Under the pieces are notes generated by a model. It saw nothing but the letters and a program-made list of their open reading frames with translations. It made no database searches and had not been told where the DNA came from. Positions 1 through 64,000 of a stretch of 64,000 nt of DNA are shown piece by piece. Made by a program: the position numbers and the translations under genes. Positions within the stretch are counted from its first letter, which is position 1. The number at the start of each line of letters is the position of its first letter. The stretch spans positions 1 through 64,000 of the forward strand of contig NZ_CP027559.1 of NCBI RefSeq assembly GCF_014854695.1, given 5' to 3'. The stretch is from Rhodococcus rhodochrous (GTDB lineage: Bacteria; Actinomycetota; Actinomycetes; Mycobacteriales; Mycobacteriaceae).

Positions 1-8
1 AAATACCG

Positions 9-539
9 TTGAAGACCAACATGCCGGTGGTGACCGTGCCGGCAACAGACCGAGCCACCGCGGCATTGGCCGACTGGCTCATCCGAGACCTGACCGCCGT
101 GACGCTCGAGCATGCAGGGCTTCCGGATCCTCAACGGTTACGTCGCCTGCCGCCGATCACCGCCGCGCACATCGGCAAGCCGGGTAAGTTGCGCCGACAT
201 GTGCGTGCGTTGGAACATGTTCTCGGGCAGGTGGATCGGCATCTTCGTGCCGGTGCGCACCTGCGCGAGCATGGCCTAGGAACCGAGTCGGTACCGGCCG
301 TGCCGACAGAGCTCTTCGACGTGGCGGCGGACCTGGCCGGCACCGTCGTCGAGCGTGGCAGTCCGGCCGCGGCACTGGCCAATCGGGCGGTGCTGCTCGC
401 GGCCGGAGTTATCGGCCGGGGGCTGGGGGTAGTCGATGCCTCCGCGACCTGGTCCGCTACCGCGGGGTCGTATTGCGCGATCATTGCGCAGTTGTGGCGG
501 GACGAGCCCCAGGCACAGGTGCTGGTCGATCCCGGGTAG
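9..539 (+). CDS. hypothetical protein
   Basis: This is a 176-residue, Ala/Leu-rich, probably soluble helical protein that I do not recognise. No membrane segment, signal peptide or metal motif is visible. The start is uncertain: the first usable codon is TTG at 9, an ATG follows at 21, and the true start may lie outside the window. It reads in the same direction as the membrane protein at 688, about 150 bp downstream. Codon use is GC-rich like its neighbours, which supports real coding. Confidence 0.6.
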   Translation: MKTNMPVVTVPATDRATAALADWLIRDLTAVTLEHAGLPDPQRLRRLPPITAAHIGKPGKLRRHVRALEHVLGQVDRHLRAGAHLREHGLGTESVPAVPTELFDVAADLAGTVVERGSPAAALANRAVLLAAGVIGRGLGVVDASATWSATAGSYCAIIAQLWRDEPQAQVLVDPG

Positions 540-687
540 AGGGCTGGTGCCTGGTCCGAGGGGTGCGGGTACCTGCGCCGGTCGGTCCTCGGACGGATCG
601 GGCTGGATCCATCCGAGGGCCGACCGGTCTGCTCCGCTTTGGACGGTCGCGGTCACCGGAACATTTTCCCAGGGCGGAGGTCGAGTT

Positions 688-1323
688 ATGAGCGAGTCGG
701 GTGACCGTAGTGATCCGGACGAGGTACAGCCCGGCGACGAGTCGACTGTCTACCCCGATCCGGTCCACAGTCGACAGGAGCTGGCGGCCGCCGAAAAGAG
801 GGTCGCCGGACAGATCGATCCCGGGATGCGTGCGGTGGTGGTCGCTGCAGTGGTGGTGGTGGTGGCGGTCTCGTTCTCACTTCCGCACAACGGTGGCGCC
901 AACGGCTGGCAGGTGCTGGCCGGCTCTACGGTGGCACAGGCCGAAACCATCACCCTTCCTTCGCGGATCTTTTTGGTGCTGGCAGCGGTGTTCGGGATCG
1001 TGCTCTCGATGCTGGCGCTGGTGACCCGACGATGGGTGCTGGCCTGGTTTGCCAGCGCCGGGTGCACGCTGGCGATCGTGTTCGGTGTGCTTGCCGTGTG
1101 GTCGCGGCAGACCCTCGATCCCGTCGCCGGTGGGGCCGGCCCGGGCATCGGCTTGTTTTTGGGGTGGGGAGCGATGACCGTCCTGGCGTACCACTGGATC
1201 AAGGTGGTTTGGGCGCGGTCGTCGCAGATGGTCGAGGCCGAGGCTGCCCGTCGGGCTGCCGAATCCGAGCTGCCCGAGCAGTACCTGCACCGGCTTCCTC
1301 CACCACGCGAGGACGGCACGTAG
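688..1323 (+). CDS. conserved actinobacterial membrane protein (Rv2732c-like)
   Basis: This 211-residue protein has an acidic soluble N-terminus of about 45 residues, four predicted membrane helices and a charged C-terminal tail ending near a PPPRED motif. The ATG at 688 was chosen because a GGGCGGAGG ribosome site precedes it; the frame is open further upstream but without a better start. The arrangement and the SLPHNGG loop after the first helix recall the Rv2732c-type membrane proteins of mycobacteria and Rhodococcus. That family link is from memory and unchecked. Function is unknown. It converges on the VKOR/DsbA operon. Confidence 0.7.
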   Translation: MSESGDRSDPDEVQPGDESTVYPDPVHSRQELAAAEKRVAGQIDPGMRAVVVAAVVVVVAVSFSLPHNGGANGWQVLAGSTVAQAETITLPSRIFLVLAAVFGIVLSMLALVTRRWVLAWFASAGCTLAIVFGVLAVWSRQTLDPVAGGAGPGIGLFLGWGAMTVLAYHWIKVVWARSSQMVEAEAARRAAESELPEQYLHRLPPPREDGT

Positions 1324-1429
1324 TCGTCCGAGCATTCCCGCGCGCCTCGCAAAAGGTACCTCGCGATGGGGAGAATATCGCTCGATGCGCCGTGAGTGAG
1401 CGGAGGCTGCCGCTACCCGGAAACTTTTG

Positions 1430-2059
1430 TCAGATCAGGGTCTGCCAGTACGGCCAGAAGGCGTGCGCTACCAGGGCGGATACAGTCAGCGTCCAGACGG
1501 TGGGGACCACTGCATGCAGCCGGTGCAGCCGCTGCCATGACCGCAACGGTCGATGTTTTTGCACCGCCTCGAGGTGCAGCAGGCAATACCACCAGCCGAG
1601 CACGCTGACCAGCCACACCACCATGCAGTACGGGCACAGCGCTTCGATCCGGTAGAGGCTCTGGAAAATCAGCCAGTGCACGAAGGCGACCGCCGCGGTC
1701 AGGCCGGCGAACAGGCCGTTCCAATACCAGCGGGGCACGCCGGCCCCGGCCAGGACCGCTACGGCGGTGGTCAGTACGACCGTGAAACCGATGACGCCCA
1801 GCAACGGATTAGGGAAGCCGAACAGTTCCGCTTGCCACGAGGTCATGATCGACCCGCAGCTGATGACCGGGTTGATGCTGCACGAGGGCCGATAGGCCGG
1901 ATCGGCCAGCACGGCGAACTTTTCGACGGTGAGTACCAGCGAGGCTAGTAGCCCCGCTGCGCCGCAGACAACGAGGATCCAGCCCACCCCCGTGCTGCCG
2001 AGCGTCCGACCCGACGCCTCGTCGGTGGCAGGCGCCGCCGGACGCGTCGGGGCGCTCAC
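1430..2059 (-). CDS. vitamin K epoxide reductase (VKOR) family protein
   Basis: Membrane thiol oxidase expected to reoxidise a DsbA-like partner using quinone. The protein has 209 residues and at least four membrane helices. The loop cysteines C60 and C68 and the C142-P-Y-C145 active site are all present. The GTG start at 2059 overlaps the DsbA stop in a GTGA, so the two genes are translationally coupled, which fits their known partnership in actinobacterial disulfide formation. An upstream extension of the frame lies inside the DsbA gene and was rejected. Confidence 0.92.
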   Translation of the reverse strand: MSAPTRPAAPATDEASGRTLGSTGVGWILVVCGAAGLLASLVLTVEKFAVLADPAYRPSCSINPVISCGSIMTSWQAELFGFPNPLLGVIGFTVVLTTAVAVLAGAGVPRWYWNGLFAGLTAAVAFVHWLIFQSLYRIEALCPYCMVVWLVSVLGWWYCLLHLEAVQKHRPLRSWQRLHRLHAVVPTVWTLTVSALVAHAFWPYWQTLI

Positions 2060-2727
2060 TCGGCCAGCGCCGCGTCGATCCGGGCCCGTAGCTGTTCGTA
2101 GGTGGGCATGGGGGGCAGCTCGACGCCGTTGAGGAACAGGGTGGGTGTGCCTTGTACACCGAGGGTAAGACCGTCGTCGAAGTCCCGGTCCACGCGCGCG
2201 CTGACGGTGGGATCGTTGACGTCCCGCTCGAATGCGGCCATATCCAGGCCCAGTTGTTCGGCAAAACCCCAGAATACTTTTTCCTGGGACTGGCTCGACT
2301 CGCCCCACTGTGCCTGGGTGTCGTACATGAGCTGATACATCGGCTCGAGACGCCCTTGCCGGGCCGCGGCTTCGACGACCCGTGCGGCCAGATGGCTGTT
2401 GGTGTGGCTGGGAATGGGGAAGTAGCGGATCCCAAAGTCGATCCGCCCGACGTACTCGTTGCGGATTTGTTCCATCACCGGGTACAAGGCCCGGCAGGAC
2501 TCGCATTCGAAATCAAGGAATTCGACGAGTTGGACCTTGTCGTCGGGGGCCGTGGACAAGGTACGGATATCTGGGGTCCACACCGGTGCCGTGGCAGCGC
2601 CGGGCGCCTCTTGGCCAGTCGTCCCGGCGTTCGTCCCGGCCCTATTGGTGTAGAGCAACACCGACAACAACACCACGAACAGGGCGACCAGAGCCGCGGA
2701 CACTTTCACATTGGTCGTCAGTTTCAT
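2056..2727 (-). CDS. DsbA-family thiol:disulfide oxidoreductase (DSBA/thioredoxin_4 type)
   Basis: Exported thioredoxin-fold oxidoreductase that introduces or isomerises disulfides outside the membrane. The protein has 223 residues from the ATG at 2727: a signal-anchor helix (about residues 8-25), a linker, then the thioredoxin fold with the CESC active site at 75-78 and a TPT cis-proline loop near the C-terminus. An alternative GTG start at 2769 adds 14 residues but lacks a ribosome site. It is the first gene of a two-gene operon with VKOR and is transcribed away from copC, with a palindromic operator between them. Confidence 0.92.
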   Translation of the reverse strand: MKLTTNVKVSAALVALFVVLLSVLLYTNRAGTNAGTTGQEAPGAATAPVWTPDIRTLSTAPDDKVQLVEFLDFECESCRALYPVMEQIRNEYVGRIDFGIRYFPIPSHTNSHLAARVVEAAARQGRLEPMYQLMYDTQAQWGESSQSQEKVFWGFAEQLGLDMAAFERDVNDPTVSARVDRDFDDGLTLGVQGTPTLFLNGVELPPMPTYEQLRARIDAALAE

Positions 2728-2783
2728 ATTCTCGTCCGTCTCGGTGTCTGAGCGAGCCGGTAGCGTCACCGACCAACCGTAAA

Positions 2784-2798
2784 ACTACGGTACATAGT
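2784..2798. promoter_or_regulatory. ACTA-N7-TAGT operator, dsbA/copC intergenic
   Basis: ACTACGGTACATAGT is an imperfect 15-bp inverted repeat in the divergent promoter region between the DsbA-like gene and copC. The same ACTA-N7-TAGT pattern occurs at 6847, 7842 and 14178. It fits a BlaI/CopY-type half-site arrangement, and a blaI gene is present at 15222; the pairing is inferred. Confidence 0.6.
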
Positions 2799-2900
2799 AG
2801 ATGGGCTAGGGTAGACCCCGATCAGCACCCTTTGCGTTCTCTCGACAGGCCACCGCGCCGGACGCTGCGCCGGGGTAGGGAGCCGAGAAAGTATGTTCCC

Positions 2901-3470
2901 ATGACCAGACTCATCACGATCTTCGCCGCGGCCGCCGCGGTGCTGCTCCTCGGCGTCGCGCCCGCGCAAGCTCACAGCATGTTGATCGGTTCGACTCCCG
3001 CCGCCGACGCCACGGTGGCAAGTTCCCCGGACGGAATCGAACTCGAGTTCAACCAACCCATCAACACCGCTTTCGCCACCGTGACACTTACCGACAGTTC
3101 GGGCACTCAACGGGGAAGCTCCGAGGCGATTGTCGACGCAGAACGGGTGCGGCTGGCCATCCCGGAGCCCTTGACCGCAGGGGAGTATACCGTCGGCTAC
3201 CGGGTCGTCTCCGCCGACGGCCATCCCATCACCGGTTCCTACGCCTTCACCGTCACCGCGGCGGCCGGGCAGACACCGACCTCCGAGGCTCAGGAGGCGT
3301 CCCCCTCGTCGGGCGCAGCCGAGCCCGAGACCACCGAAGCGCAGGTTGCCCCTGAGGACTCACAGTCCTCAGGCTCGTCGATTCCGTTGCTGCTGGGGTT
3401 CGCAGTACTGGGGGTGCTGGTCATCGCCGGGGGCACCTGGGCGGCAATGCGCGCCTTCCGGAAGAGCTGA
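2901..3470 (+). CDS. copC: CopC-domain periplasmic copper-binding protein with C-terminal anchor
   Basis: Exported copper-binding protein, 189 residues. A signal peptide ends at AQA (residue 24), so His25 becomes the mature N-terminus. With D106 and H108 (DGH motif) this rebuilds the Cu(II) site known from CopC proteins. The beta-sandwich domain (25-122) is followed by a Ser/Thr/Glu-rich linker and one membrane helix (about 161-182) with a basic tail, the layout usual for Gram-positive CopC. No copD follows it. It is divergent from the DsbA/VKOR operon across the operator at 2784. Confidence 0.92.
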   Translation: MTRLITIFAAAAAVLLLGVAPAQAHSMLIGSTPAADATVASSPDGIELEFNQPINTAFATVTLTDSSGTQRGSSEAIVDAERVRLAIPEPLTAGEYTVGYRVVSADGHPITGSYAFTVTAAAGQTPTSEAQEASPSSGAAEPETTEAQVAPEDSQSSGSSIPLLLGFAVLGVLVIAGGTWAAMRAFRKS

Positions 3471-3550
3471 CACCGGACTCGGCGAGGAGGTGCTGCCCGC
3501 AGTCATCTCCTCGCCGGGACTCTGTGCACACCGCGACTTCTTGAAATTTC

Positions 3551-3580
3551 GGTTCCCCTGACTTTTAATTCAGGGAAACC
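3551..3580. promoter_or_regulatory. inverted repeat upstream of mntH
   Basis: Two 11-bp arms (GGTTCCCCTGA and TCAGGGAAACC, 10 of 11 pairing) flank an 8-bp AT-rich centre, ending 13 bp before the mntH start and just 5' of its GGAGG site. The position fits an operator for a metal repressor such as a DtxR/MntR protein. A decayed gene of that family lies at 14440-15133. A role as an RNA hairpin blocking the ribosome site is also possible. Confidence 0.5.
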
Positions 3581-3593
3581 TTTTGGAGGGCGG

Positions 3594-4829
3594 ATGACGC
3601 TGACGCGCAATGTCGGGCCAGTGCAACGGTGGCGCCGTGGGACTCTTCTCGGACCGGCATTCGTCGCCTCTATCGCCTACGTCGATCCGGGCAACGTGGC
3701 CTCCAACGTCAGTGCCGGGGCCCAGTTCGGTTATCTGCTGGTGTGGGTCATCGTGGTGGCCAATGTCATGGCCGCGCTGGTGCAGTACCTGTCCGCCAAA
3801 CTCGGTCTGGTCACCGGCAGGTCGTTGCCCGAGGTGCTCCGCGAGCGCATGTCCCTACCGGCGCGCTTGGCGTACTGGGGACAGGCGGAACTGGTCGCCA
3901 TGGCTACCGACCTGGCCGAGGTCATCGGCGGCGCCATCGCCCTGAACCTACTGTTCGATCTCCCGCTACTGACGGGAGCGTTGATCACCGGAGCGGTCTC
4001 GTTGCTCTTGCTGCTGGTGCAGGACACGCGTGGTCAGCGCGGTTTCGAACGGGTCATCACCGGTCTGTTGCTGGTCATCGCGATCGGGTTCGTCACCAGC
4101 CTTTTCGTTGCCCCGCCCCCCGCCCACGCCGTGGCCGCAGGACTCGTGCCGCGCTTCGACGGTGCCGAATCGGTGCTGCTCGCGGCGGCCATGCTCGGTG
4201 CGACCGTGATGCCGCATGCGGTGTACCTGCACTCGGGACTGGTCCGGGATCGTCACGGTCATCCCGAGCCCGGTCCGCGACGGGCCGTGCTGCTGCGGGT
4301 CACACGCTGGGATGTCGGACTGGCCATGGTGGTGGCGGGCACGGTGAATCTGGCCATGTTGCTCACGGCCGCGACAACGTTGCAGGGCCGGGAGGGGGTC
4401 GATTCGATCGAGGAGGCGCACACGGCGCTGGGCCTAGAACTCGGCTCGACGGTAGCGCTGCTGTTCGCGCTGGGCCTGTTGGCCTCCGGGTTCGCGTCGA
4501 CCTCGGTGGGTGCCTACGCTGGGTCCTTGATCATGGACGGGCTGCTGCGCAGACGGATACCGCTGCTGGCGCGGCGCTTGATCACCCTGGTGCCGGCGTT
4601 GGTGGTGGTCGCGCTCGGGACGGATCCGACCCGGGCCCTGGTGCTCTCGCAGGTGGTGCTGTCGTTCGGTATTCCTTTTGCGTTGATCCCTCTGGTGCGT
4701 CTGACCAGCGATCGGGCGCTGATGGGCATCGACGTCAACCATCGGCTCACCACCATGGTGGCGTGGGTTATTGCTGCCACGATCACGGCGCTCAATTTGG
4801 TGTTGATCTATTTGACGGCGCGGCCTTGA
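3594..4829 (+). CDS. mntH: NRAMP divalent metal (Mn/Fe) transporter
   Basis: Proton-coupled importer of Mn(II)/Fe(II), 411 residues with about 11 membrane helices. The TM1 metal motif DPGN (31-34) and the TM6 motif MPH (206-208) are both intact, so it should be active. An ATG with TTTGGAGGG just upstream fixes the start. It stands alone between copC and a small convergent membrane gene. The inverted repeat at 3551-3580 may make it metal-regulated. Manganese import would support antioxidant defence in an island otherwise aimed at toxic metals. Confidence 0.94.
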   Translation: MTLTRNVGPVQRWRRGTLLGPAFVASIAYVDPGNVASNVSAGAQFGYLLVWVIVVANVMAALVQYLSAKLGLVTGRSLPEVLRERMSLPARLAYWGQAELVAMATDLAEVIGGAIALNLLFDLPLLTGALITGAVSLLLLLVQDTRGQRGFERVITGLLLVIAIGFVTSLFVAPPPAHAVAAGLVPRFDGAESVLLAAAMLGATVMPHAVYLHSGLVRDRHGHPEPGPRRAVLLRVTRWDVGLAMVVAGTVNLAMLLTAATTLQGREGVDSIEEAHTALGLELGSTVALLFALGLLASGFASTSVGAYAGSLIMDGLLRRRIPLLARRLITLVPALVVVALGTDPTRALVLSQVVLSFGIPFALIPLVRLTSDRALMGIDVNHRLTTMVAWVIAATITALNLVLIYLTARP

Positions 4830-4863
4830 CTGCGTCCGTTCCGAAACATCGGATTGATGAGGA

Positions 4864-5136
4864 TCAGGGCCGGGGCCGTTTCGGTGGGTATTTTCGCTGG
4901 TTATCGATGATGCGGATCTCGTCGTTGATCCGGGTGCGCAGCCGATGCAGGGCTACCAGCGACACTGCTATCCCGGCGAGTACACCGACAAGGAGCGTCC
5001 ACGTCAGCGACACCTCGAGTCCGAGAAGGTGGACGCCGGCCACCGCGGCGCCGGCGCAGCCGGCGACCACCGCCAGACGGACTGCGGTGTAGAGGAACAC
5101 CAGGCGGGACACCCGCATGGTCGACGACTGTTTCAT
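4864..5136 (-). CDS. small two-TM membrane protein
   Basis: A 90-residue protein with two hydrophobic helices (about 10-36 and 42-63) and a basic, polar C-terminal tail rich in Arg, Lys and Pro. The ATG at 5136 has a GCTCAGGAGC ribosome site. It is the last gene of the run DUF3105, DUF305, this gene. I do not recognise the family. Its position suggests a membrane partner of those metal-linked proteins. Confidence 0.75.
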   Translation of the reverse strand: MKQSSTMRVSRLVFLYTAVRLAVVAGCAGAAVAGVHLLGLEVSLTWTLLVGVLAGIAVSLVALHRLRTRINDEIRIIDNQRKYPPKRPRP

Positions 5137-5195
5137 GATCGCTCCTGAGCGCCGACCCGGGACGGTGCCGGTCCGGGTCCTGGCAGTTTCGCCGG

Positions 5196-5933
5196 TCAGT
5201 TCATCGGTAAGGGTGCGGCGCCGTGGGCCGTAAGTAGTTGCTGCATCGTCGTCGATTCGGCTTGCTGGGTGTCGGCGATCTGTCGGGCCAGCGTCGTGAC
5301 CACTTGTTCGGTGGCGTTGGCCGCGGCGTAGCGTGCCATCGGCAGGCCGCCTTGATGGTGCCGAAGCAGCAGTTGCAGGTACAGGGTGTCGAATGCGGGG
5401 CCGGTGGTGCGTCGTAGCGTGTCGAGTTCGGAGGTGGTGGCCATCCCGGGCATCCGTGGTCCTTGGATGGCCGATCCGGGCGGCATCGCCGCGTGCTCGG
5501 TCATACCTGCCGCCGTCCCGGCGCTGTCCTCGGTAGCGCGCATCCAGGTCATCGGTTCCCCGGCCGCCTGCAGCGGTCGGTCCCATACGGCCAACCAGCC
5601 CTGCATCGTGCCCCATTGGCCCTGCTGGGTGGTGAGCACGTCGTAGGCGAGGGTGCGGACCGCCGGGTCGGTCGCGTTGGTCAGCGCCATGGCCGACATT
5701 TCTACCGCCTGGCTGTGGTGCACCGACATGTCCTGGGCGAAGCCAACCTCGACCGAGTCCTGTGCAGGTGGCTCGGGATGACCGCCTCTCAGTCCCGAGG
5801 CACCGATACCCAGATAGAGACCGACGACGAGCGCGAACACACCCACGGCGAGCGTGCGGCCGAGCCTGGCCCATCCACCGGCAGCGGGAGCGGCGGGGGC
5901 AGTGAGGACGGGAGTGTCGTCGGACTCAGCCAT
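5196..5933 (-). CDS. DUF305 domain protein, membrane anchored
   Basis: This 245-residue protein has one N-terminal anchor helix (about 26-47) and an external DUF305 four-helix domain. The paired HH motifs of the family are visible: MSVHHSQAVEM in the first half and LLRHHQGGLPMA in the second, with many Met residues nearby. DUF305 proteins are ferritin-like and often lie near copper genes, so a copper or redox role is likely though unproved. The start lies in a 76-bp tandem duplication that also repeats the end of the upstream DUF3105 gene. Confidence 0.9.
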   Translation of the reverse strand: MAESDDTPVLTAPAAPAAGGWARLGRTLAVGVFALVVGLYLGIGASGLRGGHPEPPAQDSVEVGFAQDMSVHHSQAVEMSAMALTNATDPAVRTLAYDVLTTQQGQWGTMQGWLAVWDRPLQAAGEPMTWMRATEDSAGTAAGMTEHAAMPPGSAIQGPRMPGMATTSELDTLRRTTGPAFDTLYLQLLLRHHQGGLPMARYAAANATEQVVTTLARQIADTQQAESTTMQQLLTAHGAAPLPMN

Positions 5934-6042
5934 TGCCGGGTCCGAGGTTCGAGCCTGTCGCCGGGGCGGCGGGGGCAGTGAGGACGGGAGTGTCGTCGGA
6001 CTCAGCCATTGCCGGGTCCGAGGTTCGAGCCTGTCGCCGGGG
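5891..6042. repeat. 76-bp tandem duplication across a gene junction
   Basis: Positions 5891-5966 and 5967-6042 are two identical head-to-tail 76-bp copies, followed by about 11 bp of a third. Each copy carries the end of the DUF3105 gene and the start of the DUF305 gene, so the ATGGCTGA stop/start overlap exists twice. Because 76 is not a multiple of three, the first overlap opens a short decoy frame instead of extending DUF305. Confidence 0.95.
5926..6009 (-). other. 27-codon mini-ORF created by the tandem duplication
   Basis: From the duplicated ATG at 6009 the frame reads 27 codons, begins like DUF305 (MAESDDTPVL), ends like DUF3105 (SNLGPGNG), and stops at 5926 in the second ATGGCTGA overlap. 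Ribosomes finishing DUF3105 could restart here and again at the true DUF305 ATG at 5933, so coupling may be kept. It probably has no function as a peptide. Confidence 0.55.
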
Positions 6043-6799
6043 CGGCGGGGGCAGACTGCTGGCCCACGGTCATGGGGACGGCGTCCGGCCCCGGCGCGGA
6101 CGCATCGAACGGCGGCGGAGCGCTCGGATCGAAACTGCCTGGAGTGGTGGAGCAGGTGGCACCTGCCTCGGGGTGGGTGTTGGGGTTTCGGCGCAAGGCA
6201 GTGATGAACTGGGCGAGTCGATCGTCTTCGGAGTCATCGAGCGCGAGGCGGTGGCCCCAGGACTGCACCGAGATCGGGGATGGCAAGCCCGGATAGGGCG
6301 ACATCAGGGTGTAGGGCTGGCCGTCGACCTTCGCCTCCAATGTTGACACCTCGTCCCCGGTGACCTTCTGCGGGTCGTACGTAATCCACACCGCGCCGTG
6401 TTCGAGCGAATGCACCGCGTTCTCGCTGCGGATCGGTTCGGAATAAACCGTGCCGGTACAGGTGGCCCAGTACTGATCGTGTGGGCCCCCCATCGGGGGA
6501 GTCTGGTCGTAGGCCACCCGTTGCGGTGCCTGCACATGCGTTCCGGCCGGGTAGTCGATCTTCTCCACCCCGTCGATCACCGCAGACGGATCGGGGTTGT
6601 CCGCACTGGGCACGTACTTCTGGGCCTCGGTGCGTTCGGAGATCTTCGGGACGAGGTTGTACGCGATGGCCCCGATCAGGGCGATGATCACCACGGCAGC
6701 GCCGATCATCGGCCACGGCACCCGGTGCGAGTCGGCTAGGAGGAGCGGTCCCGGTCGCTTTCGGGGCGTCTGCGACTTCGGTTTGTCTGAGCTGTTCAC
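6002..6799 (-). CDS. DUF3105 domain membrane-anchored protein
   Basis: About 265 residues, with a basic N-terminus, one membrane anchor and an external DUF3105 domain containing the family pattern with HSLEHGAVWITY, a conserved Cys in ATCTGTVY and a further Cys near the end. The GTG at 6799 was preferred because AGGAAGG lies 8 bp upstream; a GTG at 6820 would add seven residues. Its stop overlaps the duplicated DUF305 start. It heads the operon DUF3105, DUF305, small membrane protein, behind an ACTA-N7-TAGT operator. DUF3105 proteins have no settled function. Confidence 0.88.
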   Translation of the reverse strand: MNSSDKPKSQTPRKRPGPLLLADSHRVPWPMIGAAVVIIALIGAIAYNLVPKISERTEAQKYVPSADNPDPSAVIDGVEKIDYPAGTHVQAPQRVAYDQTPPMGGPHDQYWATCTGTVYSEPIRSENAVHSLEHGAVWITYDPQKVTGDEVSTLEAKVDGQPYTLMSPYPGLPSPISVQSWGHRLALDDSEDDRLAQFITALRRNPNTHPEAGATCSTTPGSFDPSAPPPFDASAPGPDAVPMTVGQQSAPAAPATGSNLGPGNG

Positions 6800-6846
6800 C
6801 GCGTTTGCCTTCCTCGGCACCGATAGGCCGTCGCCCTACCGTAAAT

Positions 6847-6861
6847 ACTATAAATCATAGT
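6847..6861. promoter_or_regulatory. ACTA-N7-TAGT operator upstream of the DUF3105 operon
   Basis: ACTATAAATCATAGT is a 15-bp inverted repeat (arms ACTAT/ATAGT) about 48 bp upstream of the DUF3105 start. It matches the pattern at 2784, 7842 and 14178 and lies where a repressor would block the promoter. Confidence 0.6.
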
Positions 6862-6911
6862 TTTCCACGTGGGGGCCGTCGGAGGCTGCCATCGCCGAGC
6901 CGACGCGGCGG

Positions 6912-7751
6912 CTATGCCATCCGCGACAGGTCTGTCGGGGGTACACCCCGTTGCTGCAGCCACTGGGTCGGATCTACCTTCGTACCGGCCGGATCGGTGG
7001 TTTCGAAGTGCAGGTGCGGACCGGTGGACTGACCACGATTGCCGACGGTGGCGATCTGCTCACCGGCTTGCACACGCTGATCTACCTCAACCAGCGTTTC
7101 GTTGATGTGGCCATAGGTGCTGGTGGACCCGTCATCGTGCCGGACCTGGACCCACAGACCGAACCCGGAGGCCGGGCCGGAGTCGATCACGGTGCCCGAG
7201 GCGGCAGCATAGACCGGGGTGCCGATGCTGTTGGCGATGTCCAGACCGGCGTGGGACGAACCCCATCGCGGTCCGAACGCGGAGGTCAAGGTGCCCGAGA
7301 CCGGAGCGACGGCGAGGGGCTGCAGTGTCGGTGTCGCCCAGGAGGCTGCGTTTGTCGGCACCGCTGAGCTCGACGGCAGGGCCGGAACAGTGGCGGCAGG
7401 GGACACTACCGCGGGAAAACCCGGAACCGCGGCGAGTTGGTCGAGCGCCGCCTCGACCTCCGGCAGAGCGGCCAGTGCTGCGAGTTCGGCCGGCAACGGG
7501 ACCGGTGCAGGCGCGGCGGCATGCACACCACCCGAGGTCGGCTGGGCAGCCGCGGTGCCCGGAGCGAGAATCTGAGATCCCACGATCAGCAGTGCGCCGG
7601 TCGCGACCGACGATGCACATGCCCCGGTCGTGGCGCGGTTCGTCGGCGCCCGGTGCCGCCCCCGGCGTCCTTCGGATCCTGGCGCGGAACCCGGTTCTAT
7701 ATCGGTAAGGTAACGGATTTGGTTCCGGGTTGATGCATGGTGCCGTCCCAC
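6912..7751 (-). CDS. M23-family metallopeptidase (LytM/NlpD-like), secreted
   Basis: Zinc endopeptidase expected to act on peptidoglycan peptides outside the cell. It has 279 residues: a basic N-terminus, a hydrophobic export helix (about 44-69, ending AAA), an Ala/Pro-rich region, then the LytM domain. The zinc and catalytic residues are all present: H167 and D171 (HAGLDIA), H215 (YGH) and H246/H248 (HLHFE). The GTG at 7751 follows GTCAGGAGC. It lies just downstream of lnt. An ACTA-N7-TAGT site at 7842 lies upstream of it. Confidence 0.92.
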   Translation of the reverse strand: MGRHHASTRNQIRYLTDIEPGSAPGSEGRRGRHRAPTNRATTGACASSVATGALLIVGSQILAPGTAAAQPTSGGVHAAAPAPVPLPAELAALAALPEVEAALDQLAAVPGFPAVVSPAATVPALPSSSAVPTNAASWATPTLQPLAVAPVSGTLTSAFGPRWGSSHAGLDIANSIGTPVYAAASGTVIDSGPASGFGLWVQVRHDDGSTSTYGHINETLVEVDQRVQAGEQIATVGNRGQSTGPHLHFETTDPAGTKVDPTQWLQQRGVPPTDLSRMA

Positions 7752-7835
7752 AATAACGCTCCTGACATGCTCTTTCGATGTAGATCCGCCGTTGCCGCGA
7801 CGGGTAAGATAACGAAACGATATACTAAGAAGGCG

Positions 7836-9413
7836 CTAAAAACTACCTGTCTTAGTAATTGGGTGGGTGTGGGCCTTCTGGCGACCGATGAGCAGGATCC
7901 ACATCACGGCCGCGGCGGCGAGCACCTCAGGGCCCGAACCGAGCCGGGTCGCCCAGGTCAGTCGGGTACCCAGGGGCAGCTCACCGACGAGGACGTCGGC
8001 GGTGAACATCGCACTGCGGTTGGTGACCGCGCCGTCGGGAGTGATCAGAGCGCTGACGCCGCTGGTAGCCGCGACCACCACGGACCGCCCGTGCTCTACC
8101 GCCCGTAGCCGAGACATGGCCAGCTGCTGGTAGGTCATCTCGGTGCGGCCGAAGGTCGCGTTGTTGGTGGGCACTACCAGCAACTGGGCGCCTGCCCGCA
8201 CCGACTCGGCAACCGCATCGTCGAAGGCAACCTCGTAACAGGTCGCCACCCCCACCGGTACGCCGTTGAGCTCGACCCGGCCGGTACCGTCTCCGGGGAC
8301 GAACCGGCCTGCCTGCGCGGCCGCCGGCCACAGGCGCTCGATCACCGGGCGCAGCGGCAGATATTCCCCGAACGGCACCAGGCGCCGCTTGAGGTGCCGG
8401 GCCCCGGGACCTGTCACCGGATCCCACACCAGCGCACTGTTACCGCTGGTGCCGTCCCCGTTGTCGAGCACGGCACCGACGAGGATGGGCACGCCGATGG
8501 CGGCAGCGGCCTCATCGAGCTCGGCGTGGGCATCGGCCTGACGCAGCGGATCGATGTCCGAGGAGTTCTCCGGCCACACCACCAGCTGCGGCCGGGGCGC
8601 GCGACCCGACGCCACGTCGACGGCAAGTCGTTCGGTCGCCGCGACGTGATTGTCGAGCACGGCCCGACGCTGGGCGTTGAAATCGAGCCCCATTCGCGGC
8701 ACGTTGCCTTGCACGGCCGCGACCGTGACCGTCGATGCCGGGAAGCGGGCGGAGTCGCGCATCCCGACGAGCGGTGCCGCCGCAAATGCGACCGCTGCCA
8801 GCAGCATCGAACCCATCGCGACCGCAGGCCGCCGCTCGCGCGCAGCGATCACGGTTGTGACCACCGCGGTGCCGATCACCGCGACGGCGAAGCCCACACC
8901 GGCAGGCCCAGCAAGGGAAGCCAGCTGCAGAAGTGGCCCCTCGGCTTGCCCGAAGGCCAGCCGTCCCCACGGAAATCCTCCGAACGGAATCCGTGCGCGT
9001 ATTGCTTCGGTGACCACCCAGGCGGCGGCAATCGATACCGGGGCCGCCGGGCGGCGGCTGAGCGCCGCGGCCAGGGCGCCGAATATCCCGACCGCGAGCG
9101 CCTCGATCGCTGCAAGCGCCAACCAGGGCACCGGTCCGACGTAGACACCGACCCAGGGCAGCAAGGGCAGAAAGAACCCCAACCCGGCCAGGTAGCCGTA
9201 GCCGAAGCCGGCGCGCCTGCGTCGGCCGTGCAGTACGGCGGTGAGCACGGCAATGGCGAGCGGGGCCAACCACCATCCCGTGCGGGGTGGGAAACTGGCA
9301 TAGAGCATCAGCCCGGCTAGAATCGATGCCGCACTACGCACCGGCACCGACAACTCCGGTCCGCGGCGCCGCACCGAGGTAGGGAGCGCCACGGTGGTGG
9401 CCCCCTCACTCAT
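7836..9413 (-). CDS. lnt: apolipoprotein N-acyltransferase
   Basis: Membrane enzyme that adds the third acyl chain to the N-terminal Cys of lipoproteins. It has 525 residues from the ATG at 9413 (AGAGGGAAC upstream): a membrane bundle in the first 200 residues, then a nitrilase domain. The catalytic elements are visible: Glu in VVWPENSSD, Lys in LKRRLVPFGEYLPL, and Cys in VATCYEVAF. It follows ccsB by 67 bp. A host of this type should already have a chromosomal lnt, so this is an accessory copy; lspA at 19675 is another step of the same pathway. Confidence 0.93.
   Translation of the reverse strand: MSEGATTVALPTSVRRRGPELSVPVRSAASILAGLMLYASFPPRTGWWLAPLAIAVLTAVLHGRRRRAGFGYGYLAGLGFFLPLLPWVGVYVGPVPWLALAAIEALAVGIFGALAAALSRRPAAPVSIAAAWVVTEAIRARIPFGGFPWGRLAFGQAEGPLLQLASLAGPAGVGFAVAVIGTAVVTTVIAARERRPAVAMGSMLLAAVAFAAAPLVGMRDSARFPASTVTVAAVQGNVPRMGLDFNAQRRAVLDNHVAATERLAVDVASGRAPRPQLVVWPENSSDIDPLRQADAHAELDEAAAAIGVPILVGAVLDNGDGTSGNSALVWDPVTGPGARHLKRRLVPFGEYLPLRPVIERLWPAAAQAGRFVPGDGTGRVELNGVPVGVATCYEVAFDDAVAESVRAGAQLLVVPTNNATFGRTEMTYQQLAMSRLRAVEHGRSVVVAATSGVSALITPDGAVTNRSAMFTADVLVGELPLGTRLTWATRLGSGPEVLAAAAVMWILLIGRQKAHTHPITKTGSF
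7842..7856. promoter_or_regulatory. ACTA-N7-TAGT site upstream of the M23 peptidase gene
   Basis: ACTACCTGTCTTAGT lies in the last codons of lnt and about 90 bp before the M23 start. A second half, ACTAAG at 7824, also pairs with its CTTAGT. It may give the peptidase its own regulated promoter inside the longer operon. Because it is in coding sequence this is the weakest of the four sites. Confidence 0.45.
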
Positions 9414-9480
9414 CGACGAGTTCCCTCTTATGAGGCGGACGCGCAGACCCCTGTACACAGGTACACATGCCCAGGGTGTG

Positions 9481-10458
9481 TCAGTTCAGTCCGGCATAGG
9501 AGTGCAGCCCCGAGACCACCATGTTGATGATGAACAGGTTGAACAGCATAGATACGAACCCGGCAATGTTGATCCAGGCCGCGCGGGTTTCCCGCCAGCC
9601 GGCGGTGGCCCGGGCGTGCAGGTAGGCGGCGTAGATCACCCATGCGATGAACGAGACGGTTTCTTTCGGGTCCCAGCCCCAGAACCGGCCCCAAGCGGCT
9701 TCGGCCCAGATCGCGCCGAGGACGACCCCGGCACCGAACAAGGGGAACGCGAAGATCGTCGTGCGGTAGGCGAGACGGTCGAGGGCGCGGGCGTCGGGGA
9801 GCCGTTGCATGAGTCGGGCCAGCCGGGTATCCGGGCGTTTTTCGGCGTTCAACGCCAGCAGAAACAGCGTGCTGGCCACCCCGGAGACGAGGAAAACTCC
9901 GCTCGAGACGGACACGACCGAGACGTGGATCGGCAGCCAGAAAGACTGTAGCGCCGGCACCACCGGGGCGGCATCGGCGTAGAGCACGGTGCCAGCGACG
10001 AACAGCAGGATCAGCACCGGGATCAGCGCGAATGCCCACAGCACGCGCAGCGCCGGGCGGCGCAGCACGATCAGCCCGGCAAGTACGCCCACCGCGCAGG
10101 TGACGGTGACGAACTCGTACATGTTGCCCCAGGGGAAACGCGCGGTGGCCAGCCCGCGCAGCACCATCGAACCAACGTGCAAGATCAGGGCGATCACGAG
10201 GACGCTGACGCCCATGCGGCCGAGCCGGTCCGAAAGGTCCCGCCGGGGTGGCTCGGCGACCCGGCCCGGCCTGTCGGCGGGGACCGCAGAGGTGGTAGAA
10301 GTGGCAGAGGTGGTGGCGGCCGCGAGCATGGGTGCGGTACGGCGCACCCGCACGGCCGCGAATTCGGCGATGAACAGCACCAGCGCCAGTAAGTAGATGG
10401 CGAAGGCTGTTTCGAAGCTCAGGTCGGAGTAGCGGGCGAGGGTGTCGTCAATCGGCAT
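9481..10458 (-). CDS. ccsB: cytochrome c biogenesis protein CcsB/ResC (CcsA-type heme handling)
   Basis: Membrane heme-handling half of the system II cytochrome c synthase, 325 residues and about eight helices. The WWD-type signature WGRFWGWDPKETVSF lies between helices in the C-terminal half, with conserved His residues flanking it (LPIHVSVV, GLHSYAG). The N-terminal 85 residues include an Ala/Thr-rich cytosolic loop. Only 3 bp separate it from resB upstream, its obligate partner. Confidence 0.94.
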   Translation of the reverse strand: MPIDDTLARYSDLSFETAFAIYLLALVLFIAEFAAVRVRRTAPMLAAATTSATSTTSAVPADRPGRVAEPPRRDLSDRLGRMGVSVLVIALILHVGSMVLRGLATARFPWGNMYEFVTVTCAVGVLAGLIVLRRPALRVLWAFALIPVLILLFVAGTVLYADAAPVVPALQSFWLPIHVSVVSVSSGVFLVSGVASTLFLLALNAEKRPDTRLARLMQRLPDARALDRLAYRTTIFAFPLFGAGVVLGAIWAEAAWGRFWGWDPKETVSFIAWVIYAAYLHARATAGWRETRAAWINIAGFVSMLFNLFIINMVVSGLHSYAGLN

Positions 10459-10461
10459 ACG

Positions 10462-12078
10462 CTATCGGTCTTCCTTCGGAGCAGAGGGCACATCGGGTAG
10501 CAGGCGCTGACAGATGTCGGTGAACTCCGAACCCCACCCGGCCTGGTCGGTACGGGCCAATCCCCCCAGTTCGAGGGCGGTGCCGGCGCCGTCAGGGCGC
10601 AACCGCACCCAGATCCGGCGGCGCTTGATCACCAGCGAGGCCAGAAGTCCGCCCATCATGGTGATTGCGAAGACCAGCACCCAGTTCTGCGCGGGATCAT
10701 GAGAGACCTGCAGGTAGGCGAATTCCTCGGCGCCGTCGAACCGTACCGCGGTACCGTCGGCCAGGGTCGTGGACTCGCCGGGCTTCAGGTTGACGCGGTC
10801 CTGTTTGACCAACCGGCCCTGATTGATCATTTCGGAGTTCAGCTTGAAGATCGACTGCGGAATGCCGGTATCCAGGCCGGTATCGCCCTTGTAGATGTCG
10901 ATGGCCACGGCCGGATCCAACATGTCGGGGAACACCGAGGTCAGCAAGGTGCCGTCGAACGCTGCGGTGGGCGCGAACAGCCCTTCGAGCGCGATCTGGT
11001 TGCGGCGGCGCTCGTCCGGATCCGGGTAGGTGCCGCCGGGCGGATCGAAACGCAGGGCGCCGCTGCTGAGGAACGTGGTGGCGTCCTCGGGGGCGAACTG
11101 CAATGTTTCGGTGCGCGATTGTCCGTCGGGGAAGGTCACGGTGAACCGGGGCGCGTAGCCGTGGCCGGTGAGGTAGACCCGTTCGTTGCCCAGGCGCAGC
11201 GGTTCGTTGACCCGCAGTCGGTGCTGCTGCCAGCGGTCGGTGCCCAAGTCCTCTCCGTTTTGGTAGGAGATGTTCGAGGTGAACATCTTCGCTTGGCCAT
11301 TGTCGAGGTAGTCGGCGGAAAAGTCCTCGACCCTGACGCAGAAGGGCTCGAGTCCGGTGCCGTCGGTGGCGGTACCGGCTCGGAACGAGTCGTACACCGC
11401 CGGGGAGGTGTTGCAGAACCCGGGACCGCCGTCGGCGATGACGATCACCGCGCCCTCGTACCCGAACAACCGGCCGGTGGCCACCGCCACCAACAACCCC
11501 ACCAGGGAGAAGTGGAAGACCAGGTTGCCGGCCTCGCGCAGGTAGCCCTTTTCGGCGGAGATCGACCGGTGCCCGTCGTCGCCGGTGCGGGTGACCGTTC
11601 GCCACCGGCGCAGCACGGTCTGTACCTGCTCGAGAGTGTCGTCGATGGGAGTGTCGAGTTTTCCCTGGTGGTGGTGCGGCAGCCGGGACAGATTGCGCGG
11701 TACCGCGACCGGCTCACTGCGCAGCGCCCGCAGATGCTCGCGCAGGCGCGGGAGCAGACATCCGATGAGCGAGATCATCAGCAGCGCGTAGATGGCGGTG
11801 AACCAGAAGCTGGCGAACACGTCGAACATTTCGAGTCGGTCCAGGAGCGGGCCGAGAACCGGGCGGGCGGCGATGTACTCGTCGACCTTGCCGACGTTGA
11901 GGTTGCGTTGCGGGAGCAGCGCCCCGGGGATCGCGGCGACCGCGAGCAGGAACAGCAGCACCAGGGCGGTGCGCATCGAGGTGAGCTGACGCCACAGGTT
12001 CCGGGCCTGGGCGAGGGCGCGGCGCCACGGAGGAGGACTCGGTAGCGGTGGTGCCGGATTCCGGTCGGTGAGGGTCAT
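10462..12078 (-). CDS. resB: cytochrome c biogenesis protein ResB/Ccs1
   Basis: The other half of the system II cytochrome c synthase, 538 residues. It has membrane helices near 40-60, 90-110 and 180-200, a large extracytoplasmic domain, and a last helix near 455-475. It presents apocytochrome to the heme-bearing partner. The ATG at 12078 overlaps the ccdA stop (ATGA), and ccsB follows at once. The domain layout is complete, with no sign of decay. Confidence 0.94.
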
Positions 12079-12896
12079 ATCGGTAGCACCACGCTGGTGA
12101 CGAACTCATCCCGGATCCACGCGATGAACAACTCCCATGCCCCGGTCAGCAGAGCGATGCCGACCGCGAGGAGCATCACGCCGCCGACGATTTGAATGGT
12201 GCGAGAGTGGCGGCGCAGCCATCCGACACCGCGCAGGGCCGAGGACGAACCGAACGCCAAGGCGATGAACGGCAGTCCCAGTCCCAGGCAGTACGCGACG
12301 ATCAACAGCACTCCGCGGGCGGCGGTGGTGCCTTCGGTGCCGGCCGCCACAGACAGCACCCCGGCCAACGTCGGGCCCAGGCACGGTGTCCACCCCAGCG
12401 CGAAGACCCCACCGAGCAGCGGGGCGCCGGCGAGTGAGGAGATGCGCCGGGGCGCAAAACGGGTGTCCTTCTGCAATGCCGGAATCAGGCCGATGAAGGC
12501 CAGGCCCATCACGATGGTGATCACCCCGCCGAGGCGTTGGAGCAGTTCCTGGTTGATCCGCAGTGCCCCGATCACCCCGAATACCGAGGCGGTGGCCAGC
12601 ACGAACACCACGGTGAAACCGGCGACGAACAGGCCGGCGGCGCCGGTGACCCGCCACCGGCCCGTGGTGTGTACCCCGGCGGTGCCTACACCGGCAGGGG
12701 TCAGGGCCGGTGCTTCGGCGCCGGAGACGCCGGCCAGATACGACAGGTAGCCGGGCACCAAGGGCACCACGCACGGAGAGGCGAACGAGATCAACCCGGC
12801 CAACAGACAGGCGCCCACCGCCAACAGCAGCGGCCCGGACGCGGCCGCGGTCTGGAAACTCGCCCCGATTCCCTGCGCGAGCACAGTCACGGTCAC
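12075..12896 (-). CDS. ccdA: CcdA/DsbD-type membrane electron carrier
   Basis: Transfers reducing power across the membrane to extracytoplasmic thioredoxins such as the TlpA proteins upstream. It has 273 residues and six or more helices. The two redox cysteines are recognisable in [18 protein letters not shown] and in [11 protein letters not shown]. The GTG at 12896 overlaps the upstream stop as GTGA; a longer frame lies inside the TlpA gene and was rejected. It is in the middle of a tightly overlapped cytochrome c maturation operon. Confidence 0.93.
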
Positions 12897-13516
12897 TGTT
12901 CGGCCGCCACGCGTTCGATGACCGGTTGCAGGTCCTCGGTCAGCAGGGCCCGCAGGAACACCGCCGCGACGCGATGCTGCCGGTCGAGGACGAGCGTGGA
13001 CGGGATGACGCTGGTGGGAAAGGCGCCACCGAGGGCGGTCAAGGTCGCCATCGGCGGGTCGTAGATCGATGGGTAGGACACATTGTTGTCGATCACGAAG
13101 TCCTGGGCCTTGTCGCGCTGGGGATCGCGGACGTTGATACCGAGAAACTGCACTCCCAGATCCTGGGTGGCTGCGTAGGCGCGCTCGAGATCGTCGGCTT
13201 CGCTGCGGCACGGGGCGCACCACTGTCCCCACAGGTTGAGCACGACCACCTGGTCGGCGTAATCGGCCAGGTCGACGGTGACGCCGTCGGTCATCAGGTC
13301 CGGGCCGGAGAGCGCGCCGAGGGTGCCGCGGTCGGCCGGCGGATCGTAGAAAATGTCGGTCTGTCCACCGGGGGCGACGAAATCGAAGGTGCCACCCTGG
13401 GCGACGGCGTCGGAGCCGGTGCCGCAGCCGCTCACCCCCACCAGCACCACCACGGCCAGGACCACTCGGCCCAGCAGTCGAGACGGCCGGCCGCCTGTCG
13501 GCTTTACGCCGGTCAT
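12893..13516 (-). CDS. TlpA/ResA-like thiol-disulfide lipoprotein
   Basis: Reductive thioredoxin expected to reduce the CXXCH cysteines of apocytochrome c. It has 207 residues, with a lipoprotein signal ending VSGC (Cys at about 31) and a thioredoxin fold with WGQWCAPC. The ATG at 13516 overlaps the stop of the preceding TlpA gene (ATGA), and its own stop overlaps ccdA. As a predicted lipoprotein it is a possible client of the lnt and lspA genes in the same island. Confidence 0.92.
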
Positions 13517-14145
13517 CGCAGCAGCCCGTTCACCGCGGCACGGACCTGGTCCGGGCCTGTGAACACCGCGGGCTCGGCGATCCGGTCCACCGAACCGTCG
13601 CGCTGCAGAAGGAAGGTCAGCGGCAACACGGGTGGGCCGGCCAGTGCCTGCTGTGCCCGGTCGTCGGTGTCGACGAACGAGGGGTAGCCGATGCGCAGGT
13701 CGGTCATCAGCGTCGCGGCGGAGCCCGCGGTGTCCTGCACGTTGATCCCGATCACCCGCACCGCGCCGGGCTCGCGGGCGTAGGCATCGAGCACGGGCAT
13801 TTCTTCCCGGCACGGTCCGCACCACGAGGCCCACACGTTGAGCAGGGCCGGTTCCCCGGCCAGGGCGCCGCCGAGATCGACGGGGCGGTCCGAACCCAGG
13901 CACCGCACCGTCACCTCCGCCAGGGGACCTGCAGCCCCGATGCCCGTGCCGGTCGGGCAGGGCGGGGTCGCGCCCGGGTCGGGCAGAGCGTTGCGTGCCG
14001 GGGCGGGGCGGGCGGATACCGCGGTCGGCTGTAGCCCGGAATCGGCTGGGGTCACGGTGTCGTCCTCCCGTTGGGGCCACAGCGCCACCACGAACGCGAC
14101 GATCACGAATAGACACGTGATCGACCATGCAGCTCTGGTAGACAT
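13513..14145 (-). CDS. TlpA-like thioredoxin, membrane anchored
   Basis: Second extracytoplasmic thioredoxin of the operon, 210 residues. It has one N-terminal anchor helix (about 6-23), a Pro/Ala-rich linker, an extra Cys pair (PPCPTG and VRCLG) before the fold, and the WASWCGPC active site. A GGAGAGGGG site precedes the ATG at 14145. It is the first large gene of the cytochrome c maturation operon and lies just behind the long palindrome at 14165-14205. The extra cysteines could bind metal or form a structural disulfide. Confidence 0.92.
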
Positions 14146-14164
14146 GTGGCCCCTCTCCGTTGTC

Positions 14165-14205
14165 GTCCGACCGAAATACTACGCGAGATAGTATTTCGAT
14201 CGGAC
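14165..14205. promoter_or_regulatory. 41-bp inverted repeat containing ACTA-N7-TAGT
   Basis: Arms of 17 bp (GTCCGACCGAAATACTA and its near-perfect complement, one mismatch) flank a 7-bp centre. The core at 14178-14192 is ACTACGCGAGATAGT, the strongest copy of the shared motif. It lies between the stop of the 32-residue peptide and the TlpA ribosome site. There is no T-run after it on the minus strand, so an operator is likelier than a terminator. Confidence 0.65.
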
Positions 14206-14217
14206 GACCGGTCGGGA

Positions 14218-14316
14218 TCAGCAGCACATCATCGACGCACACATCTGGCATGCGCCGCTGAGCATCATCACGTGGCAGTCCCACAGCGCCTGCAAATTCG
14301 CAATCATTTCCTGCAT
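14218..14316 (-). CDS. 32-residue Cys/Met-rich peptide, possible metal-binding peptide
   Basis: A short gene with ATG at 14316 preceded by an excellent GAGGAGGTG ribosome site 5 bp away. The 32 residues hold five Cys (14, 23, 26, 31, 32), seven Met (1, 4, 17, 18, 25, 29, 30) and His15, with a C-x2-C and a terminal CC. Soft-metal ligands make up 40 percent of the chain. It lies between two palindromes (14356-14387 upstream, 14165-14205 downstream) at the head of the TlpA/CcdA/Ccs operon. It could be a tiny metallothionein, a copper chaperone or a sensing leader peptide. I know of no described family that it matches. Confidence 0.65.
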   Translation of the reverse strand: MQEMIANLQALWDCHVMMLSGACQMCASMMCC

Positions 14317-14355
14317 GTTTCACCTCCTCCTCGATCGCGATGCGCCACTTTCACG

Positions 14356-14387
14356 CATCTACTATCTCCGTACGTAGATAGTAGATG
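14356..14387. promoter_or_regulatory. 32-bp perfect-arm palindrome upstream of the Cys/Met peptide
   Basis: Perfect 12-bp arms CATCTACTATCT and AGATAGTAGATG surround an 8-bp CCGTACGT centre. Its ACTAT and ATAGT halves are those of the shared motif but spaced wider, so it may hold two overlapping dimer sites. It is 40-70 bp upstream of the peptide start, the usual place for a repressed promoter. Confidence 0.6.
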
Positions 14388-14439
14388 TAGACGGGAACGC
14401 TGGTCCTGGACTCGTCCAGCAAGGAAGCGTTCACGCCGA

Positions 14440-15133
14440 AAACGACCGGTTCACCTCCGCTGCGGCGCCCGTGGCGGGTTCACCACCTCGAGGCGGTGGA
14501 GGACTACCTTGCGAGCCTCTACCGCCGGAGCGGTCGCCGCGAAGAAACCTCGACCACGGCGCGGGCAGCCCGTCTGGGCTGGAGGCTGTCAGCAGTGTCA
14601 ACCATGCACCGACGCCAGGGGCCGCCGATCTGATCCTCCGCCCCACGGCGCACCGAGCGGAGTTGACCGGCCACGGCCGACAACACGCGAGAAACGTGGT
14701 GCGGCGGAACTGCCTGGTGAAGACCTTCAGGGCACCGGAGTTGTCCCTGCCGCGGATCGAACTCCCGGGAGAGGCCGACCGGCTCGAGCATGTCGTCGGC
14801 ATACTGTTCGAGGTCCGACTCGTCCGAGTCCTGGGATATCCGCGGTCGAACCCGTTCGGCAGTCCCATCCCGCTCCCGACCGAAGACCGCGCCGAGTCGT
14901 GACCCGATCTTCTGACCGCCGTCCTGCCCTGTCGACGATTCACCGTTCGGCGCATCGCCGATCACGACTCGGTGGCGCTCGGACTGCTGACCGGAGTCCA
15001 CATCGGCCTGCACACCGTCCTGACCGACGTGGTGCTCGATCCGGTCACCGACCTGGTGCACTTCGACACCGCCGGCCACCGGCACATCCATCCGCTCGGT
15101 TGCGCTCAGCAGGTGCACGGTCGATCCGGGTGA
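14440..15133 (+). pseudogene. decayed DtxR/MntR/IdeR-family metal-dependent repressor
   Basis: Three pieces of one DtxR-family protein can be read in order. The winged-helix start (HHLEAVEDYLASLYRRSG, then TTARAARLG and SAVSTM) lies in one frame from about 14478. After a frameshift near 14625 comes the dimerisation domain (VVRRNCLVKTF, EADRLEHVV, GYPRSNPFGSPIP), ending at an in-frame TGA at 14900. The SH3-like tail (CRRFTVRRIADHDSV, PVTDLVHFDTAGH) follows in the same frame. There is no good start codon. One frameshift and one stop make it a pseudogene, perhaps once the regulator of mntH. Confidence 0.75.
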
Positions 15134-15221
15134 TCGGAAGAGTCAACGGCGGTGACCGGCCGCGGACGCATCCGGCCCGCCTTACCCTGGGAGAACGGCA
15201 GACACGAAAGCGGAGGCAACG

Positions 15222-15599
15222 GTGCGGGTGAAGGGGTTCGGTGAACTCGAGGCCGTGGTGATGGACCGGATCTGGGAGCGCGAGGGCACCACCACGGTCC
15301 GGCAGATCTTCGACGCTCTCGCCGCGCACCGCGACATCGCCTACACCACGGTGATGTCGACGATGGACAACCTGTACCGCAAAGGGTGGCTGGCACGGGT
15401 CCGCACCGGCAAGGCATTCACCTACTGGCCGACACTGAGCCGGGAACAACACACGGCTCGGCTGATGCGCGAAGTGTTCGACGCGGGTGGACAGACCGAT
15501 CTGGTCTTGACCCACTTCGTCGAGCAGATGAGCGCGGAGGAATCGGCGAGCCTGCGCCAAGCACTGCGTCGACTGTCCGGCGGCGAGGACACCGCGTGA
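15222..15599 (+). CDS. blaI: BlaI/MecI/CopY-family transcriptional repressor
   Basis: Winged-helix repressor, 125 residues. The DNA-binding half includes LEAVVMDRIWE, TVRQIFDAL and YTTVMSTMDNLYRKGWL, and the C-terminal helices form the dimer. The GTG at 15222 starts the gene and its stop overlaps the M56 protease start (GTGA). Proteins of this family bind TAGT/ACTA-type palindromes and are released by cleavage. The ACTA-N7-TAGT sites across 2.7-14.2 kb are its likely targets. The inducing signal is not visible but copper or thiol stress would fit the regulon. Confidence 0.93.
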   Translation: MRVKGFGELEAVVMDRIWEREGTTTVRQIFDALAAHRDIAYTTVMSTMDNLYRKGWLARVRTGKAFTYWPTLSREQHTARLMREVFDAGGQTDLVLTHFVEQMSAEESASLRQALRRLSGGEDTA

Positions 15600-16513
15600 T
15601 CCCCGTCCTCTGCCTGCTGCTCTACGCAGCCGCCGTCGCGGTGTTCGGTCCCGTGGTCCTGGCACGGCTGACCGCCGCCGGGATCGCCCCGCGCCTGGGC
15701 GTGGCCGCCTGGCTGAGCGCAATCACAGGTGTGTCCGTCGCCGCAACCGCTGCCGTGGCGATTGCCCTCGTCGACGTGCTCGGCAGAGGTGGTGACGCCG
15801 CTCGATGGATCGTCGACTGTGTCGGCGCGCTCTCGACAAGCGTCGGCGAGCACTCCGGCGCAGACATGCGTCTGCTGTCGGGAATCGTATTGTCCGGGGG
15901 AGCGGCCGTGGGGGTCGTCAGGGCGTGGCGGATCTGCCGGGGTGTGCAGCGCCGCCGAGCCCGCACCCATGAGCACGCCCACCTGGCCCGGATGGTCGGA
16001 CGTCGCATCCCCGATCTCGACGCAGTGGTGATCGACTCCGAGGAACGAGTGGCGTACTGCATAGCCGGACGCGAAAGATCGGTGGTGATCACCCGTGGCG
16101 CGTTGGCGGTGCTCGATCCCCGGCAGCTCGCCGCCGTCCTCGCGCACGAGCGAGCCCACCTCGGCGGCCGCCACTCGCTGGTGCTCGATGTCGTCCACAG
16201 TGTGGCAGCGGCACTGCCCGGGGTTTCCCTGTTCCGGGTCGGCGCCACCGAGATCGGGCGTCTGTTCGAGATGTGCGCCGACGACGTGTCGGTCCGCGGA
16301 CAGGGAAGGCGGGCCCTCCTCGGCGGTTTGCTCGCCTTGGGTGGGCATCCGGCCCCGGAAGGTACCCTCGGCGGCGGCGGTGGGCTCACCGCCCGCGCCG
16401 CGCGGCTGGTCAGCCCGCCTCCGCCGCTCGTTCGTCTCGGCGTCACCGTCCTGCTCGGGGCCGTCATCGTCACTGTCCTTGCGGGGTCGTTGATGTGCAC
16501 CTTGATGGATTGA
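15596..16513 (+). CDS. M56-family membrane metallopeptidase (BlaR1-like protease domain)
   Basis: Membrane zinc protease expected to cleave or otherwise inactivate the BlaI partner on induction. It has 305 residues with helices near 4-24, 35-60, 90-110 and 277-300. The catalytic site H184-E-R-A-H188 lies in a cytosolic loop, with a following Glu in RLFEMCADD. Unlike BlaR1 it has no penicillin-binding sensor domain, so it does not sense beta-lactams in the BlaR1 way. The GTG start overlaps the blaI stop. Confidence 0.92.
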   Translation: MIPVLCLLLYAAAVAVFGPVVLARLTAAGIAPRLGVAAWLSAITGVSVAATAAVAIALVDVLGRGGDAARWIVDCVGALSTSVGEHSGADMRLLSGIVLSGGAAVGVVRAWRICRGVQRRRARTHEHAHLARMVGRRIPDLDAVVIDSEERVAYCIAGRERSVVITRGALAVLDPRQLAAVLAHERAHLGGRHSLVLDVVHSVAAALPGVSLFRVGATEIGRLFEMCADDVSVRGQGRRALLGGLLALGGHPAPEGTLGGGGGLTARAARLVSPPPPLVRLGVTVLLGAVIVTVLAGSLMCTLMD

Positions 16514-16601
16514 GGCGTTGGGCGGCACCCGAGGTCCCGGGGGCCGGCGTGGCCGAGGGCGATCCCACCAGGGCGGCGACTCTGTCATCGTCGAAACCCG
16601 A

Positions 16602-16625
16602 TATAATCCCCTTCAATCGATTATA
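16602..16625. promoter_or_regulatory. putative operator/promoter of cadD
   Basis: TATAAT and ATTATA form a 24-bp inverted repeat about 80 bp upstream of the cadmium transporter start. The TATAAT half is also a good -10 sequence. The ArsR-family CmtR encoded just downstream is the obvious candidate to bind here. Confidence 0.45.
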
Positions 16626-16702
16626 GGTGTGCGCCGAAGCATTGCTGCCTTCCCGGATCGCTCGTAAGCGGACGGGTTCGGGCGCCGGGTCGAAAGGTGC
16701 TC

Positions 16703-17302
16703 ATGAATCTGCTCGCGTCCGTCCTGCAGGCGGTCGGCCTGTTTCTCGTGACCAATATCGACGACATCATCGTGCTGTCGCTGTTCTTCGCTCGAGGAGC
16801 CGGGGTTGGGGGCACCACCACAGCGATTTTGGTGGGACAGTATCTGGGATTCGGCGCCATCCTCGCCGCCTCCGTTCTGGTCGCAGTGGGGGCGACGACC
16901 TTCTTGCCGGAGGAGGCGATCGCCTACTTCGGTCTGATCCCTCTGCTTCTGGGTGCGTACGCCGCATGGCGGGCATGGCGGGGGCGAGGGGAGGACGACG
17001 AACAGAAAACCGCCGGTAAGAAGGTCGCGGTAGGGACGGTCGCCGCGGTTACGTTCGCCAATGGAGGCGACAACATCGGGGTCTACGTCCCGGTGTTCGT
17101 CACTGTCGGAGCCCCCGCGGTGGTGGCCTACTCGATCGTCTTTTTGGCCTTGGTTGCAGTTCTGGTCATCGCGGCGCGCTACCTCGCCACCCGCAAGCCG
17201 ATCGCCGAGGTTCTCGAGCGCTGGGAACACGTGCTGTTTCCGATCGTGTTGATCGGTCTCGGCGTGTTCATTCTCGCCGAGGGTGATGCATTCGGGCTGT
17301 GA
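16703..17302 (+). CDS. cadD: CadD-family cadmium resistance transporter
   Basis: Membrane protein of the CadD/LysE-like fold, 199 residues with about six helices. The family marks TNIDDIIVLSLFF near the N-terminus and FANGGDNIGVYVPVF in the second half, each with paired acidic residues, are both present. The ATG at 16703 was chosen, with GAAAGG upstream. CadD proteins lower cadmium in staphylococci and actinobacteria. It precedes cmtR and the Cd/Pb ATPase in the same direction. Confidence 0.92.
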   Translation: MNLLASVLQAVGLFLVTNIDDIIVLSLFFARGAGVGGTTTAILVGQYLGFGAILAASVLVAVGATTFLPEEAIAYFGLIPLLLGAYAAWRAWRGRGEDDEQKTAGKKVAVGTVAAVTFANGGDNIGVYVPVFVTVGAPAVVAYSIVFLALVAVLVIAARYLATRKPIAEVLERWEHVLFPIVLIGLGVFILAEGDAFGL

Positions 17303-17352
17303 GGATGCCCGCCGGTGACCCGACCTATTCATATCGTTGAGTGCCGGTTATT

Positions 17353-17368
17353 ATCGTCATATGACGAT
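17353..17368. promoter_or_regulatory. perfect 16-bp palindrome over the cmtR start
   Basis: ATCGTCATATGACGAT is a perfect palindrome that contains the ATG at 17361. It is a likely autoregulatory operator for the ArsR-family protein. No ribosome site precedes the ATG, so the mRNA may be leaderless, with the repressor sitting over its start. Confidence 0.55.
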
Positions 17369-17723
17369 CAATGATGTGGGTTGCCACGCCCGCGAATCCG
17401 TGGATTCGGCAGTGGCGTTGTTCCACAGCCTCTCCGACGGCACCCGCCTAGCCATCGTGCGCCGGCTCGCCGGCGGTGAAGCCCGCGTGGCGGATCTGGT
17501 CGGCGCGCTCGACTTGGCGCAGTCGACGATTTCCGCGCATGTGGCGTGCCTGCGGGACTGCGGTCTGGTGCAGGGCCGACCCGAGGGCCGGCAGGTGTTC
17601 TACTCGCTGACCCGACCGGAACTGCTCGATCTGCTCGCCGCGGCCGAAACCCTCTTGGCCGCGACGGGCAACGCCGTCGCGCTGTGCCCGAACTACAGCA
17701 CCGACACCGGGGAGAAGTCGTGA
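17361..17723 (+). CDS. cmtR: CmtR-like ArsR-family Cd(II)/Pb(II) sensor repressor
   Basis: Winged-helix repressor of 120 residues that releases DNA on binding Cd or Pb. The pattern CLRDCGLV places C63 and C67 in the recognition helix and C109 near the C-terminus. These correspond to Cys57, Cys61 and Cys102, the metal ligands of Mycobacterium tuberculosis CmtR. An alternative TTG start at 17337 adds eight residues. Its stop overlaps the ATPase start (GTGA), so sensor and pump are coupled. Confidence 0.93.
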   Translation: MTINDVGCHARESVDSAVALFHSLSDGTRLAIVRRLAGGEARVADLVGALDLAQSTISAHVACLRDCGLVQGRPEGRQVFYSLTRPELLDLLAAAETLLAATGNAVALCPNYSTDTGEKS

Positions 17724-19678
17724 GTGACGCGTGCGGTTGCGGCCACGACGAACCCCGCGTCGAGGGTGAGGAAGAGCACGAGCCCGACAAGTGGTGGCAG
17801 GTCACCGAGATTCGGGCGGCCGCCGTCGCCGGGCTGCTGCTGGTTGCCGCCCTGGTCGTGGGGTGGACCGACGGCCCCCACCCGGTGAAGCTGACCCTCG
17901 AAGCCCTGGCGCTGATCGTCGCCGGCTACACCTTCGTCCCCTCCACGCTCACACGCCTGGCCCGCGGCAAGATCGGGGTCGGCACTCTGATGACGATCGC
18001 CGCCGTCGGCGCCGTGCTGCTCGGCGAGGTCGGCGAGGCCGCGATGCTCGCCTTTCTGTTCGCCATCAGCGAGGGCCTCGAAGAATATGCGGTCACCCGC
18101 ACCCGCCGCGGCCTACGCGCCCTGCTGAATCTGGTGCCGGACACCGCCACCGTCCTGCGTGGCGGTCGTGAACAGACCGTCGCCCCCGCAGAGTTGGTGC
18201 TCGGGGAGATCATGATCGTCAAACCCGGGGAGCGGCTCGCCACCGACGGCACCATCCGCACCGGCCGCACCGCCCTGGACACCTCCGCGATCACCGGCGA
18301 ATCCGTCCCGGTCGAGGCCGCACCGGGCTCCGAGGTGTTCGCCGGCTCGATCAACGGCACCGGCGTTCTCGAGGTCGAGGTCACCGCCGGTGCGCAAGAC
18401 AACTCGCTGGCCAAGATCGTGCGGATCGTCGAGGCCGAGCAGTCCCGCAAGGGCGAGGCCCAGCGTCTGGCCGACAAGATCGCCAAGCCCCTGGTTCCGG
18501 GAGTGATGGTTGCCGCGGCGCTGATCGCCGCGATCGGCAGCGTGTTCGGCGATCCGCTGGTGTGGATCGAACGCGCCCTGGTGGTGCTGGTCGCCGCGTC
18601 CCCGTGCGCGCTGGCCATCGCGATCCCGGTCACGGTGGTCGCCGCGATCGGCGCCGCTTCCAAGCTCGGTGTCTTGGTCAAGGGCGGTGCCGCCCTCGAA
18701 GCGTTGGGCCGGATCCGCACCGTCGCGCTGGACAAGACCGGCACCCTGACCCGCAACCGCCCCGAGGTCATCGACGTCGCCACCACCGGCGGCGCCACCC
18801 GCGGCGACGTCCTGAACGTCGCCGCCGCCCTCGAGGCCCGCAGCGAACACCCCCTCGCCGCAGCGATCCTCGCCGCCGTCGACGACTACACCCCGGCCGA
18901 GAACGTCGATGCGGTCCCCGGGGCCGGACTGATCGGACACGTCGGCGGCATCCCCGCCCGGCTCGGCCGGCCCGGCTGGATCGATCCTGGCCCCCTGGCC
19001 GCGAATATCGAGTGGATGCAGCACGCCGGAGCCACCGCGGTGCTCATCGAACGCGACGGCGCCCTGATCGGCGCGGTCGCGGTGCGCGACGAACTGCGCC
19101 CCGAAGCCCGCGACGTCGTCGCTGGGCTGCGCCGCGACGGCTACACCGTGGCGATGCTCACCGGCGACAACGAGCGCACCGCACGAGCGTTGGCCGCCGC
19201 CGTCGGCATCGACGAGGTCCACGCCGATCTGCGTCCGGAGGACAAGGCCCGCATCATCGACACTCTCCGCGGTACGCGGCCGACGGCGATGGTCGGCGAC
19301 GGCGTCAACGACGCCCCGGCCCTGGCCACCGCCGACCTCGGGATCGCGATGGGCGCGATGGGCACCGACGTCGCCATCGAAACCGCCGATGTCGCCCTGA
19401 TGGGTGAGGACTTGCGGCACCTACCCCAAGCCCTGCAGCACGCCCGACGCTCCCGGACGATCATGTTGCAGAACGTCGGCCTCTCGCTCGCGATCATCAC
19501 CGTCCTGATGCCCCTGGCCCTGTTCGGGATACTCGGGCTGGCCGCCGTCGTCCTGGTCCACGAGATCGCCGAGATCATTGTGATCGCCAACGGGGTGCGC
19601 GCCGGACGCGCCCGGAGCCTGACCGTGACAACAGAATCGACAAAGTCATCCGTGCCGGTCGCCGGAGCTCGGTCATGA
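17720..19678 (+). CDS. P1B-type Cd/Pb/Zn-translocating ATPase
   Basis: Soft-divalent metal exporter, 652 residues. Visible motifs are TGES (192-195), the membrane metal motif SPC (294-296), the phosphorylation site DKTGTLT (338-344), the HP motif SEHPLA, and GDGVNDAP. The N-terminus has no heavy-metal-associated domain, only a short C-G-C and an acidic His/Glu tract. SPC with a CmtR sensor points to Cd/Pb, as with mycobacterial CtpG. It overlaps cmtR upstream and lspA downstream, giving cmtR, pump, lspA and DUF3703 as one coupled operon. Confidence 0.95.
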   Translation: MSDACGCGHDEPRVEGEEEHEPDKWWQVTEIRAAAVAGLLLVAALVVGWTDGPHPVKLTLEALALIVAGYTFVPSTLTRLARGKIGVGTLMTIAAVGAVLLGEVGEAAMLAFLFAISEGLEEYAVTRTRRGLRALLNLVPDTATVLRGGREQTVAPAELVLGEIMIVKPGERLATDGTIRTGRTALDTSAITGESVPVEAAPGSEVFAGSINGTGVLEVEVTAGAQDNSLAKIVRIVEAEQSRKGEAQRLADKIAKPLVPGVMVAAALIAAIGSVFGDPLVWIERALVVLVAASPCALAIAIPVTVVAAIGAASKLGVLVKGGAALEALGRIRTVALDKTGTLTRNRPEVIDVATTGGATRGDVLNVAAALEARSEHPLAAAILAAVDDYTPAENVDAVPGAGLIGHVGGIPARLGRPGWIDPGPLAANIEWMQHAGATAVLIERDGALIGAVAVRDELRPEARDVVAGLRRDGYTVAMLTGDNERTARALAAAVGIDEVHADLRPEDKARIIDTLRGTRPTAMVGDGVNDAPALATADLGIAMGAMGTDVAIETADVALMGEDLRHLPQALQHARRSRTIMLQNVGLSLAIITVLMPLALFGILGLAAVVLVHEIAEIIVIANGVRAGRARSLTVTTESTKSSVPVAGARS

Positions 19679-20190
19679 CAGATAAGGACAACTCCGTGTC
19701 GTCCGTAGTGCCCGTGGGCAGGCGGCGTTGTGGCCGAGGTATTCTCGTCGTGCTGGTGGGTGCCCTGGCTGCGGTCGCGTTGGCCCTCGATCCGGTGGCG
19801 CGCGACGCGCTGTCCGGTGGGCGGGCAATCGATTTCGGGTTGTTGCAACTACGGTTGGCCTACAACACCGGGGTCGCGTTCAGTCTCGGTGACCAGCTCC
19901 CCCCTACCGTCGTTCTTGCCGTCACCGCTGCCCTCACCGTGACGATCGGCGTGTTCGCCTGGCGCACTGCACTCGACAGTCCACTGATCCAGACCATCGG
20001 CCTGGCCGCGATCGTCGCCGGCGCCACCGCCAACGTCGTCGACCGCTTCCTTGACGGCAAAGTCACCGATTATTTCCACACCGGGTGGTGGCCCACCTTC
20101 AACCTCGCCGACACCTACATCACCTGCGGTGTTGTCCTCGTCGTCGGCGCCCTGCTTCTCGCAACCTCCAACAGGGACCACATCTCATGA
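19675..20190 (+). CDS. lspA: lipoprotein signal peptidase (signal peptidase II)
   Basis: Membrane aspartic protease that removes lipoprotein signal peptides, 171 residues and four helices. The catalytic dyad is D123 (NVVDR) and D146 (FNLADTY), and the NTGVAFSLG motif is intact. The ATG overlaps the ATPase stop. Pairing of a Pb/Cd ATPase with a signal peptidase II is known from the pbr lead-resistance operons, where the peptidase is PbrC. It is surely an extra copy beside a chromosomal lspA. Confidence 0.94.
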   Translation: MTDKDNSVSSVVPVGRRRCGRGILVVLVGALAAVALALDPVARDALSGGRAIDFGLLQLRLAYNTGVAFSLGDQLPPTVVLAVTAALTVTIGVFAWRTALDSPLIQTIGLAAIVAGATANVVDRFLDGKVTDYFHTGWWPTFNLADTYITCGVVLVVGALLLATSNRDHIS

Positions 20191-20534
20191 GTCGAATGCC
20201 CGAACAGCTGCGCACCCTCTACACCGCGGAGATGACCGCCGCTCGACATAGCAGCGACGATGTCAGGCGCTGGCGCCACCTCGAACGCGCCCACATCTTG
20301 TCCCAGCCCTACCCGTGGCCGCACACCCGCAACCACCTCGCCATGTTCACCTTGGCGCTGCGCCAGCGTGATCGCCGCGAGGCTGTGGGCCAGGTCGTGC
20401 GGATTCTGCTCGCCGCTCCCGGCTCGGCGCTGGGCCGCTACCCTCAAGGCAACACCGGGCGTACTTCGGCGGGGCTGATGACCCCGATGCAGGTCCCGGA
20501 GGATCTGGTTTCGATGCTCACTCGACCCACCTGA
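20187..20534 (+). CDS. DUF3703 family protein
   Basis: A 115-residue soluble protein with the DUF3703 pattern: helical N-terminus, RHLERAHILSQPYPWPHTRNHLAMFTLAL, then GRYPQGNTGRTSAG. Several His residues lie in the first half. Genes of this family are often found next to metal efflux genes; their function is not known. The ATG overlaps the lspA stop, making it the last gene of the Cd/Pb operon. Confidence 0.88.
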   Translation: MSRMPEQLRTLYTAEMTAARHSSDDVRRWRHLERAHILSQPYPWPHTRNHLAMFTLALRQRDRREAVGQVVRILLAAPGSALGRYPQGNTGRTSAGLMTPMQVPEDLVSMLTRPT

Positions 20535-20982
20535 CACCGCGCCTCTCGCTGCGATTGAGTCAGACGGAACAACAAGTCCGGTAGTGCACCGTCTTCCTCA
20601 TCTACTACTTGCTGTCCGAGTTCGAAAGGGGCCAGTCAGGGGGACTACCCGCACGTTGTGCTGCGCAGACACGGATTATGTTGAGGTCCGGGCAATCATG
20701 TGACGGCCAGAATCGCAGGACTCGACTTGCCCTCATACCGTCGAACCGAGGTGAACGAGTCCTGCGACCTGACTCTCCCTTCCCTCAGAAGGGAAGAAAA
20801 CCTTCCGTCTCATTCTACAGCGCAGATCCCGAAAACCGGCACGGCACTTTGTGTGCTGGACCTTTTGCTCGAAGCATGAGGAACCGCTGGACGTTGATGC
20901 TGAAATGTGCGCGGTCCAAAGATGGCCGTCGCTGCCCGCGTAGCTCGTGGACTGTCGAATCGGAGCACAACGTTGGGCTCGG
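20535..20982. other. intergenic region with no convincing gene
   Basis: This stretch lies between two genes that face each other. A 10-bp inverted repeat (20715-20724 with the CGAGTCCTGC near 20756) and a CTTCCC/GGGAAG hairpin near 20780 may act as terminators. A TCTACTAC sequence near 20600 resembles half of the ACTA-N7-TAGT operator. Open frames here look non-coding. Confidence 0.5.
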
Positions 20983-21783
20983 TTACCGCGGTCGGCCGTA
21001 CCGGGCGGCGAGACTCTTGCTCGCGGAGAGCGGCGTCTCGTCGTCGGTTCGGGTGGCCTTCACCTTGCGGCGTTCCCTCAACTCCGCCCACACGAAATAC
21101 CCCAGTCCCATTGGGGCCATGATCCCGAACGCGAGCCACTGCAGCCCGTACGACAGATACGGACCCGCATCAAGTTGGGGAAGTGGGATGACTCCGAGCC
21201 CGCCCGGCTGGTGAGCATCGAGTTGTAGGTAGACGTCTTCGAGTTCGAGACCCGTCACAGCCGCGACCTGCGGCGCGTCGATAAAATACACTTGCTGATA
21301 GCCCGCGTCAGTGAAGGGCTCCTTGCCGTCCATTGTGCCTTGGGACTTGCGGATCCGAGCATCGAGCGAGACATTTCCGCCCGGTGCGGCGGGGATTGCG
21401 GGGACCTCGCTACCGCGTACCGGACGCACATAACCTCGATTGACGAGAATCGTCCGACCATTACCCAGCGCAAACGGCGTGAGCACTTCGTACGCGGGTT
21501 GGGATTCGACGCTGCGCAACCGGACGAGCACATCAGAGTCGGGCAGATACGAGCCCTGCGCGACGACCCGCCTCCACTCGTCGTCGATCGTCGCACTGTC
21601 ACCGCCGAGCAGCTCGGCGACAGGGACCGGGTCCTGCGCCATCGATGCCGAGATCCGCGCATTCCGATCCTCGGTGCTCGTGTTCTTGCTCAGTTGCCAC
21701 GGGGCGAGCAGGGTGAAGCACCCATATGCGAAACCGACTACCACCACGGCCAGAATGAACCAGCTCGGACGGAGAAGAAACAT
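20983..21783 (-). CDS. SURF1-family cytochrome oxidase assembly protein
   Basis: Assembly factor for heme-copper oxidase, 266 residues. It has the usual two-helix layout: a first helix at about 7-27, a long extracytoplasmic domain with WRRVVAQGSYLPD and ILVNRGYVR, and a second helix near 222-242 with LSYGLQWLAFG. An ATG at 21783 begins MFLLRPSW, typical for actinobacterial SURF1. With the Ccs operon it suggests that the island protects or rebuilds the respiratory chain. Its start directly adjoins the end of an odd-ended gene, which hints at a junction. Confidence 0.9.
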   Translation of the reverse strand: MFLLRPSWFILAVVVVGFAYGCFTLLAPWQLSKNTSTEDRNARISASMAQDPVPVAELLGGDSATIDDEWRRVVAQGSYLPDSDVLVRLRSVESQPAYEVLTPFALGNGRTILVNRGYVRPVRGSEVPAIPAAPGGNVSLDARIRKSQGTMDGKEPFTDAGYQQVYFIDAPQVAAVTGLELEDVYLQLDAHQPGGLGVIPLPQLDAGPYLSYGLQWLAFGIMAPMGLGYFVWAELRERRKVKATRTDDETPLSASKSLAARYGRPR

Positions 21784-22337
21784 CACACGGCGCACTTGTT
21801 CACGGTAGACCCCAGAGTGGACTCTTCTGCCATCGCATCCCCTCTCGACGCGCTCAACGCCCAGCTGCTGCGGCGCCTCCACCTCGACCTCACCCACCTG
21901 ACCTTCGAGTCGAGGATGGGGAACAATCCGGGGCGTTTGAGGTGGAGCACCTTGCTGATCTTGGCTACCCCCACGCGCCGGGGCGCGGCCGTGCGGAAAT
22001 GGTCGTAGAGGGCTTCGGCCCGGTCGTAGAGCTCGCCGCTGATGTTCGGGTCGGCCTCGACCAGTTGTGCTTGGATCGGCGCCGCCGCCCACGGGGCGTC
22101 GACGGCGGTACGGATGAACCAGTCGAGTTGGGCGTGGCTGATGCGGGAGCGCACCTTGTGGGTGCGGGCGATCTCGTCGGCGGTGATCTCCTTGAGTGCT
22201 CCGGGTCCGGGCAGGTCGTAGCGGGCCACGGTCACCGCCGGATAGCCGTGGGCCTTGGCGGTCGCGGTGTCGATGTCGATGCTGCGTCCGGCGATCACCA
22301 ACACGGTGGCCCCGTCCTCGCCGCGGGTGCGGTTCAT
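21783..22337 (-). CDS. DUF6308-like protein, possibly altered C-terminus
   Basis: A 184-residue protein. The first 140 residues read well (ATVLVIAGRSIDIDTATAKAHG..., ISHAQLDWFIRTAVDAPWAAAPIQ..., ISKVLHLKRPGLFPILDSKV) and resemble the DUF6308 group, from memory. After LDSKV the chain turns into Arg/Trp/Ser-rich low-quality sequence, as if frame or partner sequence had been lost. Its stop meets the SURF1 ATG. The ATG at 22337 overlaps the stop of the next upstream gene, so both are one unit. Confidence 0.65.
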   Translation of the reverse strand: MNRTRGEDGATVLVIAGRSIDIDTATAKAHGYPAVTVARYDLPGPGALKEITADEIARTHKVRSRISHAQLDWFIRTAVDAPWAAAPIQAQLVEADPNISGELYDRAEALYDHFRTAAPRRVGVAKISKVLHLKRPGLFPILDSKVRWVRSRWRRRSSWALSASRGDAMAEESTLGSTVNKCAV

Positions 22338-23386
22338 GGCTTCTGCCGCCCGGCCGGGTCCGGGTCGGTGTCGTTGATGCCTCCCAGATCGGTGTATGGA
22401 GTCGCAGCGGACGTGTCTGCGGTCGTCGCAGCGGCGATTTCCGTCGGGTCCGGCCGGCTCGAGATGCGGATCGTGCGAGCGAGTGCCCGCAGGTCCTGGA
22501 GCGAGCGGATTCCGTCCGGGACGCTGTCGTCACCGGGTGACCGTAAGGCGTTCGAGTTCAGCGGGTTGGTGGCATGCCGCTCTTCTCCATCCTCGTCTGC
22601 GTACGGAGAACGGTCTCCGAGCATCTGGCGGCTCAATTCGCGCATCTGGCGACATTCCTCGATCTTTTCGACGGCCTGCTGTGCTCGGATCTTTTCGGGC
22701 TTGAGGTACTCCTCGATCCGTCCGATGTCCGTGGCGAGGTGCGCCATCGCGGGGGCGATCTTCTCGAATGCCTGTGTTGAGCGTTTCTGCAGGGAGTGCA
22801 GTGAGTCCGAGTGCGTCGAGAATGTTCCCCACCTATGAACGCTCATGTCGAGCACGAACGTGTCGCTGTAGGTATCACGCTCGTTGGGGGCAGATCCGTA
22901 GGTGATGGTCACGGTGACTCGATCGGGGATCTGTTCATCGTTGCGGATGGACCGGTCGGGGTCGTCCGGGTCCTCTTTGCCGATGAAATAGATGTTGAAC
23001 AGTTCGTTACCGGGCATGAAGGTGGGGATGGGGTCGGCGTAGCGCTTGAGGAGGAATGCGATGATGCTCGGCTGGCCGCTGTGGGTAGGTTGCTCAGCCA
23101 GTGGTGGGTCGAATTCAACCTTGACGTTGTACGCCACCGAGGGTCCGAAGTTGCGTACGACCAGAGACGCCGTCCGAGCAGATAGTTGAGGATCGATCAC
23201 CAATTCAGCACCGACCATCGGCCGTGATCGGTCCCGACTGTCACGCTTCGTCGCCCGCAACGTGCGAACAGCCACGAAAGCTGCGGCGACCGCCGCCGCT
23301 GCGGCCACGACCGTCGCACCACCACCGACAGCCGCACCCACCGCGGACACAAGATCGGTGGTGTCGGACGCAAGGACAGTCGGCAC
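22334..23386 (-). CDS. membrane-anchored hypothetical protein
   Basis: About 350 residues from the GTG at 23386, chosen because GGAGAAG precedes it by 4 bp; a TTG further upstream would add 25 residues without a ribosome site. There is one Ala/Val-rich membrane helix (about 14-43), a beta-rich domain (about 55-180) with SLVVRNFGPSVAYNVKVEF, then a long helical stretch with FEKIAPAMAHLATDIGRIEEYL that may form a coiled coil. Function is unknown. It overlaps the DUF6308-like gene, so the pair may be an accessory module unrelated to metals. Confidence 0.75.
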   Translation of the reverse strand: MPTVLASDTTDLVSAVGAAVGGGATVVAAAAAVAAAFVAVRTLRATKRDSRDRSRPMVGAELVIDPQLSARTASLVVRNFGPSVAYNVKVEFDPPLAEQPTHSGQPSIIAFLLKRYADPIPTFMPGNELFNIYFIGKEDPDDPDRSIRNDEQIPDRVTVTITYGSAPNERDTYSDTFVLDMSVHRWGTFSTHSDSLHSLQKRSTQAFEKIAPAMAHLATDIGRIEEYLKPEKIRAQQAVEKIEECRQMRELSRQMLGDRSPYADEDGEERHATNPLNSNALRSPGDDSVPDGIRSLQDLRALARTIRISSRPDPTEIAAATTADTSAATPYTDLGGINDTDPDPAGRQKP

Positions 23387-23548
23387 AGTTCTTCTCCACG
23401 GGTATTCAGGCGGCAGGGTGGGCGATAATGTTCGATACATCGTCGCAGCATCGAGTTTCAATACTCGAGCGGCGAGTAGCTCCCGATTCTGGATAGACCT
23501 GTGGACGGACTTCCGCGGGAGAAGTTCCGCGGAATCCTCTACAGGTAG

Positions 23549-25345
23549 CTACTGCACCGGTGACAGCTCCGGGCGGAACTCGATCAGGGAGTCCAAGGCC
23601 GCGATGCCGACAGGCTCAGCGGTAGTCAGAGGAATCACCGCATACCGATCGGCGAACTCGTCCCGGACCTTGTCGATCTGCCCGAGTTCGGCAACCGCTC
23701 GCTGCCGGAGCAGCGGTGCGGTGGGCTCCGCTGCGGCAAGAGAGTTGTTGACCACCCACGCCCACGGCTCGATACCGGCGCGTCGCAAATCGCCCTGCAG
23801 ACCGGCGGCCTCGAGCACCGGAGTGGTCTCGGCGAGCGTGACCAGCACAATCTTGGTCTGTGCCGGGTCCTGCAGCCGCATCAAAGGAGTGGTGAAGCGT
23901 CCGCCGTCGCCCATCTGCCGGGCGATCTCACGGTGATACGAGCCGGTCGCATCGAGCAACAGCAAGGTGTGACCCGTGGGGGCGGTGTCGACGACGACAA
24001 ACTTGCGGCGTGATTCGTGGATGACCTTCGAAAACGCCTGGAACACCGCGACTTCTTCGGTGCAGGGGGACCGCAGATCTTCGGCGAGGGTGGCGCGGCC
24101 GGCGTCGTCGAGCCCGGCGCCCTTGGCGGCCAGCACCCGGTTGCGGTAGGCCTGACTGGCCTCATGGGGGTCGATGCGGGAGACCTCAAGATGGTCGAGT
24201 TCCCCGGCGAGAGTGTCGGTCAGGTGCGCGGCAGGGTCGGTGGTGGTCAGGTGCACGTCATGGCCACGGCGGGCCAGTGCCACCGCGATCGCGGCGGCGA
24301 CGGTGGTCTTACCGACCCCGCCCTTGCCCATGCACATCACCAAACCGTGCCCGTCGGACTCGATCTCATCGACCAGATCCGCCAGGGAAGCATCGGTGAC
24401 CGCCGCGACGTCCGGATCGACGCCGACGGCACTCGAGGCCGTGGTGATGTCGAACAGGGTGGCCAGAGCGTCGAGACCGACCATGTTCACCGGCTTGAGG
24501 GCGACCAGATCCGTGGGCAGCGCCGCGATCGCGGCGGGAACCGCGGCGAGCGCCGCCTGTTCGCGGTGATGCACGGCGGTGGCCAGCTGATCGGTGTCGT
24601 CGACGGGGGCGGGCAGCACGCCGTTGACGACCACATGCTGTCTCGTCATGCCGATCGCGGCGAGTTCGTCGTGGGTGCGGGCGATTTCGGTCAGCGCAGA
24701 GCGGTTGGCGCGGGCGACGAGCACCAGGCGGGTGCGACCGGGATCCGACAGCGCCTCGACCGCGCCGGCGTACATGGCCTTCTGCTTGTCGAGGCCGGCG
24801 AGCGGCCCGAGGCAGGACGCGTCGCCCTTGCCGTTATCGAGGAATTCGGTCCAGTTGCCGGGCAGCTGCAGCAGCCGGATGGTGTGGCCGGTGGGGGCGG
24901 TGTCGAACAGCACGTGATCGAACCCGGCGACCCGGTCGTCGGGATCGGTGAGCAGCGAGGTGAATTCGTCGAACGAGGCCACTTCGGTGGTGCACGAGCC
25001 GGACAACTGTTCGGTGATCGACGCGATCTCCGCGTCGGGCAGCAATCCGCGGACCGGGCCGACGATGCGTTCACGGTAGGCGGCGGCGGCCTGTTCGGGA
25101 TCGATCTCGAGCGCCGACAACCCCGGCACCGCGGGGATCTCGGTGATCGTGTTGCCGATGCTCAGACCGAAGACCTGCCCGACGTTCGACGCGGGGTCGG
25201 TCGAGACCAGCAGCACCCTCTTGCCGGCTCGGGCCAGGCGCAGCGCCGACGCGCACGCGATGGAGGTCTTGCCGACCCCGCCTTTGCCGGTGAAGAACAC
25301 GAACCTGGGTGGGTCGGTCAGGAACGTCGGGTCGGTGGCAGTCAT
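23549..25345 (-). CDS. arsA: ArsA arsenite/antimonite-translocating ATPase subunit
   Basis: Soluble tandem ATPase that powers arsenite efflux, 598 residues. Two P-loops are present, GKGGVGKTS at 20-28 and GKGGVGKTT at 340-348, each followed by a DTAPTGHT switch. C118, C178 and C428 fall where the metalloid-binding Cys113, Cys172 and Cys422 of E. coli ArsA lie, so activation by As(III) should be intact. It receives arsenite from ArsD encoded upstream and would serve the ACR3 or SBF permease of this island. It is the last gene of arsC-arsD-arsA. Confidence 0.95.
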   Translation of the reverse strand: MTATDPTFLTDPPRFVFFTGKGGVGKTSIACASALRLARAGKRVLLVSTDPASNVGQVFGLSIGNTITEIPAVPGLSALEIDPEQAAAAYRERIVGPVRGLLPDAEIASITEQLSGSCTTEVASFDEFTSLLTDPDDRVAGFDHVLFDTAPTGHTIRLLQLPGNWTEFLDNGKGDASCLGPLAGLDKQKAMYAGAVEALSDPGRTRLVLVARANRSALTEIARTHDELAAIGMTRQHVVVNGVLPAPVDDTDQLATAVHHREQAALAAVPAAIAALPTDLVALKPVNMVGLDALATLFDITTASSAVGVDPDVAAVTDASLADLVDEIESDGHGLVMCMGKGGVGKTTVAAAIAVALARRGHDVHLTTTDPAAHLTDTLAGELDHLEVSRIDPHEASQAYRNRVLAAKGAGLDDAGRATLAEDLRSPCTEEVAVFQAFSKVIHESRRKFVVVDTAPTGHTLLLLDATGSYHREIARQMGDGGRFTTPLMRLQDPAQTKIVLVTLAETTPVLEAAGLQGDLRRAGIEPWAWVVNNSLAAAEPTAPLLRQRAVAELGQIDKVRDEFADRYAVIPLTTAEPVGIAALDSLIEFRPELSPVQ

Positions 25346-25401
25346 GGCAGCAGATACTCCTCGTCGGACGGATCGGCGTACAGGTGTGTGAACCTACGAG
25401 G

Positions 25402-25797
25402 TCAGCAGCAGGTGGAATTGTCTGGTGTGCAGCATGATTCGCCGTTATCGGCGAGCCCGAGCATGGCTACACCGGACGGTGCTGCGGCGGGAACATCGAG
25501 TCCGGCCCACGTGGCGAGCTCGGCGCGGGTCGGGTAACGCCCGGTGGCGACGGTGACGTCGTCGACGAGTACGAGCGGAAGACCGTCCGATCCGGCAAGT
25601 TCGAGGAACTTCTTGACGGTGTCGTTGTGCGCGAACGCGAGCGGGTCGTTGGCCAGGTTGTGGCGGGTGATGGTGGCGCCCTGCTCGGTCAGCGCGGCCA
25701 TGTCGGCGGTGAAGGTGACCAGGTTCTGGTCGAGGTCCTCGCCGCACACGCCGGTGTTGCAGCACAGGGCCGGTTCGAAGACTGCGATCGTGCTCAT
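25402..25797 (-). CDS. arsD: ArsD arsenite metallochaperone
   Basis: Thioredoxin-fold chaperone that passes As(III) to ArsA, 131 residues. C12, C13 and C18 match the essential triad of E. coli ArsD exactly. A second vicinal Cys pair (SCC) and a CC lie at the C-terminus, as in other ArsD proteins. It lies between an arsenate reductase and arsA on the minus strand, so production and removal of arsenite are made together. Confidence 0.95.
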   Translation of the reverse strand: MSTIAVFEPALCCNTGVCGEDLDQNLVTFTADMAALTEQGATITRHNLANDPLAFAHNDTVKKFLELAGSDGLPLVLVDDVTVATGRYPTRAELATWAGLDVPAAAPSGVAMLGLADNGESCCTPDNSTCC

Positions 25798-25826
25798 GGT
25801 GTTCTGCTCCTGGTTGGGGTAGGTGC

Positions 25827-26243
25827 TCAGCGGGTCGCGTCGAGTAGCCGGGTGGCGAGTTCGTCGACGCGGGTGGCGATGTCGCCGCGGACCAGACGCA
25901 TCCGCTCGATACCGTCGACGCCGCGCTCGGACGGCTCGTCGATGTCCCAGCTCTCCACCACCACGCCGGCAGGCGCGTCGAGGTGAGCCTCATCGCCGAG
26001 GGTGACCACAAGGTCGACCTCGGACAGTAATTGCGGATCGATCGGCTTGGGGTACTCACCGTCGAGGTGAGCCCCGATTTCCTTGAGGACCTGCACCGAC
26101 AGTGCGTTGAGGGACGATCCGGGCGTGGTGCCGGCGGAGTGGACGACGATCCGGTCGCCTGCGGCCCGGCGCATGAGGGCAGCGGCCATCTGGGATTTGC
26201 CGCCGTTCTTCACGCATACGAACAGCATCGAAGCAGTGGGCAC
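25827..26243 (-). CDS. arsC: arsenate reductase, low-molecular-weight phosphatase type
   Basis: Reduces arsenate with a small thiol, probably mycothiol in this host. About 138 residues from the GTG at 26243 (AAAGGA upstream). The P-loop starts at C10 as CVKNGGKSQM, so the usual CX5R arginine is a lysine, as I recall for corynebacterial arsenate-mycothiol transferases. There is no second catalytic Cys, which fits use of an outside thiol. It heads the arsC-arsD-arsA operon, divergent from arsR. Confidence 0.88.
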   Translation of the reverse strand: MPTASMLFVCVKNGGKSQMAAALMRRAAGDRIVVHSAGTTPGSSLNALSVQVLKEIGAHLDGEYPKPIDPQLLSEVDLVVTLGDEAHLDAPAGVVVESWDIDEPSERGVDGIERMRLVRGDIATRVDELATRLLDATR

Positions 26244-26270
26244 GAGGATGGTCCTTTCCGAGGCGCTCGG

Positions 26271-26298
26271 ATTGACGACTGAATAGATCCACGTCAAT
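26271..26298. promoter_or_regulatory. ArsR operator candidate between divergent ars operons
   Basis: ATTGACG and CGTCAAT form an inverted repeat with a 14-bp spacer between arsC (minus) and arsR (plus). The right arm ends 9 bp before the arsR ATG. One ArsR dimer site here could control both operons. No ribosome site precedes arsR, so that mRNA may be leaderless. Confidence 0.5.
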
Positions 26299-26306
26299 AT
26301 AGACGC

Positions 26307-26714
26307 ATGTCGAATCAGCTGTCGAGCGAGGCCGAGCTGTGCTGCCCTCCACTCTCGCGTGAGCCCCTGACCTCCGATTGGGCCGGCGACCTGGCCCGCA
26401 TGTTCAAGGCCCTCGGCGATCCGGTGCGCCTGCGCATGCTCAGCATGATCGCCAGCCACCAGGGCGGCGAGAGTTGCGTGTGCGACATCAGTCCCGCCTT
26501 CGACCTGTCCCAGCCCACCATCTCGCACCACCTCAAGGTGCTGCGCGAAGCCGGACTGCTCGACTGCGAACGCCGCGGCACCTGGGTGTACTACCGGGTG
26601 ATCCCTGCCGCGCTCGAGCAGTTGTCCGCAGTGCTGGCCACCGAATCGGGGGTGCTACCCGGATCGACCTGTGCGTGCACCCCGGCCGAACCTCATCAGG
26701 AGACCGTTTCGTGA
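26307..26714 (+). CDS. arsR: ArsR-family As(III)-responsive repressor
   Basis: Winged-helix repressor of 135 residues. The sensing motif is SCVCDIS with C57 and C59, followed by the recognition helix LSQPTISHHLKVLREAGLL. An extra CC pair at 12-13 and a CAC near the C-terminus offer further thiols. Its stop overlaps the acr3 GTG start. It should control both its own operon and the divergent arsC-arsD-arsA genes. Confidence 0.94.
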   Translation: MSNQLSSEAELCCPPLSREPLTSDWAGDLARMFKALGDPVRLRMLSMIASHQGGESCVCDISPAFDLSQPTISHHLKVLREAGLLDCERRGTWVYYRVIPAALEQLSAVLATESGVLPGSTCACTPAEPHQETVS

Positions 26715-27790
26715 CCACCACCACCGAAAACCGTTCTGTGGCAGGAAAAATGTCGACCCTCGACCGCTTCCTGGCCGTGTGGATCGGCATCTCCATGGTC
26801 GTCGGCCTGCTGCTCGGCCGGATGATCCCCGGGCTCGGCGACGCTCTGAGCGTCCTCGAGATCGACAACATCTCGCTGCCGATCGCCCTCGGTCTGCTGA
26901 TCATGATGTATCCGGTGCTCGCGAAGGTGCGCTACGACCGTCTCGACACCGTCACCGGCGACCGCAAACTGCTGATCTCGTCGTTGATTCTGAACTGGGT
27001 ACTCGGCCCGGCGCTGATGTTCGCCCTTGCGTGGTTGCTGCTGCCGGATCTGCCCGAGTACCGTACGGGTCTGATCATCGTCGGCCTCGCACGCTGCATT
27101 GCGATGGTCATCATCTGGAACGACCTCGCGTGCGGCGACCGCGAAGCCGCCGCGGTGCTGGTCGCGATCAACTCGGTGTTCCAGGTGATCATGTTCGCCG
27201 TCCTCGGCTGGTTCTATCTCTCGGTGCTGCCGGGATGGCTCGGACTCGAGCAGACCGCTTTCGACGTCTCCCCGTGGCAGATCGCCAAATCGGTGTTGAT
27301 CTTCCTCGGCATCCCGCTCGTCGCCGGTTTCCTGACCCGGCACTTCGGTGAAAAGGCCAAGGGCCGTGACTGGTACGAAGACACATTCCTGCCGAAGATC
27401 GGACCGTGGGCGCTGTACGGGTTGCTGTTCACGATCGTGCTCCTGTTCGCGCTCCAGGGCGAGCAGATCACGTCGCAGCCGTGGGACGTCGTGCGGATCG
27501 CGTTGCCGCTGCTCGCCTATTTCGTCCTCATGTGGGGCGGTGGGTTCCTGTTCGGCGCCGCGATCGGTCTGGGTTACGAGCGCACGACCACCTTGGCGTT
27601 CACCGCTGCGGGCAACAACTTCGAACTCGCTATTGCCGTGGCGATCGGCACCTTCGGTGTCACCTCGGGTCAAGCTCTGGCCGGTGTCGTCGGTCCGCTG
27701 ATCGAAGTGCCGATCCTCGTCGCCCTCATCTATGTCTCGTTGGCGCTGCGCAAGCGTTTCAAGAGTTCAAATACCCCTGCTGTGCAGTAA
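26711..27790 (+). CDS. acr3: ACR3-family arsenite efflux permease
   Basis: Arsenite exporter of 359 residues and ten helices. It has the family marks LARCIAMVIIWNDLACGD with the essential Cys in helix 4, and FTAAGNNFELAIAVAIGTFG with conserved Glu in helix 9. The GTG start overlaps the arsR stop. Two arsC genes follow in the same direction, completing a reduction and export operon. Confidence 0.95.
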   Translation: MTTTTENRSVAGKMSTLDRFLAVWIGISMVVGLLLGRMIPGLGDALSVLEIDNISLPIALGLLIMMYPVLAKVRYDRLDTVTGDRKLLISSLILNWVLGPALMFALAWLLLPDLPEYRTGLIIVGLARCIAMVIIWNDLACGDREAAAVLVAINSVFQVIMFAVLGWFYLSVLPGWLGLEQTAFDVSPWQIAKSVLIFLGIPLVAGFLTRHFGEKAKGRDWYEDTFLPKIGPWALYGLLFTIVLLFALQGEQITSQPWDVVRIALPLLAYFVLMWGGGFLFGAAIGLGYERTTTLAFTAAGNNFELAIAVAIGTFGVTSGQALAGVVGPLIEVPILVALIYVSLALRKRFKSSNTPAVQ

Positions 27791-27815
27791 AAGTCGATAC
27801 GCCAGGAGGCGACCG

Positions 27816-28466
27816 ATGTCTTCACACCCCGCACAACCGGAACTGCTCATGCCTCAGGCGGTGCTGCAGCGTTCCGCCGAGCACCTCGCCGACAAGTACG
27901 CCGGGGTGTTCTCCCCGCAGACCGTGGAACGGATGGTGTTCGAGTCGTACGCTGCGCTGCGCCGCACCGCCAAGATCCACACGCACCTGACCGCCCTGGC
28001 CACCCGGTTCGCCGGCGAACGCCTCACCGCGCTGGCACAAGCCGACGGTGCGATCACCAAGGACGTACCGGAGGTGCTGTTCGTGTGCGTGCGCAACAGC
28101 GGCCGCTCCCAGATGGCGGCGGCGTTGCTCGCCCACCACGGCGTCGGACGCGTGCATGTGCGCTCCGCCGGATCGGCGCCCGCATCGTCGATCCATCCCG
28201 TTGTCGTCGAGGCGATGGCCGAGATCGGGCTCGATCTCGGCGCCGAATACCCCAAACCGCTCACTGATGATGTGGTGGCGGCCGCGGACGTGGTGGTCAC
28301 CATGGGCTGCGGTGACGCCTGCGCGGTGTATCCGGGCAAGCGCTACCTCGATTGGTCGCTGCTCGACCCGGAAGACGAGTCGCTCGAGGCGGTGCGCGGC
28401 ATCCGCGACGACATCGATGCCCGGGTCCGTGTCCTGCTGACCGAGCTCGGCGCTGTCTCTGTCTGA
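27816..28466 (+). CDS. arsC: arsenate reductase with N-terminal helical domain
   Basis: This 216-residue protein has a three-helix N-terminal domain (about 12-80; VERMVFESYAALRRTAKI) fused to a low-molecular-weight phosphatase domain. The P-loop C91-V-R-N-S-G-R97 is complete, and further Cys residues in TMGCGDACAVYPG lie where thioredoxin-type reductases keep resolving cysteines. The ATG at 27816 follows CCAGGAGG. The N-terminal domain is common in actinobacterial ArsC proteins and may bind partner or DNA; its role is not settled. Confidence 0.93.
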   Translation: MSSHPAQPELLMPQAVLQRSAEHLADKYAGVFSPQTVERMVFESYAALRRTAKIHTHLTALATRFAGERLTALAQADGAITKDVPEVLFVCVRNSGRSQMAAALLAHHGVGRVHVRSAGSAPASSIHPVVVEAMAEIGLDLGAEYPKPLTDDVVAAADVVVTMGCGDACAVYPGKRYLDWSLLDPEDESLEAVRGIRDDIDARVRVLLTELGAVSV

Positions 28467-28511
28467 TCTTGTCTCTGCCTGACCTTCCTCTACGAAAGGA
28501 CGTTCCACTTC

Positions 28512-28967
28512 ATGACCACCCACTCCGCCACCGATCGCACGCCGTCGGTGCTGTTCGTGTGCGTGCACAACGCCGGCCGTTCCCAGATGGCCGCCGGGTT
28601 CCTCACCGCCCTGGCCGGGGATCGGATCGAGGTCCGCTCCGCCGGCTCCGCTCCGGCCGCGCAGGTCAACCCCGCTGCGGTCGAGGCGATGGCCGAGGTG
28701 GGGATCGATATCTCCACGCAGAATCCGAAGATCCTCACCGTCGACGCAGTGCAGGCCTCCGATGTGGTGATCACCATGGGGTGCGGCGACACCTGCCCGG
28801 CATTCCCGGGCAAGTCCTACCGGGACTGGGTGCTCGAGGACCCGGCCGGGCAAGGGGTCGAGGCGGTGCGGCCGATCCGCGACGAGATCAAGGCCCAGGT
28901 CGAGGCGCTGATCGCCGAGCTCGTTCCAAACGTCGCCCGCGCATCAGCGTCCCCGCACTGTCGATGA
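28512..28967 (+). CDS. arsC: arsenate reductase, single domain
   Basis: A 151-residue low-molecular-weight phosphatase-type reductase. The P-loop C17-V-H-N-A-G-R23 and the TMGCGDTCPAFPG segment with paired Cys are both intact. GAAAGGA precedes the ATG. It is the third arsC within 3 kb and closely resembles the C-terminal domain of the one before it, so the two probably arose by duplication, while the arsC at 25827 is a distinct type. Confidence 0.93.
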   Translation: MTTHSATDRTPSVLFVCVHNAGRSQMAAGFLTALAGDRIEVRSAGSAPAAQVNPAAVEAMAEVGIDISTQNPKILTVDAVQASDVVITMGCGDTCPAFPGKSYRDWVLEDPAGQGVEAVRPIRDEIKAQVEALIAELVPNVARASASPHCR

Positions 28968-28995
28968 CCTGATCATCGACAGTGCGAGCGATGCC

Positions 28996-29973
28996 TCACG
29001 GCAGAGATGCTGTCGGTGTGTCGGGAACCATGCGTGGCACGAGCCGGACGTAGAGGACCATGCCGACGAGCTCGACCAGGGTTTGCGTGACGACGATGAC
29101 GGGGGTCAGGGCATAGCCGGCCGGTAAGGCGAGCGCGAGCGGAAGTACCACGAGCGAATTGCGGGTGGCACCACTGAAGATCAACGCACGTGAGCGGCCG
29201 ACGTCGAACCGGAACACTCGTGCCGCGATGAATCCGAGTCCGGCCATGAGAATCAAGAAGGCGGCGTAGACGGGGATGACCGTGCCGACGTGGTGGAGTT
29301 CGTCGCGAATTTTCGGGATCTGACCAGCCACGACGACGAACAGGGTTCCGGCCATCAGTGGAACCATCGCCGCGGTGAACGCGGTGGTGAGCACGACACC
29401 GACACGGCGCCGTGCAGCCAGGGCCTGCGTGACCCACGCCAGGGCGAGCGGTGCGACGATCAGGATGAGAAACGCCTCGAGGAACGGTGCGACGTCGACG
29501 ATATCGGTGAGCTCTGATCCCATGAACAGCCACAACAGCAGCGGCAGTGCCGCCATCTGGGCGAACATCAGCAGCGGTGAGGCGGCAAGCAGTCGCCTGC
29601 TGTCACCTCCGGCGAGACCGGAGAACACGATGACGTAGTCGATGCAGGGCGTGAGCAGGGTCAGCAGGATGCCCAGCAGCACGGCCTGCGGGAATGTCAC
29701 CACCAACGTCAGGGCGGCGACGACGAGCGGGACGACGACGAAATTGAGAACCAGGGCCGCGGTGAGGAACCGGCGGTCGCGGACGGCCTCGGCCAGTGTG
29801 GTGAACGGCACCTGCAGGAAGGTGGCGTAGAGCAGTGCCCCGAGCAGCGGGTAGATGCTCGCTTCGAACACCGACGAGGAATCCGGCAGGGTCAGTCCCA
29901 CGACGGCGCCGGTCACCAGGGCACCGAGGTAGACGAGGATCTGGTGGCGTTCGAGCCACTGGGTCGCGGACAT
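28996..29973 (-). CDS. SBF/ACR3-like arsenic-resistance permease
   Basis: Ten-helix membrane transporter of 325 residues in the bile acid:sodium symporter superfamily, close to proteins annotated as arsenic resistance permeases. Helix 4 has LLTPCIDYVIVFSGLAGGD with a Cys placed as in ACR3, and helix 9 reads FSGATRNSLVVLPLALALP. It differs clearly from the ACR3 at 26711, so substrate may differ, perhaps antimonite or another oxyanion. It lies about 80 bp behind the MerR gene and is probably in its operon. Confidence 0.85.
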   Translation of the reverse strand: MSATQWLERHQILVYLGALVTGAVVGLTLPDSSSVFEASIYPLLGALLYATFLQVPFTTLAEAVRDRRFLTAALVLNFVVVPLVVAALTLVVTFPQAVLLGILLTLLTPCIDYVIVFSGLAGGDSRRLLAASPLLMFAQMAALPLLLWLFMGSELTDIVDVAPFLEAFLILIVAPLALAWVTQALAARRRVGVVLTTAFTAAMVPLMAGTLFVVVAGQIPKIRDELHHVGTVIPVYAAFLILMAGLGFIAARVFRFDVGRSRALIFSGATRNSLVVLPLALALPAGYALTPVIVVTQTLVELVGMVLYVRLVPRMVPDTPTASLP

Positions 29974-30056
29974 GCGCTGGTAGAGGCCTTTCGAGGCGGG
30001 TCGAGCGAGGCAGCAGTGGGGACCGGCTGTGAAAGCCAGGGATGTGGGACCGGTGG

Positions 30057-30824
30057 TCAGCGAGCAGGTGGGGCGCTCGTGCCGTCGCCGAACAACGCGC
30101 GCACCATTTCTGCAGCCGCTGCCGGTGCCCCCACGTCGAGGATCACTTCGGTACCGCGCAGATGCAGGTCGAATTCGTAGAACGGGCAGCAGTGCTGCTC
30201 GGCGGCGGCGAGTTCGGCGAGTGCACCGACTCGGTCGATGGGCAGGCGCAGTCGCACATCCGCCGGACCGGGTTCGCGGACAACGTCGACGAGTACCTGC
30301 TGCCACCGGTGCACACGTTCCCCGTGGTCGGCGGCGTCGAGGGAGCAGGCAATCGGCGGGTCGGCCGGCACGGTGATCGCCGCGCCAGGCGCAGCGAAAG
30401 GAGGGTCGACGACCTGGGTGCGGGGCTGCGGCGCAAGGAATCCGCAGCCGGCATCGCACGGCTCGGCGCGATCAGGCAGGTCGTCGAGCTGGGCAAGAGC
30501 ATGCCGAAGCGTGTCGGTGAAGGCGGCGAGTTCCGCGGTCCGGGTGGCGGCCTCGTCCAGGCGAGCGGCCATCTTCGGGCGTAGCTGCGCACGGACCTCG
30601 GCGCAGGGATCGTGCTCCCACACCGCCAGTAGTTCGCGGATCTCACCCAAGGGGAGTCCCACGTGCTTGGCCGCCTGGATGAACGCAACGCGGTCGACAT
30701 CCCGATCTCCGTAGACGCGATATCCACTGTCGGTGCGCCCCGCCGGGACCAGTCCTGCGGATTCGTAGAACCGCAAGGTGGTGGCCGGGACACCGGTGTG
30801 TTCGGCGAACTGGGAGATCAGCAT
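30057..30824 (-). CDS. MerR-family regulator with Cys-rich C-terminal domain
   Basis: About 255 residues. The N-terminal MerR helix-turn-helix (ISQFAEHTGVPATTLRFYESAGL) is followed by a dimerisation helix with HDPCAEVRAQL, a CDAGCGFL motif, and a C-terminal domain with AEQHCCPFYEFDL. These cysteines suggest thiophilic metal or metalloid sensing. The ATG at 30824 has GAGGAG 8 bp upstream; a GTG at 30833 is possible. It lies 3' of the perfect palindrome at 30847, which should control it and the permease after it. Confidence 0.88.
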   Translation of the reverse strand: MLISQFAEHTGVPATTLRFYESAGLVPAGRTDSGYRVYGDRDVDRVAFIQAAKHVGLPLGEIRELLAVWEHDPCAEVRAQLRPKMAARLDEAATRTAELAAFTDTLRHALAQLDDLPDRAEPCDAGCGFLAPQPRTQVVDPPFAAPGAAITVPADPPIACSLDAADHGERVHRWQQVLVDVVREPGPADVRLRLPIDRVGALAELAAAEQHCCPFYEFDLHLRGTEVILDVGAPAAAAEMVRALFGDGTSAPPAR

Positions 30825-30846
30825 CGTGCTCACTCCTCGACGGTAA

Positions 30847-30868
30847 ACCTTCGAGTCGACTCGAAGGT
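30847..30868 (-). promoter_or_regulatory. MerR-type promoter with 22-bp perfect palindrome
   Basis: The palindrome has arms ACCTTCGAGTC and GACTCGAAGGT. Read on the minus strand, TTGACC overlaps its start and a TTTACCG follows it, giving a -35/-10 spacing near 19 bp. This long spacing is the mark of MerR-activated promoters, with the regulator bound between the two elements. Confidence 0.75.
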
Positions 30869-30884
30869 CAAGCCCGACACCGGC

Positions 30885-31202
30885 TCAGCCCTGCCGACCT
30901 TCGACCCGGCGGAGCACGTCGATCAGCTCCGCGGTGCTCGGGGCGCCGCCGGGTCCGTCGGCGGTGCGGTAGACGCGGCAGGTCAACCCGACACCCTCGG
31001 TGGGACCGAACGGGTCGATCCCGTCGATGCGGATCGTCGGGGAGCCCGCGAAGGCGGCGCGCTCAGCAGCCTCCGGGGTCTCGATACGGCGCAGCCGGAT
31101 CGGGGTGCCGGCGTTGCCGGTTGCGGCCAGGGCCTCGGCGAGGCGGTCGCGGGCGAGCTGCCAGTTCGGGCAGCCGTCGAAGTACAGCAGTTCGATATCC
31201 AT
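30885..31202 (-). CDS. thioredoxin-like small protein (YFDGCPNW motif)
   Basis: This 105-residue protein has a thioredoxin-like order of strands and a single redox-type Cys in LLYFDGCPNWQLARD, then GSPTIRIDG in place of the cis-proline loop and one more Cys (LTCRVY). Proteins with this motif often sit in arsenic and mercury loci. It lies between the ArsR-GNAT fusion and merR on the minus strand, 18 bp behind the fusion, and is probably co-transcribed with it. A role in metalloid handling is inferred. Confidence 0.82.
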   Translation of the reverse strand: MDIELLYFDGCPNWQLARDRLAEALAATGNAGTPIRLRRIETPEAAERAAFAGSPTIRIDGIDPFGPTEGVGLTCRVYRTADGPGGAPSTAELIDVLRRVEGRQG

Positions 31203-31220
31203 GGCGGTCGGTCCCGTTCG

Positions 31221-32108
31221 TCAGTGGTTGTCAGCGGCGGGAACGGACTCGGAGCGGCGTTCGAGCAGTACCGTATCGCGCCACACCCCGTGCAGCCGGC
31301 CGATGCGCTCGCGCACCCCGACGGTGCGGAAACCCGCCGAATGGTGCAGCGCGAGACTGGCGCGGTTCTCCGGGAAGATCGAGGTCTGCAGAGTCCACAA
31401 TCCGGCCTCATCGGCGGCGATGACCTGGGTGCGCAGCAGCGCCTTGCCGACCCCACGCCCGCGCATGCCGTCGCCGACATAGACCGAGTTCTCCGCCACC
31501 CCCCGGTAGCACTCGCGCCCAGAGGTCGGGCTCAGCGCCGCCCAGCCGACCACCTGTCCGTCGATCTCCGCGACCCAACGATGCTCCGGCAGCCACTGGT
31601 CCTCGAGGACCTCGCGAGGGGGAACCTCGGTGGTGAACGTTGCGGTACCGGTGGCGATGCCCTCTCCGTAGATGCGGCGCACCGCCTCCCAATCGCGGTC
31701 GGCGAGCGGGCGCACGCTCACGTCGGCCGGGACGTCCTCGGGGCAGCACGGCCGTGCGGTGAGCACACCCATGACCGCGTCGGCGGCACTGGGTAGGTCG
31801 CTGCAGCAACTCGGGTTGACCATCACCACGGTGCTGGTGCCGTGTTTGCCGGTGGTGACGAAGCCGACGTCGGCGAGCTTGCGGACGTGATGGGAGACGG
31901 TGGGCTGGCCGATCCCGAGGATCTCGGCGAGTTCCCCGACGGTGATGCCGGCCGGGCGGGCGGCGACGTGGTGCAGCAGCCGCACCCGGGTGGGCTCGGC
32001 CAGGCAGGCGAACCACCCGGCGTAGGTGGCCGCGTCCTCGGGGCTCAGGGCGTCGATGTCCACCTCCGCGCCGGGGATGGCCGTGGACGGCAGGCCGAGT
32101 GATGTCAT
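31221..32108 (-). CDS. ArsR regulator fused to GNAT acetyltransferase (ArsN-like)
   Basis: A 295-residue two-domain protein. Residues 1-130 form an ArsR winged helix (FACLAEPTRVRLLHHVAA, IGQPTVSHHVRKLADVGFV) with Cys pairs NPSCCSD and RPCCPED. From about 132 a GNAT domain begins SVRPLADRDWEAVRRIYGEGI and carries SVYVGDGMRGRGVGKALL and FPENRASLALHHSAGF. The latter matches phosphinothricin/arsinothricin N-acetyltransferases (ArsN1). It may both sense arsenic and acetylate an arsenical antibiotic. It is divergent from the flavoprotein operon across three operators. Confidence 0.92.
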   Translation of the reverse strand: MTSLGLPSTAIPGAEVDIDALSPEDAATYAGWFACLAEPTRVRLLHHVAARPAGITVGELAEILGIGQPTVSHHVRKLADVGFVTTGKHGTSTVVMVNPSCCSDLPSAADAVMGVLTARPCCPEDVPADVSVRPLADRDWEAVRRIYGEGIATGTATFTTEVPPREVLEDQWLPEHRWVAEIDGQVVGWAALSPTSGRECYRGVAENSVYVGDGMRGRGVGKALLRTQVIAADEAGLWTLQTSIFPENRASLALHHSAGFRTVGVRERIGRLHGVWRDTVLLERRSESVPAADNH

Positions 32109-32119
32109 TCCCCCACTAT

Positions 32120-32195
32120 ATCGATCTGGATCGATGGTTGCATTCATCGATGCCGATCGATACTCTGACAACAGCTTAGATCGATATCCATCGAT
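32120..32195. promoter_or_regulatory. three ATCGAT-N4-ATCGAT operators
   Basis: Three 16-bp copies of ATCGAT-N4-ATCGAT lie at 32120-32135, 32146-32161 and 32180-32195, with start spacings of 26 and 34 bp. They fill the 100-bp gap between the ArsR-GNAT gene and the flavoprotein gene. The N4 spacers differ (CTGG, GCCG, ATCC) while the half-sites are perfect, as expected for sites of the ArsR domain encoded next door. Confidence 0.8.
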
Positions 32196-32208
32196 GAAAG
32201 GATCTGTC

Positions 32209-33552
32209 ATGAGCGAGTTGCCCGTCGTCGTGGTGGGAGCCGGACCGACCGGCCTGGCCGCCGCCGCCCACCTGCGTGAACGCGGCCTCGAGCCGCTCGT
32301 CCTCGAGCGGGGTACCAGCGCTGGAGCCGCCATCACGCAGTGGCACAGCGTCCGCACCTTCTCCCGCTGGGCCGAACTGATCGACCCTGCCGCCCGCCGC
32401 CTCCTCGAGGCCACCGGCTGGAGCGCCCCCGACGACGACGCGTACCCCACCGGCCAAGGCTGGGCGGCGCAGTATCTGACCCCGCTTGCCACCACCCTCG
32501 GCGACGCGGTCCGCCTCGACCACGAGGTCATCGGCGTCGCCCGTCGCGGCCGCGACCGGATCGTCGACGCCGGCCGCGACACCGAACCGCTGTCGGTGCA
32601 CCTGCGCCACCGCGACGGCACCGAAACCCGCCTGCTGGCTCGCGCCGTGATCGATGCCTCCGGCACCTGGGGCACCCCCAACCCCCTCGGCGGTGAAGGC
32701 CTGCCCGCACTGGGCGAGCGCGCCGCCGCCGAGAAGATCACCTATCGCGTCCCCGACCTCGGCGAAGACACGGTGCGCGCCCGCTACACCGGACGGCACA
32801 CCGTCATCGCCGGCAGCGGCCATTCGGCCCTCAACGCGATCGTGGCGCTGGCCGAACTCGCCCGCACCGCACCCGGCACCCGCCTGACCTGGGTGCTGCG
32901 CCGCGGCGACGTCGGTACCACCTTCGGCGGCGGCCAGGACGATCAGCTGCCCGCCCGCGGCGCCCTCGGACTGCGCGCGAAGAAGGCCGTCGACGCCGGA
33001 CTCCTCGAGGTCGTCACCGGCTTCCGCACCGCCGCCGTCGACCCCACCACCGACGGTCAGCTCACGCTGATCTCCGACACCGGCGCCCGCATCGACGCCG
33101 TCGACGAGGTCATCGCCTCCACCGGATTCCGCCCCGACCTGTCGTGGCTCTCAGAAATCCGCCTCGACCTCGACCCGGTCCTGCAGGCCCCGACCGCCCT
33201 GGCCCCGCTGATCGACCCGAACGTGCACTCCTGCGGCACCGTCTATCCGCACGGAGTCGCCGAGCTCTCCCACCCCGAACCCGGCTTCTACGTCGTCGGC
33301 ATGAAGAGCTACGGCCGGGCCCCGACGTTCCTGGCAATGACCGGATACGAGCAGGTCCGCAGCATCGCCGCCGCCCTGGCCGGCGACCACGACGCCGCGG
33401 CCCGGGTCGAGCTGACCCTGCCCGACACCGGGGTGTGCGGCGGCGCCGGAGTGTTCGATGACCCCACCGCCGACACCGACACCGAAGCAGGCGGGTGCTG
33501 CGGCACCCCCGAGCCGCAGCTGGTCACCCTTGGCGCCCGCACCGACGGATAA
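32209..33552 (+). CDS. FAD-dependent monooxygenase/oxidoreductase of the ars island, with Cys-rich tail
   Basis: A 447-residue flavoprotein. It has the FAD motif VVVGAGPTGLAAAAHLRERG at the start, an NADPH-type motif VIAGSGHSALNAI near 205, and an ATG (TTATGATG-like DEVIASTGFRP) segment. The last 50 residues form a Cys-rich tail with GVCGGAG and GGCCGTP that could bind metalloid. An AAAGGA site precedes the ATG at 32209. It starts the operon with an MFS exporter and a second flavoprotein. An arsenical-oxidising role (ArsO-like) is inferred from context. Confidence 0.85.
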   Translation: MSELPVVVVGAGPTGLAAAAHLRERGLEPLVLERGTSAGAAITQWHSVRTFSRWAELIDPAARRLLEATGWSAPDDDAYPTGQGWAAQYLTPLATTLGDAVRLDHEVIGVARRGRDRIVDAGRDTEPLSVHLRHRDGTETRLLARAVIDASGTWGTPNPLGGEGLPALGERAAAEKITYRVPDLGEDTVRARYTGRHTVIAGSGHSALNAIVALAELARTAPGTRLTWVLRRGDVGTTFGGGQDDQLPARGALGLRAKKAVDAGLLEVVTGFRTAAVDPTTDGQLTLISDTGARIDAVDEVIASTGFRPDLSWLSEIRLDLDPVLQAPTALAPLIDPNVHSCGTVYPHGVAELSHPEPGFYVVGMKSYGRAPTFLAMTGYEQVRSIAAALAGDHDAAARVELTLPDTGVCGGAGVFDDPTADTDTEAGGCCGTPEPQLVTLGARTDG

Positions 33553-33558
33553 CACCCG

Positions 33559-34803
33559 GTGACCGACACACCGACCCTCCGCTCGCAGACCACTGCTCTC
33601 ACCGGCAGCGGTCTGCGGCGGGTGCTGACGGTGCTGTGCCTGACCGAGATCACCAGCTGGGGCATCCTGTACTACGCGTTCCCGGTCCTGTCGGTCTCGA
33701 TCTCTACCGATACCGGCTGGTCGCCCACGTCGATCACCGCGGCGTTCTCGCTCGGTCAGCTCGCCACCGCCGCGGCCGGTATCCCGGTCGGGCGCATCCT
33801 CGACCGGGTCGGACCGCGCGCGATCATGACCGCCGGCTCGGTCCTCGCGGTCCCCGCGCTGGTCCTGATCGCGCTCGCCCCCACGCTGCCGGTGTTCTAC
33901 GCCGGGTGGCTGCTGGCCGGCACCGCGATGGGCGCGGTGCTCTACCCACCCGCGTTCGCCGCCCTGACCCGTTGGTACGGCGACCGCTCCGTCCAGGCTC
34001 TGATGATCCTGACCCTGGCCGCGGGGTTGGCCAGCACCGTCTTCGCACCGTTGACCTCGATGATCGATCAGCATTCGGACTGGCGCACCACCTACCTGAT
34101 TCTCGCGGTGATCCTGGCCGCGATCACGATCCCCGGGCACTGGTGGGGTCTGCGCGGATCCTGGCCCGCCGTGGTCCTACCGGTGGACGGCGCCGCGCAG
34201 CTCGGGCACCGCGAGATCGCCCGCAGTCCCGCGTTCCTCGCGCTGGTGACCGCGTTGGCTCTCGGCGCGTTCACCGCCTTCGCCGGGGTGTTCAACCTGG
34301 TGCCGTTGCTGCTCGAACAGGGCTTCTCCCCATACGTGGCGGCGTTGACGCTCGGACTCGGCGGCGCCGGACAGGTCCTTGGCCGCCTCGGCTACCTGAC
34401 CCTGATCGCCCGCACCAGCGTCCGCGCCCGCATCGTGGTGATCCTCGCCGGGACCGCGGCGACCACCGCGCTGCTCGGCATGGTCACCACCGCCACCGCG
34501 GTGATCGCGGCGGCAATCGGCGCGGGACTGGTGCGTGGATTGTTCACCCTGATCCAGGCCACCGCCATCACCGACCGGTGGGGATCGGCCCATTACGGCC
34601 GTCTCGGCGGGCTGATGTCCGCCCCCATCGTCGTGGTCATGGCGCTGGCGCCGTGGGCGGGAACCGTGCTGGCGACGGCCACCGGCAGTTACGCCACCGC
34701 CTACCTCGTCCTCGCCGTCGTCGCCGCGCTCGCCGCCGTCATCGCGGTCGCGTCCGTGCCGCGCCTGCTCGCCCGTGTCTCCTCTACCGAAGGAACCTCA
34801 TGA
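33559..34803 (+). CDS. MFS exporter of the ars island
   Basis: Major facilitator transporter of 414 residues with twelve predicted helices. It carries the loop motif GRILDRVGPRAIM after helix 2 and LGGAGQVLGRLGYL in the second half. The GTG at 33559 starts six bases after the flavoprotein stop, and its own stop overlaps the next flavoprotein. Being enclosed by two flavoproteins suggests that it exports their product, perhaps an oxidised or organic arsenical. No family member of known substrate is recognised with confidence. Confidence 0.85.
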   Translation: MTDTPTLRSQTTALTGSGLRRVLTVLCLTEITSWGILYYAFPVLSVSISTDTGWSPTSITAAFSLGQLATAAAGIPVGRILDRVGPRAIMTAGSVLAVPALVLIALAPTLPVFYAGWLLAGTAMGAVLYPPAFAALTRWYGDRSVQALMILTLAAGLASTVFAPLTSMIDQHSDWRTTYLILAVILAAITIPGHWWGLRGSWPAVVLPVDGAAQLGHREIARSPAFLALVTALALGAFTAFAGVFNLVPLLLEQGFSPYVAALTLGLGGAGQVLGRLGYLTLIARTSVRARIVVILAGTAATTALLGMVTTATAVIAAAIGAGLVRGLFTLIQATAITDRWGSAHYGRLGGLMSAPIVVVMALAPWAGTVLATATGSYATAYLVLAVVAALAAVIAVASVPRLLARVSSTEGTS

Positions 34804-35876
34804 CCGACTATGACGCCGTCGTCATCGGCGGTGGCCAGTCCGGCCTCGCCGCCGCCCACGCCCTCTCCACCCGCGGCCTGCGCACCGGACTGCTCGAAGC
34901 CGGCGACGAACCCGTCGGGGCCTGGCCGCACTACTACGACAGCCTCACCCTGTTCTCGCCGGCGAAATACAGCGCCCTACCGGGCCTGGCGTTTCCCGGC
35001 GACCCGCAGCGCTATCCGCGGCGCGACGAGGTGATCGACTACCTGCGCCGCTGCGCCGCCGGGCTCGACGTCGACATCGTGACCGGCTCCCGCGTCGAGA
35101 CCGTCACCTGCGACACGGGCGTCTACACCGCCCACACCACCACCGGGAGCAGTGTCACCGCGCCGATCCTGATGGCGGCCACCGGCTACTTCGGATCCCC
35201 GAACACCCCGCCGCTGCCGGGTCTGGACACGTTCGGCGGCACCGTGCTGCACACGAGCGACTACCGCGGCCCCGCTGCGCTGGCCGGGCAGAACATCATC
35301 GTGGTCGGTGCCGGTAACTCGGCGGTGCAGATCGCCACCGAACTCGCAGAGGTCGCTATTGTCACCCTGGCCAGCCGTCGCCCGCCGAAGTTCATGCCGC
35401 AGCGGCCTTTCGGCCGTGATGTGCACTTCTGGCTGACGGTCACCGGGTTCGATCGTGCTCCTCTCGGGCCGCTGCTGCGCACCCCGCCGACCCAGCAGGT
35501 GCTCGACACCGGCCGTTACCGCCGCGCCCTTGCCAGCGACAACCCGCAGCCGCGGCCGCTGTTCACCGGTCTCGACGGCGACCGTGTCACCTGGCCCGAC
35601 GGCGCCACCACCACTGCCGACACTCTCGTGCTGGGCACCGGCTATCGCCCGCACCTGCCGTATCTGACCGGCCTCGGCGCTCTCGACGGCAGCGACCGGC
35701 CTCTCCACCGGCAGGGCGTCTCGACCACCCACGCCGGTCTCGGGTATGTCGGTCTCGAATGGCAACGTAGCCTGTCGTCGGCGTCGCTGCGGGGTGTCGG
35801 CCGCGACGCCGATCGGGTCGCCGGCCGTGTGGTCGCTGCCGCTCGGGCCCGCCGCGCACTGCCGATCGGTCCCTGA
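34800..35876 (+). CDS. ArsO-like flavin-containing monooxygenase
   Basis: A 358-residue FAD/NADPH enzyme. The FAD motif VVIGGGQSGLAAAHAL starts the chain, GYFGSPNTPPLPGL and the NADPH motif IIVVGAGNSAVQIA (about 166) follow, and LGTGYRPHLPYL lies near the C-terminus. This is the layout of ArsO and other small flavin monooxygenases seen in ars operons. The ATG overlaps the MFS stop. A terminator hairpin follows at 35934. Substrate is unproved; oxidation of trivalent arsenicals is the common proposal. Confidence 0.88.
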   Translation: MTDYDAVVIGGGQSGLAAAHALSTRGLRTGLLEAGDEPVGAWPHYYDSLTLFSPAKYSALPGLAFPGDPQRYPRRDEVIDYLRRCAAGLDVDIVTGSRVETVTCDTGVYTAHTTTGSSVTAPILMAATGYFGSPNTPPLPGLDTFGGTVLHTSDYRGPAALAGQNIIVVGAGNSAVQIATELAEVAIVTLASRRPPKFMPQRPFGRDVHFWLTVTGFDRAPLGPLLRTPPTQQVLDTGRYRRALASDNPQPRPLFTGLDGDRVTWPDGATTTADTLVLGTGYRPHLPYLTGLGALDGSDRPLHRQGVSTTHAGLGYVGLEWQRSLSSASLRGVGRDADRVAGRVVAAARARRALPIGP

Positions 35877-35933
35877 CTAGCGCTGCGTCCACACGTGGCC
35901 GGGCAATGGTGACATCGTGGAAGGCACCCCGCT

Positions 35934-35950
35934 CGCCCCCTCTGGGGGCG
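35934..35950 (+). terminator. rho-independent terminator of the flavoprotein operon
   Basis: CGCCCCC-TCT-GGGGGCG is a perfect 7-bp stem with a 3-base loop, followed by GGTTTACCTTTTT. It lies about 60 bp after the last ars gene. Confidence 0.75.
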
Positions 35951-36046
35951 GGTTTACCTTTTTCTCGTGCGTTCCGTCGCAGGGCCGGGGCAGTGGGCGG
36001 CGTGTCTGCCGTCCACTGACGGCATCCGCCGTTTACCATCTACCCA

Positions 36047-36286
36047 ATGAGAACCCGCGTCGTCGAACGGGTTCCGCCCGACACGACCGCGGGAGCGGCG
36101 CTGATGGACATGGACGGACAGTTACATCAACTGGCGTGGCAACTCCAGCACAACGGACACGACTGGAGTGAGATCGCTGCTGAACTCGGCTGCGACGAGA
36201 CTGTCGCCCGAGCCATGGCCGACCGGTACCTCGCCGACTCCGAGTCTCGAGCACAGAAGGACCAGTTCTCGCTGTTCGATCTCTGA
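36047..36286 (+). CDS. small HTH-like hypothetical protein
   Basis: This 79-residue protein contains LAWQLQHNGHDWSEIAAELG followed by CDETVARAMADRYL, which reads like a helix-turn-helix of the sigma-region type. The ribosome site is weak. It lies between the ars island and the plasmid backbone with a 3' non-coding stretch up to 36620 in which I see nothing. Function is unknown. Confidence 0.6.
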   Translation: MRTRVVERVPPDTTAGAALMDMDGQLHQLAWQLQHNGHDWSEIAAELGCDETVARAMADRYLADSESRAQKDQFSLFDL

Positions 36287-36620
36287 GTGGCGTACGTCAT
36301 TCCGAGATTTCTGCTGCTACACCAGCCGTCCGGTGCTCCGCGACACGACAATCCACAAACCCACTGCAGGGCAGAAGTTCCCGAAGTGCGTCTCGAGCGT
36401 CGATATTGCACGGTGAAGCCCACCAGGTGGTGCGAAATCATGGTTGCGACGCCCGGGCTGCGCTGGGCTGATCCGCCCGGTACCAGTCCCGGCCGATCTC
36501 GCCGAACTGGGCACAGGATACACAACAACTGACGCCGTACAAGCCTCTGACCAGCGCACACCGGAGTAGAGGGTAGATAACGAACGGGCACCGACTGGGG
36601 CCACACCGGGTGGTCGTGGG

Positions 36621-36830
36621 ATGGACACCGTGCACCTGCGCGACGGCACTGCGCCCCTCCGGGCCACCGGACACCGCACCTACCTGTGCAGCGTCTGCGA
36701 TGCGGAGATCCTCATTCCACCCCATACGGGGCCACCGTTCTCCGGGGTGCAGTGGCCACCGCGACAGACACAGGAACAGCCGCGGCCGGCTCTTCAGGTA
36801 AGTGAGCCGGCCGGATCGCAGACGCGGTGA
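36621..36830 (+). CDS. hypothetical zinc-ribbon-like small protein
   Basis: A 69-residue frame with one CSVCDAEIL knuckle near residue 23 and a Pro/Gln-rich tail. The ATG at 36621 lies just after GTGGTCGTGGG, a poor ribosome site. It may be a real small protein of the plasmid backbone or a chance frame. Confidence 0.35.
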   Translation: MDTVHLRDGTAPLRATGHRTYLCSVCDAEILIPPHTGPPFSGVQWPPRQTQEQPRPALQVSEPAGSQTR

Positions 36831-36905
36831 CCCGGCAGGACCCAGAAAATTAGCTTCGCTGAAATTATAGTGTGAACTGGGAAAACGGCACGTCCCGTTC
36901 TGTCG

Positions 36906-37095
36906 TGTCGATCGGAGAAGCACCACCACGAAGCCCGGCGACCAGAGGAAGGTCAGCGCACGCGGCACGTTCGTGTTCACCGTCAAAGACATCGATGAGG
37001 ACACCGGCCTGGCCATGATCGAGGTCAACGCCGACAGCCCGCTCACGTACCCGCGGCCGGCGCGTCTGACCGATCTCGTGCCCGTCGAGGACTGA
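36906..37095 (+). other. gene fragment without start codon
   Basis: A frame ending at a TGA at 37093-37095 reads KVSARGTFVFTVKDIDEDTG, then a further stretch closing with PARLTDLVPVED. It looks like the end of a real acidic protein, but there is no ATG or GTG in frame after the preceding stop. It is probably the remnant of a gene cut by recombination. Confidence 0.35.
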
Positions 37096-37226
37096 CTGCG
37101 AGAGCTCTTCCTCCTGCCGGTCGCTTCCGCTTCACCTGTTTGGTACCGATACGCGTTTCCGCTACGGTGACCGCTGCAATCACCCGAGTTCCCCGACAGG
37201 TGAGTGATTCCCTGACGGGTCGAAGG

Positions 37227-37257
37227 ATGGTCCCCGGCGCCCCCCGCCGGGGACCAT
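37227..37257. terminator. strong hairpin, probable bidirectional terminator
   Basis: ATGGTCCCCGGC and GCCGGGGACCAT form a perfect 12-bp stem around a 7-base loop. CACCTTTTCTG follows on the plus strand. Confidence 0.65.
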
Positions 37258-37314
37258 CACCTTTTCTGCTGCTGGGCTGCGTGCAGCGGACGACACCATG
37301 GCTACTCTCGGCGC

Positions 37315-37488
37315 GTGGAGGACAGGACGCGAGCTATCGGCGATGCCGCCGATGCGATGACCGACGAGGAGCTCGAAACCGCGATCGCGGCACTGCACGC
37401 CCGTGAGCGGGAACTTCTCGTCGCCGGGGACAAGCGAAGCGGCGTTCGATCTGATGGGGGACGAAGTTCGTGCTGCTCTCCACGCTAG
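37315..37488 (+). CDS. small acidic hypothetical protein
   Basis: A 57-residue frame from a GTG at 37315. The first 43 residues are helical and acidic (AMTDEELETAIAALHARERELL), and the last 14 are Ser/Gly/Cys-rich and look unordered. No clear ribosome site is seen. The 170 bases after it hold nothing recognisable. Confidence 0.35.
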   Translation: MEDRTRAIGDAADAMTDEELETAIAALHARERELLVAGDKRSGVRSDGGRSSCCSPR

Positions 37489-37656
37489 AGGTCGGCGGAG
37501 GTAGCCGACTTTCGTACGCATTCTGTTTTTCTTGCTTTTCTGTCTGCTGCGGTATTCGTATAGCGGTCTGCGGAGCAGATTCGTACAGGGCCACTGCGCG
37601 CCGACATATCCCTCTCGGTGGCCGTTCAGGGTTCAGCGCGGCGCAGCCGCTTTCGA

Positions 37657-37749
37657 TCATGAGCTCACGCGGGCCACCCGGGCGCGGTAGTCGTGACCGG
37701 CGGCGCGCAGTGCGGCGGCGAGTTCCGTTCGCGTGACTCGCTGTGCCAT
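37657..37749 (-). CDS. 30-residue small protein coupled to the upstream gene
   Basis: An ATG at 37749 overlaps the stop of the upstream frame as TGATG. The 30 residues begin MAQRVTRTELAAALRAAGHD and are basic and helical. The sequence and the overlap suggest a real coupled peptide, but it may equally be the remnant of a longer gene. Confidence 0.4.
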   Translation of the reverse strand: MAQRVTRTELAAALRAAGHDYRARVARVSS

Positions 37750-37885
37750 CAGCTCTGTGGCGTTGCTGTCGGTGATCGGGTGGGGGTGCGGACGACGGCG
37801 GCGTAGCGGATGCGTTCTTCGAGCTCGTCCGGTTCGTGGGCCGGCTGGTTATCGAGGTATGAGCTGGTGATGACCTCGATGGGGG
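37749..37885 (-). pseudogene. frameshifted C-terminal part of the gene at 37849-38529
   Basis: In the second frame, downstream of a run of five C on the minus strand (37881-37885), good coding sequence continues: PIEVITSSYLDNQPAHEPDE, then LEERIRYAAVVR, to a stop at 37749. Deleting one C would join it smoothly to QIAQEHG of the main frame and add about 45 residues. Confidence 0.65.
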
Positions 37886-38529
37886 CCGTGCTCCTGGGCG
37901 ATCTGGCGGGCGCTGGCGGTGAATGCGGAGATATAGGCGGCGCGGTCGCTGTCTTCGAGTTCGTCGACGGCGAGCTGTTCGTCGGCCAGGGCATCCGACT
38001 CGCCGCTCTCGTCATCCACCTCGAGCATGCGCCCGTTGATCTCGTCGAATGCCTCTTGTGCAAGATCGACCAACCCGAAGCGGTCCCATTCTTCGTCGAT
38101 GTCGAGCGGGACGCGCACCGGCTCGGTACGTCGCGCAGGAAGATCCTCTTCCGCTGCGGCACCGGTGATGAGCCGGTGGATCAGGTCGGCCTCCCACGAG
38201 GTTGGCCTGCCGCGGAGCAATCCTTCGACCGATCCCATGTTGGCGGCGACAACGACCAGAATGTCGGCGAGGGTATCGGCGAAGTCGACCTGTGAGCCGT
38301 CGCTGCGGGCGCTTCGGGCGATGGCGGTCAGAGCGTCTATGGCGGCCGCTTTGGTCTGCGGGTCGATTCCGGTGATCGAGGGCCGCCGCTTCCCAGCACG
38401 GGCCGGCGGTGCGGTGGGGGTGCTGGTGGCGCTTTCGGAGACGGCCCGAAGTGCGTCGGGAAAGGTGGTGCCGGGGTGCGCGGCTTGGTACGCGCGGGCG
38501 GCCTTCTTGCGGGCAGAGTTCTTCGTCAT
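37849..38529 (-). CDS. plasmid backbone hypothetical protein, probably frameshifted at the C-terminus
   Basis: A 226-residue protein beginning MTKNSARKKAARAYQAAHPG, a start often seen on actinobacterial plasmid proteins. It then has a Pro-rich linker, a helical central part with ADTLADILVVVAANMGSVEG, and an acidic C-terminal part. The frame ends soon after a G/C homopolymer at 37881; the natural C-terminus seems to lie in the next frame (see 37749-37885). Function is unknown. Confidence 0.75.
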   Translation of the reverse strand: MTKNSARKKAARAYQAAHPGTTFPDALRAVSESATSTPTAPPARAGKRRPSITGIDPQTKAAAIDALTAIARSARSDGSQVDFADTLADILVVVAANMGSVEGLLRGRPTSWEADLIHRLITGAAAEEDLPARRTEPVRVPLDIDEEWDRFGLVDLAQEAFDEINGRMLEVDDESGESDALADEQLAVDELEDSDRAAYISAFTASARQIAQEHGPHRGHHQLIPR

Positions 38530-38744
38530 GGCGTCTTCCGTTCACAGCATGCGTGATGGCTGCCCGCATCGGTCATCACTGGTGGACGACGGTAGGCGCA
38601 GATGGTTGCAGATCCGGGGGACCTTGCCCTCGCAATGCTGGCCGTGGTGATGCGGGCACCAATGGCAGCGTCGGGGTCAGCCGTGCAACGCGGCTCTACG
38701 CCAGTAATAACACGGCTGCCCGACACCTTCGCCCCTCGTCGGTC

Positions 38745-40661
38745 CTATAGCTGCGGCCCGAGGTGCAGATCGGGTGTGGATGGTTGGTGTTCATGTATGG
38801 CCGGAGGTCGGCTGTTCGGTTGTGGTGGTGTGTGGTGGACCTGCGGTGGTCCGTGGAGGGCCTTCACTGTTGAGAGCGAACTCTGCTCCTCCCCTACCTC
38901 GTCGGCATGCGTGAGATTCCGGTGCGGCTCGCCGTCGGCGGGATTCGGTTTCGCTGCCTCTGGGGCATCGTCGGTCCTGGTCGACGTGGCGTGACGGGGT
39001 TCCTCGGCCACCGGGATTGCGGTGGTCAGCGGCTCGTAGGTCTCGTTGCGTTCCGGGGAATTCTCCAGCAGGGCGTAGCTGCGGTGGGCCAGCACATCCC
39101 AGTGCTTCTCGTACCGTTGCGCGGCGTCGACCGTGCCGAGGTCCGGGGCGGCGGCGGGGAGCTCGGTGGTGATGGCACGGGCGAGTTCGGCGGCGAAGGC
39201 TTCCCGGCCGGCAACTCGCATAGCGTCCTCGAGGGCCGGGTCCGGTTCGATGCCTTCGGGGGGATCATCGTGGTAGTTCGCTGCGTGGGTGGCGGCACGG
39301 AGCGCTTCGGGGTCGATGGTGCGCCAGTCGATCGTGCGGTCGGGGCGGTCGTGGACGAGCTGGTCGGTCATGAGTACGACGGCGACCGACTGGACGCCTT
39401 CGGTTTCCTCCTGGATGGCGGCAATGTGGCGTCCGAGCTGGTGGGGGTCGGTGAGAGTGTTCTCGTCCGGGGCGGCGATCACCGGGCTGGTGTAGGCGGA
39501 GGTGTCGCTGACGATCGGCATGAAGTCGGTGTGCAGCTCACGGTGGATGACACTTGCGTGTAGTTCGCTGCCGTCCCCGGTGATTTCGCGGTGGGCGAGG
39601 TAGTCGGCGGTCCGCAGTGCCAACTCCCAGGTGATGAAGCGGCGCAGCCGGGCGGGGTCGCGCTCGTCGAAGGCATTGACCGGGGCTCCGGTGTCGTAGC
39701 GCATGGTGTTCTTGCCTGCTGCCGGGTCGAACAGGTCCTTGTAGCGGTGGTTCGGCTCGGGGAGTGCTGCGGCAGCGCGTTCGGCCGCGAGGGTGGAGGT
39801 GCCCTCGAGGATCCGGCGTACGGCGGCATCGTGTTCGGGACCGTAGTCGGTGCGTTCGGCCAGGTTCAGGCCGATGCGGACCAGGGCGTGAGCGTTGTCG
39901 AGTTCGGCTCCGCTCAAGGATCGCTCGCGGGGGATCTCCCGGAAGGTCTGGAAGGCCGTGTAGGGGCCGCTGCGATCACGGTCGTAGTCGCGCAGCATTG
40001 TCATATGGGTGGTCAAAGACAGCACTGGTCGACCTGGGGTGGGCTGGGCAGGGACGTATCCGGTGTTCGGTACGACCGCCGGGGCGAGAACGTCGGCGAG
40101 CAGTCTGGGATCTCCGGTCTCGGCGGTGATGTAGCGGGCCGCCGATAGGGCAGCGAGGTCGACACGTGCGGTGTCGATCTGCCATCCGGCCCGGTCTGCG
40201 ATGCGGCGGAACAGCTCGTACTGCGTCCGAGAGTTCCCGTCCGGGAAGGGATGAATCTCCGTCAAGCGTGACCAGTAATCGGCCAGACGGGTGACGAAGG
40301 TGTGGTGGTCGAGTCCGGTCAGGTTGTTCTCGGCGGCGAGATCGGCGAACAGTTCGTCGACGTCGGCGGTGGTGTCCTCGGGGCTCGAGTGGGCGATCGG
40401 CAGATTGCCCTGGGTGGTGGGCACCGTTTTGTACTGGCCGGCCCAGGCGTACAGGCCGTCGAAGGATCGCCGGTGTATCTCGCGTAGGAACTCTCCGGTG
40501 AAGGTGCTCGGCGAGGGAACGTCCGCGAATTCGTACATCGCCTGCGTGAACAGGCGTTTTTCGATTCTGTCGAGTGTTGGGGTGTCGGTGATGCCGAGAA
40601 GGTTCACTCGCGTGTCGGTTCCGGGGATGTAGCCCTCGATCGGGAGCGACGAGGCGGTCAT
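38745..40661 (-). CDS. fic: large Fic-domain protein
   Basis: Predicted AMP-transferase or related nucleotidyl enzyme, 638 residues. The Fic domain fills about 1-200 with the active motif HPFPDGNSR at 137-145; the usual G/K before R is Ser. The remaining 430 residues are helical and end in a disordered Pro/His-rich tail. The ATG at 40661 overlaps the stop of a 77-residue upstream gene (ATGA), the layout of Fic toxin and antitoxin pairs. No clear inhibitory S/TxxxE(G/N) helix was found in either protein, so the toxin-antitoxin reading is tentative. Confidence 0.88.
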   Translation of the reverse strand: MTASSLPIEGYIPGTDTRVNLLGITDTPTLDRIEKRLFTQAMYEFADVPSPSTFTGEFLREIHRRSFDGLYAWAGQYKTVPTTQGNLPIAHSSPEDTTADVDELFADLAAENNLTGLDHHTFVTRLADYWSRLTEIHPFPDGNSRTQYELFRRIADRAGWQIDTARVDLAALSAARYITAETGDPRLLADVLAPAVVPNTGYVPAQPTPGRPVLSLTTHMTMLRDYDRDRSGPYTAFQTFREIPRERSLSGAELDNAHALVRIGLNLAERTDYGPEHDAAVRRILEGTSTLAAERAAAALPEPNHRYKDLFDPAAGKNTMRYDTGAPVNAFDERDPARLRRFITWELALRTADYLAHREITGDGSELHASVIHRELHTDFMPIVSDTSAYTSPVIAAPDENTLTDPHQLGRHIAAIQEETEGVQSVAVVLMTDQLVHDRPDRTIDWRTIDPEALRAATHAANYHDDPPEGIEPDPALEDAMRVAGREAFAAELARAITTELPAAAPDLGTVDAAQRYEKHWDVLAHRSYALLENSPERNETYEPLTTAIPVAEEPRHATSTRTDDAPEAAKPNPADGEPHRNLTHADEVGEEQSSLSTVKALHGPPQVHHTPPQPNSRPPAIHEHQPSTPDLHLGPQL

Positions 40662-40891
40662 TTCTCGGGGCGCTCCCCGCGTCGGAACTCGTTGAGGATG
40701 TCCTCGCGGGTGAGTCCGGCCTCGATCTGCTCGATGATGTCTCGGGGATCTTCGCCGCCGAGGTCGCCCGCCATCGCGCAAGCGGCGCGGATGTGCTGTG
40801 CGATGGTCTCGCGTGTCACCTCCTCGCCGAAGGGGGCGAGTCGTTCACGTAGGGACGGGTTTTCGGTCGTGTCGTCGTCCATGTCGGTCAT
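40658..40891 (-). CDS. 77-residue protein coupled to fic, possible antitoxin
   Basis: An acidic helical protein (SLRERLAPFGEEVTRETIAQ, then a central acidic stretch and a basic RRGERPEK end). The ATG at 40891 has GGGGAGACC upstream, and its stop overlaps the fic start. VbhA-type antitoxins occupy the same place, but the S/TxxxE(G/N) inhibitory motif is not evident, so it could simply be a backbone protein. Confidence 0.65.
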   Translation of the reverse strand: MTDMDDDTTENPSLRERLAPFGEEVTRETIAQHIRAACAMAGDLGGEDPRDIIEQIEAGLTREDILNEFRRGERPEK

Positions 40892-40964
40892 GGTCTCCCC
40901 TGTTGGTGTGGTGTGGTTCGGACGTGGGGCGGGATCGGCCGCGGATCCCCTCCCCCACTGGTGT

Positions 40965-41522
40965 TCACGTTGTGGCTCCGACAGTAGGCGCACTCCCGAG
41001 TCGGGCGCGTACACGCTCGAGGCGTCGGGCGGCGGCGCGCTGGACACGGCCGATGGCGACCATGTGGTCGAACAGGTCGGCTTCGGGCAGGGTTTCGGCG
41101 GCTTCGGTGATGGCGGCTCCGGCGGTGCGAAAGCTGCGGCGGTAGGCGGCGCTGATGACGGCATGGGCGTAGTAGGGCGCGGCGGTGGGATCGGCGCCGG
41201 CGGTGGTGGCGGTGGTCAGGGCGTAGGCGAGTCGGCGGCCGTGGTGACCGGCGAGCCGACCGTGGCGCTCGAGGTGGGCCAGGACCATTGCGGGGTCGTG
41301 GGGCTGGCCGGTGTTCATCAGTGCGGCGATGGCGTCGAACAGTTCGGCGTGGAGTGGCTGGTGGAAGTCGTCGGTGGTGAGCAGGTCCACGATGTCGGCG
41401 GCTGCGGCGCGGGTGGCGAACAGCAGCGCGCACAGCAGCAGGGTTTCGGTGTCGGCGTCTGGGGGCGCGAACTCGTCGGCGCTGAGGTAGCGGTCGAGAT
41501 CGGTCTGGTCGGTGACGGTCAT
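40965..41522 (-). CDS. DnaB N-terminal domain protein
   Basis: A 185-residue protein that matches only the N-terminal helical domain of the replicative helicase (ADTETLLLCALLFATRAAAA, FHQPLHAELFDAIAAL, HLERHGRLAG). The helicase motor is absent. It may bind or load the host helicase at the plasmid origin. The ATG overlaps the stop of the upstream 90-residue gene, and it is about 74 bp before the fic partner gene. Confidence 0.85.
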   Translation of the reverse strand: MTVTDQTDLDRYLSADEFAPPDADTETLLLCALLFATRAAAADIVDLLTTDDFHQPLHAELFDAIAALMNTGQPHDPAMVLAHLERHGRLAGHHGRRLAYALTTATTAGADPTAAPYYAHAVISAAYRRSFRTAGAAITEAAETLPEADLFDHMVAIGRVQRAAARRLERVRARLGSAPTVGATT

Positions 41523-41791
41523 GTGCTGATCCGTTCGTCGAGGGCGTCGGCGATGTCGAGCACGGGAGTCGGGTCGGGGTGGCCGATTGCCGAGTGGCCG
41601 ATGGCGGCGCGAGCGATGACGCTTCCGTCGATGGTGATGGTGACTGCGCTACCGGCGGGCGCACCGTAGGCGAGCGCGAGCGTGCGCGCTGCTTCGGCGG
41701 CGTCGGAGGCGGCGGCCGCGTGGGTGAAGGTGCAGCCAGAATCGGAGCGCGCAACGGTGGGCGCGGTCAGCGTGACGGTCCAGACGATCAT
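41519..41791 (-). CDS. hypothetical protein of the DnaB-N/fic operon
   Basis: A 90-residue protein with an Ala-rich helical centre (THAAAASDAAEAARTLALAY) between two short beta-rich ends. Its ATG follows AAGGAGC. It is the first gene of the operon that leads to fic and lies behind a seven-unit 11-bp repeat array. Function is unknown. Confidence 0.7.
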   Translation of the reverse strand: MIVWTVTLTAPTVARSDSGCTFTHAAAASDAAEAARTLALAYGAPAGSAVTITIDGSVIARAAIGHSAIGHPDPTPVLDIADALDERIST

Positions 41792-41845
41792 TGCGGCGCT
41801 CCTTCGGCTTGACGAGGTTTCCCCAGGTACTCATCCATTGTCGCT

Positions 41846-41922
41846 TAATTATCATGCTTTGTGAAGCCTTTTCGATGTGTTTTACATGATTGTATGGTTG
41901 TTTTTTGATTCTTTTGTGATGC
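41846..41922 (-). repeat. array of seven phased 11-bp repeats (CATCAAAA core)
   Basis: On the minus strand seven 11-bp units follow without gap: GCATCACAAAA, GAATCAAAAAA, then four weaker or inverted units including ACATCGAAAAG and GCTTCACAAAG. The array ends about 55 bp before the gene at 41791 and covers its promoter region. The same unit occurs in five other arrays on this backbone. Confidence 0.75.
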
Positions 41923-42055
41923 GTAGGTGAGGACCGTGCCGGAGCCGTCGACCGAGGTTCGATGCCCCGGTCGACGGCCATGCGTGCCGGGGCCGGCACC
42001 CGGCGAGTGGCCTGGCCCGGTGGGCGGCCGACACGACCGCCCACCGGGAGGGGCG

Positions 42056-43525
42056 TTACTGCTCGTCGAGGGGGTCAAGTCCGGCGGCGCGGCGCTCGAT
42101 GTCGGCGAGGGTGTAGCCCTGGCCTTCGACGGCGCGCAGGTAGAACTGCGACAGGTCGGTGGGCTTGCGCCAGCGCTCGACGCCGACCTGGGACTCGAGG
42201 GCGACGAGGATATGGGCGCGTAGCAGGACCAGGGCGCGGGGGTCGGTGGCGCTGGCGAGCTTCGCGAGAGTGTCGGACGTGGGGAGCATCTGTTCGGCCA
42301 GGGTGCGGGCGTGATAGGCGGCGGGGATCTGGGGCCACTTCGTCAGCACTGTTGCCACGAATGAGGCGGTGCCCTTGGGGGCGGTCTTGCGGGTGGTCTG
42401 CTGGGCGACCCACTTGCGGCGGACCTCGGTGGCGGCTCGCCATTCGCGGTTGTTCTCGATCACTTCGCGCCGCTGAGCTGCGCGGTCCTCGGCACTCTGT
42501 TCCTGTTCGGACTCGGCGGGGCGGGGGTGTCCCCACCAGGTGCGCCAAGGGGTGTCTTCGATATTGACGACGTGCCAGTACAGCGTGGTCTCGTGGTTTT
42601 CGACGACGTTCTCGCGGGGAATCATCCATTCCTCGCGGGCATCGCCCTCGGGTAGCTCGTCCACGATGTAGTCCGCGTCGACCTCGTCGCCGCTCTCGCG
42701 GTCGAAATAGGTGGTGCAGCTGTAGACGTACAGCCCGAGGTGTCCGAGGGCGGCGACTTCTTCGATGGCGGGCGTGTTGCCTTCTTCATCGGTGACGCGC
42801 TCGACCAGCTGGCTGGTCCCCTCCCCCACTCTCTCGTGAAGAGCACCGAGCGGCACGGCGGCGATGGAGTGTTCTGCGAGGTACGCCTCGGCGCGGGCCA
42901 GTGCGGCGTTGCGTTCGGTGCGGCGCAACCGTTCGGCGGCGAGTGCGTGGTCGAGTCGTCCGCTGCCGATGGCCCACTCGATGCGGCGGACGGCAGCGGG
43001 ATCGTCGCCGAACTCGGCGAGGGCGGCGGCTTGTTCGATGGTCAGCTCGCCTCGTTGCACAGCGTCGCGCTGCTCGGTGTCGCGCAAGGTCAGGGCCGCC
43101 TCAACCTCGGTGCGGGGCGCCTTGGTGTGACGGGCGATCTTGGTGGAGGTCAGTCCGTGGTCGGCCAGGGCCTCGAACAGGGCCAGGCGCTCGCCGTTAG
43201 TGATCGCGGCGCGGTGTTCGTTCTCGCTCCACTGTGTGACGAGCCGTTCGACGGCGGCGTCGGTGCCATCGCCTTCGTCGCCGACAATGAGGGCGGGGAT
43301 CTGGGTCAGTCCGGCCTCGAGGGCGGCGGCGGTACGGCGATGGCCGGTGAGCACGCGCAGGGGTCCGGCGGCGGTGCGGCACACAGTGATGGGGGTCAGA
43401 ACCCCCTGCTCTGCGATCGACTCGCGGAAGGCATCGGTCAGGCGCAGGTCATGGCGGATGTTGGAGTCGGTGAGCAGGTCAGCGGGGTCGACGGTGGCGA
43501 ATTCGGCGGTGGTTCCGTTGTTCAT
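42056..43525 (-). CDS. parB: ParB/Spo0J-like nuclease-fold DNA-binding protein
   Basis: A 489-residue protein. It has a ParB N-terminal fold (FATVDPADLLTDSNIRHDL, IAEQGVLTPITVCR, LTGHRRTAAALEAG), then a central helix-turn-helix region (STKIARHTKAP, LTIEQAAALAEFG). A long C-terminal part follows with aromatic-rich segments and a closing helical domain. It is larger than chromosomal ParB and stands alone, away from parA. Its promoter carries five 11-bp repeats and the Tn3 transposon is inserted 85 bp upstream of its start. Confidence 0.88.
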   Translation of the reverse strand: MNNGTTAEFATVDPADLLTDSNIRHDLRLTDAFRESIAEQGVLTPITVCRTAAGPLRVLTGHRRTAAALEAGLTQIPALIVGDEGDGTDAAVERLVTQWSENEHRAAITNGERLALFEALADHGLTSTKIARHTKAPRTEVEAALTLRDTEQRDAVQRGELTIEQAAALAEFGDDPAAVRRIEWAIGSGRLDHALAAERLRRTERNAALARAEAYLAEHSIAAVPLGALHERVGEGTSQLVERVTDEEGNTPAIEEVAALGHLGLYVYSCTTYFDRESGDEVDADYIVDELPEGDAREEWMIPRENVVENHETTLYWHVVNIEDTPWRTWWGHPRPAESEQEQSAEDRAAQRREVIENNREWRAATEVRRKWVAQQTTRKTAPKGTASFVATVLTKWPQIPAAYHARTLAEQMLPTSDTLAKLASATDPRALVLLRAHILVALESQVGVERWRKPTDLSQFYLRAVEGQGYTLADIERRAAGLDPLDEQ

Positions 43526-43530
43526 GACTC

Positions 43531-43585
43531 AAGTTTACATCTTTTTTGATGCGTTTTCGATGTTTCTTTGATTCTTTTTTCATGC
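43531..43585 (-). repeat. array of five phased 11-bp repeats at the parB promoter
   Basis: Minus-strand units are GCATGAAAAAA, GAATCAAAGAA, ACATCGAAAAC, GCATCAAAAAA and GATGTAAACTT, directly abutting and ending 5 bp before the parB ATG. TAAACT in the last unit could serve as the -10 box. The transposon at 43611 cut off what lay further upstream. Confidence 0.8.
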
Positions 43586-43610
43586 TTTTCTGGTGACTGC
43601 TGTCACCCTT

Positions 43611-43654
43611 GGGGTAGCCGTAGCATTTGCCGAAAATCGGGCGGATATGGCGTA
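43611..43654 (+). repeat. left terminal inverted repeat of the Tn3-family element
   Basis: 44 bp beginning GGGGTAGCCGTAGCATTTGC, matching the complement of 50407-50450 with four mismatches. CCCTT lies directly outside. Confidence 0.95.
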
Positions 43655-43806
43655 GTGCCCGGTCGGTGATCCGCTCGGCCTGTTGGGTCGAAACGATCGT
43701 CTGTCTCGCCACCGGCTCCTGGCGGGCGCGGCGTATCCGCCCAGCTCGCCGACGATCCGATTCGGGCCAGAACTCGTGTGGGACGTAAGGGCCCGCAACC
43801 CAAGGT

Positions 43807-43842
43807 TGTCAGGAAGTGCAAAGTAGCGGGATCCTGACGACA
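43807..43842. promoter_or_regulatory. candidate resolvase (res) subsite
   Basis: TGTCAGGA and TCCTGACGACA face each other across 17 bp, next to the 3' end of the resolvase gene inside the transposon end. Size and place fit a res subsite where the serine recombinase binds and cuts. Other subsites were not resolved. Confidence 0.4.
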
Positions 43843-43855
43843 GGCTGGTGAATTC

Positions 43856-44473
43856 TCAGGCTCGTGGTGCAGCACTGCTGACGATGCGGTGGATGGTGGA
43901 GCGGCCGACGCTGTATTCCTCGGCCAGGTCCGCCAGGCTCGCGTCGTCGGCGGGGTCGTGGTAGCGGCGGTGGATTGTTTTCCGTGCCGTGAGAGGAAGT
44001 TTCGGCTGCTTGCCCTTGAGCCTGCCTTTCGCGCGGGCCTTGGCCATGCCCTCGCGGGTGCGTAGGTGGTTGAGGTTGGCCTCGAATTCGGCGACCATGG
44101 CCAAGGTTTGCAGGAAGAGCTTGCCGAACGGGTCGTTCCAGTCGTAGATCGAGCTCCCGAGTCCGAACAGCACCTCGCGCTCGCGCAGTTCGGTCAGGGT
44201 CTGGCCTGCTTCGGCCATGTTGCGTGCGAATCGGTCGAACTTCGGCGTGGTCAGCACTACCTGTCGCCCGTCGATGGCCGCCGCGGCGGAGGTGACGGCG
44301 GCGAGTGCGTTGTCGAGCCCGGCCCGGTTCTTGCGGGTGGTCCCGGAGAACCCTTTGTCGATGAAGATCCGCTCACGCGGCACTCCGAGCGCCAATAGCT
44401 GCTCGGTTTGGATCTCGACGTCTTGTTCGTCGGTGGAGCAGCGGCAGTATCCGACGCGGAACGGCTCACCCAT
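43856..44473 (-). CDS. tnpR: serine resolvase of the Tn3-family element
   Basis: Resolves transposition cointegrates. A 205-residue serine recombinase: catalytic Ser13 in YCRCSTDEQ, then KGFSGTTRKNRAGLDNAL, LTTPKFDRFARN, FLQTLAMVAEFEANLNHLRT, and a C-terminal helix-turn-helix LADLAEEYSVGRSTIHRIVS. The size and order of domains are complete. It reads toward the left end of the transposon. Confidence 0.94.
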   Translation of the reverse strand: MGEPFRVGYCRCSTDEQDVEIQTEQLLALGVPRERIFIDKGFSGTTRKNRAGLDNALAAVTSAAAAIDGRQVVLTTPKFDRFARNMAEAGQTLTELREREVLFGLGSSIYDWNDPFGKLFLQTLAMVAEFEANLNHLRTREGMAKARAKGRLKGKQPKLPLTARKTIHRRYHDPADDASLADLAEEYSVGRSTIHRIVSSAAPRA

Positions 44474-44601
44474 GCCGAAAGTGTTCCAGATAGCGGGGGC
44501 TGACCGGCACAGTCAGCGGAACACCTCTACGGAACACCGGTGAGCTGGGCCGACGTTGGCTCTGCGTGGTGTTCCGGTGGCCGATCCGGTTACGGAACAG
44601 G

Positions 44602-44883
44602 TCAGGGGGTGTTATCGGTGTGTGGGGGTGTGTTGTGGGTGAGGGCGTGCTGGTGGGCGGTCCGCAGGATGGCCTCGGTGGGAGTGGTGCCGCGTAGCTG
44701 GTAGGCGTCGGGTCCGAGCCGGTCGAGGTCCGCCCCGAGCTCACGTGCGTCGATGGGGTGGCGGGCGCAGATGATCAGGAGCCGGGCGTGGGTGGCGTGG
44801 GCGAGTTCGGCGGCGTGGTCGACCACACGGTAGGAGCGGTCGGATCCGTCGGTGTCGACGATGATCGTGCGATAGGCCGTCAT
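44602..44883 (-). CDS. short UspA-like protein, C-terminally truncated
   Basis: A 93-residue protein that begins like a universal stress protein (YRTIIVDTDGSDRSYRVVDH, AAELAHATHARLLIICA, PTEAILRTAHQHA). It stops where the GADLIVVG nucleotide-binding half should start, ending in a Thr/Pro-rich tail. It is thus probably a truncated UspA, no longer able to bind ATP. It lies 12 bp behind the MFS gene and is its operon partner. Confidence 0.7.
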   Translation of the reverse strand: MTAYRTIIVDTDGSDRSYRVVDHAAELAHATHARLLIICARHPIDARELGADLDRLGPDAYQLRGTTPTEAILRTAHQHALTHNTPPHTDNTP

Positions 44884-44895
44884 GACGGGCGTCTT

Positions 44896-46467
44896 TCACG
44901 AGAAGGGAGCGTGTTTTGCGGGGGAAATGGTCGAGATGTATCGGCGGCGTGGTGCGCGGCCGGGGGCCAGTACTGCCAGCACGATCGCCCCGACGGTGGT
45001 GAGGGCGGCCAGGGCGAGCGCGGCCTGGCCGCTGCCGTGCACGAACGCGGCCTTGGCGAACTCGGCCAGCGGTGCGGCCACCGGTCCGGCCTGGTCGGCG
45101 ACCTGCAGCGCCGCGGCCAGGGAATCGGCGACCGGGCCGCGGGCGGGCTCGGGCAACTGGGGCAGGGCGGGCTGGATGCGGTGGGTGTAGCCGGCGGCCA
45201 GCACGCTGCCGGCCACGGCGATCCCGATCGCGGCGCCGATCTCGCGGGCGGCGTCGTTGACCGCGGCGGCGACCCCGTGTTTGGCCTCGGGGGTGTCGGC
45301 GACGATGGCATAGGTCGCCGGCGCGGTGCACAATCCCAGGCCCGCGCTCATGATCAGCAGCGGCCACAGCAGGTCGAGGTAGTGCGCGGCGAGTGTCAGC
45401 CGGCTCACCAGCACCAGCCCGGCGGCGATGGTGAGCAGGCCGGCCACGGTCATCACCCGTAACCCGACCAGGCTCGACAGCCACGGCGCGATCACCGAGA
45501 TCACGACCAGCGGCACCACCATCGGCGCCAACGCCAGCGCCGAGGCCAGCGGCCCGTAACCGAAGACCAGCTGCAGGTACTGCACAAGCAGCAGGAATAC
45601 CCCGAAGGTGACCAGGAACTGGATGGTCACCGACAGCGACCCGGCACCGAAACCACGGCGGGCGAACAACCGCACATCCAGCAGCGGCGCCGCCGAGCGC
45701 AGCTCGACGACCACGAAGGCCGCCGTCGCGGCCACGCCGACCCCGGCGGCGGCGGCGACGAGCGGGTCGGCCCAGCCGCGCGCGGGGAACTCGATCACGG
45801 CGAACACGATCGCCGCGACAGCGACCGCCACCGCCACCGCGCCCACCCAGTCCACCTGCGGATGCTCGCGCTGGCGGGACTCGGCGATGGTGCACGCCAA
45901 CCCCGCCAGCACCGCCCCGGCCACGGTCAACCCTACGAACACCGATAGCCACGACCATCGTTCGAGCAGCACCCCGGCACCGAGAATCCCCAGTATCGCC
46001 CCGGATCCGGCGACCCCGGCCCATATCCCCACCGCCCGGCCGCGATGAGCGGGGGCGAACCCTGCAGTGAGGATCGACAGCGTCGAGGGCATCACCAGCG
46101 CGGCGCCTGCCCCGGCCAGCGCGCGCGTCGCGATCAACCAGGCCGGGTCGGACAGCAGCAGCGGCAGCGCCGAGGCGGCGGCGAACACCACCAACCCCAC
46201 CACCAGCACCACGCGGCGCCCGTAACGGTCACCGACGGCGCCGGCGGGCAGCACCAGACACGCCAGCACCAGCGTGTAGCCGTCGACGATCCAGGTCAGC
46301 TGGGCTTGGGTGGCCCCGGTCGCAAGCGCGATCTGCGGCAACGCCGAATACAACGCCGCCATCGCCGCGACCACCAGCGCCACCGCCAGGCACGACACCG
46401 CCAGCATCCACCACTGGGCCCTGGTCCAGCGGGCGATCTCGACAGTGTCCGTTCCGGGTGTGGCCAC
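44896..46467 (-). CDS. MFS drug efflux transporter, DHA2 (14-TM) type
   Basis: A 523-residue transporter of the EmrB/QacA group with about 14 helices. It has LTWIVDGYTLVLACLVLPAG and GDRYGRRVVLVVGL after helix 2, and GAALVMPSTLSILT in helix 5. The GTG at 46467 was chosen because GGGGAGG lies 5 bp upstream; the frame is open further 5'. It is divergent from the tetR gene across the palindrome at 46504. It is the cargo of the Tn3-family element and probably gives resistance to a hydrophobic compound not predictable from sequence. Confidence 0.9.
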   Translation of the reverse strand: MATPGTDTVEIARWTRAQWWMLAVSCLAVALVVAAMAALYSALPQIALATGATQAQLTWIVDGYTLVLACLVLPAGAVGDRYGRRVVLVVGLVVFAAASALPLLLSDPAWLIATRALAGAGAALVMPSTLSILTAGFAPAHRGRAVGIWAGVAGSGAILGILGAGVLLERWSWLSVFVGLTVAGAVLAGLACTIAESRQREHPQVDWVGAVAVAVAVAAIVFAVIEFPARGWADPLVAAAAGVGVAATAAFVVVELRSAAPLLDVRLFARRGFGAGSLSVTIQFLVTFGVFLLLVQYLQLVFGYGPLASALALAPMVVPLVVISVIAPWLSSLVGLRVMTVAGLLTIAAGLVLVSRLTLAAHYLDLLWPLLIMSAGLGLCTAPATYAIVADTPEAKHGVAAAVNDAAREIGAAIGIAVAGSVLAAGYTHRIQPALPQLPEPARGPVADSLAAALQVADQAGPVAAPLAEFAKAAFVHGSGQAALALAALTTVGAIVLAVLAPGRAPRRRYISTISPAKHAPFS

Positions 46468-46503
46468 CGGCACCTCCCCGACTTTGAAGACCAACGGTAT
46501 CTG

Positions 46504-46519
46504 TACGAGACCATTCGTA
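46504..46519. promoter_or_regulatory. TetR operator in the tetR/MFS intergenic region
   Basis: TACGA-GACCAT-TCGTA is a 16-bp inverted repeat about 40 bp from the MFS start and 80 bp from the tetR start, with related GGTATC and GTATCAT halves around it. Confidence 0.6.
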
Positions 46520-46596
46520 TCATAGTGGTTGGGGGGTGGGATAGAGTTCACCCATATCAAGAGTTCAACGACACGAATTCGGAGGAAGGCGCGTCC

Positions 46597-47265
46597 ATGA
46601 CCGACTCAGGCCCGGCGGCGACCGACCCGCTCGCCGCGGACGACGAGCAGGCCGATCCGCGACTGGCGCGCTCACGCAACCGGTTGCTCGACGCGGCCAC
46701 CCATCTGCTGTCCACCGGCGGTGTCGAGGCGGTCACCGTCGAGGCGGTCACCCGCGTGTCGAAGGTCGCCCGCGCCACCCTCTACCGGCACTTCGGCAGC
46801 ACCACCCAGCTGCTCGCGGCGACTTTCGAACGACTACTTCCCCAGGTCGACACACCGACCGGCACCGGGCCCGTGCGTGAGCGGCTCCTGGCGCTGCTCG
46901 CCAGCCAGGCCGACCTCATCGAACAGGCTCCGGTGCAGATGACCACCCTGGCCTGGCTGGCGATGGGTTCCATCGGCGAGGACCACCCCGACCCGGCCGC
47001 GGTCACCTCGCTGCGCGCGCGCGTCATCGAGCAGTACCGCCACCCGTTCGACCAGATCCTCACCAGTCCCGAGGCCCGCGCGATGCTCGGCGAGCTCGAC
47101 ACCACCTTCGCCATCATCGAACTCCTCGGCCCGATCGTGTTCGCCCGTCTCACCGGATTACGCAGCATCGACCACGACGACTGCACCCGGCTCGTCGACA
47201 ACTTCCTCACCGCCCACCGAACACCCACGCCAGCAGACACCGCTATCGACATCGCCACGCCGTAA
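46597..47265 (+). CDS. TetR-family repressor of the MFS pump
   Basis: A 222-residue repressor. After an acidic leader the helix-turn-helix reads LLDAATHLLSTGGVEAVTVE, AVTRVSKVARATLYRHFGST. The rest is an all-helical ligand and dimer domain. The ATG at 46597 has GGAGGAAGG upstream. Gene order and the shared palindrome make it the regulator of the divergent MFS gene; it converges on tnpA. Confidence 0.92.
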   Translation: MTDSGPAATDPLAADDEQADPRLARSRNRLLDAATHLLSTGGVEAVTVEAVTRVSKVARATLYRHFGSTTQLLAATFERLLPQVDTPTGTGPVRERLLALLASQADLIEQAPVQMTTLAWLAMGSIGEDHPDPAAVTSLRARVIEQYRHPFDQILTSPEARAMLGELDTTFAIIELLGPIVFARLTGLRSIDHDDCTRLVDNFLTAHRTPTPADTAIDIATP

Positions 47266-47288
47266 CCACGGGCCCCGGTTCCGCGCGG

Positions 47289-50200
47289 TCAGAACAAGGT
47301 GTCGCGCACCCGCAGCGGCCGGTACCCGGTCGGGCCCAGCTGGGCCAGCTCGGCGTCGATGTCGACCTCGATCGCGCCGAAGAAGTTGATGTTGGCACTG
47401 TGGGCCGGGCTGATGTGGGCCAGGACCTCGTCATCGATACGCTGCCCGGTCCGGCGCATCTGCTCGACAGCGAACCCGTAATACTCTGTGGTCCAGGCGA
47501 TCACAGCGTTGGTCGTCAAGGTCAGGCACCAGGCCTGCTCGGTCTGGTCCTCGAGGTGGCGCGCCCGGATCATCCCCTCATGGGCATAGAGCAGGTCGCG
47601 GCGCAGCGCGTGCAGCGACTCGCCCTTGTTGAGCTGCCGCGAGATCTTGCGCCGGTAGTCCGGATCGGAGAGGTATCTCGCGGCGTAAATGGTGCGCCGC
47701 AGCGCCCCGTACTCCTTGAGCGCCGCGGCCAGGGTGTTCTGCCGCCCCGACGCCGACAGCTTGCCGACCAACAGCGACGCGGTGGCGTGCCCGAACTTCA
47801 GCGATCCGGCCAACCGCAGCAGATCGTCCCAGTGCTCGGCGATCAAACCCAGGTTGGCCTTGCGGGTCATCAGCGGGCCCGCGTGCGGGAACCGGGCCTC
47901 GGCCTCGGCGCGCGGGCCCGGCCGGTACAGGGTGATCCGCCCCAGATCCCGGATCCGTGGCGAGAGCTGCATCCCGAGCAGGTCGAACAACCCGAAGTTG
48001 ACCAGGGTGACCCCGTGGGTGTCGGTGGCGTGCTCGGTGATCGGCAGATCGGTGGCGTTGCCCAGGATCTCATCGAGCACGTAGTGGGCTTCGCGTTTGG
48101 TCGCCACGATGACCTTGGTGCCGTAGGTGGCGTGGGTGTCGCTGACATGGGTGTAGGTCGACAGGCCCTCGCTGGCGAAATAGCGGCTCAACGGCCGCGC
48201 CGTGGTCGACTTACCGCGCGTCGGGAAACGCTGCCCGTCGCTCGACGACAGTGTTCCGGCGCCGAACACCGCGGTCAGCGGCAGCCGCTGGTGGTAGCCG
48301 ACCAGTACCAGGTTGGCCGCGCGCAGGGTCTCCTCGCGCACATACCACTCGTCGGTCCAGGCCAGGATGTCGTAGGTGATTCCGCACGCCTCGGCCATCC
48401 GGGTCAACCCCAGGTTCGTCGAGTGCGCCAGCAGTACCGCGATCAGGTTGCGTTTGAGCTCCGGCGTCCGGGTGGCCTGACCGCCGGCGTGGGTGAAGCA
48501 GTCCAGGTAGCCGGTGCGTTTGTCCAGCTCGATCAGCAGCGACACGATCGGCGCGAACGGCAGCATTTCGGTCAGCTCGGCCTTGAGCGTGATCGCCTCG
48601 GCGGGAACATCTTCCGCGCTCAGCGGCGAGATCACCAGATCCCCGCCCTCGTCCAGCCGGACCGGGCCGTCCCCGCCGGCCAGCACCTCCTCCAGCTCAC
48701 CGAGAGCGTCGTGCAGTTCGGCGACCACGGTGGCCAGCGCGACGCCAGGATCGGCGGATCGCCCGACCAGGCCGCAGAACTCAACGCGTTGCGGTTCCCA
48801 CTGCCCGGTGGTGAGCAGGTAGGCGGCCGGGTCGGCGTAACGGCGCGAGCCCGGCACGAACACATCCCCGCTGCGCAACCCGTCACGCAATCCGAGCAGC
48901 ACACACAACTCCCAGTAGTGCCGATACGCGGTCGCGCTGCCGGATTTGCGGGCCTCGTCGAGGTAGCCGCGCCACTTCATCGGCACGAACCCGGTCGGGG
49001 CGTCATCGAAGACCTTGCGCCGCCCGGTCGCGTTCAACTCGCGCAGCATGTTCACCGCGATCAGCAACTCGGTCGCGGCGGTACCGCCGCAGAAGCGCAC
49101 CGCTTCGAGCACCGCGGGGGTGAACTGACGCAGGTAGTTGTAGGAGGAATCCAACGCCGCCAGATGCCCGTGATCACGCGGCAACCTGGGCTTGGCCTGG
49201 GCGATCGCCGCGCGCAGGCGCTCCCACCCGATCTTCTCGCCGCGGATCAGCGCACCGATCTCCTCATCCGGAACGCCGGGGTCGGTGACGATTTCCAACA
49301 GATCGTCCAGCAGCGCCTGACGGTCCTCTCCAGTCTTTCCTCGTTCGGCCAGCCGCTGCTGCATCTTCCGTTCGGCAGCACCGAATTTCACCGAGATCGC
49401 CTGATCGAACAACGCCACGACCTCATCGAGGACATCGGTGCCGGACTGGGCCAGCACCGTGAGCAGGATCGGATACCGGCGTTGCGGATCCCGACGTTGC
49501 AGCGCTTGCGGACTCAGGCGCCGGCCCATCGTGGCCAAAAACCGGCGCCGCTCGGCGGGCAGCACCGACATATCCAGCCGATCAGCGCCCAACCCGCGCA
49601 GGAAACCCAGCTTGTCGACCTCGGCGCGGACCGCGGCCGCCGAGGCCTCCACCGGCCCGGTCGACAGCCACCGCAACCGCGAGATCCCCAGCGAAGCGTC
49701 GGTGACAAGCAAGCCGTCCAACTCCGCGCACCGCGCCGCAGTGAACTCGTGAGCGAGCCGGTCATAGGTTTCGGTCTGGGCCTGGTGGCGGGCGTGGGCG
49801 ACCCGCTCGACCACGGTGACCGGGCCTGGCCGGATCACCTTCGCCGAGATCAGATACTCACACGCCAGCCGGAACAGCAGAGTCGGGGAATCGTGCTCCA
49901 TCGCCCGCGCGAGCAGGAACTCATCGAGCTCCTTGAACTCGAGCGCACCGACCGCACGCCATCCCAGGTACCGCGCGGCCAGGCGCACATGCTCGGTGCG
50001 GGTCTTGGCTCGCCTGCCGTAGGCACCGATCACCACCGGATCCAACCGCAACTGCTCGGCGACACGAGCCACCGCCACCGGCGGAGCCGTGACCAGCCGA
50101 TCCGGCACGAATCCCAGCCACGGCAGCGTACACAACGCGATCGCCAAGCCCAGCCGCTCGGCTGGGCCCCGGCCCCGGCCCGGATCCACGAACGCCAGAT

Positions 50201-50303
50201 CCGCAGGCGTCAGCGTGAAGTACCGGAACAGCTCCTCGCGGCTGATCTCCGGGAATCCCCGCAGTCGTTCCAACTCCTCGTCCGCGAACATCCGCGTCGC
50301 CAC
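47289..50303 (-). CDS. tnpA: Tn3-family transposase
   Basis: A DDE transposase of about 1004 residues, full length for the family. The N-terminal DNA-binding part includes RTEHVRLAARYLGWRAVG. The catalytic half has YDILAWTDEWYVREETL, FPTRGKSTTARPLSRYFASE, EHATDTHGVTLVNFGLFDLL, and NAVIAWTTEYY near the end. The GTG at 50303 was preferred for its GGAGG; the frame extends seven codons further. It ends 24 bp from tetR and starts about 100 bp from the right inverted repeat. Confidence 0.95.
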   Translation of the reverse strand: MATRMFADEELERLRGFPEISREELFRYFTLTPADLAFVDPGRGRGPAERLGLAIALCTLPWLGFVPDRLVTAPPVAVARVAEQLRLDPVVIGAYGRRAKTRTEHVRLAARYLGWRAVGALEFKELDEFLLARAMEHDSPTLLFRLACEYLISAKVIRPGPVTVVERVAHARHQAQTETYDRLAHEFTAARCAELDGLLVTDASLGISRLRWLSTGPVEASAAAVRAEVDKLGFLRGLGADRLDMSVLPAERRRFLATMGRRLSPQALQRRDPQRRYPILLTVLAQSGTDVLDEVVALFDQAISVKFGAAERKMQQRLAERGKTGEDRQALLDDLLEIVTDPGVPDEEIGALIRGEKIGWERLRAAIAQAKPRLPRDHGHLAALDSSYNYLRQFTPAVLEAVRFCGGTAATELLIAVNMLRELNATGRRKVFDDAPTGFVPMKWRGYLDEARKSGSATAYRHYWELCVLLGLRDGLRSGDVFVPGSRRYADPAAYLLTTGQWEPQRVEFCGLVGRSADPGVALATVVAELHDALGELEEVLAGGDGPVRLDEGGDLVISPLSAEDVPAEAITLKAELTEMLPFAPIVSLLIELDKRTGYLDCFTHAGGQATRTPELKRNLIAVLLAHSTNLGLTRMAEACGITYDILAWTDEWYVREETLRAANLVLVGYHQRLPLTAVFGAGTLSSSDGQRFPTRGKSTTARPLSRYFASEGLSTYTHVSDTHATYGTKVIVATKREAHYVLDEILGNATDLPITEHATDTHGVTLVNFGLFDLLGMQLSPRIRDLGRITLYRPGPRAEAEARFPHAGPLMTRKANLGLIAEHWDDLLRLAGSLKFGHATASLLVGKLSASGRQNTLAAALKEYGALRRTIYAARYLSDPDYRRKISRQLNKGESLHALRRDLLYAHEGMIRARHLEDQTEQAWCLTLTTNAVIAWTTEYYGFAVEQMRRTGQRIDDEVLAHISPAHSANINFFGAIEVDIDAELAQLGPTGYRPLRVRDTLF

Positions 50304-50406
50304 GACCTCAGCCTCCACCAGCACCGACCAACATCATCATCGGCAGTCAAGCACCAACCAGTCGACAGTGCATGCCGAACTCGAAACCCCTTGCCCACCA
50401 GTCGGA

Positions 50407-50450
50407 TACGCCAAATCCGCCCGATTTCCGGCGGATGCTACGGCTACCCC
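50407..50450 (-). repeat. right terminal inverted repeat of the Tn3-family element
   Basis: 44 bp whose complement begins GGGGTAGCCGTAGCATCCGC. It pairs with 43611-43654 and is followed by the CCCTT target duplication. Confidence 0.95.
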
Positions 50451-50490
50451 CCCTTCTGGCGCTCTGAGCTGGGGTTTTCCGTGAAACGAC

Positions 50491-50515
50491 AACGGCCCCG
50501 CCGGGGCGGGGCCGT
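50491..50515 (-). terminator. terminator behind the gene at 50520
   Basis: AACGGCCCCGCC and GGCGGGGCCGTT form a perfect 12-bp stem directly after the stop codon of the minus-strand gene. Confidence 0.7.
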
Positions 50516-50519
50516 TGGT

Positions 50520-50987
50520 TCAAGCTTCTATGCGGTCGTGGATGGGCAGGATTATGGATCGGTGGCCGAGATACCGTTCGGACAGCTCGCCCAGTCTCGA
50601 GTCGGAGGTTCCGGCGTAGTTGCCTCCGAACATCACCACTCGCCCCGGCTCCGCTAGTTCGTACCGACGATGATCGGCGTTCCATCCGACCCCGACCAGA
50701 GCGGCATAGCTGCCTTCGACGAAGGCATAGCGGCGAATCCGTACGGCGACGGCGGGGCTGATCTGCTCACGGCCGCCGACGTGGCTTCGCACTCCGTGGG
50801 GGGTGCAGCCGGACGGCAGTGGCGCGATGCGGCCCGTGCGGGCGCGGCGCTCATCAAGGACGCCGACCAGAAGAAGAGCGTCGGCGGCAGCGCTGATACC
50901 ACCGTTGGTGCAGTCGCCGAGGCGGTGGGCGCGGTAGACATCGAGCAGGAGACCGGCGGGGCGATGGTCGTTCTCGTTGTTGTTCAT
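50520..50987 (-). CDS. plasmid backbone hypothetical protein
   Basis: A 155-residue protein of mixed alpha/beta character with no membrane segment (GLLLDVYRAHRLGDCTNGGI, RRYAFVEGSYAALVGVGWNA, ELSERYLGHRSIILPIHDRI). I do not recognise it. The ATG at 50987 is joined directly to a five-unit 11-bp repeat promoter and to a 335-bp block that is duplicated at 54971. A terminator follows its stop. Confidence 0.7.
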   Translation of the reverse strand: MNNNENDHRPAGLLLDVYRAHRLGDCTNGGISAAADALLLVGVLDERRARTGRIAPLPSGCTPHGVRSHVGGREQISPAVAVRIRRYAFVEGSYAALVGVGWNADHRRYELAEPGRVVMFGGNYAGTSDSRLGELSERYLGHRSIILPIHDRIEA

Positions 50988-51325
50988 GACTCTATTTTAT
51001 ATCTGTTTTGATGACTTTTCGATGATTTACTGGTGCTCTTTCGGTGCTTTTCTGGTGATGCCGGTCACACGTTTTAGGCTTTGACCTGCGGTTTTGCAGG
51101 TGTAACGCGTGGTTCGGCGGCGGTGGTGGAGCGGGTACCTCGGTCGGTCGGTGCTGCCCTGGTGAACCGGGCGCGGCGGGCGCCGGGCAAGGGCGGGTTT
51201 TCCCTTGCTCGGTGGTCGGCGGGTCCGGTAGGGCCGTGTGTGGTGACCGGGCGCGGTACCCGCGGAGCAGCGGGAACCTTGGGAGTGAGGGACAGGGGTC
51301 CCGGGGGCGGAGCCCCCGGGCATCG
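50986..51325. repeat. about 335-bp duplicated promoter block, copy 1
   Basis: Nearly identical to 54971-55318 in the same orientation. It contains the 11-bp array next to a start codon, then a GC-rich part with CCTCGGTCGGTCGGTGCTGC and the hairpin CCCGGGGGC-GGA-GCCCCCGGG at 51300-51320. No frame in it is shared intact between the copies, so it is non-coding. The genes that follow each copy are unrelated. Confidence 0.85.
50993..51047 (-). repeat. array of five phased 11-bp repeats
   Basis: Minus-strand units are GCACCGAAAGA, GCACCAGTAAA, TCATCGAAAAG, TCATCAAAACA and GATATAAAATA, ending 5 bp before the ATG at 50987. TATAAA/TAAAAT in the last unit can act as the -10 box. Confidence 0.8.
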
Positions 51326-51387
51326 GTAGAGCGATGTGGGTCGGGCTGGGGAGTTTCTGTACCCGTAGGCGGGGCCCGCGTAGACCG

Positions 51388-51415
51388 AAGGCCCCGACCA
51401 GGAGGTCGGGGCCTT
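51388..51415. terminator. bidirectional terminator behind the parA operon
   Basis: AAGGCCCCGACC and GGTCGGGGCCTT form a perfect 12-bp stem with an AGGA loop, 25 bp after the stop of the RHH gene. Confidence 0.8.
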
Positions 51416-51439
51416 TCAACGGTTGGACTGGTGGTGCGG

Positions 51440-51781
51440 TCAGTCCTCGTCGGTGCTGTCGTTCTTGCTGCCTCGGGCTTTGCGTCGGCGTACCTTCTCC
51501 ACATCGGGGAAGGGCTCGCCGCCGTTGTATTCCTCTTCGAGCTTGTGGGTGTACTCGGCGATGGCGGCCTCGATGAAGCTGTTGAGACTGCCGTGCGCGC
51601 CGGGGTAGACACCGCGCAGACCCTTTTGAGCGTTGGTCGCAGCGTCGATGACGGATTCGGCGAGGGTGAACGTGCGCCGGGTCAAGGCGGGCTGCTGCAC
51701 GATCTTCTTCGGTGCTGCGGCCCGTACCGGGACGTTCTCGTCGGGAGCTTCGGCGTCGAACATGCTGCGGATGTCGCTCAT
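51440..51781 (-). CDS. ParB-like ribbon-helix-helix centromere-binding protein
   Basis: A 113-residue partner of ParA. After a disordered acidic N-terminus comes the RHH-like core (RRTFTLAESVIDAATNAQKG, GAHGSLNSFIEAAIAEYTHK), then LEEEYNGGEPFP and a basic tail. The same core with EHN-G-PW appears in the two proteins at 60203 and 60457. The ATG overlaps the parA stop. By analogy with type Ib systems it should bind short repeats at its centromere; the 11-bp arrays are the best candidates. Confidence 0.85.
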   Translation of the reverse strand: MSDIRSMFDAEAPDENVPVRAAAPKKIVQQPALTRRTFTLAESVIDAATNAQKGLRGVYPGAHGSLNSFIEAAIAEYTHKLEEEYNGGEPFPDVEKVRRRKARGSKNDSTDED

Positions 51782-52578
51782 GACTTCTTCCTTTGAGTAA
51801 TGGTGGCGGCCAGGTCGTCATAGACCCAGACGTGACGCCAACCGTCCTTCGTGTCCGCGAGGGATACCCCGTCGTTGACGGCCCTCTTGATCGGCTCGGC
51901 GGATTGGACGCTGCCCAGGACAGGGATGCCAGCCTCGGTGAACTGGGTTGTCCAGGCGCGAGCGAGGACCGTTCCGGACTGCACCTTGTTGAGGATGGTG
52001 CCGCGGACCCACAGATTGCCGTTGTGCCGCTTCTTGATGCTCTGGGCGTACGAGGTCACGCCCTGCATGGCCGCGATGCTGAAATCATGCGCTTCGTTGA
52101 GGACGATGAGCTGGTCAGCGGCCACGAGCGCGCACATCTCGAGGGCATTTCGCGTGGGGGAGCAGTCGATGAGGATGTAGTCGTAGCGGTCACGGATCGG
52201 CTCGAGTGATTCCCGCAGGACGTGAGGGCCTTCGATGGGATCGTTCGTGATGTTCTTCTCGGCGCCGATGAGGTGGGCTGCGTTCGCTGGGGCGGCGATG
52301 AGGTCGACGCCGGGGCGCACTGCGTCGAGGATCGCCTCGGCAGCAGGCTTTCGGGTCTCCGGGTCTATATCGACGATGTGGTCGGCGGTCACCTTCGTTG
52401 CGGCGCGGAGGTCGGGCTGCAACTTGGTGAGGGTGTGGGTGAGGTTGCCGGAGGGATCAAGGTCGACCAGGAGCACCTTCGCGCCGGCACGAGCGAGGGC
52501 TTCACCGACATTGAGCACGGTGGTGGTCTTGCCCACCCCGCCCTTCTCGTTGCCGATCAGAATGATTTTCGAACTCAT
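51778..52578 (-). CDS. parA: ParA plasmid partition ATPase
   Basis: Walker-type ATPase that moves plasmid copies apart over the nucleoid. About 266 residues from the ATG at 52578 (GGGAGG upstream): deviant Walker A NEKGGVGKTTTVLN, VLLVDLDPSGNLT, and YILIDCSPTRNALE. It lacks the N-terminal helix-turn-helix of type Ia ParA, so it is type Ib with the small RHH partner that overlaps it. Four 11-bp units lie just before its ribosome site. Confidence 0.94.
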   Translation of the reverse strand: MSSKIILIGNEKGGVGKTTTVLNVGEALARAGAKVLLVDLDPSGNLTHTLTKLQPDLRAATKVTADHIVDIDPETRKPAAEAILDAVRPGVDLIAAPANAAHLIGAEKNITNDPIEGPHVLRESLEPIRDRYDYILIDCSPTRNALEMCALVAADQLIVLNEAHDFSIAAMQGVTSYAQSIKKRHNGNLWVRGTILNKVQSGTVLARAWTTQFTEAGIPVLGSVQSAEPIKRAVNDGVSLADTKDGWRHVWVYDDLAATITQRKKS

Positions 52579-52586
52579 GGCCTCCC

Positions 52587-52630
52587 TTTCTTGATGCAAG
52601 AATACATCATTTCTGATTCATAAAGCGTGC
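52587..52630 (-). repeat. four 11-bp repeat units at the parA promoter
   Basis: Minus-strand units are GCACGCTTTAT, GAATCAGAAAT, GATGTATTCTT and GCATCAAGAAA, running into the parA ribosome site. The units are weaker than in other arrays but keep the 11-bp step. Confidence 0.6.
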
Positions 52631-53060
52631 TCTTCTGGTTCTTATCGGATGACGGTTTCGTGACTGGCGCGGACTGTGTGGCGTTGTATCTGTTCAGGTT
52701 CGTTTCCATGTCAATGGTGGATGGAACAGCGAGGGCCAGGGCTCGATGCCCTGGCCGTCGGCCACCGCTGCCACTGGGGGTGGGGGTGGTGGGGTGACTC
52801 TGGTTGCGTTCGCAGGGTTTCCAGTCCTGGCGGCTGGTGCGTGGCGCTAGCGAACATCCAACACTCTCGATGGCGGTCGTGCACAGGGGGCCGCTGGGAT
52901 TCGCGCCGGCTCGTGGTCGGCGGTGGGGTCTGCGCGGCGCAGCCGCTCCTTCGGGTTCGGTTTTCGGCCGGCCTCGCGGTGGCGGCAGACCGTAGAGGTG
53001 TGGCGGATATAGCGGCGGCCCGAGCCGTGGCCGTGAGGGGCGTCCGGCTCGGGCCGTGGG
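52631..53060. other. GC-rich region with no convincing gene
   Basis: About 430 bp between the parA promoter and the next minus-strand gene. Long open frames exist on both strands but are full of Trp, Arg, Gly and Cys runs and look like chance frames. I see no repeat or hairpin of note. Confidence 0.5.
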
Positions 53061-53456
53061 TCAGCGGATCTCGCGGCACTGGCGGCATTCCCACCCTTGG
53101 GGGCGGAGAAGGCAGGTTCTTCGTTCTTCGCAGAGCCAGCAGGTCTGGTTGGCTTTTTCGGCTTCGCCGCGTTCCTGCGCTGCGGCTTTTTCGTGTTCGG
53201 CTGTGCGGCGTTCTCGCTCGGTGTCCAGGTCGTTGTGCTGGGCCGCGGTGGGTAGTGCGCGCATCATGCGGTAGGCAGCGGCGGTGCCTGCGTCTCGTTC
53301 TGCGAGGTCGGCGGCGGTGTAGCTCGGGGGTCGGTCGGCTTCTTGCAGCATGGGTCCGAAGATCGTGCGGCAGGTCTGGCAGGGGGTGAGTTCGTCTGTG
53401 ACGGGCTGTGTGCATCCGGGGATGATGCACTCGGCAAACAGGGATTCGGCGCTCAT
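53061..53456 (-). CDS. small zinc-ribbon-like plasmid protein
   Basis: A 131-residue protein with Cys motifs at both ends: CIIPGCTQPV and CQTCRTIFG at the start, and CWLCEERRTCLL with CRQC at the end, with a charged helical stretch between. It probably binds two zinc ions. Function is unknown. It is followed downstream only by non-coding DNA and preceded by the DUF3560 gene in the same direction. Confidence 0.75.
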   Translation of the reverse strand: MSAESLFAECIIPGCTQPVTDELTPCQTCRTIFGPMLQEADRPPSYTAADLAERDAGTAAAYRMMRALPTAAQHNDLDTERERRTAEHEKAAAQERGEAEKANQTCWLCEERRTCLLRPQGWECRQCREIR

Positions 53457-53519
53457 GGCGTCCTCGCGGCGAGTGGGGACCGGCGGCCGCGGCCGGGGTC
53501 GCGGCCGCCGGATTGTGGG

Positions 53520-54461
53520 TTACTGACCTGGGCGGATGGGGGTGTGGGCGTCCTCGGCCCGGACGTCGGTGATCTTGTCGTAGGGCAGTCGGTCGGTCCA
53601 GCTGTAGGCGGTGGCGACGGTGACCGACTTTGCGTTGACTCGGATCACCTTGTGCCAGGTGCCGGAACAGTTGACGAAGCATCCGGGGCGTAGGTCGGCG
53701 CGGCTGTAGAGCTTGGGGCCGTCGGTGGCGTCCTGTTCGGCGCGTACTGCGGTCCAGTATTCGATGTCGCGCTCGAGTTCGGCTTTGTTGAGTTCGAGCT
53801 GGTGCATGTGGCTGCTGGTCTCGGCAGTGTGTCCGGCAGCGCGGTACTTGGTGAGGTGACGTTCGATGCTGCGTAGTTCGGCGCTTTGTCGTTCGATGCG
53901 GCGGTGGATCACTGCGGGGGTGTAGCGGTGATCGGTGCTGCGGGCGGCGATGCGGGCGGATTCGGCGGCTGAGCGGGCGGCGGCGTCGGCTTCGATCGCG
54001 GCGCGGGCGGTGGTGTGGGCGCGGTCGAGGGCGCGGCGGTGGCGTCGTTCGCTGTGATGTCCCACCTTGATGGGTTCTCCGCCTTCGGGCAGCGCGGCAC
54101 AGGCGTGGTCGTGGCGTGCGTGGGCGGCGTCGGCGGCGGTGGCTTTGCGTTCGGCCTTGGCTGTGAGGGCGTCGGCGCGGTCGGTCAGACGTTCGTTGCG
54201 GTCGTGGTGGGCGTCGGTGCCGTCGCGAAGGGTCGTGTCGATGTCGGTGTCGACGTCGTGTCCGGCGGCGCGCAGGGCGGCGGCGGTGTGTTCGATGCGG
54301 GAGAGGTGGGGGGCGCGGTCGCGGCTGTGCGGGATGTACCAGGCGGTGATGCTGCGTCCCCATTTCCAACCTGCGGTTTTGAGGATCGGGGCGGTGCCGT
54401 CGCCTTTGCTGGTGCCGTCGATGATCGTGCCCTCTGTTGGGGTGTGCGTGATGGTGAGCAT
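53520..54461 (-). CDS. DUF3560 domain protein
   Basis: A 313-residue protein of a family typical of plasmids and conjugative elements. The N-terminal part (GTIIDGTSKGDGTAPILKTA, SITAWYIPHSRD) is followed by an Ala-rich coiled-coil region (about 60-230; ERLTDRADALTAKAERKATA) and a C-terminal small beta domain (LRPGCFVNCSGTWHKVIRVN). The domain function is not known. It follows the 71-residue gene in a row of four backbone genes. Confidence 0.85.
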   Translation of the reverse strand: MLTITHTPTEGTIIDGTSKGDGTAPILKTAGWKWGRSITAWYIPHSRDRAPHLSRIEHTAAALRAAGHDVDTDIDTTLRDGTDAHHDRNERLTDRADALTAKAERKATAADAAHARHDHACAALPEGGEPIKVGHHSERRHRRALDRAHTTARAAIEADAAARSAAESARIAARSTDHRYTPAVIHRRIERQSAELRSIERHLTKYRAAGHTAETSSHMHQLELNKAELERDIEYWTAVRAEQDATDGPKLYSRADLRPGCFVNCSGTWHKVIRVNAKSVTVATAYSWTDRLPYDKITDVRAEDAHTPIRPGQ

Positions 54462-54539
54462 GTGCGCGTTTCCTGTTCGGGTCGGTAGTGCGCGCCGGCT
54501 GGGGAGTCGCGGTGACTCCCCACCGGCGCGGAGGGTGGA

Positions 54540-54755
54540 TCAGTACTCGGCGATGAAGACCGGCCAGTGGGGGCCGGGGCGGGTGGTCCAGCGGAGGATC
54601 GGCCGCCAGTAGGTGGTGGTCCGGTAGGCGCGTTCCTCGTGGTGGGGGCACATGGCCCACTCGCCGTCGGTGTGGGTGGCTTCGGTGGTGCAGCCGTTGT
54701 AGTCGCACCACTGGTCGGGGAGCTCGAGCGTCTGGGTGGGGACGGGAGTGGTCAT
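54540..54755 (-). CDS. small Cys/His-containing plasmid protein
   Basis: A 71-residue protein with WCDYNGCTTEATH and MCPHHEERAY, giving a C-x4-C-x4-H and C-x2-H set that could bind one zinc ion. The C-terminus is rich in Trp and Pro. A GGAAGGAAAGACGCG leader precedes the ATG. Function is unknown. Confidence 0.7.
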   Translation of the reverse strand: MTTPVPTQTLELPDQWCDYNGCTTEATHTDGEWAMCPHHEERAYRTTTYWRPILRWTTRPGPHWPVFIAEY

Positions 54756-54781
54756 CGCGTCTTTCCTTCCGGGGTGGTCGG

Positions 54782-54973
54782 TCAGCTGAGGCCGGATTCG
54801 ATTGCGGCGCTGATTTCGTCCTCGGTCATGCCTGCGGCACGGGCGGCGGCCTTGGCGTCGCGGGACTCGGCCAGGACTACGGAGATGTCCTGGCCGGTCG
54901 AGATGTTCTCGAGCAGGGCGTCGATGTCGCGGCCGAGGTTGTGGAGCTTCGCGGTGATGGCTTCCTTGCCCAT
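54782..54973 (-). CDS. small helical plasmid protein
   Basis: A 63-residue acidic helical protein (ITAKLHNLGRDIDALLENIS, AKAAARAAGMTEDEISAAIE). The C-terminal part resembles a UBA-like three-helix fold, an impression only. It is the first gene behind the five-unit 11-bp array and heads the group leading to DUF3560. Confidence 0.7.
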   Translation of the reverse strand: MGKEAITAKLHNLGRDIDALLENISTGQDISVVLAESRDAKAAARAAGMTEDEISAAIESGLS

Positions 54974-55318
54974 GCCTCTAGTTTACATCTGTTTTGATGT
55001 TTTTACGATGTGTTGTTGGTGCTTTTTCGGTGCTTTTCTGGTGATGCTGGTTACACCTTTTAGGCTTTTACCTGCGGTTTTGTGGGTGTAGCGGGGTGGT
55101 TCGGCGGTGGTGGAGCGGGTACCTCGGTCGGTCGGTGCTGCCCTGGTGAACCGGGCGCGGCGGCTGCCGGGCAAGGGCGGGTTTTCCCTTGCTCGGTGGT
55201 CGGCGGGTCCGGTAGGGCCGTGTGTGGTGACCGGGCGCGGTACCCGCGGAGCAGCGGGAACCTTGGGAGTGAGGGACAGGGGTCCGGGGGCGGAGCCCCC
55301 GGGGATCTGTAGAGCCGA
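54971..55318. repeat. about 335-bp duplicated promoter block, copy 2
   Basis: Second copy of the block at 50986-51325, about 90 percent identical by eye and nearly perfect over 55110-55300. It again ends in the GC hairpin (GGGGGC-GGA-GCCCCC). The IS630 element was inserted 33 bp beyond it. Confidence 0.85.
54979..55033 (-). repeat. array of five phased 11-bp repeats
   Basis: Minus-strand units are GCACCGAAAAA, GCACCAACAAC, ACATCGTAAAA, ACATCAAAACA and GATGTAAACTA, ending 5 bp before the ATG at 54973. A further GCATCACC lies 14 bp upstream. Confidence 0.8.
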
Positions 55319-55351
55319 TGCTCACGGCAGGCGAGCCGGGGCACACTCCTA

Positions 55352-56556
55352 GTGGCTCGTCACGCAACCTTGGCCGGGTAATGCGGGTACTCGGCCCACG
55401 ACCGGATCGGTGAGTCCGGGGCGAACCGGGTCTTCGGCTCGGCACGAGCATTGCGCCACCGCATATACGACGCGATCGCAGTGTTCTGCTCGGCATGACT
55501 GCGATGATCGGTGCCGTTGAGCGCGAAATACCGCAAGGCGGCGAATTCCGCCTCGATCCAGTTCAGCCACGACCCGTAGGTCGGCAGAAACACCAACTCG
55601 ACGTCGTTGTCCTTAGCCCACCTGCGGACACTCAGGTGCCGGTGCGGGGAGAAGTTGTCCAGGACCACATACAACTTCTCCCCGGGCCACCTGGCCCGCA
55701 ACACCTTCAGAAGATCGAGGAACTCACCGGCACGTTTGCGCGGACGAATCCGGTAATACATTCGGCCGCTGGACAGATCGAGTGCGGCGAGCATGTGCAT
55801 CACCCCGTCGTAGCGGTGATACGTCGCCCGCAACCGTGCAGGACGGGTGGCCGGCCGCCACGATTTCCCTTTCCGCGGCTGCAGGTTCAGCGGACCGAAC
55901 TCGTCCACACAGACCACCCGACCGTCGGCCGGCGGGGTGTCGTACAGATCCAAGATCGTGCGCATCTTCGACAGGAAATCCGGATCGGTCGAGGCCTTCC
56001 ACGTCGTGGTCGACTGCCAGGTGACCTTCCCGTCGCGCAGGATGCGGCGCAGCGTCTCACGACTGATCGTCGGCACGATCTTCTGCGCGATCAGGTGCTC
56101 GGCCAGTTTGGCCAGACTCCAGGTGGAGAACCCGGCGATTTTCCAATCGGCGGGGGACGTCCGGGCGATCAAGCAGATCTTCTCGCGGGTCTGCTCATCG
56201 ATCGTCTTCGGTCGTCCCCCTTTCCATTTTGGGTGCAACGCCTCGAATCCCTGCTCGTTGAACGCGTGGATGACATCGCGGACGTAGTCGTCGCTGACCT
56301 GGATCAACGAGGTGATGTCCTTGACGGTCTGGCCTTGCGCGGACATCAGCACCACGATGGCGCGGCGGAGTTTGATCGGGTCCTTGGCGGTGCGGCTGAT
56401 CTTCTGCAGCCGCCGGCCTTCCTCCATGGTCAACGATCGAACGAACACGCTCGGTTTGCGTGCCACGACTACCTCCTTGTCTCGACTCGGAGACAGTCTG
56501 CCGTGGACGTGTCGGTCAGCCGCGGATTACCCGGTCAACAATCCGAGACGAGCCAC
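55352..56556. mobile_element. IS630-family insertion sequence
   Basis: A 1205-bp element with terminal inverted repeats beginning GTGGCTCGTC and extending imperfectly for 31 bp to GGGTAAT. A TA lies directly outside each end (55350-55351 and 56557-56558), the TA duplication expected for IS630. One transposase gene fills it. Confidence 0.92.
55360..56466 (-). CDS. IS630-family transposase
   Basis: A 368-residue DDE transposase. It has an N-terminal double helix-turn-helix (KDITSLIQVSDDYVRDVIHA, STWSLAKLAEHLIAQKIV) and a catalytic domain with VVCVDEFGPLNL, YVVLDNFSPHRH and FLPTYGSWLNWIEAEFAALR, giving the D, D and E. The GTG at 56466 has GGAGG 5 bp upstream. The gene appears intact and complete. 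Confidence 0.94.
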   Translation of the reverse strand: MARKPSVFVRSLTMEEGRRLQKISRTAKDPIKLRRAIVVLMSAQGQTVKDITSLIQVSDDYVRDVIHAFNEQGFEALHPKWKGGRPKTIDEQTREKICLIARTSPADWKIAGFSTWSLAKLAEHLIAQKIVPTISRETLRRILRDGKVTWQSTTTWKASTDPDFLSKMRTILDLYDTPPADGRVVCVDEFGPLNLQPRKGKSWRPATRPARLRATYHRYDGVMHMLAALDLSSGRMYYRIRPRKRAGEFLDLLKVLRARWPGEKLYVVLDNFSPHRHLSVRRWAKDNDVELVFLPTYGSWLNWIEAEFAALRYFALNGTDHRSHAEQNTAIASYMRWRNARAEPKTRFAPDSPIRSWAEYPHYPAKVA

Positions 56557-56558
56557 TA

Positions 56559-56811
56559 GCAAGGGCGAGGGGCACCGTCCGCCGGCCGCGGGAGCATACG
56601 TTTGCCGGCCCCGAGACCAACGAGGCCAAAATCCGACTGCCACACCGACCCTTGAGCACACTGCTCGTCGACACCCGAGACGACCCGAAGGGGGTCCGGG
56701 GGCGAATCGCCCCTGGTCAACGCCGCAAATGCGACTCGGCGCACCCAACCGGGGACGATTCCCGAGTTCGATACGCCGAGGTGAGACTGTCAGGCATCAG
56801 ACGTGGGCATT
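56559..56811. other. non-coding region between IS630 and the 11-bp array
   Basis: No convincing gene. This DNA lies where a gene downstream of the array at 56812 would be expected on the minus strand, so it may be what was left after a deletion or the IS insertion. Confidence 0.45.
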
Positions 56812-56888
56812 TTTTGATGTCGGTCTGATCTCTTGTTGATTCAGATTTGAAGCTGAAAAGTTGCTTTTTCGATGACCTTGTGATGCTC
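56812..56888 (-). repeat. array of seven phased 11-bp repeats behind DUF2637
   Basis: Minus-strand units run GAGCATCACAA, GGTCATCGAAA, AAGCAACTTTT, CAGCTTCAAAT, CTGAATCAACA, AGAGATCAGAC and CGACATCAAAA without gaps. The array begins in the stop codon of the DUF2637 gene. It points toward 56811, where no intact gene is found. Confidence 0.75.
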
Positions 56889-57759
56889 AGATGGGGACGG
56901 AGGTGTCGGCCTCGGAGAGCCATCGGTAGACGGTGGCGACGGAGCGGTCGACTTCTTGGGCGATGACGGGCACGTCCACTCCGGCCTGACGTCGAGTCAG
57001 TGCCCATTCGCGACGTTCCTCGTGGGAGTGGAAGGTCGGGATGGGGGTGGCGTCGAGGTGCGCGCCGGGTAGGTGGGGCAGTGGCACCTCGAGCTGTCGA
57101 GTGAGAGCGTCAGCGGTCGCGGTGCGAGTCGGTTGCGCGGCTGGGGTCTCGTTCGCAGTCCCGGCTGCGGCACGGTTCTCAGTGATGGTCGTGACGTGAG
57201 TCTTGGATGCGGTCGCGTTCTCGTTCGCGGTCTCACGGAGCGGCTGTGTCGCGGGCACGGATTCGATGTGAGTCTCGGCGGGGCTCTCGGTGGGTGCAGC
57301 GGTGCGACGGCCGAGAACGGTCAGCGCGTGGGTGGAGGCGAGCAGCGAGATCGGCGGGAGTGTTGCGATCACTGCGGCGAGAACGGAGTTGAAGCCGGGG
57401 GTCGTGGTGAGAACGGCGTGGATCGCGTTTCCTGCGATCGAGACGGTGGCGGCTCCGATGAGAATCTTCCAGAAGAATCGTCGCGCCCGGTGGTCGTGAC
57501 GTCGGGAGACGACTCCCATCGTTGCTTGCAGGATCGTTCCGTCGACGATGACGGGGAACAGGAAGGCGATCTCTCTCGGTTGGCCGGCCTGGATGCACAG
57601 GTCTCGCAGTGCGAGGAAGCTGAGAATGAACGCGGCCGCGCCGATTCCTACGGTGATGGTCACGCCTGCGAACCACATGGATCCGCTGACGGGTGTTGTG
57701 TTGGCGGGCTCCGAGTTCTTCTCGTTCTTATGGCGCTTCGTCGCTTTCATGGTGTCCAT
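56887..57759 (-). CDS. DUF2637 membrane protein with C-terminal HTH
   Basis: A 290-residue protein common on actinobacterial plasmids. Four membrane helices (about 28-130) include FLFPVIVDGTILQATMGVVS, the DUF2637 mark. A Thr/Ala-rich linker follows, and the end reads VPVIAQEVDRSVATVYRWLS, a helix-turn-helix that could bind DNA. Such proteins may tether plasmid DNA to the membrane; this is inference. A palindrome at 57781 lies just before the gene. Confidence 0.85.
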   Translation of the reverse strand: MDTMKATKRHKNEKNSEPANTTPVSGSMWFAGVTITVGIGAAAFILSFLALRDLCIQAGQPREIAFLFPVIVDGTILQATMGVVSRRHDHRARRFFWKILIGAATVSIAGNAIHAVLTTTPGFNSVLAAVIATLPPISLLASTHALTVLGRRTAAPTESPAETHIESVPATQPLRETANENATASKTHVTTITENRAAAGTANETPAAQPTRTATADALTRQLEVPLPHLPGAHLDATPIPTFHSHEERREWALTRRQAGVDVPVIAQEVDRSVATVYRWLSEADTSVPI

Positions 57760-57780
57760 AATAACAATGGAAACTATGAA

Positions 57781-57799
57781 ATGAGAAGTGGTTTCTCAT
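57781..57799. promoter_or_regulatory. palindrome upstream of the DUF2637 gene
   Basis: ATGAGAA-GTGGT-TTCTCAT is a perfect 7-bp-arm inverted repeat about 22 bp upstream of the start, in an AT-rich promoter. It may be the binding site of the HTH end of the DUF2637 protein. Confidence 0.5.
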
Positions 57800-58650
57800 G
57801 TGAGAGTTGCAGGTCACGTCTTCATTCTCAGGACAGCGCGGTTAGCGCGATTGGTCTCGTTCTCACGAGTTCGAGGGAGTCGGAGAGCTCTGTGCGGTGG
57901 GTCTGCGACAGCACGCTGAGGAAGGGTCCATTGGTACTGCCAGATGCGGACGTCAGGTTCCGAAGAACAGCGAGGCCGGTGTCTACTGCCATGGCGACGG
58001 CAGCACAAAGTCACCAACTCCTCGAAAGGCGGGCGCTGGAGCCAGGAGAAGCCCCCGCAGGGGCGATCAGTGCTCACCGACCATGTAACAGTTGAGCACC
58101 CCTGCGCACGGTGAGTTCGTCGGATCGATTTCGACTCCCGATTCGGTCGCGGTCAACGCGAATGCCCCTGACGTCCGCACCTCTGACCGGCGTAGCCGCA
58201 GCGTCAGGAGATGCGGAAGGTTTCACAGATACGGCCAACCACAAGGCAGGGGTCCCAGGAAACCTCTACGACCGCTGACGTTGCTCGGCGAACGACACCG
58301 CAATTGGTCCGGATCGCCCACCCGACTCGATCATTCCTGCAACTTGCTCCGCTATCGCTGCGACCGGTAGGGATGTGTGGTTATATACCGACGGGAGGAA
58401 AATTCTTTACCATCGGGAGGGGATTCAAGCAATGACGGCGCAGGTTCCAGCCACTCTGTAGGCGTAAATCAGATTGCTGAAGCGGGAGATGATTGGTCAT
58501 CCCGCCTCGGATTCCTGCGGGTCGATACCGTCAATTGTGCAGTATTCAAGTACGCGCCTGTCTCGAATTTCGAGTCCGTTTCTAAAAAGTCCTCCGAATG
58601 GGATGCAGGATTCGTTGCCGACGGGCAGCACGCATAACGAGGGGAATGAA
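57800..58650. other. 850-bp region with no convincing gene
   Basis: Between a gene on the minus strand and a secreted-protein gene on the plus strand. Frames are short and their codon use does not match the neighbours. A lower GC tract begins near 58370. No repeat or RNA gene was recognised. Confidence 0.5.
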
Positions 58651-59205
58651 GTGCGAAGCTTATATCGGAGAATGGTCGTTTTCGCTGCTGCGGCAACAGC
58701 AGTCATGAGCTTAGCTTTCGCTGCACCGGCCTCCGCGGAGGAGGTAACCGGCGTACAAGTGGACGCGCCGATAATGATGGCGGGGCCAAACGGTGAGCTT
58801 ATCCCAGTCCCTGACGCCGAAGTTCAGCACGGCCCAGTTATCCGGCCGCAGAGTTGGACCAACTGCGACAGATATGAAACTCTTTTCCTCGGAGCGCGGC
58901 ATGCCTGTTTCAACATCAACGGGTCCGGGTTGTGGGCGAATTCCCAGTCGGTATGGTTTGACGCATCGCGCACCGGAAACGACCCGTACACCTACGTCAA
59001 CGCTCGGTTCAACGTTGATCGACCCAACGGAATGTACTTCTGGGGAACAAACGGCGGCGCAGTGAACATCATGAATGGATACGCAGTCACCGTTCCGATC
59101 AACAACTTCATCGAAGCCGGCACCTGGTGCATGCGTTACCAGTTGCAGCGCACCAACGGCGTGTGGGAAGGCTGGAGGCAGACATGTGGGCCAGTGTGGG
59201 CTTAA
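58651..59205 (+). CDS. secreted hypothetical protein
   Basis: A 184-residue protein from the GTG at 58651 (GAGGGG upstream). A signal peptide of about 31 residues ends APASA before EEVTG. The mature part has four Cys (NCDRYETLFLGARHACFNIN; TWCMRYQLQR; RQTCGPVW), likely two disulfides, and is rich in Asn, Trp and Tyr, as in small beta-rich exported proteins of Rhodococcus. Function is unknown. GC content is lower than in the rest of the window, suggesting a different origin. Confidence 0.8.
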   Translation: MRSLYRRMVVFAAAATAVMSLAFAAPASAEEVTGVQVDAPIMMAGPNGELIPVPDAEVQHGPVIRPQSWTNCDRYETLFLGARHACFNINGSGLWANSQSVWFDASRTGNDPYTYVNARFNVDRPNGMYFWGTNGGAVNIMNGYAVTVPINNFIEAGTWCMRYQLQRTNGVWEGWRQTCGPVWA

Positions 59206-59795
59206 CCACTGGCAACTGTCTCGCTACGCGAGTGCGACTGGTCACGGACAATAGTCGACCCGTTCCACTGCAGTGCTACCGCGGCCAGTACGCCGATGAT
59301 GATCCCTACAGAAGGTAAGGTCAACCAGATCCAAGGGACCTCAAGTTGAGGAGGAAACCCTGTACGTTCTGCGATTTCAGGACCTACAAAAACTGTGGGG
59401 GGCGACCATTGGAGGGTCGCGGCGGAAACTAGCCCGGTAACGAGGCCTAGTGCGCCGCACAGCAACCAGGTAAGGGTCGTTGTGCGGCGCCCCTCGTTAG
59501 CTACATTCCGTACCCCGATTCGGCTCAGAACAGTACCGACGAGGAACCCCAAGATCAAGCCTGTGACAGGAAAAGTGAGCCATGCGGGTACCAAAGGGAT
59601 AAAAGCTGGATCAGATACACGGATGCTGAATTCCATTTGCGTCCTGGCGCCTTCTTGGGAGAAGGATAATTCCCCGTATCGCGGTGGAGTTACGAAGCGC
59701 CAAACGGCTAGCGCAAATATTCCCGTTAACAGACCCCAGATCACTGTGAACATGTGAATGCTGGAGGAACTACGTGCATTCATTTCGATAATCAC
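59202..59795 (-). CDS. four-TM hypothetical membrane protein
   Basis: A 197-residue protein with hydrophobic helices near 15-33, 68-90, 106-126 and 150-172 and an external loop with FSIRVSDPAFIPLV. Codon use is less GC-rich than elsewhere, like the secreted protein that converges on it with a 4-bp overlap. Unrecognised. The pair may be one acquired unit. Confidence 0.65.
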   Translation of the reverse strand: MIIEMNARSSSSIHMFTVIWGLLTGIFALAVWRFVTPPRYGELSFSQEGARTQMEFSIRVSDPAFIPLVPAWLTFPVTGLILGFLVGTVLSRIGVRNVANEGRRTTTLTWLLCGALGLVTGLVSAATLQWSPPTVFVGPEIAERTGFPPQLEVPWIWLTLPSVGIIIGVLAAVALQWNGSTIVRDQSHSRSETVASG

Positions 59796-60202
59796 CCCGT
59801 TGCAGCCGCGAAGCGGTGTGAAGTCACCCTGTCACGCATTATTCTAGGGCACCCGCATAAGGGGGTGCATGCCCTGGTGCTGATCTTCCGCATCGAGTGA
59901 GAGTGTCAGCGCATGACCGCCGCCTTAAGATTTCTTTACTTTCGCCACTTTCCCCTCTCTCGATCGCACCGATCTGCTTGTCGTCCGAGAGGTCGATTGT
60001 GAACCAGGGGCCTCTCCGGATCCTGACACACCCTCAATGCGGATCGACGTCGATACGTACAGGAACCGAGCGTGCCACGACGGCCCTCGCTGCGATCCAT
60101 CTACAACGAATGAGCCTGGGTATGTCAGACCAGAAATCCGGATCGTCGCAGTTGGTGGAACTGCTCACTGTGGAGGATGGGGAGTGGTGCGACTGATGAG
60201 TC
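59796..60202. other. region with no convincing gene
   Basis: About 400 bp upstream of the membrane-protein gene and beyond the end of the RHH pair. Frames are short; no clear promoter or repeat was found. Confidence 0.45.
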
Positions 60203-60460
60203 TCAGGTGCGGTTCCAGCGGCCGACGCCGGTCTGGGCGGTGGACTTGACTTCCCCGGTGGCCGGAGCGTCCCAGCTGTGGCCGTTGTTGTGTTCGGCTT
60301 CGAGTCGCTCGATTGTCTCTAGGACGGCGGTCTCGAGGAATTCGCTGAAGGTACTCGGCGGGAGGACTGTGCGGGTGCCGAGGTAGGCAGCGCGAATGCG
60401 TTCGGCCTGGTCGGTGTGGAACCCGAGTTTGGGCCGGGGAGTGCGTGACGCCTCGCTCAT
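60203..60460 (-). CDS. ParB-like ribbon-helix-helix protein, copy B
   Basis: An 85-residue DNA-binding protein. The core RIRAAYLGTRTVLPPSTFSE, FLETAVLETIERLEAEHNNG is followed by SWDAPATGEVKSTAQTGVGR. It is about half identical to the protein encoded just upstream, and its ATG overlaps that gene's stop. Proteins of this kind act as centromere-binding or copy-control factors on actinobacterial plasmids. Confidence 0.82.
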   Translation of the reverse strand: MSEASRTPRPKLGFHTDQAERIRAAYLGTRTVLPPSTFSEFLETAVLETIERLEAEHNNGHSWDAPATGEVKSTAQTGVGRWNRT

Positions 60461-60729
60461 TGCTGGTCCTGTTCTCCTGGGCGGCCCGGGGCGTTGCGTC
60501 CGACGCCGGTCTGGGAGAGGGATTTGAGTTCGCTGCGGCTTGGGGTTCGCCAGGGCCGGCCTTCGTTGTGTTCGGCTTCGAGGCGTTCGGTGGCCTCGAC
60601 CAGCAGGGCGGTGATGAACTCGCTGAGGGTGGCCGGGGGCAGGATGGCGCGGGTGCCGACGTAGGCGGCGCGAATCCGGTCGGCGTCGGATTCGCTGATG
60701 TCGAAGGCCATGCGCTTCTTCCCGGTCAT
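60457..60729 (-). CDS. ParB-like ribbon-helix-helix protein, copy A
   Basis: A 90-residue protein paralogous to the next gene: RIRAAYVGTRAILPPATLSE, FITALLVEATERLEAEHNEG, then PSRSELKSLSQTGVGR. An ATG three codons upstream (60738) is an alternative start. It is divergent from repA with the 28-bp repeats between them, so it may bind there. It also resembles the ParA partner at 51440. Confidence 0.82.
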   Translation of the reverse strand: MTGKKRMAFDISESDADRIRAAYVGTRAILPPATLSEFITALLVEATERLEAEHNEGRPWRTPSRSELKSLSQTGVGRNAPGRPGEQDQQ

Positions 60730-60822
60730 GGTTCTCATCGTAACTTCGGTACGTGCGTCGTCGACTCTGCCACGAATGGACATGGTCACGGATTCGGAAG
60801 GAGTGGGCAGTGCGGATACCTG

Positions 60823-60886
60823 ATATGGCTTGGCATGGCCTACCCGAATAATCTCTGTATATGGCTCGGCGTGTCCTACCCGAATA
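60823..60886. repeat. two 28-bp direct repeats upstream of repA (possible iterons)
   Basis: Copies at 60823-60850 and 60859-60886 share ATATGGCT, GGC, TG and CCTACCCGAATA with three differences and start 36 bp apart. They lie 30-90 bp before repA in the gap shared with the RHH gene. They may be RepA/RepB binding sites of the origin or operators of the RHH protein. Confidence 0.7.
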
Positions 60887-60915
60887 CTCGATCTTGGTAG
60901 TGCACAGTACTCGGC

Positions 60916-61803
60916 ATGGAAACGGCGGGGGAGTCCCTTCTCACTGACGAGCAGTGGGGAAACGAGGTGCTCCTGCCGCATCGGCCGTTCGCGACGAACC
61001 AACTCGAGCACGGTCAGTACCGAATGAGCCGTGACCAGGCATTGATGATGCGCTACATCCAGCACTCTCCCCACGCGTTGCTCGGATCGATCGTCATCGA
61101 CTGTGACCACCCCGATGCGGCGATGCGGGCGTTCGAGAAACCGTCGGATCATCCGACGCCGAGCTGGGTCGCGCAATCTCCCTCCGGGCGGGCGCACCTG
61201 GGTTGGTGGCTGGGCGATCATCGAGTCTGCCGTACCGACTCGGCACGGTTGACTCCGCTGCGCTACGCCCATCGCATCGAGCGAGGTCTGTGTATCTCTG
61301 TCGGTGGGGACTTCTCCTACGGTGGGCAGCTGACCAAGAACCCGATCCACCCTGAATGGGAAACCATTTACGGTCCAGCGGATCCCTACTCGTTGCGGGA
61401 TCTGGCGACCATCTACACACCTCGTCAGGCCCCGCGCCGGCCCGACCGCTCCGTGGGTCTGGGCCGCAATGTGACGATGTTCGACACTGCCCGTAAGTGG
61501 GCGTACCCACAGTGGTGGCACCATCGTCATGACACCGTCGATCAGTGGCTTCAACTGGTTCTTCAGCGTTGTCACGGAATCAACAGCGAGTTCGCCGACC
61601 CTCTTCCTTTCATCGAGGTCCGTGCCACGGCGTACTCCATAGGCAAGTGGATCTGGCGTAACTTCGACGAGGGGACGTTCCGGGCGCGCCAGGCAACACG
61701 TGGCAGCAAGGGTGGCAAGGTCATGAGCTCCGCGAAACGGGAAGCAAACAGGAAGCGGGCCACTAAGTTCGATTTGGCGACAGCATTGGAGTTTGCGCAA
61801 TGA
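60916..61803 (+). CDS. repA: RepA replication initiator, pAL5000 type
   Basis: Theta-type plasmid initiator of 295 residues. The N-terminal primase/replicase-like part includes SIVIDCDHPDAAMRAFEKPS, PSWVAQSPSGRAHLGWWLGD and LRYAHRIERGLCISVGGDFS; the C-terminal part is basic (GTFRARQATRGSKGGKVMSS). Size and order match RepA of pAL5000 and related Rhodococcus plasmids. The repB gene overlaps its stop. Confidence 0.93.
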   Translation: METAGESLLTDEQWGNEVLLPHRPFATNQLEHGQYRMSRDQALMMRYIQHSPHALLGSIVIDCDHPDAAMRAFEKPSDHPTPSWVAQSPSGRAHLGWWLGDHRVCRTDSARLTPLRYAHRIERGLCISVGGDFSYGGQLTKNPIHPEWETIYGPADPYSLRDLATIYTPRQAPRRPDRSVGLGRNVTMFDTARKWAYPQWWHHRHDTVDQWLQLVLQRCHGINSEFADPLPFIEVRATAYSIGKWIWRNFDEGTFRARQATRGSKGGKVMSSAKREANRKRATKFDLATALEFAQ

Positions 61804-62063
61804 GTGGCAGCGCCCAGGCACAACAACGTCGGTCGATCACTGCAAAGGAACTGGCACGCCGGCTCGGCTCGTCGGAGCGCACTGCACGTCGTCTGATTGC
61901 TGAGCCCCGAGACCAATTCCTCGAACGCGCAGAACGTCGACGCAAGCAGGTGGTCGAACTTCGCGAGCAGGGGATGAAGTACCGCGAGATCGCCGAGGAA
62001 CTGGAGATGTCGACCGGAGCGGTGGGTCGGATATTGCATGATGCCCGCAGGCTCGAGGGGTAG
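61800..62063 (+). CDS. repB: RepB origin-binding protein
   Basis: An 87-residue DNA-binding protein with a helix-turn-helix (TAKELARRLGSSERTARRLI) and a second one (YREIAEELEMSTGAVGRILH), as in the sigma-like RepB of pAL5000 that binds the origin. The ATG overlaps the repA stop (ATGA), the usual repA-repB arrangement. Confidence 0.92.
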   Translation: MSGSAQAQQRRSITAKELARRLGSSERTARRLIAEPRDQFLERAERRRKQVVELREQGMKYREIAEELEMSTGAVGRILHDARRLEG

Positions 62064-62133
62064 GAGTGGCTTCCGCGTGAAACGATTCGATTCCTCTTCG
62101 CCGCTGTGGTGCTGACCGGAGCGAGCATTTCGT

Positions 62134-63354
62134 TCAGTAGTGGTTCCGGTCGAAGCGGTTCCCGCGGGTCTGGGTGCGCATGCTCGAGCGCTGGAACAGT
62201 ATCTTCCGGATCTCGGCGAGAGCGGTGGCACGGGTGTCGTCGCTGGCCGGAGGATGAGCAGCACGCCGGTCGAGTTCGGCGCGACGTTCGGCTGCGCGGT
62301 GGTCTTGGATCTCGGTGCGGTGTTCGGTGGGGGTAGGCCCTGACCACACGTCGGCAAGGGCACGGAGTTGCCAGCGCAGGAAGGCGGTCGGGGATGTTAG
62401 GTGTGGGAGGGTGCGGTCGCGGCGGAACTCGGTGATCTGGTCGGCGATGTCGTCGCCGGTCCATCGGGTGGTGTCGATGCCTGCGGCGGTCAGGGCGTCG
62501 GCGATCGCTCCAACGTGGTGATGGGTGGTTCCGGGGACGTAGTGGCCATTTCGGTTCACGCCGCGGTATTCGGGCATCGTGGGACCGAGTCGGTCGGCCA
62601 GTCGCGCTGCGGCGATCTGAGCGTGTAGGGGTCGTGGGCCGCCCGGGTTTTTCGTCGAAGCCCGGGCGCGGCGCGTAGCGCGCGCGTTGGTGATTATTTG
62701 AGAACGAGAGATACCTGTAGAACCCAAAGGGTTCTCCGGTAGATCCGCATGATTCGGAAACTGGGGATAAACAGAAGAGTCGGCAGTGAACTTGCTGGTC
62801 AAGGCCCACACGGAAGCTGCGCGGAGTTGCTTTCCGCCATGGGTGAGGCTGGCTTCGACGCGTTCGGCGATGGTGAGGTAGCGGCCACGGACGAGTTCGA
62901 CGGCGGCTCCGATGCGGCGAAGGATCTGGCGGGCTCGGTCGAGGACGTCGGTGCTGATGCCGGCGTATTCGGCGAGGGTGTCGCGGGCGGCGGTGAGGCT
63001 GCGGCCGGTGGATTCGTCGGCGTAAGCGGCGTGAGCGTTGGCGGCGGCGATGAACTTGTCCGGGGCGATGCGGTGCTCGTGGCAGATCTTGATGCCGGTC
63101 TCGCTGCGGACGAAGGTGATGATCTGGCGCATCCAGCCCGCGCGGGAGTCCCAGACGGGGATGGGGGAGTAGGCACCATCGGCTACGCGGAGGTTGTAGC
63201 TGCCGCGACGGCGACCACGGCGGGTCTGGGGAGCGGCGCGGCCGGGACCTCGACGGTTGTCGCGGGCGGTGTGTGCGCTCCGTTGTGGGCGACACGCGGG
63301 AATGTGATTTAAGACGGAAGTTGGCCCAAACGAGCAGCGCTCGCTAATATGCAT
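62134..63354 (-). CDS. replication-associated plasmid protein with winged-helix-like segments
   Basis: About 406 residues from the ATG at 63354; a GTG at 63417 would add 21. It has a very basic N-terminus (about 20-50), then AGWMRQIITFVRSETGIKIC and ARQILRRIGAAVELVRGRYL. The C-terminal domain has RLGPTMPEYRGVNRNGHYVP, HHVGAIADALTAAGIDTTRW and TSPTAFLRWQLRALADVW. Similar proteins occur on Rhodococcus and Gordonia plasmids as presumed replication proteins, from memory. It faces repAB, so the window may contain a second replicon module. Confidence 0.78.
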   Translation of the reverse strand: MHISERCSFGPTSVLNHIPACRPQRSAHTARDNRRGPGRAAPQTRRGRRRGSYNLRVADGAYSPIPVWDSRAGWMRQIITFVRSETGIKICHEHRIAPDKFIAAANAHAAYADESTGRSLTAARDTLAEYAGISTDVLDRARQILRRIGAAVELVRGRYLTIAERVEASLTHGGKQLRAASVWALTSKFTADSSVYPQFPNHADLPENPLGSTGISRSQIITNARATRRARASTKNPGGPRPLHAQIAAARLADRLGPTMPEYRGVNRNGHYVPGTTHHHVGAIADALTAAGIDTTRWTGDDIADQITEFRRDRTLPHLTSPTAFLRWQLRALADVWSGPTPTEHRTEIQDHRAAERRAELDRRAAHPPASDDTRATALAEIRKILFQRSSMRTQTRGNRFDRNHY

Positions 63355-63433
63355 AACGAAGGCTTTCTGGAGAGAAAGTTCGAGTGCCCGAGGAGTTTGG
63401 CGACTTTGCTCGGTCACATATTCGGTTTGGAAG

Positions 63434-63461
63434 ACCCCTCGCTTGGCAGGCGGGGGGTTTT
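63434..63461. terminator. GC-rich hairpin terminator
   Basis: CCCCTCGC and GGCGGGGGG pair across TTGGCA, followed by TTTTC on the plus strand. It separates the Arc-like gene from the replication gene. Confidence 0.6.
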
Positions 63462-63512
63462 CTGCATCTGAGGGCGGGCTAGTTGGCGGCTAGCGGCCCT
63501 CTCTGGTGGCGT

Positions 63513-63698
63513 TTACACGGTCACCGCCTTGATCTCGCGGGCAAGGTCCGGTCGACCGGCTTGGAGTGCGAGCAGGTCGGCGACGTATTGGGACAGCGCG
63601 ACCTTGGCGTCCTTGGCATCGTTGCGGAGCTGTTCGTGCAGCTCAGCGGGGATGCGTAGAGTCATCGCGGCGCGGTCGCCTTTATGCGGCTGTGCCAT
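63513..63698 (-). CDS. Arc/HicB-like ribbon-helix-helix protein, possible antitoxin
   Basis: A 61-residue protein from the ATG at 63698 (GGGGG upstream). The RHH pattern is AAMTLRIPAELHEQLRNDAK, DAKVALSQYVADLLALQAGR. Such proteins are antitoxins or plasmid regulators. No toxin gene is seen next to it: upstream lies the 190-bp gap before the P450 gene, downstream a terminator. Confidence 0.8.
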   Translation of the reverse strand: MAQPHKGDRAAMTLRIPAELHEQLRNDAKDAKVALSQYVADLLALQAGRPDLAREIKAVTV

Positions 63699-63886
63699 GC
63701 GTAAACCCCCGTTCTTCAAGATCGGCCCGTTGAATCTGACTCAGGTTAGCGGCTGCGAGCGCGGATGTCAGTTACCTCCGTACATCGGCGTGGCGCGTGT
63801 CGACTAGTGGGACGGCAGTCAGGGAGCCCTTGAGCGGTGGGAGGCGGCGGTGTGCCTCTCGCCGGCGGTGGGGCACACTCTCACGA

Positions 63887-64000
63887 ATGGCGTCACCGCA
63901 GCTTTCGACGAGCAGCCCTGCGACCACCGACTCTCCGCCGATTCCGCAACCTCGATGGAGACTGCCGCTGGTGGGTGATCTGCTCAGCATCGATGTGGCC
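63887..64000 (+). CDS. cytochrome P450, N-terminal fragment (cut by window end)
   Basis: An ATG at 63887 opens a frame that stays open to the window end (38 residues). After a Ser/Thr/Pro-rich leader it reads PPIPQPRWRLPLVGDLLSID, the proline-rich start followed by LPLVGDLL that is typical of bacterial P450 enzymes, including self-sufficient CYP102-like forms. Heme and oxygen motifs lie outside the window, so the call rests on this segment only. Confidence 0.6.
   Translation, partial: MASPQLSTSSPATTDSPPIPQPRWRLPLVGDLLSIDVA

What the first reader, a model, noticed from the sequence alone, without database searches (positions are those of the whole stretch)
41846..56888. Six arrays of exactly phased 11-bp CATCAAAA repeats across the plasmid backbone
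Arrays of 4-7 units at 41846, 43531, 50993, 52587, 54979 and 56812 all keep an 11-bp step and all point the same way (minus strand). Five sit directly in promoters, including those of parA and the parB-like gene. A-tracts in phase with the helix should bend the DNA. Dispersed operator/centromere repeats bound by a small RHH protein are known from the omega protein of pSM19035 (heptads) and 11-bp repeats from R1 parC. The RHH protein at 51440, partner of ParA, is the natural candidate, so partition and gene control may be joined here.
Basis: partly seen in the sequence, partly recalled or inferred. Interest (0 to 1): 0.85.

Follow-up and report, generated by a model that had tools for sequence, protein, structure and literature searches.

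The report
Phased operator arrays across plasmid promoters
A Rhodococcus plasmid carries seven stretches of short DNA units repeated every 11 bases, six of them placed in the promoters of its own housekeeping genes, probably so that one small plasmid-partition protein can control those genes together and perhaps also grip the plasmid for segregation.

Summary
A motif-blind period-11 scan of the 64-kb window returns exactly the six reported arrays as its six best period-11 hits (7.03 to 4.73; simulated maximum 4.55); the four strongest exceed every other period tested, the two weakest do not. A seventh lies 31 kb beyond the window's end on the same 120-kb plasmid; all seven are on one strand. 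The unit is CAYCRNAAAAG rather than CATCAAAA. Six arrays, including a degenerate one at parA, end 2-3 bp before a -10-like element. In four gene families the start codon follows the array by 15 nt (16 in one plasmid), which looks leaderless, and unit 4 usually holds a -35-like TCGAAA 17 bp upstream of the -10. The array was found in 13 of 72,556 plasmid records, all Rhodococcus, exactly the 13 with the full-length ParA partner, and in none of 383 sampled genomes of other genera in the family. Best reading: a plasmid-wide operator regulon bound by a plasmid-encoded protein, most likely the ParA partner (a divergent relative of pCXC100 ParB), analogous to omega/parS of pSM19035. Binding, repression and centromere role are inferred. 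Four arrays share duplicated DNA; the 56.8-kb array precedes no recognised gene start.

The parts
41856..41921 (-). Array 1: six 11-bp units, upstream of the small gene 41519-41791 and the gene at 40658-41164, which by position matches the gene annotated DnaB-like N-terminal in related plasmids
   Evidence: gene order; no Pfam hit for 40658-41164 itself
43541..43595 (-). Array 2: five units; -10 TAAACT 43532-43537; start codon at 43525, 15 nt after the array
42056..43525 (-). ParB_N protein, 489 aa (P0005), leaderless start inferred
   Evidence: (PF02195 2.3e-8)
51003..51057 (-). Array 3: five units; -10 TAAAAT 50994-50999; start at 50987
50520..50987 (-). 155-aa protein of unknown family (P0004)
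52608..52662 (-). Array 4: five degenerate units in the parA promoter, in the same register to the -10-like TATTCT (52599-52604)
   Evidence: searches (24.9 against simulated maximum 22.6 of 60; 4.73 against 4.55), weak alone; conserved in related plasmids
51778..52578 (-). ParA ATPase, 266 aa from the ATG (the ORF listing TTG start gives 273 aa)
51440..51781 (-). ParA partner, 113 aa (P0001), candidate array-binding protein, overlaps the end of parA
54989..55043 (-). Array 5: five units; -10 TAAACT 54980-54985; start at 54973
54782..54973 (-). 63-aa protein (P0006), first gene before the DUF3560 gene (53520-54461)
56809..56885 (-). Array 6: seven units just after the DUF2637 stop codon, not in front of a recognised gene start; conserved in the three related plasmids aligned (one has a 1-bp insertion)
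60203..60460 (-). CB_ParB_C protein, 85 aa (P0002), alternative binder
   Evidence: (9.9e-10)
60460..60732 (-). Second CB_ParB_C protein in tandem (C-terminal part of P0003)
   Evidence: (1.1e-6)
60823..60885 (-). Two 27-bp repeats 36 bp apart upstream of the tandem CB_ParB_C genes: a different candidate operator or iteron

Best explanation
The arrays are cooperative operators of a plasmid-encoded regulator. About five copies of the protein would sit side by side, one per 11-bp unit on one face of the helix, over the -35 region and up to the edge of the -10. They would thereby repress, and keep in step, the promoters of parA and its partner, the ParB_N gene, the DnaB_N-type operon, the 63-aa/DUF3560 genes, the 155-aa gene and the DUF4192 gene. 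The regulator is most likely the ParA partner P0001, autoregulated through the parA array, so that partition and backbone gene dosage share one protein, as with omega of pSM19035. The arrays, the 56.8-kb one first, may also serve as dispersed centromere sites. Shown: the arrays, their positions, conservation and confinement to this plasmid lineage in the collections searched. Inferred: the -35/-10 and leaderless reading, repression rather than activation, the identity of the binder, and the centromere role.
For: Motif-blind detection and fixed register. Of 47 distinct promoter arrays in related sequences, 31 have a start codon exactly 15 nt after the array, 2 (both from genome G004) at 16 nt, 6 are parA at 29 nt with a Shine-Dalgarno, 6 are the DnaB_N-type operon, and 2 (L085, L185, both genome G013) have slipped registers. 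Among the 31, unit 4 has G at base 5 in 28, exact TCGAAA 17 bp from the -10 in 24, exact TAAACT in 25. TANNNT is the mycobacterial -10, centred 7-12 bp before the start site (PMC3898074, passages). Plasmid-encoded binder: of 18 genus genomes, arrays occur in 8, exactly the 8 with P0001; 0 of 383 sampled other-genus genomes of the family; in the three array-bearing genomes of 3-4 contigs all pattern hits (4 of 4, 5 of 5, 3 of 3) lie on one contig of 70-120 kb; 13 of 72,556 plasmids carry the array, the same 13 accessions that carry P0001 over at least 80% of its length. P0001: partner position, promoter carries an array, 3no7 its best solved-structure hit (E 0.0084; next 0.73), profile match to CB_ParB_C partners (hhalign probability 95.9 over 32 columns). 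RHH centromere proteins bind direct repeats (R1 11 bp, pB171 10 bp, pSK41 20 bp: PMC9426499, passages; pCXC100 direct repeats only: PMC5016525, passages). Parallel cases, read by eye: the word in the parA promoter recurs at other backbone promoters in Leifsonia, Cryobacterium, Xylanimonas, Microbacterium J1-1 and Dietzia plasmids.
Against: No binding or expression data. Co-occurrence equally fits P0002, P0003 and P0005. The parA array, which should be good if P0001 is the autoregulator, is the weakest promoter array (108 of 2000 shuffles). Two plasmids (pLW4, pDF01) carry a P0001-like RHH region at 78-79% identity over 73 residues but no array. Pfam gives P0001 no hit and its structure prediction is poor. 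Four of the seven arrays share duplicated DNA. The parA promoter has no -35-like match in unit 4 (CACGCTTTATG), so the -35 reading fits the module promoters, not all.
Confidence: 0.5

Rival explanations
1. The arrays are operators of another plasmid-encoded DNA-binding protein: the ParB_N protein P0005 acting like KorB, or P0002/P0003, or the DUF2637 protein with its C-terminal HTH.
For: P0002, P0003 and P0005 co-occur with the arrays. P0005 is itself an array target and has a ParB HTH hint (E 0.013). The DUF2637 protein has an HTH_23 hit at 3.3e-5, just under the curated cut-off, and precedes the 56.8-kb array.
Against: P0005 relatives in other plasmids lack this array at their promoters: 7 promoters read (the Dietzia one has a different repeated word) and 39 further loci show only marginal period-11 scores, none at ParB_N. 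ParB HTH proteins normally bind palindromes rather than phased direct repeats (recalled). The region upstream of P0002/P0003 carries a different repeat and no array.
Confidence: 0.25
2. No dedicated binder: phased A-tracts act as intrinsic curvature or UP-like elements, or attract a host nucleoid protein such as Lsr2.
For: AA/TT steps are helically phased in four of six arrays (0 to 5 of 1000 shuffles).
Against: The CAYC half of each unit is conserved base by base beside the A-run, which curvature does not need. In the three array-bearing genomes of 3-4 contigs no pattern match lies outside the 70-120 kb plasmid-sized contig; draft genomes could not be judged. The parA array is not A-phased (268 of 1000).
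Confidence: 0.15
3. The arrays are mainly centromere or incompatibility sites and their place in promoters is secondary, as in R1 parC.
For: Dispersed, all in one orientation over 120 kb. The 56.8-kb array lies in a conserved stretch without a recognised gene start.
Against: Six of seven arrays end 2 to 3 bp from a -10-like element, with fixed geometry to the start codon in four families; a pure centromere needs no such register.
Confidence: 0.1

Closest known systems
omega (ParB) and parS of pSM19035
   Same: Small partition protein beside ParA; several contiguous-repeat arrays overlapping promoters, the parA promoter included, dispersed on the plasmid; at least four contiguous repeats matter there (PMC9499535, passages) and five are usual here
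   Different: Repeat step 11 bp instead of 7; other word; all units in one direction; targets include ParB_N, DnaB_N, DUF3560 and DUF4192 genes, none recognised as copS; leaderless promoters; binding untested
Type Ib partition system of pCXC100 (ParB, entry 3no7)
   Same: ParA plus downstream small partner; direct-repeat centromere (PMC5016525, passages); P0001 and P0002 families match 3no7 (E 0.0084 and 1.2e-13 as profiles); actinobacterial plasmid
   Different: P0001 has no Pfam CB_ParB_C hit; here the repeats recur at many backbone promoters. The primary pCXC100 paper was not held; that 3no7 is that ParB is recalled
parC of plasmid R1 (ParMRC)
   Same: 11-bp direct repeats bound by a ParR (PMC9426499, passages), flanking the par promoter (title of a reference shown)
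   Different: Actin-type ATPase there, ParA here; one locus there (recalled), seven arrays here
KorB/KorA regulon of RK2
   Same: A ParB-type protein acting as long-range repressor on plasmid promoters (PMC11790492, passages)
   Different: KorB is a CTP-dependent sliding clamp acting from OB sites (passages); no phased direct-repeat arrays (recalled; the phrase 'direct repeats' has 0 occurrences in that paper's main text)

Membership tests
pSM19035-type parS arrays (omega regulon) | Contiguous direct-repeat arrays overlapping several plasmid promoters including parA | tested here: met
   (the parA array is weak alone)
pSM19035-type parS arrays (omega regulon) | 7-bp heptad WATCACW | tested here: not met
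   11-bp step, CAYCRNAAAAG; lag 7 identity 0.296 against 0.507 at lag 11
pSM19035-type parS arrays (omega regulon) | RHH partner binds the arrays and represses | not testable with these tools
   needs footprinting and reporters
Type Ib ParABS (pCXC100-like) | Short ParA followed by a small partner gene | tested here: met
   266-aa ParA, 113-aa partner overlapping its end
Type Ib ParABS (pCXC100-like) | Partner has the RHH C-terminal domain (CB_ParB_C) | tested here: inconclusive
   P0001 no Pfam hit; 3no7 E 0.0084 as profile, 0.21 as single sequence; hhalign probability 95.9 to CB_ParB_C partners; model pLDDT 59.2, all helical; relatives L196 and pLW4 hit PF18064 below cut-off (0.03, 0.012)
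Type Ib ParABS (pCXC100-like) | Direct-repeat centromere at the parA promoter | tested here: inconclusive
   degenerate array at 52608-52662; matrix 24.9 against 22.6, but 108 of 2000 shuffles
KorB-type global regulator | HTH ParB acting from its own separate operator sites on the plasmid (feature partly recalled) | tested here: not met
   sites are phased direct repeats; ParB_N plasmids elsewhere lack them

The most novel reading that the evidence does not exclude
In this Rhodococcus lineage the ParA partner is at once partition protein and master repressor: seven one-way arrays of 11-bp units over 120 kb form a multi-site centromere and a plasmid-wide switch on mostly leaderless promoters. 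This would be one case of a rule for actinobacterial plasmids, that the parA operator word, different in each lineage (phased CAYC arrays, CACCAT units, TGATATCA, AGTACT palindromes), is copied to other backbone promoters. Orphan partner copies on co-resident plasmids (pLW4 beside pLW3, pDF01 beside CP016820), which keep the DNA-binding region but not the N-terminus, could interfere with it.
Probability: 0.25. Interest if true: 0.75.

Novelty: new variant of a known kind. Interest (0 to 1): 0.55.

Why it matters
If true, partition and backbone gene expression of a family of large Rhodococcus plasmids run on one small protein, which would explain how such plasmids keep dosage and segregation coupled and would supply compact promoter-operator modules for actinobacteria. 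It also gives a simple sequence test, the parA operator word repeated at other promoters, for finding such regulons in other plasmids.

Tried and rejected
Chance periodicity: rejected for the set, not for the parA array taken alone. Host regulator with chromosomal sites: no pattern match outside the plasmid-sized contig in the three array-bearing genomes of 3-4 contigs, and none in 383 sampled other-genus genomes. ParB_N as the carrier of the arrays: 7 distant ParB_N promoters and 39 further loci lack them; three marginal hits there (L139, L141, L151; 4.32-4.52 against their own simulated maxima of 4.15-4.26) are not at the ParB_N position, and one contig end (L160) scored 6.13 at period 11 and equally at another period. 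Dietzia as independent proof of period 11: its five arrays score 4.31-4.91 against a simulated maximum of 4.79 and look like copies of one promoter, so they support a shared promoter word more than the period; the word CACCATRNACG (one mismatch allowed) occurs 25 times there against 7-12 in five simulations, many of the 25 away from the arrays. A CB_ParB_C survey in 298 genomes gave 20 loci, all scanned, none with a period-11 score above 4.01. AlphaFold of P0001: mean pLDDT 59.2, all-helical, not used for a fold search. Rfam: 0 hits in the window at gathering scores. One array's DNA against phages: no match. A 16-codon leaderless reading frame before the DnaB_N-type operon gene was considered and left, because a Shine-Dalgarno-like AAGGAG precedes the next start. 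Set aside before the count of 47: 14 rows (11 distinct) without a -10-like element in register, mostly the DUF2637-end array, plus contig-end copies of one R. zopfii array and an HM1 array. In print: searches listed no paper on these arrays; that is the held open-access library only, some listings were capped (8 of 1,956, 12 of 55, 6 of 38), and titles and abstract starts were what I saw.
Full report
WHAT IS THERE. The window is part of a 120,167-bp contig (C3) of a 6.09-Mb, 4-contig genome, and the 40-64 kb stretch matches Rhodococcus plasmids, the best 13 records at 92-96% identity over 33-71% of it. Read on the minus strand, the reported places break into 11-mers: for example 43,595-43,541 reads CACCAGAAAAG CATGAAAAAAG AATCAAAGAAA CATCGAAAACG CATCAAAAAAG and is followed by ATGTAAACTTGAGTC and the ATG.

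IS IT MORE THAN CHANCE. A scan that uses no motif gives the six reported arrays as its six best period-11 places (7.03 to 4.73), against a maximum of 4.55 in 20 simulated 64-kb sequences. The best scores at periods 9, 10, 12, 13 and 14 are 5.35, 4.80, 4.68, 4.13 and 4.45, so the four strong arrays stand above every period and the two weakest do not. Identity at lag 11 is 0.507 and at lag 22 0.491, with 0.27-0.40 at the other lags from 4 to 30; dinucleotide shuffles reach the observed lag-11 value in 1, 1, 0, 108, 1 and 6 of 2000. The fourth of these, the parA array, is therefore weak alone; it still scores 24.9 with a matrix not trained on it, against 22.6 as the maximum of 60 simulations, and it recurs in related plasmids. 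The 95.6-kb array, also untrained, scores 53.0. Over all of C3 there are seven arrays, all on the minus strand. On three related whole plasmids 48 of 48 two-unit matches lie on one strand, with one match of the backward control pattern.

ANATOMY. Six of the seven arrays end 2-3 bp before a -10-like element. From 47 distinct promoter arrays (identical copies dropped; 14 rows without a -10-like element in register set aside), 31 have a start codon 15 nt after the array, 2 at 16, 6 are parA at 29 nt with a Shine-Dalgarno, 6 belong to the DnaB_N-type operon, and 2 from genome G013 have slipped registers. With TAAACT ending 6 nt before the start codon, the four 15-nt families look leaderless; TANNNT is centred 7-12 bp before 73% of primary start sites in M. 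tuberculosis, where no conserved -35 was found (PMC3898074, passages). In these 31, unit 4 has G at its fifth base in 28, exact TCGAAA 17 bp from the -10 in 24 and exact TAAACT in 25, so the array covers a presumed -35; repression is the simpler reading. The parA promoter lacks this -35-like word. The target genes are ParB_N, the 155-aa gene, parA with its partner, the 63-aa gene before DUF3560, the DnaB_N-type operon and DUF4192. The 56.8-kb array follows the DUF2637 stop codon in a stretch conserved in the three related plasmids aligned, without a recognised gene start.

INDEPENDENCE. The arrays at 51.0, 55.0 and 95.6 kb lie in a duplicated module of about 350 bp (90-92% identical) and the 43.5-kb array shares 80-90 bp of it at 80-84%. 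So there are four separate sequence contexts, not seven; within the duplicates the unit letters have drifted while the step has held.

DISTRIBUTION. Eight of 18 genus genomes hold the pattern, 0 of 383 sampled others of the family. Of 72,556 plasmid records 13 hold the array DNA, all Rhodococcus, 50 places (records very near the window's genome may be left out). The same 13 accessions hold P0001 over at least 80% of its length, while 2 more records hold a partial P0001-like RHH region and no array. P0002 at 81% identity or more marks the same 13. A plasmid-encoded binder is thus favoured, but co-occurrence does not choose among backbone proteins.

WHO BINDS. P0001 is beside ParA, its promoter bears an array, and its family profile finds 3no7 at E 0.0084, the next hit being at 0.73; that 3no7 is pCXC100 ParB is recalled. 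hhalign ties it to CB_ParB_C partners (probability 95.9 over 32 columns). Its RRTFTLA strand is identical in the four array-plasmid homologues aligned with it, and the motif looks the same in their plasmids, so they offer no covariation test. Against it: no Pfam hit, a poor model, and a weak parA array. P0002/P0003 have a clear CB_ParB_C domain, but the region upstream of them carries two 27-bp repeats 36 bp apart, found in the window and in 4 of 7 related loci scanned, and no array.

PARALLELS. In Leifsonia, Cryobacterium and Xylanimonas plasmids with CB_ParB_C partners, an AGTACT-centred palindrome lies just before the parA start (its first base 33-34 bp upstream) and recurs: 5, 7 and 4 plus-strand matches with at most one mismatch in the 20-24 kb pieces read (minus-strand matches were not printed), among them one before ssb in all three; a shorter form, AGTACTAAT, precedes the ArdC-like gene in two. 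Microbacterium amylolyticum (L188), with a CB_ParB_C-type gene found by the same search, has only one match. In Microbacterium J1-1, TGATATCA occurs at 4 places in 72 kb: two before parA, and one each more than 300 bp before the ArdC-like and glutaredoxin genes; its parA promoter has a period-11 array (5.75 against a simulated 4.64). In Dietzia pDK313-83 a promoter with CACCAT units recurs five times, ParB_N included, and CGCACCATGC occurs twice, both in the parA promoter; its period-11 scores are marginal. These are leads for a rule, read by eye against annotation tables, not a statistical survey.

COMPARISON. pSM19035 has six parS sites of 7-10 heptads over the copS, delta and omega promoters; one dimer binds one heptad, and at least four contiguous repeats are needed to activate ParA (PMC9499535, passages). 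R1 ParR needs at least two 11-bp repeats (PMC9426499, passages). KorB of RK2 shows a ParB-type protein as long-range repressor (PMC11790492, passages). The present system works like the first, with another step, word and target set. No paper on these arrays was seen in the listings, some of them capped.

VERDICT. Observation confirmed with corrections; interpretation partly supported; a new variant of a known kind; the decisive evidence is footprinting.

Noticed in passing
window 43611-50450: A Tn3-family transposon (MFS transporter, TetR regulator, recombinase in the annotation of its copies) at 99.5-100% identity in the 16 Rhodococcus records H14-H29 sits directly upstream of array 2, between the ParB_N array and the 155-aa gene, whose arrays are 615-617 bp apart in four other genomes of the genus.
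   Followed up: partly
window 55345-56560: A DDE_3 transposase gene with matching end sequences (GACGAGCCACTAG) splits the stretch between array 6 and the 63-aa promoter module.
   Followed up: partly
window 60823-60885: Two perfect copies of ATTCGGGTAGGNCAYGCCRAGCCATAT 36 bp apart upstream of the tandem CB_ParB_C genes, present in 4 of 7 related loci scanned: operator or iteron.
   Followed up: partly
L018 16917-17234 and L019 16917-17234: Orphan P0001-like proteins on pLW4 and pDF01 keep the RHH region (78-79% over 73 residues) but not the N-terminus; both strains also carry a full array plasmid.
   Followed up: partly
L187, L189, L190: A TAACAGTACTRTTAG-like palindrome before parA, ssb and other backbone genes in Leifsonia, Cryobacterium and Xylanimonas plasmids.
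   Followed up: partly
window 41834-41838: A 16-codon reading frame starts 17 nt after array 1 and its stop overlaps the ATG of the next gene; it may be a leader peptide or nothing.
   Followed up: no
L085 / L185 (G013): ParB_N in this genome has 3 in-frame TGA, the 155-aa gene is cut to 39 aa and two arrays have slipped registers: decay or sequencing error.
   Followed up: no
window 20724-20826: A tRNA-Leu (gag) gene on the plasmid.
   Followed up: no
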